DNA from: a virus
Virus record (IMG/VR): IMGVR_UViG_3300032087_003000
Coordinates: 1 to 30,212 of that record
Reading direction: 5' to 3' (one strand)
Length of the DNA: 30,212 nt
Notes under the pieces: model-generated
The model's input: only the letters and a program-made list of their open reading frames with translations
Database searches by the model: none
What the model was told of the DNA's origin: nothing
Shown: positions 1 to 30,212 of the stretch, piece by piece
Position numbering within the stretch: position 1 is the stretch's first letter
Layout of the letters: the number at the start of each line of letters is the position of its first letter
Position numbers and translations under genes: made by a program

Positions 1-91
1 TGGTAATGATGTAAGAATACATCAAAGAAATGCAACCAATGGTTCTACTGATTTAGTTCAATCAGTTACAGAACAAATGAAGAATAACTTT
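1..91. repeat. Terminal direct repeat, left copy (circular overlap)
   Basis: Identical base for base to 30122-30212. A reading frame stays open across the join, so this is best read as the overlap left when a circular or circularly permuted genome is assembled as a line. A genuine short terminal redundancy cannot be excluded from sequence alone. Confidence 0.95.
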
Positions 92-121
92 CATTGGTTC
101 TTAATAAATACAAATAGATAA
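1..121 (+). CDS. 3' part of the hypothetical gene that begins at 29784
   Basis: This is the end of the rightward gene whose start is at 29784. Codons run in the frame starting at base 2. After the 91-base overlap the frame adds nine residues (HWFLINTNR) and stops with TAA at 119-121. Joined across the contig ends the product is 152 residues. No family is recognised. It lies behind an early-type promoter at 29728-29758 and is followed by an inverted repeat at 183-238. Confidence 0.8.
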   Translation, partial: GNDVRIHQRNATNGSTDLVQSVTEQMKNNFHWFLINTNR

Positions 122-182
122 AATAATTAAAAATAAATTACGATTTTTCTATACCAATTAGTAAAATCCTATATAAAATATA

Positions 183-244
183 AAGGGAGGTGTTTCCATT
201 TACTTTGTTTTTAGTTATACCAAGTTTTTACCTCCCTTCTTGGT
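183..244. terminator. Two overlapping inverted repeats; possible terminator or leader switch
   Basis: AAGGGAGGT at 183-191 is complementary to ACCTCCCTT at 230-238 (9 bp), and ACCAAG at 219-224 to CTTGGT at 239-244 (6 bp). The second stem starts inside the loop of the first, so the two probably exclude each other. Rightward there is no strong T tract. Leftward, the 9-bp stem is followed by an AT-rich, T-leaning stretch, so it could end leftward transcription that has crossed 849-258. It could also end the rightward transcript of the gene stopping at 121, or act in the leader of the gene at 258. Confidence 0.4.
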
Positions 245-257
245 TTAATAGTATTAT

Positions 258-848
258 ATGAAACTACATTATGTTTATTATGCAATCACATCTAAAGGAA
301 AACCAAAGGTTGGTTGTACAAAAAATATTAAATTTAGAATAATATTAGGTAAATACCAAGAATTAATTATATTAGAAGCACACGATAATCCTCAAATAGC
401 TGGTGATAGAGAAATAGAATTACAATTATTATATTTCGGTAAAAGAGATAGTAAAAAACATTATACCGAAACTTTAAAACTAATGGAAGATAGAGCTAGG
501 AAATCAGCTGAAACAAGGAAAAGAAATAAAACTAAAATTAAAATTACCACCGAAGATATAAAGAAAGGACATAAAACAAAAAAATTAAACTTAGAAAAAA
601 ATTCATTTATATTTCGTGGTAAAGATAATGGATACGAACCCCCCAAACCACATAAACCTCTATTAGAACGAATGTATGTTGGTGTAAATCATCAAGATGC
701 TAAATTAAATCCTGATAAAGTAAGAGATATACGAAAATATATAAAACGAGATGAATGGACAATTAGTAGTTTATCCTCTCATTATGGTGTATCATATATG
801 GCTATAAAAAAAGTAGTAAATGGAATTACATGGAAGCATGTAATTTAA
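258..848 (+). CDS. GIY-YIG-like homing endonuclease with C-terminal helix-turn-helix
   Basis: The 196-residue product begins with a degenerate GIY-YIG signature: VYY at residues 6-8, KVG at 17-19, then a basic TKNIKFR stretch. The middle is very lysine/arginine rich. Residues about 150-196 resemble the helix-turn-helix repeats of phage homing endonucleases (KLNPDKVRDIR, then HYGVSYMAIKKVVNGITWKHV-like spacing). Such proteins nick DNA to spread their own gene. It is a free-standing rightward gene whose stop codon (846-848) touches the stop of the leftward operon (849-851), as expected for an insertion at the operon's end. The weak YIG motif leaves its activity uncertain. Confidence 0.6.
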   Translation: MKLHYVYYAITSKGKPKVGCTKNIKFRIILGKYQELIILEAHDNPQIAGDREIELQLLYFGKRDSKKHYTETLKLMEDRARKSAETRKRNKTKIKITTEDIKKGHKTKKLNLEKNSFIFRGKDNGYEPPKPHKPLLERMYVGVNHQDAKLNPDKVRDIRKYIKRDEWTISSLSSHYGVSYMAIKKVVNGITWKHVI

Positions 849-1142
849 CTATTCCTCAGGTACACAATTAGGGACCATTCTACCACCTTTAGGTTTTAAC
901 CCAATAGCGATATATCCTGATTGACATGGATTTGGTTCGATTAGTTCTTCTTTTCTACTGATATCAGCAAGTTTCTGATTTACGATTGATTGTGTTGTTT
1001 TTTTCATATTTCTATTTTCCCATGTTGTATTACAGATAGCATATGCTTGGTCTTGTGGTTTACCACTACCAATCTCTACTTCCATACATGATTGTATAAA
1101 AGAATCTTTATCTTTAAATCTATTTGGTGAAGGTATAGGCAT
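849..1142 (-). CDS. Small conserved phage protein, head-associated type
   Basis: The 97-residue product starts MPIPSPNRFKDKDSFIQSCM and continues to an AYAICNTTWE motif. This pattern is common at the N terminus of phage head proteins or of small proteins beside the protease or portal. The C terminus has a second motif, PCQSGYIAIGLKPKGGRMVPNC, with two cysteines. It is the last gene of the leftward virion operon, 2 bases after the 113-residue gene. A role in the head is inferred from the family pattern only. No enzyme motif is visible. Confidence 0.6.
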   Translation of the reverse strand: MPIPSPNRFKDKDSFIQSCMEVEIGSGKPQDQAYAICNTTWENRNMKKTTQSIVNQKLADISRKEELIEPNPCQSGYIAIGLKPKGGRMVPNCVPEE

Positions 1143-1144
1143 TG

Positions 1145-1486
1145 TTATCTTACTTTATAAAATTGGTTTGCATCTAAATCTTTTATCTTATCAACGGTTC
1201 TTAACACAATAGTTCTCCACTCACCACCATCTGTTTGAGACCTCATCACCCATTGACCTTTTTGTTTATATCTTGGGTTACCACTTCTTCCACCTGTTGG
1301 GAAGCCTGTTCTCATTACTCTTCTCATACGAGAACCATCTAATTTAGTAGACCATACTCTAAGTAATTTTCTACTCTTAATTAGTTCAGTCATCTGTTGA
1401 CGAGTTAAGGTAATGGTAGGGGTTGCAAACATATGTTCTTTGTTTGCTAGTTTTTCCATTACTCTTCTGTGTTTACTCGTTAACAT
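1145..1486 (-). CDS. Hypothetical basic protein
   Basis: This is a 113-residue lysine/arginine-rich protein with no family I recognise. A Thr-rich segment (TPTITLTRQQMTELIKSRKLLRVWST) is followed by a Gly/Arg-rich stretch (FPTGGRSGNPRYKQKG) and a short beta-like end. The start at 1486 is supported by a purine-rich GGAGAG a few bases upstream, in the gap after the 58-residue membrane gene. It is co-directional with the virion operon. Confidence 0.55.
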   Translation of the reverse strand: MLTSKHRRVMEKLANKEHMFATPTITLTRQQMTELIKSRKLLRVWSTKLDGSRMRRVMRTGFPTGGRSGNPRYKQKGQWVMRSQTDGGEWRTIVLRTVDKIKDLDANQFYKVR

Positions 1487-1497
1487 TCTCTCCTATC

Positions 1498-1674
1498 CTA
1501 TTTTTTATCTTGTCCGAACCACCCTAACTTTCTGATAATCCATTTACCAACAATACCACCTATACCACCAATGATACCAAGTATTAATGCCATTGTTAAT
1601 TCGTAAAGTGTAAGTGTCCATATACTTGTAAGTGTAAATCCACTTAGAAAAGAAATCTTATTATCTAAACCCAT
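1498..1674 (-). CDS. Small membrane protein, possible holin
   Basis: This 58-residue gene starts with ATG at 1674, 5 bases after the protease stop, and ends with TAG at 1498-1500, 11 bases before the next start. The product has a short N terminus (MGLDNKISFLSGFTL), one or two hydrophobic helices (about residues 12-44, including LILGIIGGIGGIVG) and a charged tail (KWIIRKLGWFGQDKK). Size and topology fit phage holins, but many small phage membrane proteins look alike and no endolysin is adjacent. The lysis role is inference. Confidence 0.6.
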   Translation of the reverse strand: MGLDNKISFLSGFTLTSIWTLTLYELTMALILGIIGGIGGIVGKWIIRKLGWFGQDKK

Positions 1675-1679
1675 TTTAA

Positions 1680-2894
1680 TTATTGTTTTTGTGAAGAAGG
1701 TTCTCCTTCAGGATGAGTTTCACACGGCATATAATATGTTTTACCATCTACTTCGTGTGGATGTGAACCACTACAACCAATCATGGTTGCAACCTTCTCT
1801 GCTAACTCTTTAGATGGGAATAATGTCCATCTAATATCATCCATATAAATGTTCTCTCTTCTAAGAGGTTCTATTACATAATCTTCATCTGATATCTCAC
1901 CTGGATAAGTAGAACTTGGTATTGAAGGTTGAGGTGCTTTTGGTACTTGGTTTTCTTCTAACTCTCCTAATTCTCTTAACTTGTTTCTACTCCAACCAAG
2001 AGCGGCTAACCCTCCCCAAAGTAAATACGATATCGTTGAACAAGCTTTACTATCATTCTGATTTTTTCTATACATATCTTCTGCACGAGATAAATACGAA
2101 TACATTCTCTTGATTGTTTCTAATGAAATAGGTCTACCTTGTGCTAATTGTTGTGCTCTTATCTTGCCAACTGGTGTTGCACATTTGTTACCACTCTTCT
2201 CATTTAACTCAATACCTTTCTTAGCATTGTTCTTAACACCTTGTGGGTAATCTGAATAAGATTCTAATTCTATTCTTTTACCACCTTTGTATCTTTTATC
2301 TTCTTTTACGATTCTTCTTATTTCGTTTAATAGGTATGTAGCTTCTTCTTCAAGTATTCCATCTAATTCTACCGAACTTGCTTTTACTAAATCATGAGTA
2401 AACAAACCTTCGATTGACATCCCACGAACTTCACCAGTTTTAACATAATCATTCCAAATCTTATCATTATCAATCTTGAACATTCCTACCCATGTTCCAA
2501 CAGGTAGATTTAATCCGTAAGAGTTTGATTTATCTAATTTAGAAGTTTTAATCCATGATTCTACAAGTGTAACACCTGATACTTTATCTTCGTGTTCTAA
2601 GGTTGCTTTAGATTGATATCCTTTTTTAAGATAGTTCTGTGCTAGTTTCTCTACTGTTTCAGGTGAGAAGAATACTTCATAAGGTTTACCTTCACCATCT
2701 ACTCTGAAAATCTTTTTATTTGGAATCAATACAGGTCCTACTACAATTCTCTTTTCTGTATCTATCTTCTTGAATTGTACTTTCTCTTTATCAAACCAAA
2801 CAAAGTTACTTTCTATCGCTGGGTCCTCAACCAACGAGATAGCAAATACCTCATCCATTAATTCATCATCTATTGTAAGTTCAAATAGTTTCAT
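1680..2894 (-). CDS. XkdF-like prohead protease with C-terminal capsid-associated domain
   Basis: The 404-residue protein opens with FELTIDDELMDEVFAISLVEDPAIESNFV, the signature of the PBSX XkdF / Peptidase S78-like family that matures capsids. Candidate catalytic residues are His101 (in ATLEHED) and Ser160 (in GEVRGMSIEG). Residues about 215-310 form a second conserved block (YPQGVKNNAKKGIELN, then CATPVGK, YSYLSRAE, ISYLLWGG, ALGWSRNKL) known to me from Bacteroidetes phage protease proteins. The end carries HPHEVDGKTYYMPCETH. It is unusual that it lies after the tape measure gene, far from portal (12962-14248) and capsid (15303-16283). Confidence 0.85.
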   Translation of the reverse strand: MKLFELTIDDELMDEVFAISLVEDPAIESNFVWFDKEKVQFKKIDTEKRIVVGPVLIPNKKIFRVDGEGKPYEVFFSPETVEKLAQNYLKKGYQSKATLEHEDKVSGVTLVESWIKTSKLDKSNSYGLNLPVGTWVGMFKIDNDKIWNDYVKTGEVRGMSIEGLFTHDLVKASSVELDGILEEEATYLLNEIRRIVKEDKRYKGGKRIELESYSDYPQGVKNNAKKGIELNEKSGNKCATPVGKIRAQQLAQGRPISLETIKRMYSYLSRAEDMYRKNQNDSKACSTISYLLWGGLAALGWSRNKLRELGELEENQVPKAPQPSIPSSTYPGEISDEDYVIEPLRRENIYMDDIRWTLFPSKELAEKVATMIGCSGSHPHEVDGKTYYMPCETHPEGEPSSQKQ

Positions 2895-2927
2895 ACTTAT
2901 TTAACAATTTTAATTCAATTTATACCA

Positions 2928-4487
2928 TTATCCAAAAGATGCAGCTGAATTAGTTCTCCTATCTAATGCTTGTGTACTACTAACTTGTGTAGAAACAACA
3001 TACGCTTGTACTGGTTTCTGTGATGATTCAGCAATAGTTGCTGCAATCTGTGAACCTGTATCACCTTGTCTAACAGCAGATGTTTCTATCTGTGGTACAG
3101 GTGTTGAAGCTGCTGATGGAGCACTTCCACCTCCTCCTGCACCTCTTAGGTTTGTTCCTGGTGGTTTAGGTACTTTTTGTGATAATATCTTTTTAACATT
3201 TAATAAACCAGCAGCAATTACAACACCAGCGGCTATAGCTCCGAATGGTGGTGGATAAGTAGCAAGAGCAAGAGTTGCACCTTGATATGTGTTGATTGTT
3301 GCTTGAGCAACCGCAAGGGCCTTACCTGCTACAGTATTCTCACCAACCGCTTGAGCTACTGCTCCAAGAGCATCACCAATTACTTGTAATTTAGCTTGTT
3401 GTTCTTGTAGGTTTATTTCTTGTGATACCTTTGATGTATCTTCTTGTTGTTTAAGTGATAAACCATCAAATTTCTTTTGTACCTTTAATCCTTCTACACC
3501 TTGTATTCCTTTTGCTTTTATTGTAGATACAACTGTGTTCTTATCGTATTGTTGTTTTATCTTTAGTAAATCACCATAGTATTCACTTTCTAATGCAGTA
3601 AAATCTGTATATCCAGCTTGTTTAAGAATCTTTAATTCTTCATTGAACCTCATCTCTCTTTCTTTCAGTGCTCTATCTCTTTCTGAAAGTAAAGATAACT
3701 CAGCTTCTAATTGAATACGAGAAGCTTGTTCTCTGATTCTTGCAATCTCATCTGCTTCTCTTTGAGCGGCATCAATTCTTTTCTGTGATTCTTCTTCAGC
3801 AACCTTTGTTAATTCTTCTTGTCTTGCTTGTTCTTCTTCGTAAGATTTCTGTAATACCTCTGATGAGTTTCTACTTGCTTCCTCTATCTTATCATTACTA
3901 ATACCTAAGAATTTAGCAAATCTATTGAATCCATTACCAACTAATTCTAATAAATCAGCAAACTTTTCAAAGATTGGTAAAGCAACTTTTTCGATTACTG
4001 CAAATACAGGTCCTAATATCTTACCAAATGCTGCAGATATTCTGTTTAAAGTTTCTTGACCTTCTGATGTTTTGGTTAACGATTCTCTCATCGCGAGGAA
4101 TGCTCCCGCGATTGCAGTTACAACTGCAATGATTGGGTTAGCCATAAACACTTTCATTGTTCCTCTTAACCCATCGAGAGAACCACCAACAAGCCCGATT
4201 ACACCTGGTTGTTCAGCTAATGCTTCTGTGAATCTACGAGATGCTATTTCTACATCCTCTTGTCTATCTCGTAGTTCTTTAATTTCTTTTTGTAATACCT
4301 TAAACTTCTTTGCATCTTTGACAGGGTCTAACTTACCTAAAGCATCTTCTGTTTCACCAATCGCTTGATTAAGTGTATCGAAGTTACCAACAGAGGTTTG
4401 TACTGCTCTATTTAAAACATCAACATCTTGTACACCTCGTGTATCTACATCAATTACTGCATTATATGTTACGGTATTCTCTGCCAT
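2928..4487 (-). CDS. Tail tape measure protein
   Basis: A 519-residue protein with a helical N terminus, a hydrophobic segment near residues 95-170 (FMANPIIAVVTAIAGAFLAM and a second FGKILGPVFAVIEKVALPIF), a long Glu/Lys/Arg coiled coil at about 205-370, and a second hydrophobic region (AQAVGENTVAGKALAVAQAT, GAIAAGVVIAAGLLNVKKIL) before a Gly/Ser/Pro-rich end. The AQATINTYQGATLALATYPPP segment is typical of tape measure proteins of Bacteroidetes siphoviruses. The protein sets tail length and is ejected at infection. At 519 residues it predicts a short tail. The start overlaps the preceding stop (TAATG). Confidence 0.85.
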   Translation of the reverse strand: MAENTVTYNAVIDVDTRGVQDVDVLNRAVQTSVGNFDTLNQAIGETEDALGKLDPVKDAKKFKVLQKEIKELRDRQEDVEIASRRFTEALAEQPGVIGLVGGSLDGLRGTMKVFMANPIIAVVTAIAGAFLAMRESLTKTSEGQETLNRISAAFGKILGPVFAVIEKVALPIFEKFADLLELVGNGFNRFAKFLGISNDKIEEASRNSSEVLQKSYEEEQARQEELTKVAEEESQKRIDAAQREADEIARIREQASRIQLEAELSLLSERDRALKEREMRFNEELKILKQAGYTDFTALESEYYGDLLKIKQQYDKNTVVSTIKAKGIQGVEGLKVQKKFDGLSLKQQEDTSKVSQEINLQEQQAKLQVIGDALGAVAQAVGENTVAGKALAVAQATINTYQGATLALATYPPPFGAIAAGVVIAAGLLNVKKILSQKVPKPPGTNLRGAGGGGSAPSAASTPVPQIETSAVRQGDTGSQIAATIAESSQKPVQAYVVSTQVSSTQALDRRTNSAASFG

Positions 4488-4621
4488 TACATTCTTTTAA
4501 ATAAGTTTTTTACTCCAGTCCAAGAGTTAGGTATTTGGTATTTACCTTTTGCTATATCTACATCTTTTGAAAGTTTGTAGAAATCTCCTTCTTGTAGTAA
4601 ATCTATTATATTCTTTAACAT
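4487..4621 (-). CDS. Small hypothetical protein upstream of tape measure
   Basis: This 44-residue frame starts with ATG at 4621, and its TAA overlaps the tape measure start by one base. The sequence MLKNIIDLLQEGDFYKLSKD then KYQIPNSWTGVKNLFKRM looks like a folded helical peptide. The tight overlap argues for a real gene. The position just before the tape measure is where tail-assembly factors often lie, but nothing specific is recognised. A late-type promoter motif (4625-4635) ends only 3 bases before the ATG, so this gene may need transcripts from further upstream. Confidence 0.5.
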   Translation of the reverse strand: MLKNIIDLLQEGDFYKLSKDVDIAKGKYQIPNSWTGVKNLFKRM

Positions 4622-4624
4622 ACT

Positions 4625-4635
4625 ATTATAACAAA
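4625..4635 (-). promoter_or_regulatory. Late-type promoter motif TTTGTTATAAT (tape measure block)
   Basis: Read leftward, the sequence is TTTGTTATAAT, an exact extended -10 (TGnTATAAT). It sits in the 25-bp gap before the tape measure block and is one of ten leftward copies in the window. Confidence 0.5.
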
Positions 4636-4646
4636 TTGTTTCGTAT

Positions 4647-5171
4647 CTATTGGTTATCTAATGTATCATCAATTATAGGTCCTAATAATTGTAATTTACA
4701 TTCACCTGTTTTTAAATTGTATTCATTGATTGCTCTTAAATGATAGTGATTACCTCTAAAGAATACTATATCATTTAAATTCATTTCTACATAATCAGCA
4801 AATGGAATAACTGCTGAACCTTCAATCAATCTTGTTTTTGGGTCATACAATAAACTTACATACTTACTCCAATATGTTGAGTAAATAGAATTAGTTGGTA
4901 ATGAACCTAAAGATGGTGTTTCATTATAAAATAAAAGTGAATCAGAATCAGATGCAGGAACTTCTTGTCCACTACCTGTTGAATAATGGTCAAAATAAGG
5001 ATAAACTGTTTTTCCATAAGTATTTGCACTAAAAGAAGATTGTTTACCACTAAAATTATATTGTGTTGTTTCTAACTGACCATTATAGAAGAATAAACGA
5101 GGTCTAACTTGAGCAGGGTCAAATTCCGCGTTTGCTATAAAGGTTGGTATCCACATTTTTTGTTTTGCCAT
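4647..5171 (-). CDS. Tail-tip protein, small C-terminal-type component
   Basis: A 174-residue beta-rich protein. The end (YVEMNLNDIVFFRGNHYHLR, then NLKTGECKLQLLGPII) resembles the C-terminal part of the large tail-tip proteins of Bacteroidetes phages. The beginning (MWIPTFIANAEFDPAQVRPR) looks like the start of that same domain. It follows the 692-residue tail-tip gene by 14 bases in the same direction, so the two probably act as one unit encoded by two genes. There is no enzyme motif. Confidence 0.6.
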   Translation of the reverse strand: MAKQKMWIPTFIANAEFDPAQVRPRLFFYNGQLETTQYNFSGKQSSFSANTYGKTVYPYFDHYSTGSGQEVPASDSDSLLFYNETPSLGSLPTNSIYSTYWSKYVSLLYDPKTRLIEGSAVIPFADYVEMNLNDIVFFRGNHYHLRAINEYNLKTGECKLQLLGPIIDDTLDNQ

Positions 5172-5185
5172 AATAATTTATTTTT

Positions 5186-7264
5186 TTAAGATGTTGGACC
5201 TCCTCCTCCACTACATGAACCAGGATTACTTATTAATTCACCTGTGAATGTATTAAATACATAGTAATCAGATGATAAGTTATGTTTAAAGTAGAAGTAT
5301 CCAATTACAGGATTGTTACCCAATGAATCATAATAAACAATATCACCAACACCAGGAGCAATTGGGTCAGAAGAATAAAAGGTTGTATATCCTGATGTAC
5401 ATACACCTGATATACTATTAGATACCGCTCCTTGAAATGCAGTTAATCTCGTTACTGCAGAACCCTCTACACCACTTCCAGCAACATATCTCAGAGGAGA
5501 TGTACCAAAACCACTCTTTACTTCTAACTTACCCTCAGAGAAGAAATTTTGAGTATCTCTAAAATAAGATTTACCATATTCTCTGTTATTTTCTTTATTA
5601 AAGTTTTGTGCTAAATAATCTAAATCAAGAGTATCACCAAACTCTACTTCTCTTACACCTAAGTTGTTTGCTGGAGTAACAGAAATTCTTTTATCCAAAT
5701 CCATGTATTTATCAAAGTTTTTAACCTTACCTTGTTTATACCAATTGTTAAATGTTTCAATAATAAAATGTCTTGGTTTAGTTTTACTTGGATATATTTG
5801 TAAATTAAATTTCTTTTGTATCGATGCAATAAAATCTAAACAAGTAATACCATTTGTACCATAAGGCATATTTGATGGAATATCTATTACAGATAATTCT
5901 CCAAGTTGATTTATTGTTTTTACTTTAAATCTTGATTCAGTATTACCCTCCGGTCCAAGAATAACTGATACTGTACCTGTTCCTTTTGTATCATAAGAAA
6001 TACCAAAGGTATAAGCTGAACCTGAATAAAATACTAAATTTGGAATTTCTTGTGTAAGAGTATATTCTTTATCTCCACTACCATTTAAAAAATCTTGTCT
6101 AATTACATCATTTATATAATCTAATGCGTATCCACCCATATCACCTGTATCTCTCCAAAAATACAATTCAGGATAAGCTGTATTAGTACCCGTTACTTTT
6201 AAATTTAATGTAATTTCTGCATCTGAGTTCGATGCTCCAACTTGTGAATCTCCCCAAAATGGAGTATAAGTTCCTAATGAATCTGTAATAGAAACAGATG
6301 GGTCATAATATACATTTGTAAAATCTAATGATTGAGTTGCTCCGTTAACAAGAGTTTGAGGAGTAGATGAACCACTAACAGGTCCAACTTCTATCTGTCC
6401 ATAAGTTTCTAAATCAACACCATTTATAATTGGATATGTTAAACCTCTATCACATAACATGAAACAATTATCAAATTTAGATTCTGATAGAAATGTTGAT
6501 TCATAGGTATATCCTAATGTATCAAAGATAGCATCTATAACTAAATCTAAACGGATTGCTGGTTTAAAGTTTTGTGGTCTAATTTCTCCACCTTCTGGTG
6601 TATTAAGTGCTCCTGTTCTATTATCTATACCAAACATATTTTTTGGTAGTTCTGATTGATAAGCTAATTGTTTACCACCATCGTTTAAACAATAAACAAT
6701 TTCTCCACCTAAATTATGACCATCTACTGATGAGGTAAAGATTGAATTTCCTGGCCATTCACTATTCGCTAGACCTGTATAAGATGAACCACTCCAAGAG
6801 TTTGCAATACAACCTGCAGAAAATACATGATTGTAATTTTCTAATTCAGATATCTCACCAAGTGTTATGTTTTGTAAATCTTTCTTAAATGAAGATAATA
6901 AACCATACAAAGAAACTTCGTAAGATTCAATATATTTGTTTTCTTTTAAATTAACTTTATCTAATTGGATATATCCTTGTGATACATAAAATCCATCTAA
7001 ATCAAACTGAGCAATTACCTTTTCGTTTGTTTTAAACAAATAAGGTTCATCAATTGATATATCATAAACATGCTGAAAGAATTCGTTGTTCTTCTTTGTA
7101 CCAGGTATTGTTAACTGACGAGTAAAATCAGAAGGTAATTTACCTATATCGAATAAACCTGTTACATTATTGGAAAGATAGATTGTTTCATCTTGAAATA
7201 AATCTAATTCTACACCTCTTGCAATAAGTTTAAATACCTTATCTCTTCCACTTGTAATTGCCAT
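5186..7264 (-). CDS. Large tail-tip / baseplate hub-type protein
   Basis: A 692-residue protein beginning MAITSGRDKVFKLIARGVEL, followed by YLSNNVTGLFDIGKLPSDFT and FTRQLTIPGTKKNNEFF. I recognise this N terminus from large tail proteins encoded just before the tape measure in Bacteroidetes siphoviruses. The middle is beta-rich and Gly/Ser/Thr-rich. A conserved-looking FDKYMDLDKRISVTPAN segment lies near residues 518-534. The end is a glycine-rich linker (SCSGGGGPTS) directly before the 174-residue partner gene. It probably forms the tail-tip ring with the 391-residue protein upstream. Confidence 0.65.
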   Translation of the reverse strand: MAITSGRDKVFKLIARGVELDLFQDETIYLSNNVTGLFDIGKLPSDFTRQLTIPGTKKNNEFFQHVYDISIDEPYLFKTNEKVIAQFDLDGFYVSQGYIQLDKVNLKENKYIESYEVSLYGLLSSFKKDLQNITLGEISELENYNHVFSAGCIANSWSGSSYTGLANSEWPGNSIFTSSVDGHNLGGEIVYCLNDGGKQLAYQSELPKNMFGIDNRTGALNTPEGGEIRPQNFKPAIRLDLVIDAIFDTLGYTYESTFLSESKFDNCFMLCDRGLTYPIINGVDLETYGQIEVGPVSGSSTPQTLVNGATQSLDFTNVYYDPSVSITDSLGTYTPFWGDSQVGASNSDAEITLNLKVTGTNTAYPELYFWRDTGDMGGYALDYINDVIRQDFLNGSGDKEYTLTQEIPNLVFYSGSAYTFGISYDTKGTGTVSVILGPEGNTESRFKVKTINQLGELSVIDIPSNMPYGTNGITCLDFIASIQKKFNLQIYPSKTKPRHFIIETFNNWYKQGKVKNFDKYMDLDKRISVTPANNLGVREVEFGDTLDLDYLAQNFNKENNREYGKSYFRDTQNFFSEGKLEVKSGFGTSPLRYVAGSGVEGSAVTRLTAFQGAVSNSISGVCTSGYTTFYSSDPIAPGVGDIVYYDSLGNNPVIGYFYFKHNLSSDYYVFNTFTGELISNPGSCSGGGGPTS

Positions 7265-7265
7265 A

Positions 7266-8441
7266 TTAGAAAATTAGTTTATATCCTTGTCCTTGTGTGA
7301 AATCAAATGAGTACTGAATTAGTTTATCTACAACATGAGTTTTAATATTAAATCTTGTACTATCAATTGATAACGGTCTTACTGATTCGTTTGTTTCATC
7401 ATATACCCAATATATTTCATCACTTACCATAAGTTGTTTAAATATATCGTTGTAATCCTCACTCACATAATCTGTATTCACTTGTAATCTTAAAGTGGAA
7501 TCAGTAATATAATTTTGTATAGAACTCTCGTAGGATTGATATGAGAGGGTTCTACTACTCCAAGAACCAATCTGTGGTTGATATCTACTTCTCTGTGTGT
7601 TAAATGTTTCAGTACTAACTAAATTAAAATTGAAATAATCGAACTGGCCGTATCTGTTTTTCCATTTAATTCTAACATTAGGATATTTCTTTGTACATTC
7701 ATAAGTAAATGTTATAGGAGAACCTAAATCAGTTACACCATTCTGTGCTTGTATTGTAAATGTACCATTAGAACCACTTAAAGGAAAATCACTTTCTTGA
7801 TTACCAATTGGAAAATCAGCAATCTGTGTTTGTGTTGTTCCTGTTGTAGTTGGTAAAGTATAATATCCTGTACCACTATCATCTACATACTTAATTCTAT
7901 CAGGTATAGTTTCTGCTCCATTACTTCCAATCCATACACCCATTCTACCACCATTAGAATCAAAATAAGATTGAGATACAGGTCCATCAGTCATGATAGG
8001 CCAGTAATCTGATTTATTTTGTATTTCTTGTGTGATTGTTTCTTGAAAAAGTGAATAACCATCAATAGCTTTGTAAGTAGAACTCTTTACATGAGAACCT
8101 GTAAAGAATGAACTTGATGGAGATGTTTTATATTGTACATAAGAATCGATTGCGAAGTATTTAACAGAAGAACTCTCTGCGGCCAATAAATCAGTAAAGG
8201 TAGAAGTTAAAACTCGTGATACATCAAATATACCGGTTTTAGATTCGTTAGGAAATTTTACTAATGTATAATCAGCTGAAGAACCGCTATTTGTTTCACT
8301 ACCTGAGAAGTAGTATAATTCTGCAACATATTGTACAGAAGATGAAGTTAGTACTTCTGCAGAAGATTCACTTACCGCAAATACAACTGGTGATTGCGAA
8401 AGTGATACATTTGCTGGATTTTGTATAATAGATATAGCCAT
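7266..8441 (-). CDS. Tail-tip / distal tail structural protein
   Basis: A 391-residue protein, Ser/Thr/Tyr rich and predicted mostly beta. The segment YECTKKYPNVRIKWKNRYGQ followed by FDYFNFNLVSTETF is a pattern I associate with tail proteins next to the tape measure block in Bacteroidetes phages. It is first in a three-gene tail-tip run (7266-8441, 5186-7264, 4647-5171) with only 1 and 14 bases between genes, behind a late-type promoter at 8456-8466. The exact position in the tail is inferred. Confidence 0.6.
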   Translation of the reverse strand: MAISIIQNPANVSLSQSPVVFAVSESSAEVLTSSSVQYVAELYYFSGSETNSGSSADYTLVKFPNESKTGIFDVSRVLTSTFTDLLAAESSSVKYFAIDSYVQYKTSPSSSFFTGSHVKSSTYKAIDGYSLFQETITQEIQNKSDYWPIMTDGPVSQSYFDSNGGRMGVWIGSNGAETIPDRIKYVDDSGTGYYTLPTTTGTTQTQIADFPIGNQESDFPLSGSNGTFTIQAQNGVTDLGSPITFTYECTKKYPNVRIKWKNRYGQFDYFNFNLVSTETFNTQRSRYQPQIGSWSSRTLSYQSYESSIQNYITDSTLRLQVNTDYVSEDYNDIFKQLMVSDEIYWVYDETNESVRPLSIDSTRFNIKTHVVDKLIQYSFDFTQGQGYKLIF

Positions 8442-8455
8442 CTAATCTTTTTTCT

Positions 8456-8466
8456 AATATAACAAA
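8456..8466 (-). promoter_or_regulatory. Late-type promoter motif TTTGTTATATT (tail-tip block)
   Basis: Leftward motif in the 46-bp gap before the tail-tip genes, 14 bases upstream of the ATG at 8441. It is one of ten copies. Confidence 0.5.
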
Positions 8467-8487
8467 AAAGAAATGGTATATATTGGA

Positions 8488-8901
8488 TTAAGATACTGTG
8501 AGGTTATCACCACCAGCTTTCCATATGTTATCTAAATTAGAAAAGATATCATCAAGAACCTCTGATGTTTTTGTATTCATAGCTTCATCTTTTGCTTTTA
8601 TGAACTCAGGTGAAGTTGCAGCAATCTGTGCAAATGGTCTAGCTTTCATATTACGAGTACCATAATGTACATACTTTGCATAATCAGGTAAATCGAAACT
8701 AAATCTAAATGTAATGTTACCTCTTGTATCTTCGGTAAACATTGTTTGTATTCTGTTTCTACTTGCTACTTCTTTAAATAATCTACCTGTTTTATAAGCT
8801 TTAGAAGAACCGGTCTTATATCCCTTATAAGGTACACCAGGATTGATTGCTCGTAGAGCTTGGTCTTTATATACTTTCGCTACATCTTTTAGTGTTTTCA
8901 T
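8488..8901 (-). CDS. HK97 gp10-like tail completion protein
   Basis: A 137-residue protein when started at ATG 8901, the codon 1 base after the upstream stop. An in-frame TTG at 8919 would add six residues but overlaps the upstream gene. The core DLPDYAKYVHYGTRNMKARP then FAQIA matches the YAxYVhyGTxxMxARPF pattern of the HK97 gp10 family, which joins tail to head. The N-terminal MKTLKDVAKVYKDQALRAIN helix is also typical. It follows the adhesin gene and precedes a promoter-bearing gap. Confidence 0.7.
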   Translation of the reverse strand: MKTLKDVAKVYKDQALRAINPGVPYKGYKTGSSKAYKTGRLFKEVASRNRIQTMFTEDTRGNITFRFSFDLPDYAKYVHYGTRNMKARPFAQIAATSPEFIKAKDEAMNTKTSEVLDDIFSNLDNIWKAGGDNLTVS

Positions 8902-8902
8902 A

Positions 8903-10252
8903 TTAACAACTTCCTCCAACAGTTATAGATGAACCAGCACCTGTTATTGCACGATAACTACCACTTATGGTACATGCTACAAATACTTCACTACCTGATA
9001 AAAATCTTTCTGTTACCCCAGCCCTATCATATCCAGGAACTTGACCTGTTCCACATTCATAATATGATGCAACACCACCTGTTCCTCCTGCAGAAAATGT
9101 AATTTCTGTACAAATATCATACGATGAAGTTGTAGTATTACAATCACCAACCTCAACTACTCTATAATTTCCAGTCTGCCCTATTGCAAAAAATTCACTT
9201 CCACTTTCAATACAAACATCTAATGGAAAATCTGTCCTTGATGATAATTCAAAACCATGATAAGATGCAGAACCATAAGGTTGATATTGAACATACATTG
9301 GGTTATCGTTATATGGAGTATCGTTATAAACTCTCATTCTGAAAGATGTAGAACCTGTTGGTAGATTTTCTATGGTAGGACAATATTGAGATATTGGATA
9401 TGCTAACCAAATACCACCTGTTCCACCTCGTGTATATCCTCTTGCTGGATAACCAGTTGCACCTACTAATCCTGCTCCACCACCCGATGAATCAACACCA
9501 TCACTATTTAAATCTCCACCACCCCCTAATCCACGAGTAGTTCCTAATGTAGTACTTCCACCACCTCCTGCGAAACAACCACCAATTTGACCTCTATCAT
9601 CAGCACCAAATTTTTGAAATGGTGTTTGTCCTAATGTTCCTCTAAACCATGGATGAAATACTCCATCACCACCACCAGCAAATGAACCTGAGTTTGCAGC
9701 TCCACCACCACCAGCAGAACCACCATCATATCCTTGATTATATGGTGTAAGAGCTGAACCATTTGGTTGAGCACCTGAACCACCATTTTTTTCAAGACCA
9801 GGTTTAGGGTCAGGTGCACTTAAATCAACCCATTGGTATCCACCTTTATATGCTGTAAATGAACCAAAGGTTGTATCACCTAAACTTGCTGATGCGTTTG
9901 CCTCTCCTACTCTCCATGTATAACTTCCTTGTGTAAGAGTAATTGATTCTGTATTTTTTTCCCAATCATCACCTATTCTATATAAAGATTTACCCGCTTC
10001 TGATGATGATAAGATAAACCCACCAGCACCTCCTGCACCATTATCACCACCATGTCCACCAGCTCCAACCATCATTAGAGTTATATTTTGTAAATCTTCG
10101 TAAACATCAAAAGAACCTGATGTTCCTGCTTCAAAATAATTAACTACAATAGGAGTAGAACCACTATAATAAACATAGTTTATAGGTTGTAAATCAGTTG
10201 ATACACAAGTTAACTCGGTATCATCTTTAAAATACATTGTCGGTGTGTACAT
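8903..10252 (-). CDS. Glycine-rich tail adhesin (receptor-binding candidate)
   Basis: A 449-residue protein whose middle (about 65-290) is packed with glycine runs (GAGGHGGDNGAGGAGG, GGSAGGGGAAN, CFAGGGGS, GLGGGGD, SSGGGAG). These resemble the polyglycine-sandwich motifs of phage tip adhesins such as the gp38 class. The C-terminal 110 residues hold two related units with cysteines (ESGSEFFAIGQTGNYRVVEVG and LSGSEVFVACTISGSYRAI). Such proteins recognise cell-surface proteins at the fibre tip. It lies 1 base after a trimeric fibre gene, so the pair probably forms shaft and tip. Confidence 0.6.
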   Translation of the reverse strand: MYTPTMYFKDDTELTCVSTDLQPINYVYYSGSTPIVVNYFEAGTSGSFDVYEDLQNITLMMVGAGGHGGDNGAGGAGGFILSSSEAGKSLYRIGDDWEKNTESITLTQGSYTWRVGEANASASLGDTTFGSFTAYKGGYQWVDLSAPDPKPGLEKNGGSGAQPNGSALTPYNQGYDGGSAGGGGAANSGSFAGGGDGVFHPWFRGTLGQTPFQKFGADDRGQIGGCFAGGGGSTTLGTTRGLGGGGDLNSDGVDSSGGGAGLVGATGYPARGYTRGGTGGIWLAYPISQYCPTIENLPTGSTSFRMRVYNDTPYNDNPMYVQYQPYGSASYHGFELSSRTDFPLDVCIESGSEFFAIGQTGNYRVVEVGDCNTTTSSYDICTEITFSAGGTGGVASYYECGTGQVPGYDRAGVTERFLSGSEVFVACTISGSYRAITGAGSSITVGGSC

Positions 10253-10253
10253 A

Positions 10254-11507
10254 TTATATAAATCGTTTTACTGAACTTCCAAATAAGTTTGTATCATCAA
10301 ATGTAATATATGAAATCACATCAATTGCACTTCCAACTTGTGAAGCTGTATAAGGTGATATTGTTGAGTATTTTACATTATCATCAGCAACAAGATTACC
10401 AAATGGAGCTCCACCAACTTGTTGAACTTTTAAATTTACAGTTTGACCTGGTTGAACATTAGTTGTTACTAAACGAGTAGTTTGGTTTGATACTAAATTT
10501 ATTGTAAAGAAATTTCCTAATGATAAATCCATAGATGCTGTACTTGATACTATTGATAAAGAATTTACTTCACCATTTACAGAACCACTAAAAGTATTAT
10601 TACCAACAAATGTATTAGAACCTGTTGTTGCAAATGTTACATTTAAATCATCTTGTGATTGTGTATATGTGTTAAAATCAGTTGTAGATACGAAATCTGT
10701 TACAATAGAAGATGAGAATGCTTCTAATGCATCTATTCTTGTATCAAATGATGCTGAATCTACATAATACGATGATGTGAATGTATTGTATCCACTATTG
10801 ATATCTAATTGTGAAGAAGTAAATGCATTTAATGAATCATTACCATTTGATGCAGTAAATGAATTATAAAATCCATTTATTGTTTCTTGTGATGATGTAA
10901 ATAATTCTAAGTTATCTAATCTACCAGCCTGTGAACCACTATCTGCTTCTAACTGGTCTAATCTACTATCTACCGATGCAGAATATGTTGTTACATTACC
11001 AATACCATTGATTGTAGAAGATGATATCTCATTACTAACGGTAAGAGAACCTGTAAATGCAGAATTACCTTGAACTCCTAATGAACCACTAATCGTTACT
11101 TGTCCAATCAGTTCTTGTACATCTGTTATCTCATCACCTAATTGGTTAGAACCACTTGAAAAGATTACTGAGGATGATTCTAAAGTTACATGAAGTACTC
11201 TTGTATTGATTGTATCAAAAGAACCCGTATGAGCCGTTATATTACCATGTATATCAAGTGAACCTGAATGTACAACAGAACCACTAATATCAACATCACC
11301 ATTGAAATCAGCATTACCATCTACTTTAAAATTGTTTACAACTGTAAACTCTTTTGTAGTTGCATTGATTCTTAATCCAAGATTATCTCCTATACCATCT
11401 TGTAACTCTAAATCACCACTCTGTGATGTTAAAGGTGAAGTAGAATCTTCTAAATTAACAATCCCATAAAAGGATTGGCTGATAAATAAATCTTTTAAAT
11501 TACTCAT
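10254..11507 (-). CDS. Trimeric tail fibre protein
   Basis: A 417-residue Ser/Thr/Asn-rich fibre. The N-terminal third alternates short beta units with SGS repeats (DISGSVVHSGSLDIHGN, ISGSLGVQGNSAFTGSL). A middle section has recurring helical units (RLDQLEADSGSQAGRLDNLE, RIDALEAFSSS). The last ~100 residues are related to the end of the 834-residue fibre at 18339-20843 (STAS-D-S, TN-xx-GQTxN, ITFxxxN-xx-SSV). The domain is probably a trimerisation or attachment tip. The gene sits between the neck protein and the adhesin. Confidence 0.7.
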   Translation of the reverse strand: MSNLKDLFISQSFYGIVNLEDSTSPLTSQSGDLELQDGIGDNLGLRINATTKEFTVVNNFKVDGNADFNGDVDISGSVVHSGSLDIHGNITAHTGSFDTINTRVLHVTLESSSVIFSSGSNQLGDEITDVQELIGQVTISGSLGVQGNSAFTGSLTVSNEISSSTINGIGNVTTYSASVDSRLDQLEADSGSQAGRLDNLELFTSSQETINGFYNSFTASNGNDSLNAFTSSQLDINSGYNTFTSSYYVDSASFDTRIDALEAFSSSIVTDFVSTTDFNTYTQSQDDLNVTFATTGSNTFVGNNTFSGSVNGEVNSLSIVSSTASMDLSLGNFFTINLVSNQTTRLVTTNVQPGQTVNLKVQQVGGAPFGNLVADDNVKYSTISPYTASQVGSAIDVISYITFDDTNLFGSSVKRFI

Positions 11508-11516
11508 AGTTTCTCT

Positions 11517-12428
11517 TTATGTATATTGCCACTTTCTAAGTGCATCATCTATTTTATCGTTATCCCATCGTTCTGGTGTTGTATCCCATACCTTTGGGTT
11601 TATCCATAAATTACAATTTTCACAAGTACCAAAATCCTCGTAAGGAATTGCTAAAACAGGTAAATTATAAAAATCATAATCATCTCTATCATTTATTTCT
11701 TCTAAGATTTCAAAACATCTTAAATTATCATAAGATGTTAAGTAACCTTGTTTTCTTGAATCAGGTACATATTTGGTTGCGAATATTTGTCCAACCGAAC
11801 CTGTAACTCCTAATTCTATTACAGCATTGTATTCATCATTTGTTTCGCAATCTTTTACTTTCCAATAACTACCCTCAGGTATTATCAAAAAAAAAAGACA
11901 ACGATTTTTATCATTGTGAACAGTCAAAGTAAATTCTGCTGACCATCCCACCAGCCCATTATTGAACCGGTCCGCAAAAGGTGTACAATTAATTGCTGAA
12001 TTAATCTCCATCCCATAATTACTCTTTTGAGTATATGCGGTTAAATCGTTTAAGATACTCAATGTGTTAGCATGAATATCAACAACATCATCAGTCCCAT
12101 CAAAAGGAACAATCTGTTTATTTTCTCTTTCATTTGGTGTATCATCATCTCTCATTAATTTTGATTTATCAGCAACTATTAGTTGTACTTGATATTCTGT
12201 TACTGTATTTCCAAAGTTTGCATTAGTAATTAACACATTACCAATAGGGTATTGTGGAAATTCAGTTGAATCAAAATTGTAGATATCTCCTTGTGTTACT
12301 TTAGCAATACTTGGATGATTCTTCATAATTGTTTTGAAGTAATTCAAAGTATTGTAGTAAAGTGAAAAGTTCTCAGCTGAGTTCTTTACAATTTGACTTC
12401 TACTTGGTGTGTATGATGGTGTACTCAT
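11517..12428 (-). CDS. Putative neck / tail terminator protein
   Basis: A 303-residue protein. The first half has a tail-terminator-like outline: an N-terminal helix (YYNTLNYFKTIMKNHPSIAK), a strand with PQYPIGNVLITNANFGNTVT, and helical ANTLSILNDLTAYTQ. The second half is an added domain with a Cys pair (CENC) and a Trp-rich end. In this kind of genome the slot after portal and connector usually holds neck and tail-completion proteins. Function is inferred mainly from position, and I cannot name the family. Confidence 0.5.
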   Translation of the reverse strand: MSTPSYTPSRSQIVKNSAENFSLYYNTLNYFKTIMKNHPSIAKVTQGDIYNFDSTEFPQYPIGNVLITNANFGNTVTEYQVQLIVADKSKLMRDDDTPNERENKQIVPFDGTDDVVDIHANTLSILNDLTAYTQKSNYGMEINSAINCTPFADRFNNGLVGWSAEFTLTVHNDKNRCLFFLIIPEGSYWKVKDCETNDEYNAVIELGVTGSVGQIFATKYVPDSRKQGYLTSYDNLRCFEILEEINDRDDYDFYNLPVLAIPYEDFGTCENCNLWINPKVWDTTPERWDNDKIDDALRKWQYT

Positions 12429-12434
12429 AATTTA

Positions 12435-12947
12435 TTATAGTTGTATTCCTCCAAAGTATTGATTAGTTGTATCAGGATAAATTTGTGTTGCATCTCCAAC
12501 TGATTCATAGTATTCAGGTATGTTAGGTGAATTAGCAATCAAATAATCTTGTAAACGAGTTGAATAATAATCTGCATTATTCAAAGCTTTGTTTAACAAA
12601 TAATCTACTTCGGATTTCGTAGGAGCAATACCAGTTTCACTCTGTTGTTTAACTGCTCCGTTTGATTTAAATTGTACTGAACTAAATGGAATATATTCTA
12701 CACATCCATACCAAATTAAAGTAGGTTTAACATATTCTTCTACAAGTGTTTGATAGTAACCTGTAAAAGCGGTTTGTGATTCTACATCATCTTGTAGTTT
12801 ATTGTATAGAACTGTTCCTAATAAATTTAGTATGTACTTCTCCTGTGCTGTTCTAATAAAAGGTAGAAGAGCATCAGCATCAATTGCACCACCAAGAGGT
12901 GTGTTTTTAATGATATCGTTTCGTGTTATTAATAATCCAAATGCCAT
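12435..12947 (-). CDS. Head-tail connector (adaptor) protein
   Basis: A 170-residue largely helical protein that begins MAFGLLITRNDIIKNTPLGG. It has an IDADALLPFIRTAQEKYILN helix followed by LLGTVLYNKLQDDV and a C-terminal NNADYYSTRLQDYL helix. This matches the gp6-like/DUF6712-type connectors found directly after portal in Bacteroidetes phages. It binds the portal ring and starts the neck. It lies 14 bases after the portal gene and 6 bases before the neck protein gene. Confidence 0.7.
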   Translation of the reverse strand: MAFGLLITRNDIIKNTPLGGAIDADALLPFIRTAQEKYILNLLGTVLYNKLQDDVESQTAFTGYYQTLVEEYVKPTLIWYGCVEYIPFSSVQFKSNGAVKQQSETGIAPTKSEVDYLLNKALNNADYYSTRLQDYLIANSPNIPEYYESVGDATQIYPDTTNQYFGGIQL

Positions 12948-12961
12948 AGTTCTATTTTATA

Positions 12962-14248
12962 TTAGTTAGAATCATAATACCTTTCAAATCCATAATCTGA
13001 AGGTCTTAATGGTTCGTTTGTTATATCTGACAAATTGTCAGTTTCTTCATTTTCCATTTGTGTTTCTTCACCTTCACCACCTTGTAAATTATCATCAATA
13101 GTTTCTTGTACTTCTTCTATTGTTTCATCAGTTTCTTCTGCTGTTGTAGAAAGGATTACAAGAGGTGTAAGTTGTTCAAAATATAATTCTGATATATCGA
13201 TACCACCAATTCTAAATGCTCTGTATATATCGTTTAAAATTAGATTTTGGAATGGGAAGATTGTCATAGTTTGCATAATAGAATATGCAGTTTTCATTTC
13301 TTCCGATTGAGAAGAGAATCCATTATTCGCAGTTCTAATACCAAATAAAAGTGGTGATACTATTCTGTGAGCTACGAGAATTCTATCTTGAGCATATTCA
13401 GCAACATACTGATACTTCTCATGTAAGTTCTCCATCGGAAGTGTATCAATAGTAGGTTTGTTAATTGCATCATCGTTAAATGATACCATAAATCTACCAG
13501 CATTTCTTGTACCTGTAAATTTAGATTCTAACAGAGCTTCTATTGTTTGTCTTTCTTCTGGTGCTGGAACTCCGTTGTTAAAGTTAACCATTGCAACAGG
13601 TAAAAATCCATTCTCAATATTGTTTAAGTGTAGATTAGATAATTCAGCTTCTGAGAATGAGAATTGTAATGCAGAAATCCAATCAGGTAAAGAATAATAA
13701 TACCTACTTGGTTCATACTCCTTTATATATAGTATTTCGATTTCTTCATCTGATGAACCGAAAGTAGGAATGAAAGCTTTATCTTTTTGTTTTCTAACAT
13801 CTGACCAATCAACACAATAGTAATATCCTTCAATCTTTTTCATACCCTCAATCTTCTTAGCACGAAGATTTTGTACAGGTGTATGATATAATCTTTCTAT
13901 CTTTGTGTGTGATTTATTCCATATTACTTGAAATGCAGCATTACCAAATAATTTTAAATCAAAGGTTACTTTTCTTAAATCTTCTGGTGGAATAATCTTA
14001 TCTAATCGTTCTTGTTTTGCTTCTTCTTTAGTAAATAATCCTTTACCATAAATTAAATCAGCAACACCATCAATACAAGCCGCATTAGTTGTAGAAGTAT
14101 TGTATGCTTCGTTTAGTAAACCGAAGTAATCATCTTGGTCTAAGATTCCAACAGGCACCCATTGATATCTTGTTTTTGTATCTTCTTGTACAATTGGAAC
14201 ATCTTGTCTTGAGAAGTTTATCACACTAAATTTCTGTTCTTGTTTCAT
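12962..14248 (-). CDS. Portal protein
   Basis: A 428-residue protein near the usual portal size. Early residues (NEAYNTSTTNAACIDGVADL) are the portal wing helix. LKLFGNAAFQVIWNKSHTKI is the conserved GNAxxxV strand. RILVAHRIVSPLLFGI and GFSSQSEEMKTAYSIMQTM are the clip/stem helices. The C terminus is very acidic (EETDETIEEVQETIDDNLQG). It forms the dodecameric channel through which terminase packages DNA. It starts 1 base after the 120-residue gene. A capsid-far portal order is discussed under findings. Confidence 0.85.
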   Translation of the reverse strand: MKQEQKFSVINFSRQDVPIVQEDTKTRYQWVPVGILDQDDYFGLLNEAYNTSTTNAACIDGVADLIYGKGLFTKEEAKQERLDKIIPPEDLRKVTFDLKLFGNAAFQVIWNKSHTKIERLYHTPVQNLRAKKIEGMKKIEGYYYCVDWSDVRKQKDKAFIPTFGSSDEEIEILYIKEYEPSRYYYSLPDWISALQFSFSEAELSNLHLNNIENGFLPVAMVNFNNGVPAPEERQTIEALLESKFTGTRNAGRFMVSFNDDAINKPTIDTLPMENLHEKYQYVAEYAQDRILVAHRIVSPLLFGIRTANNGFSSQSEEMKTAYSIMQTMTIFPFQNLILNDIYRAFRIGGIDISELYFEQLTPLVILSTTAEETDETIEEVQETIDDNLQGGEGEETQMENEETDNLSDITNEPLRPSDYGFERYYDSN

Positions 14249-14249
14249 A

Positions 14250-14612
14250 TTACATTACTATATAATCGTTATTGGTTACATTTGATACGAATTTCTCGTT
14301 TTGTGTTGTATATACAACTTTATCTACTGATTGAGAACCATATACTTGGATTGAACCATACCAAATTGAACCACTTACACTACCACTAATTTCAGCAATA
14401 AACTCTTGGCCTGTTTCAACAATTCCCTCTAATGATTGAGAAAATGTAAAAACATTCTCATAGGGATTAAATGTATAAGAACCACTTAAACTATAAGAAG
14501 ATGTTTCATATGTTAACATATCCTCTAATTTAAGGGTAAACTCATCACCTGAGCCTGTATTTCGTGTTCTTATCACGAATTCGTTACTTTGTGAGATGTA
14601 ATAGCTAAGCAT
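14250..14612 (-). CDS. Small virion-associated beta protein
   Basis: A 120-residue beta-rich protein (LSYYISQSNEFVIRTRNTGS, then MLTYETSSYSLSGSYTFNP, SVSGSIWYGSIQVYGSQSVD). The alternating hydrophobic/Ser/Thr pattern resembles Ig-like accessory proteins coded beside portal in Bacteroidetes phages. It is the first gene after the terminator (14674-14701) and the promoter motif (14628-14638), so it heads the portal-to-completion transcript. No catalytic motif is seen. Confidence 0.5.
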   Translation of the reverse strand: MLSYYISQSNEFVIRTRNTGSGDEFTLKLEDMLTYETSSYSLSGSYTFNPYENVFTFSQSLEGIVETGQEFIAEISGSVSGSIWYGSIQVYGSQSVDKVVYTTQNEKFVSNVTNNDYIVM

Positions 14613-14627
14613 TATCTAATCTTTTAG

Positions 14628-14638
14628 TATATAACAAC
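14628..14638 (-). promoter_or_regulatory. Late-type promoter motif GTTGTTATATA (portal block)
   Basis: Leftward motif 15 bases upstream of the ATG at 14612 and just after a strong terminator. A TTG lies about 20 bp further upstream. It is one of ten copies, with G in place of the first T. Confidence 0.5.
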
Positions 14639-14673
14639 TAAACTTTAACTTATCATTATTCAAACATAGGCAC

Positions 14674-14701
14674 AAAAAAACCTCTCACGAAGAGAGGTTT
14701 T
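14674..14701 (-). terminator. Intrinsic terminator after the tail tube gene
   Basis: AAAACCTCTC (14677-14686) pairs over 10 bp with GAGAGGTTTT (14692-14701) around a 5-nt loop. In leftward reading the stem is followed by seven T (14680-14674). It lies 37 bases after the tail tube stop and before the portal block promoter. The stem also has T on the other side, so it may work in both directions. Confidence 0.9.
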
Positions 14702-14737
14702 CTTATATTATGCTCTTAGGACTCTACTAATTATCTC

Positions 14738-15271
14738 TTATGAATAGACAATTGTAGGTTGACCTACTAACCCTGCAAATGCATCTGTTGAAGTTGAACC
14801 AGATAAGAATGCTGCTGGAAGTTTCTCTTCAGCTGTCATCGTGATAGAATAACCATAAAGGTCTCCTAACGCTCCACCTGTTTGAATTGTTCCTGCAGTT
14901 AAATCTGCTCCATGTTCTTCACCAACTAATAATGCATCACCTGAATTAGTCCAAACTATAATTTGAGGCCTACCATAAGCTAATAATTTTAACTGAGTAG
15001 TCATTTCATTCGTTAACTTTTTCAAGTTAAGAACAGTTTCTTGAGAGAAGAATGTAGTTCCATTTTCTCTTGAAGAATTGACAGTTTCAGTATAAGCAGA
15101 AGTTCCTTTGAGTTCGTAATAGTACACAGTAGAACCGGATAAATCAGTAACTTCTCCACTTCCATTTTTAGTAAATGAACCAGAATCGAAATTGATAAAG
15201 TAAACACCCTGTAGTCCTCCTACTGAATCTTTACATACTTCTTGTCTCCCCGCGGTTAATAAACAACTCAT
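14738..15271 (-). CDS. Major tail tube protein
   Basis: A 177-residue protein beginning MSCLLTAGRQEVCKDSVGGL then QGVYFINF, a pattern I know from the gene after the capsid gene in Bacteroidetes siphoviruses. The rest is beta-rich, with TTFFSQETVLNLKKLTNEMT and ALGDLYGYSITMTAEEKLPA near the end, as in tail tube subunits. The tight capsid-tube-terminator arrangement fits a protein needed in many copies. A good ribosome site (AAGGAG) stands 6 bases before the ATG, unusual in this A-rich genome. Confidence 0.75.
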   Translation of the reverse strand: MSCLLTAGRQEVCKDSVGGLQGVYFINFDSGSFTKNGSGEVTDLSGSTVYYYELKGTSAYTETVNSSRENGTTFFSQETVLNLKKLTNEMTTQLKLLAYGRPQIIVWTNSGDALLVGEEHGADLTAGTIQTGGALGDLYGYSITMTAEEKLPAAFLSGSTSTDAFAGLVGQPTIVYS

Positions 15272-15302
15272 AGTTTCTCCTTTTTAATTATTAGTTAATA
15301 TA

Positions 15303-16283
15303 TTAGTAAGCTCCGTAATAAACGATATCGTTTCCTACACCGAACTGAGTTCCTGCAGTATATCGCATGATGATTCTATAATTTTGTGAACCATCTAAAT
15401 TCGCCATGTCAAGTACTCGTACTTCATTATGGTCAGATAGCAATCCAGTTCCGAAGAATAGGTTTGATTTCTGAGCAGCAACGATTTTATCATCACTTAA
15501 ACCAGGACATAGAACGATTTCAATACCTTGGAAGTTATTTGGTTTCTCACCAACATTTAATTGGTTGTTGAATGAACCAATGTTAGTTTGTCCTGAAAGT
15601 GCTGATTGATAAGCTCTTGCAGTTTTAGAACCAACATAGATTACTAAATCTTCTTTACCATATACAGCTGAAGGAATAGTATCATATACTGCTTGTAATT
15701 TATCAAGTACATTAGCAGATGTGATAGAACCAGATACGATAGCACCTGAACCATCAGTTCTTGCTGGTAATACATCAGAAGCTCCACCTGCAGCTACAGA
15801 AGCTGAGAATGCAGTTTCAAATCCACCAAACTCACCATTTGCAGTAGATACACCACCCCAAATATCTTGTTCAGTTTTTTCAGCAACTTTTCCACCTACA
15901 TATGATACTAAGAAATCGTTAAAGTTTCTTGGGATTTCATCAAATGCAGAATATCCAAGTTGTAATGCGTTCCAAGAATCCACGAATTCTTGCTTACATA
16001 GTGATAGGTTTACTTGTAGCTCTTTAGGCTCAAGAATTCTTTCCGTAATAGAAGCTGAACCACTTGTTACGAAATCACAGCTTGCATCTTGTACAATACC
16101 TGATACATCAACTTTCTGAATTACTTCTTTGAATTTTACATTTGGTTTAATAGTTACCAATTGATTATCAAGAGTTCTTGCAGAAAGTAACGCCGCTGCT
16201 ATATAATCAGCAGCCGCTTCACCAGCATAAGTAGAGTTATTGATAACAGGCTGTCCTGTTGTAAATTTTTCAATTTTTCTCAT
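15303..16283 (-). CDS. Major capsid protein, HK97 fold type
   Basis: A 326-residue protein. The N-terminal arm (MRKIEKFTTGQPVINNSTYA) is followed by ITERILEPKELQVNLSLCKQ and EFVDSWNALQLGYSAFDEIP, matching capsid proteins of Bacteroidetes phages. KVAEKTEQDIWGG is the spine-helix type segment. IVLCPGLSDDKIVAAQKSNL and YRIIMRYTAGTQFGVGNDIV form the C-terminal P-domain strands. It lies directly downstream of the acidic scaffold gene. Size is in the normal range, and there is no separate protease between them. Confidence 0.85.
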   Translation of the reverse strand: MRKIEKFTTGQPVINNSTYAGEAAADYIAAALLSARTLDNQLVTIKPNVKFKEVIQKVDVSGIVQDASCDFVTSGSASITERILEPKELQVNLSLCKQEFVDSWNALQLGYSAFDEIPRNFNDFLVSYVGGKVAEKTEQDIWGGVSTANGEFGGFETAFSASVAAGGASDVLPARTDGSGAIVSGSITSANVLDKLQAVYDTIPSAVYGKEDLVIYVGSKTARAYQSALSGQTNIGSFNNQLNVGEKPNNFQGIEIVLCPGLSDDKIVAAQKSNLFFGTGLLSDHNEVRVLDMANLDGSQNYRIIMRYTAGTQFGVGNDIVYYGAY

Positions 16284-16309
16284 TTTGTTTCTCTCTTTTT
16301 TTGTTAATA

Positions 16310-17038
16310 TTATTTATACAATTTACTTAAAACCGAGTTATGAGAGTTCGGTATTCTAAATGAATTGTTTTTCTTTTGATTACTAAATTTAGAAGTTTCA
16401 ATTGGAGCTCCATCTAATTTCTTAGATTCTAACTCTTCTTCCTTTTCTTCTTCCTCTTCAAGTGCTTCTTCTTCTTTTTTGATATCCTCAAAATACTTTA
16501 CAAGTTCTTCGATTCTTTCTTTCATCTCTTCGATTTTAGATTCCTGCTCTCCAAGTTTAGTTTTTAAGTCTACAATCTCTGCATCCTTATCAACCACCTC
16601 CTCGTCAACCAATTCTTCTTCTTTATCTTCTTCAGATTCTAAAGTTACTTGTTCTGGAAGTTCTGTTACTTCACCAGATTCAGGTAGTTTTTCTACCTCT
16701 TCTGTTGATACATCAGCTAATTCTTCTTCTTTCTTCTCCTCAGATTCTGCTTCTATCTCAACATTCTCTCTTTCTTTAATGATACCATCTTCAGTAAAGA
16801 TTTTGATTCTATTGATATTTCCACTTTCATCTTTTAATTCAAGTAAGTGTTCTCCATCAGGAGCAGGAGTTTTAGTACCATCTTCATGGATAACTTCAAC
16901 AGACTCACCTACATCAAAAGTTGGAGATTCAACAAGAGTTCCATCAGCTAATCGTGCTACTGTAAGTTTTTCCTCTTTGTTTTCTTCTTGTAAAGATAAA
17001 AGAGTCATAATCTTACCTAATACTGTGTTTGAATTCAT
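16310..17038 (-). CDS. Capsid scaffolding protein
   Basis: A 242-residue, very acidic protein. The N terminus (NSNTVLGKIMTLLSLQ) and a beta-like part (LADGTLVESPTFDVGESVEV, then DGTKTPAPDGEH) match the scaffold genes of Bacteroidetes phages. The middle is an Asp/Glu-rich disordered stretch, then a Glu/Lys coiled coil (about 150-205). The basic tail (FSNQKKNNSFRIPNSHNS) probably binds capsid subunits. Directly upstream of the capsid gene and removed from the mature head by the protease, by analogy. Confidence 0.75.
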   Translation of the reverse strand: MNSNTVLGKIMTLLSLQEENKEEKLTVARLADGTLVESPTFDVGESVEVIHEDGTKTPAPDGEHLLELKDESGNINRIKIFTEDGIIKERENVEIEAESEEKKEEELADVSTEEVEKLPESGEVTELPEQVTLESEEDKEEELVDEEVVDKDAEIVDLKTKLGEQESKIEEMKERIEELVKYFEDIKKEEEALEEEEEKEEELESKKLDGAPIETSKFSNQKKNNSFRIPNSHNSVLSKLYK

Positions 17039-17062
17039 AGTTTTTCTCTCTTTTTTTTAGGT

Positions 17063-17078
17063 TATATAAATTTATATA
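17063..17078. promoter_or_regulatory. 16-bp perfect palindrome in the scaffold/capsid leader
   Basis: TATATAAATTTATATA reads the same on both strands. It begins 3 bases downstream of the late-type promoter motif in the scaffold leader, so it would overlap the start of transcription. It could be an operator or a small RNA hairpin, or just chance in AT-rich DNA. Confidence 0.3.
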
Positions 17079-17080
17079 TC

Positions 17081-17091
17081 TATATAACAAG
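17081..17091 (-). promoter_or_regulatory. Late-type promoter motif CTTGTTATATA (scaffold/capsid block)
   Basis: Leftward motif in the 78-bp gap before the scaffold gene, 42 bases upstream of the ATG at 17038. It is one of ten copies, with C in place of the first T. Confidence 0.5.
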
Positions 17092-17116
17092 TTAATAGTT
17101 GTTTATAGTAATTTTT

Positions 17117-18337
17117 TTATTTTCCTTTATTGTAGAATGGTGAATGTACCAAATTATATATGTTATCAGCATCTGAACCTGTTAGTGGTAAGGATATTCT
17201 ATATACATTATTACCATTAATAAATGGAATTAAATACATTGCTCCATTACTTGCCATAAATATTCTATAATTGAAATCATTACCACTTACCGCAGCACCA
17301 TTAATAGTTACATTATTTACTGTGTTAGTTGTAAAATCATATTCTCTTAATTGAGATGCACCATTATTAAAATAATACAATCTACCATTAGGTCCTATTG
17401 ATAACATTCTTGGTTTTGGATTAACAACTGTTCCACTACCAGGTACAACAGCTGTACTACCATTACGATAATAATGAAGTGATTCTAATGCTGCGTTTTG
17501 TACATTTGTTAAAACAACTTGCCATCCATCTCTAACACCACTATCATAGTATGGCATCAACTCACAAGCTTCATATTCATTTGTTCCACTTAAAGATGAA
17601 CCTGTTGAATTATATTCTTTTGTAGATGAAATGTATTCAACATTAGCCTCATTTGAATTATAAGCAATCGAAGTAGGTCTACCACTATCAGGATTGAGGA
17701 AATTAGCAGCTCTGTTTACTGAACCTGTATATTCATAGAAATCAAATGATGCTGAGTTTAATCCATCTACTGTGAAACTATAATTTTGTTGGCCAACAAA
17801 TCCACTATTAAGAGAACCGAAGTATTTCCAATTCCAATCTGGTGTACCACCACTTGGTCCAACTGTTATGTTAGATGAAGTAGTAAATAGTTCAGCAAAG
17901 TTATTATCAGGATTAAATCGTAATACTTCTCCGTTGTTATTTCTAAAGTAAATAGAATCTGAACCACTTGGTGCAAAACCACCTCTCATTCTTGATGAAG
18001 GAGTATCACCTGCATCTAAAGTATGTAATGATGCTGAGTTAGCAGTTGTATCAATTTTTAATAATGTATTTGTAGTAAATGAAGCTGCAACAATCCATTT
18101 ATCTTTAATTACAGCTGCTTCATAATCATTCGTATCGTTAAGTAATAAAGATGCAGATATATCCCAATTCATATCTGACATTTGTTGATAAGTTGAACCA
18201 CTTAATGAATCTAATGCATCAAGATATTGAGCAGATAAAGTTGCATCCCATGTTTGTTCCCATGCAGGAAAAACCGTTGGAGCTATTGGTGCTGCTTCTT
18301 CAAAAGTTTTAACATACGCGAAAGGTTGTACTCTCAT
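17117..18337 (-). CDS. Tail fibre / beta-propeller-like structural protein
   Basis: A 406-residue protein with repeating beta units of propeller character (KWIVAASFTTNTLLKIDTTA, RGGFAPSGSDSIYFRNNNGE, LSIGPNGRLYYFNNGASQLR, IFMASNGAMYLIPFINGNNV). Each has a strand, a Gly/Asn turn and aromatic residues. Such propellers often bind glycans or form fibre shafts. It begins MRVQPFAYVKTFEEAAP, 1 base after the 834-residue fibre gene. Its role as a fibre-associated part is inferred from position and composition. Confidence 0.5.
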   Translation of the reverse strand: MRVQPFAYVKTFEEAAPIAPTVFPAWEQTWDATLSAQYLDALDSLSGSTYQQMSDMNWDISASLLLNDTNDYEAAVIKDKWIVAASFTTNTLLKIDTTANSASLHTLDAGDTPSSRMRGGFAPSGSDSIYFRNNNGEVLRFNPDNNFAELFTTSSNITVGPSGGTPDWNWKYFGSLNSGFVGQQNYSFTVDGLNSASFDFYEYTGSVNRAANFLNPDSGRPTSIAYNSNEANVEYISSTKEYNSTGSSLSGTNEYEACELMPYYDSGVRDGWQVVLTNVQNAALESLHYYRNGSTAVVPGSGTVVNPKPRMLSIGPNGRLYYFNNGASQLREYDFTTNTVNNVTINGAAVSGNDFNYRIFMASNGAMYLIPFINGNNVYRISLPLTGSDADNIYNLVHSPFYNKGK

Positions 18338-18338
18338 A

Positions 18339-20843
18339 TTATTGAACCATATTATTTACAGATGAAACATAAACATTATTTTCATTAGTAAATGTAATTA
18401 ATGTTAGTATATCTCGTGCTCCTGCTGTTGCAGTAGCTGTATATGAACTACCACTTGGGAAATAAAATTTAGGAGAGAACGATACTGTACCAGGTGTTGT
18501 TGCTGCCTGATTAATTAATACATTTATAGTTTGTCCTTGTCCTATATTTGTTGCATCTATATGTGTATCTACACTATCAGCAAGTGTTAGTTCAAACATT
18601 GATGTATCACTAAAATCAATTGATGCAGTAAGAGATGATATACTTTGTATTGCAGTTTCAGTTTTTACTGAACCACTTATAATAGTATTACCAAGATTTA
18701 AAGTACCAGCAATTGTTGCATTATTACCATATAAATCAGCAGATGATGAGATATCACCTGATGCCGTTGTTGGTGCATTAATTACTAATGAACCACCACC
18801 AAGTTGTATTTGAGTAGCTGCTCCGATAGTAACACCTTGAGTTATACCTGCGTTACCAATGGTAATCGAATTATTGTTTGAAGTACCAATCTGTACATCT
18901 GTACCATAAGCTCTAAATGTTGTAGTACCATCTGCATTTGTTTCTAATCTATTAGTACCAAGTGAACCAGAAATGGTTTGCATGATATTACCCATTTCAT
19001 AACCAGCGTTATAAGTAATACCAAAGTAATTGAATGCAGCTGAGTTAGCTTGTAACATTACTAACGCGTTATCATATCGGTTACTTGCACCTGAGTAGTT
19101 TAACATACCCGCAAAGTTCAATCCATATCCATAAGGAACATTGTTTTTATTAACACTACCATAGCTAATTGCTTCGTTAAATTGGAATCCACCAGGTACA
19201 GGGTTTATGAACTGACCTGAACCAGATACTAATACACTACCTGTGAATATGTTATTTGGTCCACTAAAGAAATTAGTTCCATCAAGTTGTGCATATCTTG
19301 TATCGTATGAAGAAGTTAATTGTGAAGAACCACTAACAGTTCCACTTGGAATTGATGTTTGTAAAGATGAAGTTGATATTTGTGTATTTTTATTACTTAC
19401 ATTACCAACAAATACATATCCTTCTTGTAATGATGCAGTTAGTTGGTTTGTAAATAAAGTATTACTAATAATATCAGAAGATGAACTAATTGGTGTTAAG
19501 GCCGAGATTGTACCATCTGAATAGTTACCTGGATGTTGGAATTGTAGAACTTCTTGTATTCCTGTATTACTTCTAATTGCAATGTAAGGAACATCACCAG
19601 TTAAAGATACACCAGGAATAGTTCTTGATGCTCCACCGAAGATTAATCTTCTATCTACTGAACCTGATTGGTTAATTACTTGTGCGTAATCAGAACCACC
19701 ATAGAATTGTCCTTGTGTTAAACCATTCTGTGCTTGTACATATCCATCTCCACTTGTACCATTTAAATTTAATTGAACTAAACCAGCTCCACTTTTATTT
19801 AAAAGTAATTGTTGTCCACCATCACCTGCATTTTGATTTACGGTAAAGTTAGAGTTAAGTGCTGATTGTACTAAATTAATTTGGTTATATCCGTTTCCTG
19901 CTCCACTACTTAAATAAGTTGCAGTTGCATTGGTATCTGTTGTTTGTATTTGGTTAGTTACAGTTAGTGAACCACTAATCTCTGCTGAACCTGTAAATGG
20001 AAAAGCAGAACCACCACCACCTCCAAAAGATGATGTTGCTATTGGTTGTGGAACTCCATTAGAATCTCCTACCCATGTATATCCTTGTGTAATGTTTGGT
20101 AAATCATTACTTCTACCAGCTCCACTAATAACTCCACTACCATTTAAATCAGATTTAACTACATTACCTAACTTTTGAATAAAGTTTGCTGAACCTGTTG
20201 GTTTTACATTTGTATATCCACCATTTACTCCTACATATACCTCATCTCCTTCACCAAATGCAGATGTATCAACACCATTGATAAATCCTGCTAATATACC
20301 TGTACCTGATTCATCAAAGTTTAAATCTTGTTCAAGTACAAAGGTAGCTGGCATCCTATCAGCTCTTGATGCTGATGCTGCATATACATGAAGTTCATTA
20401 CCTGTTGAACCACTCACATATACAGGTGTACCTTTAGCCATGAAACCATTTTTGTTTTTAACGGTTTCTATAACTTGTCTTGGTGTTCCATCTATTAAGA
20501 ATGTAGTACCATCTCCTTTTGTAAATGTAATCTCACTAAAATCATTTGATGCTGTTACAAGTAAAGAACCTGTATCTGTTGCTACACCTGGTATATTAGT
20601 TGTAAAAGTAGAACCATCACCTTTAGTGAAGGTCATATCTCTTGTTCCATTATCGAAAGATGCTGTTGTTAACAATGAGCCAGAATCAACTGTAAATGAC
20701 CCACTATCTTCGTTGGATACCATCGAATCAATAATATCTTCATTAAAAGTTCTCAGTATCTCTGGTGTAATCAACTGAGAATTGTTATTTGGAAAACTTG
20801 AGTTGTTTTCCGTTCTTAATTGTGATTTAGTTTTACTGCTCAT
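18339..20843 (-). CDS. Large tail fibre protein
   Basis: At 834 residues this is the largest protein here. Residues about 45-125 hold a tandem repeat (SGSLLTTASFDNGTRDMTFT then TGSLLVTASNDFSEITFTKG). A conserved segment follows (NGFMAKGTPVYVSGSTG through GEGDEVYVGVNGGYT), known to me from fibres of marine phages. Then come Gly-rich joints, long beta repeats and a ~100-residue C-terminal domain shared with the 417-residue fibre. It probably forms a trimeric shaft and tip. It heads the block from the promoter at 21110-21120 together with the 82-residue gene. Confidence 0.7.
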   Translation of the reverse strand: MSSKTKSQLRTENNSSFPNNNSQLITPEILRTFNEDIIDSMVSNEDSGSFTVDSGSLLTTASFDNGTRDMTFTKGDGSTFTTNIPGVATDTGSLLVTASNDFSEITFTKGDGTTFLIDGTPRQVIETVKNKNGFMAKGTPVYVSGSTGNELHVYAASASRADRMPATFVLEQDLNFDESGTGILAGFINGVDTSAFGEGDEVYVGVNGGYTNVKPTGSANFIQKLGNVVKSDLNGSGVISGAGRSNDLPNITQGYTWVGDSNGVPQPIATSSFGGGGGSAFPFTGSAEISGSLTVTNQIQTTDTNATATYLSSGAGNGYNQINLVQSALNSNFTVNQNAGDGGQQLLLNKSGAGLVQLNLNGTSGDGYVQAQNGLTQGQFYGGSDYAQVINQSGSVDRRLIFGGASRTIPGVSLTGDVPYIAIRSNTGIQEVLQFQHPGNYSDGTISALTPISSSSDIISNTLFTNQLTASLQEGYVFVGNVSNKNTQISTSSLQTSIPSGTVSGSSQLTSSYDTRYAQLDGTNFFSGPNNIFTGSVLVSGSGQFINPVPGGFQFNEAISYGSVNKNNVPYGYGLNFAGMLNYSGASNRYDNALVMLQANSAAFNYFGITYNAGYEMGNIMQTISGSLGTNRLETNADGTTTFRAYGTDVQIGTSNNNSITIGNAGITQGVTIGAATQIQLGGGSLVINAPTTASGDISSSADLYGNNATIAGTLNLGNTIISGSVKTETAIQSISSLTASIDFSDTSMFELTLADSVDTHIDATNIGQGQTINVLINQAATTPGTVSFSPKFYFPSGSSYTATATAGARDILTLITFTNENNVYVSSVNNMVQ

Positions 20844-20848
20844 TGTTC

Positions 20849-21097
20849 CTATCTTATTATTGTTATATCAAATCCATCATCGAAGCCACTTGAGAATCCA
20901 CCTCTTCTAACTATTGTAGATTCTGTCTTTCCTATTCCTTGATTCTGTAAATAACCATCACAACATTCTCTTGAATAGGTGTTTGAATCTAAACAAAGAC
21001 ATCCTCTACGCGAATTCTTCGGTGAGGATTTACCTATCGTTGGTCCGATATAAATGCCAGTTTCTCTTCTTTTTCTTAAACTTCTGGAATATGACAT
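20849..21097 (-). CDS. Small Cys-rich conserved phage protein
   Basis: An 82-residue protein with a basic N terminus (SRSLRKRRETGIYIGPTIGK), a clustered CLC-x8-CC region (RGCLCLDSNTYSRECCDGYL) and an NQGIGKT tail. I have seen this outline in short proteins beside fibre genes of Bacteroidetes phages, where it has no assigned function. The cysteines could bind zinc. It is transcribed from the promoter motif at 21110-21120 and followed 5 bases later by the fibre start. Confidence 0.6.
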   Translation of the reverse strand: MSYSRSLRKRRETGIYIGPTIGKSSPKNSRRGCLCLDSNTYSRECCDGYLQNQGIGKTESTIVRRGGFSSGFDDGFDITIIR

Positions 21098-21109
21098 AAA
21101 GTTTTTATG

Positions 21110-21120
21110 TATATAACAAA
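21110..21120 (-). promoter_or_regulatory. Late-type promoter motif TTTGTTATATA (fibre block)
   Basis: Leftward motif in the 47-bp gap between the chaperone extension and the Cys-rich gene, 12 bases upstream of the ATG at 21097. It is one of ten copies. Confidence 0.5.
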
Positions 21121-21144
21121 AGAACCTACAATTATATTGGTTAT

Positions 21145-21932
21145 CTACTTCTTATACTTACTCATTGTAGCTCTGTGTATAGCTTGTTCCATTGTATTCT
21201 TATCTGCGAGGTAACATAAATACAACAAACACTCTTCTAAAGGTCTTGATGTTATTTCCTCGAATTTAGTGAGGTCATGGTTTGCGAGGATTGCAATTGA
21301 TTGATAACCTCTCCACTTGTGCGTAAAATTGACTTGATGTGTTGCGGCTGGTTGGGATTGGTCAATACCTCCTCCATCAAAGATTTCCGGATATCGTTCA
21401 ACAAGTCCAGATAGATACGATTGAAGAAAAAAAAACAACCAAAGTGAAAATCCATATTCACATCATACCATTTCTCTGAATCTATAACTTTATCTGCATT
21501 ATAATTTTCTATTTCATATAACACACCTTGTTTCTTCTTTACAGGTCTGTATAAGATAGAAAGTATCTTAGGCCAGTTCTTATCTAATGTAAGAGTTTCT
21601 ATTTTACTTATATCTAAATAAGCACCATAGGCCATTTGTGATAAGTTAGGTTCGAACCCATATTGTACATCATCTATGGTAATAAACTTTTGTAATTCGT
21701 AATCTGTTTTGTTAAGAAGTTTATATAAATCTTTTTTAATCTTCTCTACTGTTTCATTATCTAAAGCACGAGCAACCTCAGGTGTAATACCACATAAGTT
21801 ATAAAGTAAGAATGCATCTTGTGCTTGTGAATCATCACTATAACTTTCTAAATCATTTTGTATTGTAATGTATTTCCTAAGATTAATCGCTGAATAATCA
21901 GTAGGTACGGTTATCTTAACTTCTTTTTTCAT
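21145..21932 (-). CDS. Tail assembly chaperone, -1 frameshift extended form (G-T type)
   Basis: The 0-frame gene overlaps by 187 bases a second frame (open from a TTG at 21438, stop at 21145) that is one base back. They meet at nine T. Reading 168 codons of the 0 frame to base 21429, then slipping back one, gives join(21932-21429, 21429-21145), a 262-residue product. The added part has FTHKWRGYQSIAILANHDLT and FEEITSRPLEECLLYLCYLA, like the C-terminal halves of tail chaperones I know from Bacteroidetes phages. Phage G/GT chaperones commonly use such a shift. A sequencing error in the T run is the main alternative. Confidence 0.6.
21252..21932 (-). CDS. Tail assembly chaperone, 0-frame form (G type)
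   Basis: The 226-residue product begins MKKEVKITVPTDYSAINLRK and has the family outline NLCGITPEVARALDNETVEK, FITIDDVQYGFEPNLSQMAY and GAYLDISKIETL, ILSILYRPVKKKQG. These are features of tail assembly chaperones of Bacteroidetes phages. Such proteins hold the tape measure during tail assembly. After the slippery run (residues 167-170, four Phe) this frame continues for 56 residues that look less conserved. It lies next to the terminase genes, far from the tape measure, which is unusual. It starts with an ATGA overlap. Confidence 0.65.
   Translation of the reverse strand: MKKEVKITVPTDYSAINLRKYITIQNDLESYSDDSQAQDAFLLYNLCGITPEVARALDNETVEKIKKDLYKLLNKTDYELQKFITIDDVQYGFEPNLSQMAYGAYLDISKIETLTLDKNWPKILSILYRPVKKKQGVLYEIENYNADKVIDSEKWYDVNMDFHFGCFFFFNRIYLDLLNDIRKSLMEEVLTNPNQPQHIKSILRTSGEVINQLQSSQTMTSLNSRK
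21427..21435 (-). other. Slippery T9 run for -1 frameshifting
   Basis: Leftward the codons are GGT TGT TTT TTT TTC TTC. The run of nine T contains the heptamer T-TTT-TTT, a standard -1 slippery site. No stop codon follows at once in the 0 frame (stop at 21252), so both products can be made. Confidence 0.6.
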
Positions 21933-22276
21933 TTTGGTAAATTTCCTTTTACTGTTTCAAACTTAACCGATGGAGGTAAAAAGTTTGGTACTTTTGTTTC
22001 TTCTACTATAATTGCTTCTATCTCTTCTATTTCTTCTCTTAACTTTAAATCTGTAATCTCTATCTTTTGATGACCTATTACCGATTTTAATTTTAGAATA
22101 TCACCTCTTTGTTTTTGTAACTGAGAATCTCTTAACTTAATCTCTGCTTCTAAATCTTCTATTCTTTGTTTAAGATTGTGAGCATATGTTGATACTTGTT
22201 CAAGATGTGTATAAATCTCGTATTTATTTTTATTTTCGTATTCTTTTGGTAATTTTACTTCTATTATCTTTGCCAT
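21929..22276 (-). CDS. Coiled-coil hypothetical protein
   Basis: A 115-residue protein starting MAKIIEVKLPKEYENKNKYE, then a long Glu/Lys/Gln/Leu coiled coil at about residues 25-95 (NLKQRIEDLEAEIKLRDSQL, LKLKSVIGHQKIEITDLKLR). Overlaps the terminase stop at the same base and the chaperone start by 4 bases, so it is translationally coupled to both. Being next to terminase and chaperone suggests a head or tail assembly factor. No family is recognised. Confidence 0.6.
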   Translation of the reverse strand: MAKIIEVKLPKEYENKNKYEIYTHLEQVSTYAHNLKQRIEDLEAEIKLRDSQLQKQRGDILKLKSVIGHQKIEITDLKLREEIEEIEAIIVEETKVPNFLPPSVKFETVKGNLPK

Positions 22277-23433
22277 TATCTAAAACTTATTGTGTATTTT
22301 CCTTTGTTCTCTGCTTTTATAGATAACCTCATCATCGCAACATATCTTAATGAATCGATTAAGTGGTCTAATCCACCTTGTGGTTTGTCTAATTGTATTC
22401 CGTATTTATCTGTACTCCATTCGTATGCATATAATTCATTGATTAGATTCTGTGAACTTCTTTCTACACATAAACCATAATTCTGTAAAACACCGATACC
22501 AAACTTTATACTATCAGGTCCTTTCTTTACAGGCTTGATATTAAAACCACTTCTATAAATCTCTTCGATTAATCTTGGTTCTGCTGAATCAGCCCATATC
22601 TCTGTATTACCTACATTTAGTTTATCTAATCTATCTATAATATCTTTAGTTACTAAACCTGTTTCGTAAAGTAATTCTCTTAGATATAACATATCTCCTT
22701 TACGATGTACTGCAATTACCGCGGTTGGGTCATTCGAATATCCAAAGTCCATACCCAGAGCTACTAACTCTTCAACAGGAACTTCATCTACTATTTGGAA
22801 TGTAAAGATTGCTTTATCATTCGGAGCGTATTCACCTAAACCATAAATCTTCCAATACTTTGGATTCTTATCTTTAAGAGCTTCGATTTGTTTTACCATT
22901 TCTTTTGGAAGATATGGATTATCCTTGTAGGTTGTTACAAATCTATCACACTCTTCCATTTCTCTTAACCAATGGTATGGTGAAACCGTGGGGTTAAACG
23001 CAAGTATTATTTGACCTTGACATCTTATACTTAATTGAAAATAACTCTCCTCATCTATCTCTGATGCTTCATCAATAAAAAGTATATCTGATTTAACCCC
23101 ACGAAGTTTCTCCGGGTCATCTGTGTTTAGGAAACTTAATGTTGAACCATTACCAAATTGGTAAATTCTATCTGATATGTTATACGCTGTTGTATCCCAT
23201 ACTCCTAACTCTATCATAATATCCTTGAAATCCTTGATTACACTTCGTTTAAGAGAGGGAACGGTCTTTCTTACTATTGTGATATCATTTTTAGATTGTA
23301 ATCCTTGTACGATGAGATATTGAAGTATAGCATAAGTCTTACCACTTCTCGTACCTCCGATGTGTTGTGTAATCCTTTGTCTTGCATTCAAAAGATTATC
23401 AAATGTAATAGTTGTGTTAATTTCTACATTCAT
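22276..23433 (-). CDS. terL: Terminase large subunit
   Basis: A 385-residue packaging motor. The Walker A is GGTRSGKT (residues 26-33) and Walker B is ILFIDE (117-122). Nuclease-domain acidic residues are visible at D229 (GMDFGYSNDPT), D282 (IWADSAEP) and D356/D360 (LDHLIDSLRY). The layout is of the PBSX-type Terminase 3 group. It translocates DNA into the head through the portal and cuts it. It starts inside the last codons of TerS (4-base overlap). The size is slightly short but all core motifs are present. Confidence 0.95.
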   Translation of the reverse strand: MNVEINTTITFDNLLNARQRITQHIGGTRSGKTYAILQYLIVQGLQSKNDITIVRKTVPSLKRSVIKDFKDIMIELGVWDTTAYNISDRIYQFGNGSTLSFLNTDDPEKLRGVKSDILFIDEASEIDEESYFQLSIRCQGQIILAFNPTVSPYHWLREMEECDRFVTTYKDNPYLPKEMVKQIEALKDKNPKYWKIYGLGEYAPNDKAIFTFQIVDEVPVEELVALGMDFGYSNDPTAVIAVHRKGDMLYLRELLYETGLVTKDIIDRLDKLNVGNTEIWADSAEPRLIEEIYRSGFNIKPVKKGPDSIKFGIGVLQNYGLCVERSSQNLINELYAYEWSTDKYGIQLDKPQGGLDHLIDSLRYVAMMRLSIKAENKGKYTISFR

Positions 23434-23723
23434 TCTTCTGAACCACTTCTGTTTATGTTTACAGTAATCTGTTGTATTCTTTGTTCTATCTCACCTTTCA
23501 TTTCTATTCTTGCTTGTTTAGGTAAGTGGAACTCTAATAACTTCAATGCTATATCTACCGCACCTTTTGGGTCTTTCTTTACCAAATCATCCATTAACTT
23601 AGGTAAATCATCTAATACTCTATTTGTTGCACGAGCAACATTTAGTTTCATTTGTTCCGTTGAACGATTGATTGCTCCTTTAGGTCTACCTTTACTTAAT
23701 TTATTTCCTTTTTGGAATGGCAT
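23430..23723 (-). CDS. terS: Terminase small subunit candidate
   Basis: A 97-residue protein beginning FQKGNKLSKGRPKGAINRST, the N-terminal motif of the DUF5681-like small terminases, followed by a helical VARATNRVLDDLPKLMDDLV segment and a KKDPKGAVDIALKLLEFHLP helix. It is the first gene of the packaging block, overlapping terL by 4 bases. The promoter and first eight codons are duplicated at 24342-24397 (see findings). DNA recognition for packaging is the inferred role. Confidence 0.75.
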   Translation of the reverse strand: MPFQKGNKLSKGRPKGAINRSTEQMKLNVARATNRVLDDLPKLMDDLVKKDPKGAVDIALKLLEFHLPKQARIEMKGEIEQRIQQITVNINRSGSEE

Positions 23724-23754
23724 GTTTTCTTATGTTATTTTAACATTATAACAA
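23700..23754. repeat. 55-bp direct repeat, copy 1 (terS promoter and start)
   Basis: Contains the late-type promoter motif, leader and first codons of terS. The copy at 24342-24397 differs at only a few positions, with one extra base. The two copies flank the methyltransferase gene. Confidence 0.9.
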
Positions 23755-23755
23755 A
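23745..23755 (-). promoter_or_regulatory. Late-type promoter motif TTTGTTATAAT (terminase block)
   Basis: Leftward motif 21 bases upstream of the terS ATG. It also overlaps a Bacteroidetes-type -7 box (TATATTTG at 23752-23759 read leftward). It is one of ten copies, here with the exact TGTTATAAT. Confidence 0.55.
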
Positions 23756-23766
23756 TATATATATAA

Positions 23767-24267
23767 TTATATATCAAAGAATTGTAATTGTTTATCTAAT
23801 AATCCTTTACAAAACCATGCAACTCCAAAGTGTGGTGCACCTTTACCTGTAAAGTCTATTCTTTTGTTTAAAACTAATAATTCTAATCCATATTCATCAA
23901 ACCATTTACCTCTACGAATTCCTTGTATAGTTGATACTGGCAATAATAATCCAAAAGGTTTTTTTAAATCATAACATCTTTTAATAAACTTATCTTTCTT
24001 TGAATAAGGTGGATTGGTTAAGATTACATCACATTCAGGTATATCATCTTTAAGAAAATCTTTATTACCACTACTTAAACAAGTATATCCATTTTGATTT
24101 AAATAATCTACTATATTAGAACTAATACCACTTGTACAATCATAATAAATTTTATCTTTATCTAAATAAGGTATTATTGGTTCTAATGCGGTAGGTGGAG
24201 TGTAACATTCATCTGATTGAGAATTATTACCTGTCTTGTTTAACATTTTTAAATTAGATGATGCCAT
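23767..24267 (-). CDS. Orphan adenine-type DNA methyltransferase
   Basis: A 166-residue protein. SQSDECYTPPTALEPIIPYL is the N-terminal pattern of small phage DNA methyltransferases and TNPPYSK (residues 84-90) is the NPPY motif of N6-adenine/N4-cytosine enzymes. The AdoMet site is atypical: YYDCTSGIS (41-49) stands where a DPFxGxG motif is usual. With no restriction partner, its likely role is to modify phage DNA against host restriction, or regulation. It stands alone behind its own promoter (24388-24398), between two copies of a repeat, which looks like a recent insertion. Confidence 0.7.
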   Translation of the reverse strand: MASSNLKMLNKTGNNSQSDECYTPPTALEPIIPYLDKDKIYYDCTSGISSNIVDYLNQNGYTCLSSGNKDFLKDDIPECDVILTNPPYSKKDKFIKRCYDLKKPFGLLLPVSTIQGIRRGKWFDEYGLELLVLNKRIDFTGKGAPHFGVAWFCKGLLDKQLQFFDI

Positions 24268-24299
24268 AAATTTAATACTCTTACTCTACTTTTGTAGTG

Positions 24300-24347
24300 A
24301 AAGGGTTATCTATGTTGTGTTTTAAGATACCCTTTATTTTTTTTATT
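24300..24347 (+). terminator. Rightward-type terminator hairpin in the methyltransferase leader
   Basis: AAAGGGTTATCT (24300-24311) pairs with AGATACCCTTT (24325-24335) over 11 bp with one bulged T. Read rightward it is followed by a T-rich tract (24336-24347). No rightward gene is nearby. Read leftward it is a hairpin in the leader, overlapping the end of the 19-codon remnant and 32 bases before the methyltransferase ATG. Confidence 0.5.
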
Positions 24348-24365
24348 TCCTTTTTGGAATAGCAT
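24306..24365 (-). pseudogene. 19-codon remnant of the small terminase start
   Basis: MLFQKGNKKNKGYLKTQHR starts with ATG at 24365 and stops at 24306. Its first eight residues match the terS start (MPFQKGNK) with one change and the upstream 30 bases are nearly the same. It then diverges and stops, 38 bases before the methyltransferase. It is either a truncated duplicate left by an insertion or now a leader peptide. Confidence 0.6.
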
Positions 24366-24397
24366 GTTTTCTTATGTTATTTTTACATATATAACAA
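24342..24397. repeat. 55-bp direct repeat, copy 2
   Basis: Near-identical to 23700-23754 (about 51 of 56 positions by eye). It carries its own late-type promoter motif and the start of the terS remnant. Confidence 0.9.
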
Positions 24398-24398
24398 G
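24388..24398 (-). promoter_or_regulatory. Late-type promoter motif CTTGTTATATA (methyltransferase)
   Basis: Leftward motif at the outer edge of repeat copy 2, preceded by an AT dyad GTGATAT (24416-24422) / ATATCAC (24436-24442) about 20-45 bp upstream. It is one of ten copies. Confidence 0.5.
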
Positions 24399-24431
24399 GA
24401 TATATATGTATGTATGTGATATTATATATAT

Positions 24432-24743
24432 TTATATATCACCATACTCTTCTTCCATTTTTCGTTGAATATGTACTGGTACAATATCCCATACAAACTT
24501 TTGATAATCAGAATCAGGTTTTAACATTAAATCTCCCATTTCTTTTAGATATTCTCTCCATTGTTTATATCCTTCTTCTATATACCATTGTTTTAAATGT
24601 TTTGGTTGTTTAGTAGTTGGTGAAAGCCAATGAAGTAATCTTTCATCGTATTTAGCTTGTATTTGTTTTTTCTGATTGTGGAAGTTATTGTAGTTCTCGT
24701 TATCTAAGAGTTCTTGTAGATTGTTAATCGATGGTCTGTTCAT
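24432..24743 (-). CDS. Hypothetical protein after the sigma-like gene
   Basis: A 103-residue product when started at ATG 24743. A TTG two codons earlier is less likely. The start overlaps the end of the sigma-like gene by 20 bases. The sequence is helical and charged (NNLQELLDNENYNNFHNQKK, then EEGYKQWREYLKEMGDLM). It has several Trp residues and no known motif. It is the last gene of the early operon, and the stop lies in the AT dyad upstream of the methyltransferase promoter. Confidence 0.6.
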   Translation of the reverse strand: MNRPSINNLQELLDNENYNNFHNQKKQIQAKYDERLLHWLSPTTKQPKHLKQWYIEEGYKQWREYLKEMGDLMLKPDSDYQKFVWDIVPVHIQRKMEEEYGDI

Positions 24744-25293
24744 TATCAAATGGATTATCTATTATTGTTTTTAAATGTTCTTTTATCTTTTTAATATTAA
24801 GAAAGGTTGTACTTTTAGAAATACCGATGTTGTTAGAGAGTTCTTCCATTGTCATTTCACTAAATGCATACAATTCATATAACTTAGCAGAACTCCACAT
24901 ACGAGTTTTCTCTAATCTTTTTAATTCTCCTTTAAGATTATCATATGCATTTTGTATTCTAACATCTGAATCTATATCGTATGGTTTATCTTCTTTATCT
25001 TTCCAACGAGTGGGATAGTTGTTCTTACTTTCTCTTTTTATCCAATTTATATAACGAGAACTTAGGAAATTATGGCAATATAATAAATTAAAAGAATCTC
25101 TATAAAATAATTTTGGATTACACTTCTCACCTAAATACACATACAAATCTTGTACTAAATCTTGTGCAAGTTGTACATCTTTGGTTTTGTTATAAGAACA
25201 AGCCATCAACCACTCATGATGTTTTGTATGAAGAACACCTAATCTTTTAGTGTTTTCTGATTTGATATTTTCTATTGAACCACTAACTAACAT
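24724..25293 (-). CDS. Sigma-70-family-like transcription factor
   Basis: A 189-residue protein of the size of small ECF-type sigma factors. DVQLAQDLVQDLYVYLGEKC (residues 39-58) resembles sigma region 2 (AEDLxQDxFxxL). The C-terminal part (WSSAKLYELYAFSEMTMEEL, then SNNIGISKSTTFLNIKKIKEHLK, about 133-175) has the helix-turn-helix of region 4. Such genes occur in several Bacteroidetes phages. It could redirect host RNA polymerase to the TTTGTTATAWW promoters. It might instead be a DNA-binding packaging factor with a similar fold. It sits late in the operon driven by the early promoter at 28105-28135. Confidence 0.6.
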   Translation of the reverse strand: MLVSGSIENIKSENTKRLGVLHTKHHEWLMACSYNKTKDVQLAQDLVQDLYVYLGEKCNPKLFYRDSFNLLYCHNFLSSRYINWIKRESKNNYPTRWKDKEDKPYDIDSDVRIQNAYDNLKGELKRLEKTRMWSSAKLYELYAFSEMTMEELSNNIGISKSTTFLNIKKIKEHLKTIIDNPFDNEQTID

Positions 25294-25492
25294 ACTCTCT
25301 TATCGCATCTACAGCTTTTTTCCAATGTTTACCAGCAGAACCACAAGTACATGGTTGTTTTTCTGATGAACCTGTAATATTTTTATATGTAGACCATACC
25401 CATGATGCTAAATCATTTGGTATATGAGTATTTATTCTTTCTAAATTTTTGTTAATTTGTTCTAATTCTTCTTTAGTAAATTTTGATTCCAT
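25283..25492 (-). CDS. Small conserved Cys-motif protein
   Basis: A 69-residue protein: a helical N terminus (EELEQINKNLERINTHIPND), then WVWSTYKNITGSSEKQPCTC and GSAGKHWKKAVDAIREYV. The CTCGSAGKHWKKAVD motif with a paired Cys is one I recognise from small proteins in Bacteroidetes phages. Possibly metal-binding; function unknown. It overlaps the preceding gene by 20 bases and the sigma-like gene by 11. Confidence 0.6.
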   Translation of the reverse strand: MESKFTKEELEQINKNLERINTHIPNDLASWVWSTYKNITGSSEKQPCTCGSAGKHWKKAVDAIREYVS

Positions 25493-25667
25493 CTTCTTCC
25501 TTACAAGTTAATTGATTAAGCCATATTCTTCTTTCCTCACATCCACATGATTCATATCCAAGTTTTCTTGCAATAAACATTGCTATATCTTTTCCATTAC
25601 CAAGTGTGATGATTGTTATGATTGCTTCTACTATATCACCAAGTTTTATGTAACAACCTAATTTCAT
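25473..25667 (-). CDS. Small conserved protein with CGC motif
   Basis: A 64-residue protein: MKLGCYIKLGDIVEAIITII, then a hydrophobic/basic stretch (MFIARKLGYESCGCEERRIW) and LNQLT. The SCGCEERRxxLN motif recurs in small proteins of Bacteroidetes phages. The N-terminal part may associate with the membrane. The start overlaps the previous stop (ATGA). It pairs with the CTCGS protein that follows it, which suggests a joint role. Confidence 0.6.
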   Translation of the reverse strand: MKLGCYIKLGDIVEAIITIITLGNGKDIAMFIARKLGYESCGCEERRIWLNQLTCKEEDGIKIY

Positions 25668-25855
25668 AGTTTATCTGCGAGTTCTTCTAATTCTTCTAAA
25701 GGTAATGGTAAATCTTCTATCTGTAAATTATAAGGTTTACCACTATTTAATAAATGTAGATGTAAATCAGCTTTCTTCCAAATCTGATAATATCTCGTGC
25801 CTTCTAACTCTATTAAATAAATATTAGGTTTTATTTCTTTATGTATTTTTATCAT
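25664..25855 (-). CDS. Hypothetical small protein
   Basis: A 63-residue protein: a beta-like N terminus (MIKIHKEIKPNIYLIELEGT, RYYQIWKKADLHLHLLNSGK) and an acidic Leu-rich end (PLPLEELEELADKL). No family is recognised. It is translationally coupled by 4-base overlaps to both neighbours in the early operon. Confidence 0.55.
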   Translation of the reverse strand: MIKIHKEIKPNIYLIELEGTRYYQIWKKADLHLHLLNSGKPYNLQIEDLPLPLEELEELADKL

Positions 25856-26523
25856 TGGTTTGTATATTTTTTAAAAAATTCATTAGGTGTAATTAAATCA
25901 AGTAAATGTTTTTTATTATTCTGAAAATATTCCCAATCTAAACAATTTTCTAAAGTATGAATAGATTGATTAATTCCTTCACTTTTACCTCTTCTTACAA
26001 CACCAACTCCATAATCAGTATCAACAACAGAAGCTTCTAATTTATTTTCCCATCTTAATCTAATAATAGATTTCCAAACATCACCATTCCAAGCAACTGC
26101 TTGTCTTGGTACTAACTGAGATTCATAACTTACAGGATTACAATCGTGTAATAAGATGAAACCACCTTCTCTAAGGTGTTTTAATGAGTTCTGTATATCG
26201 ATATCTACTTGGTCGGAGTGATGTAACCCATCAATAAAAATAATATCGTAGAACTTATCTTTTGTTTCTTCTAATTTAAAGAAATCATCTGATGTCATTT
26301 CATAATTTATTTCAGGACATCTAACATTTGGTTCAACCACCGGGTCAACCGCATCTTTATTCTGAGCTTTTACATTTCTGATACAAGTACCAAATGCAAC
26401 TCCAATTTCTAAATAATCTTTAAAATTATATTCATCTATTAAAAAGTTAATAAGATTAAATCTTTTAAAGTTCGAACTTTCTTGTTCAATAACTAACGGG
26501 TCTTGTGTATTATCTAATATCAT
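25852..26523 (-). CDS. Class I SAM-dependent methyltransferase (Methyltransf_24-like)
   Basis: A 223-residue protein with the AdoMet motif YLEIGVAFGT (37-46) and the FIDGLHHSDQVDIDIQNSLK motif (96-115) followed by LREGGFILLHDCNP, as in the Methyltransf_24 family. Members usually modify sugars or small molecules and are often found beside glycosyltransferases. None is here, so the substrate is unknown. A host surface sugar or a phage-induced metabolite is possible. It overlaps both neighbours by 4 bases. Confidence 0.75.
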   Translation of the reverse strand: MILDNTQDPLVIEQESSNFKRFNLINFLIDEYNFKDYLEIGVAFGTCIRNVKAQNKDAVDPVVEPNVRCPEINYEMTSDDFFKLEETKDKFYDIIFIDGLHHSDQVDIDIQNSLKHLREGGFILLHDCNPVSYESQLVPRQAVAWNGDVWKSIIRLRWENKLEASVVDTDYGVGVVRRGKSEGINQSIHTLENCLDWEYFQNNKKHLLDLITPNEFFKKYTNQ

Positions 26524-27110
26524 TTTACTATTGTTTTTTGATACCTATGTGGTATTTTTGTGTTTAATAATGTATGTCCTCTATCTTTTAATCTCAATAT
26601 CCAATCTGCTTCTAATCTGTATTGTTTAGTTTTACCACCAACACATTCATCAATAATGACTGTATTTTCAATAATGTGTTTTCTAATATCTTCTATATCA
26701 TCAAACTCATCAAACTTTGCGTGTAGTTTAGGAATAACACGAGATTGTTTTGAATATCCTTCCTTTACTCTTCTATAATCAGCCACATGTCTTGCTAATC
26801 TAATATTAAGGTGAGCCTTTGTAGAACCAATATAGATAGAACCATCATCAAAAGGTATCATGTAAATTTTAATTGTTTTATCTGCTAACTGATATAAGGA
26901 AATGTATTTCCAAGTTTCTTTATCTTTAAAGTAACCTGTTTCATAAGAATAATAATCAGGTTGTATTTGTGTTCTAAACTTTCTGTTATCTTTTGAATTA
27001 CATTCCTTACACTTAGGCTGTAATCCATCTTTTCTACTTCTACATTTAGAATATTCTTCAGGTTGTTTTAGTTTACCACAACCATTACATATTTTTTCTT
27101 TATATACCAT
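26520..27110 (-). CDS. GIY-YIG endonuclease with N-terminal zinc finger
   Basis: 196 residues from ATG 27110, just after the upstream stop. A TTG at 27125 would add five residues and overlap. Cys8, Cys11, Cys34 and Cys37 form a zinc-binding CxxC-x22-CxxC unit. The nuclease core has KIYMI (81-85) and IYIGST (92-97), a basic RLARHVADYRR helix, and a C-terminal RLEADWIL segment whose Glu fits the metal-binding glutamate. Free-standing homing nucleases with this layout occur in phages. It sits within the early operon. Confidence 0.75.
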   Translation of the reverse strand: MVYKEKICNGCGKLKQPEEYSKCRSRKDGLQPKCKECNSKDNRKFRTQIQPDYYSYETGYFKDKETWKYISLYQLADKTIKIYMIPFDDGSIYIGSTKAHLNIRLARHVADYRRVKEGYSKQSRVIPKLHAKFDEFDDIEDIRKHIIENTVIIDECVGGKTKQYRLEADWILRLKDRGHTLLNTKIPHRYQKTIVK

Positions 27111-27114
27111 AGTT

Positions 27115-27360
27115 TTATCCGTCAAATGTTAATATTTCATATCTTTCTGTTAGAATTTCTAATAACCACTCCCATTCCTCAATCTTATCATCTAACATTT
27201 TATAATCTTTTAGAGCCTGTGGGTCTTGTAGAACATAATAGGTAGGATTTTCTTCTATTATCTTTTGAGTTTTCTCATATTCCTTTATCTGATGTTTAAC
27301 TAAGTTTATTAACTTGTTATAATCAATAAAAGATTCATTGGGTGCGAAGCTGCCTAACAT
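27115..27360 (-). CDS. Hypothetical helical protein
   Basis: 81 residues from ATG 27360 (MLGSFAPNESFIDYNKLINL), mainly helical and charged (QIKEYEKTQKIIEENPTYYV, KMLDDKIEEWEWLLEILTER). A longer frame is open from 27447, but it would overlap most of the 48-codon gene at 27335-27481. The shorter start overlaps that gene by only 26 bases, like other joints in this operon. Function unknown. Confidence 0.5.
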   Translation of the reverse strand: MLGSFAPNESFIDYNKLINLVKHQIKEYEKTQKIIEENPTYYVLQDPQALKDYKMLDDKIEEWEWLLEILTERYEILTFDG

Positions 27361-27481
27361 ATTCTGCAAGTGTTTTGTATCTGTTGTACGCATAATCATC
27401 TTCACCAGATTGGTATAATCTAAGATTTGCTTCCATTTCTTCTTCATACATTCTAATTAATTCTTCTCTTGTTTTAGGCAT
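27335..27481 (-). CDS. Small hypothetical protein (48 residues)
   Basis: Starts with ATG at 27481, inside the end of the coiled-coil gene, and stops with TGA at 27335-27337. The product (MPKTREELIRMYEEEMEANL, RLYQSGEDDYAYNRYKTLAE, YVRQLRTQ) is a charged helical peptide with a typical protein composition. The only rival is the N-terminal part of a longer frame from 27447. No function is known. Confidence 0.5.
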   Translation of the reverse strand: MPKTREELIRMYEEEMEANLRLYQSGEDDYAYNRYKTLAEYVRQLRTQ

Positions 27482-27633
27482 TTTATATAATTTACTATTG
27501 TTTCTACTTGATATTCTAATTTATCTACTCTTTTTGTTAACCTTTCTAATGCTGATGAATACTCTAGCTTTCTTGATTCAATTCTAAGTTCATCTATTAC
27601 ATCTTGTAATCTTTTAATCTCCTGCTCTTTCAT
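27457..27633 (-). CDS. Small coiled-coil protein
   Basis: 58 residues from ATG 27633, whose first base is the last base of the preceding stop (TAATG). The whole chain is a Leu/Ile/Glu/Lys heptad pattern (EIKRLQDVIDELRIESRKLE, LERLTKRVDKLEYQVETIVN). It probably makes a dimer or trimer bundle. It overlaps the 48-codon gene by 25 bases. Confidence 0.6.
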   Translation of the reverse strand: MKEQEIKRLQDVIDELRIESRKLEYSSALERLTKRVDKLEYQVETIVNYIKCLKQEKN

Positions 27634-28085
27634 TATCCAAGATTCTTACCAATGTTTCTAAAAGCCTGTTCTTTTAGATTTGCGATAACTGTTGGAGGTG
27701 GAATACCTTCATCACCTCTCTGATTAAATGCTAATTTAGTATAGTGTTCTTTTCTTAAAGAATAAAAAACATTGTATAAATCTCTATTCTGATAATCTCT
27801 CATCATATCTTGTAACTTTTTAAGAAACACATCTATTTTTTCTGTATTACTTGGTAATGCTTCGTTACCAATTGAAGCATATCTATCCCCTAAACTGATT
27901 AACTTTACCAAATATTCTTTATGAATATATGCTTTGCTATCAGGTGATATGTTCAATGGTTCAAGAGTAGATAATTCTCTTATATAATCCCATATTACTT
28001 CTTTATAATTTTTTCTTGCTTGTTCATCTGTTATAGGTTTTTTATCTAAAACATCTAAACAAACATTTAATACTTTTAAGTTCAT
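27633..28085 (-). CDS. Hypothetical protein, first gene of the early operon
   Basis: A 150-residue helical protein (MNLKVLNVCLDVLDKKPITD, ARKNYKEVIWDYIRELSTLE, YIHKEYLVKLISLGDRYASI). There is no recognised family. It is the first gene behind the early-type promoter at 28105-28135, 20 bases from that element's -7 box. The product may act early, and its place ahead of the sigma-like gene fits early take-over functions. Confidence 0.6.
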   Translation of the reverse strand: MNLKVLNVCLDVLDKKPITDEQARKNYKEVIWDYIRELSTLEPLNISPDSKAYIHKEYLVKLISLGDRYASIGNEALPSNTEKIDVFLKKLQDMMRDYQNRDLYNVFYSLRKEHYTKLAFNQRGDEGIPPPTVIANLKEQAFRNIGKNLG

Positions 28086-28104
28086 AATGAATAATTTATT
28101 TTTA

Positions 28105-28135
28105 CAAATATACGAAAAATATTTTAAATATACAA
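28105..28135 (-). promoter_or_regulatory. Early-type promoter, TTG-N20-TATATTTG
   Basis: Leftward: TTG (28135-28133), a 20-nt spacer, then TATATTTG (28112-28105), an exact Bacteroidetes -7 box. The last 11 bases of the spacer (ending TTTTTCG) match the three rightward copies at 29226, 29314 and 29728. It drives the operon from 28085 to 24432. Confidence 0.65.
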
Positions 28136-28160
28136 GCTTTTTAACTTTTATTTTTTTAGT

Positions 28161-28498
28161 AGAGATTGAAACGAAACCTTAAAGGGTTTCGTTCTCTCAT
28201 CTCATAAACTATCAGATACAGTTCCACTATTAGCGAAACTTGCGTTTTACTTTTTTACACCATTTTTCAGTAGAAACTAACTAACACACAACAAAATTTC
28301 TACCTATCTGTATTTTTATGAGTTCAGTTCTTGTATAAAGGTCTAGTCTATCTGTCGATGAGTGTTGAACCTTTTGGCATTCTATTCCACCACTAACACA
28401 AGATATAGTTCTCAGTAGATTAAGTATTTCTTGGAATAATCTACAATTCTGATAGTTTATGGTTTGTTCGAGTTTTTATGCTGGTCCCACCAGTTTTT
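28161..28498. ncRNA. Large structured RNA element candidate
   Basis: A 14-bp helix joins CATAAACTATCAGA (28203-28216) to TCTGATAGTTTATG (28448-28461). Inside it are TACAG/CTGTA (28217-28221 / 28308-28312), GTAGAAA/TTTCTAC (28270-28276 / 28297-28303), AAAGGT/ACCTTT (28337-28342 / 28369-28374) and GTAGATTA/TAATCTAC (28415-28422 / 28437-28444). A bipartite hairpin precedes it (28161-28197). It ends in CTGGT-CCC-ACCAG and five T (28481-28498). The T tract and wobble pairs favour the rightward strand, while the only clear promoter (28535-28545) points leftward. Confidence 0.5.
28481..28498 (+). terminator. Short hairpin with T tract closing the structured element
   Basis: CTGGT / ACCAG, 5 bp around CCC, then five T when read rightward. 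It would end a rightward transcript of the structured element. Confidence 0.5.
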
Positions 28499-28534
28499 AA
28501 ATAATAAGTTTAAGTTTTACTACCTTTATATATA

Positions 28535-28545
28535 AATATAACAAA
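28535..28545 (-). promoter_or_regulatory. Late-type promoter motif TTTGTTATATT before the structured element
   Basis: Leftward motif with no protein gene for 450 bases downstream. A transcript would run through the structured element toward 28085. Just downstream it would contain AAAGGTAGTAAAA (28527-28515), complementary to two sites in the neighbouring terminator loop. Confidence 0.45.
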
Positions 28546-28580
28546 GTTTTCCAAAACAACAAAAATATAGAAAAAAAGTG

Positions 28581-28638
28581 AAAAAAAAGGCCATCTCGTA
28601 ACGGTAGTAAAAATGAAAGGTAGTGTTGAGATGGCCTT
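28581..28638 (-). terminator. Strong intrinsic terminator with 30-nt loop
   Basis: AAGGCCATCTC (28587-28597) pairs perfectly over 11 bp with GAGATGGCCTT (28628-28638). Leftward it is followed by T8 (28588-28581). It ends the gene at 28712 and the small RNA. The loop is unusually long. Confidence 0.85.
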
Positions 28639-28692
28639 ATATATAATTGTAAGGAAATCAAATAGGATGGCTCATCCTGATTTTGACCTGTG
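28581..28692 (-). ncRNA. Small RNA candidate with own promoter and terminator
   Basis: From the motif at 28697-28707, a leftward RNA of about 100 nt would carry a hairpin (AGGATG 28664-28669 / CATCCT 28673-28678, extended by TCAAA/TTTGA at 28658-28662 and 28682-28686), then the terminator at 28581-28638. No frame of usable length lies between. The 30-nt terminator loop holds two copies of ACTACC, complementary to the start of the next leftward transcript. Confidence 0.5.
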
Positions 28693-28696
28693 TATA

Positions 28697-28707
28697 TATA
28701 TAACAAA
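28697..28707 (-). promoter_or_regulatory. Late-type promoter motif TTTGTTATATA (small RNA)
   Basis: Leftward motif directly after the stop of the nucleotidyltransferase-like gene (28712-28714), with no protein gene before the terminator. It is one of ten copies. Confidence 0.5.
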
Positions 28708-28711
28708 CGAA

Positions 28712-29218
28712 CTAAAATTTATTTAATGATATACCTGTAAAATTATACCCTCTTTCTCTACCTTTATACCAATTGTGGTAAGGTTTATTAAAAGTAAACT
28801 TATAAAGGTGTTCACCAAGTTGTTCTACCTCATCAGCCTTATATTGTGGATTATATATACCACCATGTAATTCTTTATAAAATTCTTTATCAGGTCTTAT
28901 CTTATAAAATGGTTTCCAATCTTTATCATACCATTCTGAAACATAAGCACAATCTATTAATAATTTATGCTCAAATCCTTTTTGTATCATTTCACTAAAC
29001 ATATCGGATAAATCATTTAGAGAGGTTTTAAGAGGTGTTTGATATAAAATGATATCTACATCCCATGTGGGTGAGAACTCCTCTATAACATTACCACAAA
29101 CCCACCAGTCGTTCAAATCAAAAGATAATTTATCTCTCCATTGTTTGATAGTATCTTTATCTGGCCTATTCCACGGTGTATGTGTAGTAACTCCACCATA
29201 TCTTGTAAAAAAGTTCAT
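28712..29218 (-). CDS. Putative nucleotidyltransferase (Pol-beta-like)
   Basis: A 168-residue protein. VCGNVIEEFSPTWDVDIIL fits the hG[GS]x(9-13)Dh[DE]h signature, with Asn where Gly/Ser is usual: Gly42, Asp53 and Asp55. A third acidic residue, Asp89 in KLLIDCAYVSEWY, fits the usual third carboxylate. If real it would transfer a nucleotide to RNA, protein or a small molecule. It stands alone between the promoter at 29255-29265 and the terminator at 28581-28638, although the small RNA promoter follows at once. The assignment rests on a short motif. Confidence 0.45.
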   Translation of the reverse strand: MNFFTRYGGVTTHTPWNRPDKDTIKQWRDKLSFDLNDWWVCGNVIEEFSPTWDVDIILYQTPLKTSLNDLSDMFSEMIQKGFEHKLLIDCAYVSEWYDKDWKPFYKIRPDKEFYKELHGGIYNPQYKADEVEQLGEHLYKFTFNKPYHNWYKGRERGYNFTGISLNKF

Positions 29219-29225
29219 AAAATAT

Positions 29226-29256
29226 TTGGATAATTCAAATTATTTTTGTATATTAG
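29226..29256 (+). promoter_or_regulatory. Early-type promoter, TTG-N20-TATATTAG (copy A)
   Basis: TTG at 29226-29228, 20-nt spacer, TATATTAG at 29249-29256. The spacer is a diverged version of the one at 29317-29336. Its -7 box touches the leftward late-type motif at 29255-29265. Confidence 0.55.
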
Positions 29257-29265
29257 TATAACAAA
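29255..29265 (-). promoter_or_regulatory. Late-type promoter motif TTTGTTATACT (nucleotidyltransferase gene)
   Basis: Leftward motif 36 bases upstream of the ATG at 29218. It overlaps the -7 box of the rightward early promoter, so the two cannot be occupied together. Confidence 0.45.
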
Positions 29266-29313
29266 ATGAGAAAAGAATATATGAAAATAATTGAAAAAAA
29301 AGTAAGAAAAGGC

Positions 29314-29344
29314 TTGGATATATCAAATATTTTTCGTATATTTA
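29314..29344 (+). promoter_or_regulatory. Early-type promoter, TTG-N20-TATATTTA (copy B)
   Basis: TTG at 29314-29316, spacer 29317-29336, TATATTTA at 29337-29344. The spacer is identical to that of copy C (29731-29750) over all 20 bases. It lies 35 bases upstream of the ATG at 29380. Confidence 0.65.
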
Positions 29345-29379
29345 CAGAGTAAAATTAGTTAAACATTAAAATATAAATT

Positions 29380-29715
29380 ATGATTATTATTAGTAGAAGT
29401 AAAAAAGGTTTCAAAGCTAACAAAACCCTAAACAAGTTAGCAAGTAAATTAGAAAAAACTTACAAGACACCAAACTTAAAGTTTGGATTTGAGATGGGAT
29501 TTGATGGTATATGGGAGTTCGTTGTAAAGAATATCAAAACCAACAAAGGTTTAGTTCTTAAACAAGACCCAAAATATAACAATTGTCAAATGGCATATGT
29601 TTATTTACAATCATATGAATCACCAGCACAACCTACTGAGGATTTAAGACAGTATGTTAAAAATGAACAATTGTTTCAATTTGTTCAGGCTTGTATAAAA
29701 GAGTTTGTAAAATAA
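29380..29715 (+). CDS. Hypothetical early protein
   Basis: A 111-residue protein with a basic N terminus (SRSKKGFKANKTLNKLASKL) and a beta-like middle (KFGFEMGFDGIWEFVVKNIK) and a helical end (DLRQYVKNEQLFQFVQACIK). No family is recognised. It is the first gene after early-type promoter copy B and is followed by copy C, so each rightward gene has its own promoter. Small size, isolation and early promoter suggest a host take-over factor, which is inference. Confidence 0.65.
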   Translation: MIIISRSKKGFKANKTLNKLASKLEKTYKTPNLKFGFEMGFDGIWEFVVKNIKTNKGLVLKQDPKYNNCQMAYVYLQSYESPAQPTEDLRQYVKNEQLFQFVQACIKEFVK

Positions 29716-29727
29716 TTACCAAATAAT

Positions 29728-29758
29728 TTGGATATATCAAATATTTTTCGTATATTAG
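29728..29758 (+). promoter_or_regulatory. Early-type promoter, TTG-N20-TATATTAG (copy C)
   Basis: TTG at 29728-29730, spacer 29731-29750 identical to copy B, TATATTAG at 29751-29758, 25 bases upstream of the ATG at 29784. Confidence 0.65.
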
Positions 29759-29783
29759 TAGTATAATAATTAAAACATAAAAC

Positions 29784-30212
29784 ATGACAAAAAAGTTCTT
29801 AATCACAAAAACAAACAATTGGGTAGAATACAAAGAAGATAATACCCAAACTGACAATAATTTTTACAACGCTAAGATTGAACAAATCAGAATGGTATTA
29901 AAACAAAATGGTTGGATTGTAGAATCACACCAACCTTTCTACGGACAACCTGATATGGTTCGTAATGTTCGTGCTTGGTTAGAAACTCCATTAAAAGATA
30001 GTGTAGTGGGTGATGGTTACGATTGTGAATTACCTTGTATATTATCTATCAACTATGACCAAACTGGACCTGATTACTTTTCAGCTAATTATTGGATACA
30101 AACTTGTGATAACGCTGGATTTGGTAATGATGTAAGAATACATCAAAGAAATGCAACCAATGGTTCTACTGATTTAGTTCAATCAGTTACAGAACAAATG
30201 AAGAATAACTTT
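29784..30212 (+). CDS. Hypothetical protein, 5' part (gene crosses the contig join)
   Basis: 143 codons from ATG to the last base, continuing on the circle at base 92 and stopping at 121 (152 residues in all). Features are a charged N terminus, KIEQIRMVLKQNGWIVESHQ, then aromatic/Asp-rich beta-like parts (SINYDQTGPDYFSANYWIQT). No family is recognised. It is transcribed from early-type promoter copy C. Confidence 0.75.
   Translation, partial: MTKKFLITKTNNWVEYKEDNTQTDNNFYNAKIEQIRMVLKQNGWIVESHQPFYGQPDMVRNVRAWLETPLKDSVVGDGYDCELPCILSINYDQTGPDYFSANYWIQTCDNAGFGNDVRIHQRNATNGSTDLVQSVTEQMKNNF
30122..30212. repeat. Terminal direct repeat, right copy (circular overlap)
   Basis: Identical to 1-91. See the left copy. 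Confidence 0.95.

Follow-up and report, generated by a model that had tools for sequence, protein, structure and literature searches.

What transcribes the virion genes of a phage in which nearly every leftward gene block is headed by the same short motif? The window, meaning the whole 30,212-base virus record analyzed here, carries the terminase, portal, and other virion genes on its minus strand, and the original prediction proposed that ten leftward copies of TTTGTTATAWW, lying between these genes, make up a phage-specific class of late promoters. The first and last 91 bases of the window are identical, so the genome is circular or terminally redundant, with a length of ~30.1 kb. The nearest large-terminase matches are from Flavobacterium phages (40%), the nearest capsid matches are from Nonlabens phages (28%), and the early region has promoters bearing the -7 box of Bacteroidota, TAnnTTTG; because of these three features, the host is probably a member of the Bacteroidota, likely of the Flavobacteriia. 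TAnnTTTG is the Bacteroidota promoter consensus, the primary sigma factor reading TTTG/TAnnTTTG (PMC6847099).

Comparisons were made with 80 relatives collected via the capsid protein and 80 via the sigma protein, using mechanical gene calls; one entry, L001, is a fragment identical to the window. Among cultured phages, there was no close DNA match to the window and none to its sigma factor, a tblastn search of phage records with the window sigma factor returned nothing at E 0.01, and a host search through bacterial homologs found no relative of this protein in GTDB contigs. Two entries, L016 and L024, are parts of one 62.6-kb contig with capsid and sigma modules from related phages, two of each, which could represent tandem phages or an assembly artefact. 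Within the window, the overlapping frames 21145-21438 and 21252-21932 are typical of a tail-assembly-chaperone frameshift.

Motif copies in the viral genome

All ten copies are present at their predicted positions, leftward and with the predicted core. The exact word TTTGTTATAWW occurs six times leftward and never rightward in the window, and the reversed control is absent. An excess over shuffled sequence, proposed as a check in the original prediction, is weak for the single box with two mismatches (195 matches against 177 expected) and holds for a two-box position weight matrix (PWM) built from 35 sites of relatives, with the window and L001 left out. Above a PWM score of 12, there are nine leftward matches and one rightward match, against 0.9 in a shuffled genome with both strands taken together; the nine leftward matches include eight of the ten predicted copies, each scoring above 13.

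The sites are described here as upstream box / core, and all are on the minus strand. Ahead of the scaffold and capsid genes, at what we call joint A, stands ACTATA / TTGTTATAT (17081-17112, PWM 24.6), and joint B, which is kept in relatives, holds ATGATA / TTGTTATAT (14628-14659, PWM 25.5) just after an intrinsic terminator at 14671-14707. The combination AATATA / TTGTTATAT is found at 8456-8487 (PWM 24.0) and again at 21110-21141 (PWM 18.9). TATATA / TTGTTATAA (23745-23776, PWM 14.1) precedes the terminase genes, the putative small-subunit gene at 23430-23723 and that of the large subunit, while CATACA / TTGTTATAT (24388-24419, PWM 22.2) precedes a remnant duplicate of the start of gene 23430-23723 and a methyltransferase-like gene. 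These last two copies belong to one duplication and are not independent; at 23724-24431, the start of gene 23430-23723 has been duplicated along with its promoter, and only a remnant is left of the second copy (about 24330-24400). CATATA / TTGTTATAC (29255-29286, PWM 14.7) lies before gene 28712-29218, and TAAATA / TTGTTATAT (28697-28728, PWM 13.5) lies before a probable non-coding RNA.

The copy at 4625-4656, with a weak or shifted upstream box (CCAATA / TTGTTATAA), scores low in the PWM (8.7), yet it stands at a joint conserved across many relatives; it was accepted because many of them hold a TGTT site, usually in their own variant, 10-12 nt upstream of a shared, conserved ORF of 44 aa. The copy at 28535-28545 scores below 7, has the hexamer TTTGTT in place of the upstream box, and was rejected as a member of the class, so that nine of the ten copies can be retained as one class. 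Two matches had not been listed before. The site at 2898-2929 (GGTATA / TTGTTAAAT) is a good one, 12 nt ahead of the start codon (ATG) of gene 1680-2894; in the relatives G007 and G010, this gene has its promoter at the same 12-nt distance. The site at 29573-29604 (AACATA / TTGTTATAT, PWM 17.7) is doubtful and lies antisense inside the rightward ORF 29380-29715.

Two-box architecture and predicted start site

When the sites are anchored on TGTT, a second conserved block appears at -20 to -15 relative to its T. Since the first alignment had picked sites by score, the box test was repeated with sites chosen by TGTTATA only: of 127 such sites that are sense and intergenic, 57 have AHTAYW starting at -20, no other offset has it in more than 9, and among 362 genic or antisense control sites it occurs in 9. 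In the window, this upstream box can be recognized in every copy but 28535, with a shifted position in 4625, and the earlier statement that no conserved -33 box accompanies the motif was therefore wrong. The accompanying description as an extended -10 element survives for two copies, which do match TGnTATAAT, but the promoter consists of two boxes rather than an isolated extended -10.

Downstream of the core, the strongest column is found 12 nt after the T of TGTT, where A has a frequency of 0.72 and A or G of 0.89; of the leftward window copies, only the doubtful 29573 departs from this A, having G instead. This conserved A is probably the transcription start, which would place initiation 5-6 nt past TATA, within the 5-8 nt range given by the original prediction. 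Relative to the predicted start, the promoter, as read from these alignments, is AHTAYW at about -32 to -27, a fixed 13-nt gap, and TTGTTATA at about -13 to -6. At 2898 and 4625, the predicted start coincides with the A of the ATG (2894 and 4621, the latter opening the 44-aa ORF), implying that these mRNAs would be leaderless.

Conservation across relatives

A strand test free of any motif assumption, performed on 576 intergenic stretches, returned TGTTATA as the top 7-mer, with 90 sense and 13 antisense occurrences. Close relatives share the motif: at corresponding joints between their genes, TTGTTATAWW lies on the coding strand, with diverged flanks. Across 242 kb of close relatives, of which 6.6% is intergenic, the two-box PWM detected 61 strong sites, 59 sense intergenic, two sense genic, and none antisense, in a count where part of the sites had also trained the matrix. 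A fixed-word count over all capsid relatives was discarded; it gave little strand excess, with the 3′ half of the motif variable between lineages. The confinement to coding strands, intergenic DNA, and shared joints, together with the dissimilarity to the early host-type promoters, supports the proposed phage-specific late class, and the motif is best regarded as a real two-part promoter heading the late (virion) genes, the designation as late following gene content. At L005:6246-6267, as well as in L006, L007, and L013, a palindromic pair TATATAACAATTTGTTATATT lies before the scaffold gene and may represent two diverging promoters or an operator.

In distant relatives, TGTT is fixed at the same joints and the next bases are ATA, ATT, AAA, TTT, or AGA. 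We compared two unrelated joints, A (before the scaffold gene) and B (after the gene behind capsid), in 40 dereplicated genomes by a permutation test that leaves shared ancestry in. Agreement between the joints in the five bases after TGTT was 0.785 against 0.559 in permuted data, a level reached in none of 20,000 permutations, and agreement in the upstream box was 0.714 against 0.647 (p 0.0005). The spacer gave no excess (0.338 against 0.335), which argues that joints A and B are not recent copies of each other. The joint B site of L069 was read three bases off; its correct AAA agrees with joint A, making the test slightly conservative there.

The capsid tree implies at least two origins each for the TT and the AA variant and one for AG, and a change at one joint is nearly always matched at the other. 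One dinucleotide class accounts for all sites in 23 of the 27 genomes with a sigma gene and at least two sites, and the other four have mixed variants; in whole contigs, TGTTTTTA is present at 6/6 sites of G010 and TGTTATTA at 5/5 sites of G007. A single trans-acting reader would make unlinked sites change in concert in this way, and the pattern points to a reader that co-evolves with its promoters.

A phage-encoded sigma factor

The proposed reader is an ECF-type sigma factor of 189 aa encoded at 24724-25293 on the minus strand. It matches phrog_1740 (E=1.9e-6), as do 12/12 of its aligned relatives, and its modest Pfam ECF score of 17.8 bits falls below the curated cut-off of 21.1. Among the 12 relatives, at E 0.01, Sigma70_ECF is matched by 5/12 and Sigma70_r2 by 6/12, and Sigma70_r4 is also reached. 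The AlphaFold2 model (pLDDT 84.8) comprises two helical domains and was matched to SigH, SigL, and RpoE. Individually, the sigma4 domain aligns with 2h27 (Z 9.3, rmsd 3.0 over 71 residues) and the sigma2 domain with 5uxx (Z 9.0, rmsd 2.7 over 83); a VIA-align superposition on the SigH/SigL complexes gave Z 9.8 with an rmsd of about 16 over both domains, the relative domain placing being unreliable. The modeled protein thus has sigma2 and sigma4 without sigma3, the composition of ECF sigma factors (group IV), and the two-box promoter with fixed spacing that goes with such factors is present, to be read, we infer, by the window sigma.

The gene is syntenic: relatives with DNA extending to this region have its homolog just ahead of the terminase block, and it is found in 8/8 long relative contigs (G005-G012). 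In the window, it belongs to a leftward block that starts behind a host-type promoter at 28105-28118 (-; -7 box TATATTTG), so that the host enzyme can make the sigma factor early. Two further host-type promoters are rightward, TTTTCGTATATTTA at 29331-29344 before ORF 29380-29715 and TTTTCGTATATTAG at 29745-29758 before the rightward early genes. Counted window-wide, TAnnTTTG is at chance level, and one such match overlaps the 23745 copy by chance; the element that the late sites share is another sequence. By association of gene and motif, the late promoters are most likely read by the phage's own sigma factor. A search for sigma2 residues tracking the -10 variant gave none that was convincing among the sigma sequences compared; the best-tracking residue, 163, is in region 4 and probably reflects a clade effect.

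Alternative explanations

Might these sites instead be host promoters, their TGnTATAAT an extended -10 that the primary or an alternative host sigma factor recognizes? The two copies that match this word, and the resemblance of TATAWW to a -10 box, speak for such a reading. The Bacteroidota primary sigma factor, however, reads a different sequence (PMC6847099), and promoters of that kind do occur in the early region; moreover, relatives exchange TATA for TTTTA, AAATA, or AGATA while keeping TGTT, which a sigma70-type -10 would not tolerate, and AHTAYW at -32 to -27 differs from TTGACA. We regard recognition by a host sigma factor as improbable.

Only marginally better placed, and still unlikely, is a phage activator or repressor other than a sigma factor, perhaps another DNA-binding protein conserved in the group, that binds the motif and acts together with the host holoenzyme. 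A lineage-specific preference could belong to any trans-acting factor, and some joints (L005 to L007) carry the palindromic pair. Against a regulator of this kind, no host -7 box is found at a fixed distance downstream of the motif, the element itself is built like a promoter, its two boxes at a constant distance and a purine conserved 12 nt further along, and the sigma gene is always there where the DNA reaches its place. The near-chance single-box counts could also suggest a compositional feature of AT-rich intergenic DNA, but the complete lack of antisense matches in close relatives, the fixed spacing, and the conservation of joints leave a chance origin next to no credence. We therefore favor a two-box late promoter read by a phage sigma factor.

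Probable non-coding RNA units

The promoter at 28697-28728 would produce a probable non-coding RNA of ~113 nt (28581-28693, -) ending in a terminator hairpin (GGCCATCTC...GAGATGGCC) followed by T8. Relatives have a comparable promoter-RNA-terminator unit at a corresponding position, with an RNA sequence unlike that of the window. This conserved ~105-nt unit, located upstream of the sigma gene, comprises a phage-type promoter, an invariant GCTATTCAGCATT between paired arms, and an intrinsic terminator, often followed by a host-type promoter; it is found at L170:12836-12969 (+) and L176:4045-4178 (-) and in L180, L181, L182, L187, L188, L190, L124, and L149. An alignment of ten sequences revealed compensatory change in 4 of 11 predicted pairs. 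Rfam returned no accepted family for either the window non-coding region or the relatives' unit.

A model for late transcription

Taken as a whole, these data favor, with a probability of roughly 0.85, a two-box late promoter read by a phage sigma factor that replaces the host sigma factor, the early genes being transcribed by the host. The motif, its two boxes at fixed spacing, its strand bias and conserved joints, the sigma gene, and the concordance of sites within a genome are seen in the sequences; the start site, the timing, and the link to the sigma factor are deduced from them. In this model, host polymerase would transcribe the early genes, the sigma block included, from TAnnTTTG promoters of the Bacteroidota type. 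The phage sigma factor would then displace the host sigma factor on the host polymerase, its region 4 contacting the upstream box and its region 2 contacting TGTTATA, and the leftward virion genes would be switched on block by block.

A broader reading, to which we assign even odds, is that these phages form an undescribed, widespread Bacteroidota lineage in which the sigma factor has switched its -10 preference on several occasions, each time along with all promoters of the genome, to yield a natural set of mutually distinct sigma-promoter pairs; late mRNA would be partly leaderless (2894 and 4621 in the window and most late joints of Nonlabens phage P12024S), starting at the A of the ATG.

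Late gene control in Bacteroidota phages has hardly been described; in literature from which subscription papers were mostly outside coverage, no account turned up of a Bacteroidota phage sigma factor together with the promoters it reads. The proposed system predicts every late start site, and phages P12024S and P12024L with their host strain IMCC12024 constitute a cultured test pair. Dozens of natural promoter variants with accompanying sigma sequences could reveal how ECF sigma factors change their -10 specificity, and the sigma-promoter pairs may serve as orthogonal parts for expression in Bacteroidota.

Comparison with known systems

The nearest cultured kin by capsid (28% identity) are the Nonlabens phages P12024S and P12024L. 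P12024S gp33, encoded just before the terminase genes, has sigma70 region 2 and is a profile relative of the window sigma factor (hhalign E 1.2e-6). The joints of both phages share a CGTTA(A/C) site; in place of the window TGTTATA they have CGTTAATA, with an upstream AAAACAAA-like run. In P12024S (L161), CGTTA lies 11-12 nt upstream of seven of the 59 annotated starts, at 179, 3031, 5412, 21280, 23961, 25201, and 26802, where 0.36 would be expected, and each of the seven stands behind a AAAACAAA-like run. Initiation 12 nt after the first CGTTA base would fall on the A of the ATG, the geometry seen at 2898 and 4625 in the window, and these seven sites are probable leaderless late promoters.

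In phage T4, late transcription depends on gp55, a phage sigma factor acting on host polymerase at promoters with an AT-rich -10 element, the -35 element being absent. The proposed system is alike in pairing a phage sigma factor with host polymerase, in its AT-rich -10, and in serving late genes; it differs from the gp55 type in that T4 late promoters have a -10 only, whereas the window has an upstream box and a sigma region-4 domain. Promoters for the Bacteroidota primary sigma factor occur in the same genomes before early genes, and their -10 and upstream sequences are unlike the late element. Escherichia phage phiEco32 and Salmonella phage 7-11 encode an ECF-type sigma factor, and their structural genes are preceded by a common motif (PMC4331800, PMC7881722). 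The window resembles them in its phage ECF-type sigma factor, in host promoters before the early genes, and in one shared intergenic motif before the structural genes. Their motif is a single -10-like TAATGTATA, whereas that of the window has two boxes with fixed spacing; their hosts are enterobacteria and that of the window is probably a Bacteroidota member, and genome size and gene content differ. The closest precedent is coliphage phiEco32, from which the system proposed here is set apart by the absence of close kin among deposited phages, by a host from another phylum, and by its two-box promoter.
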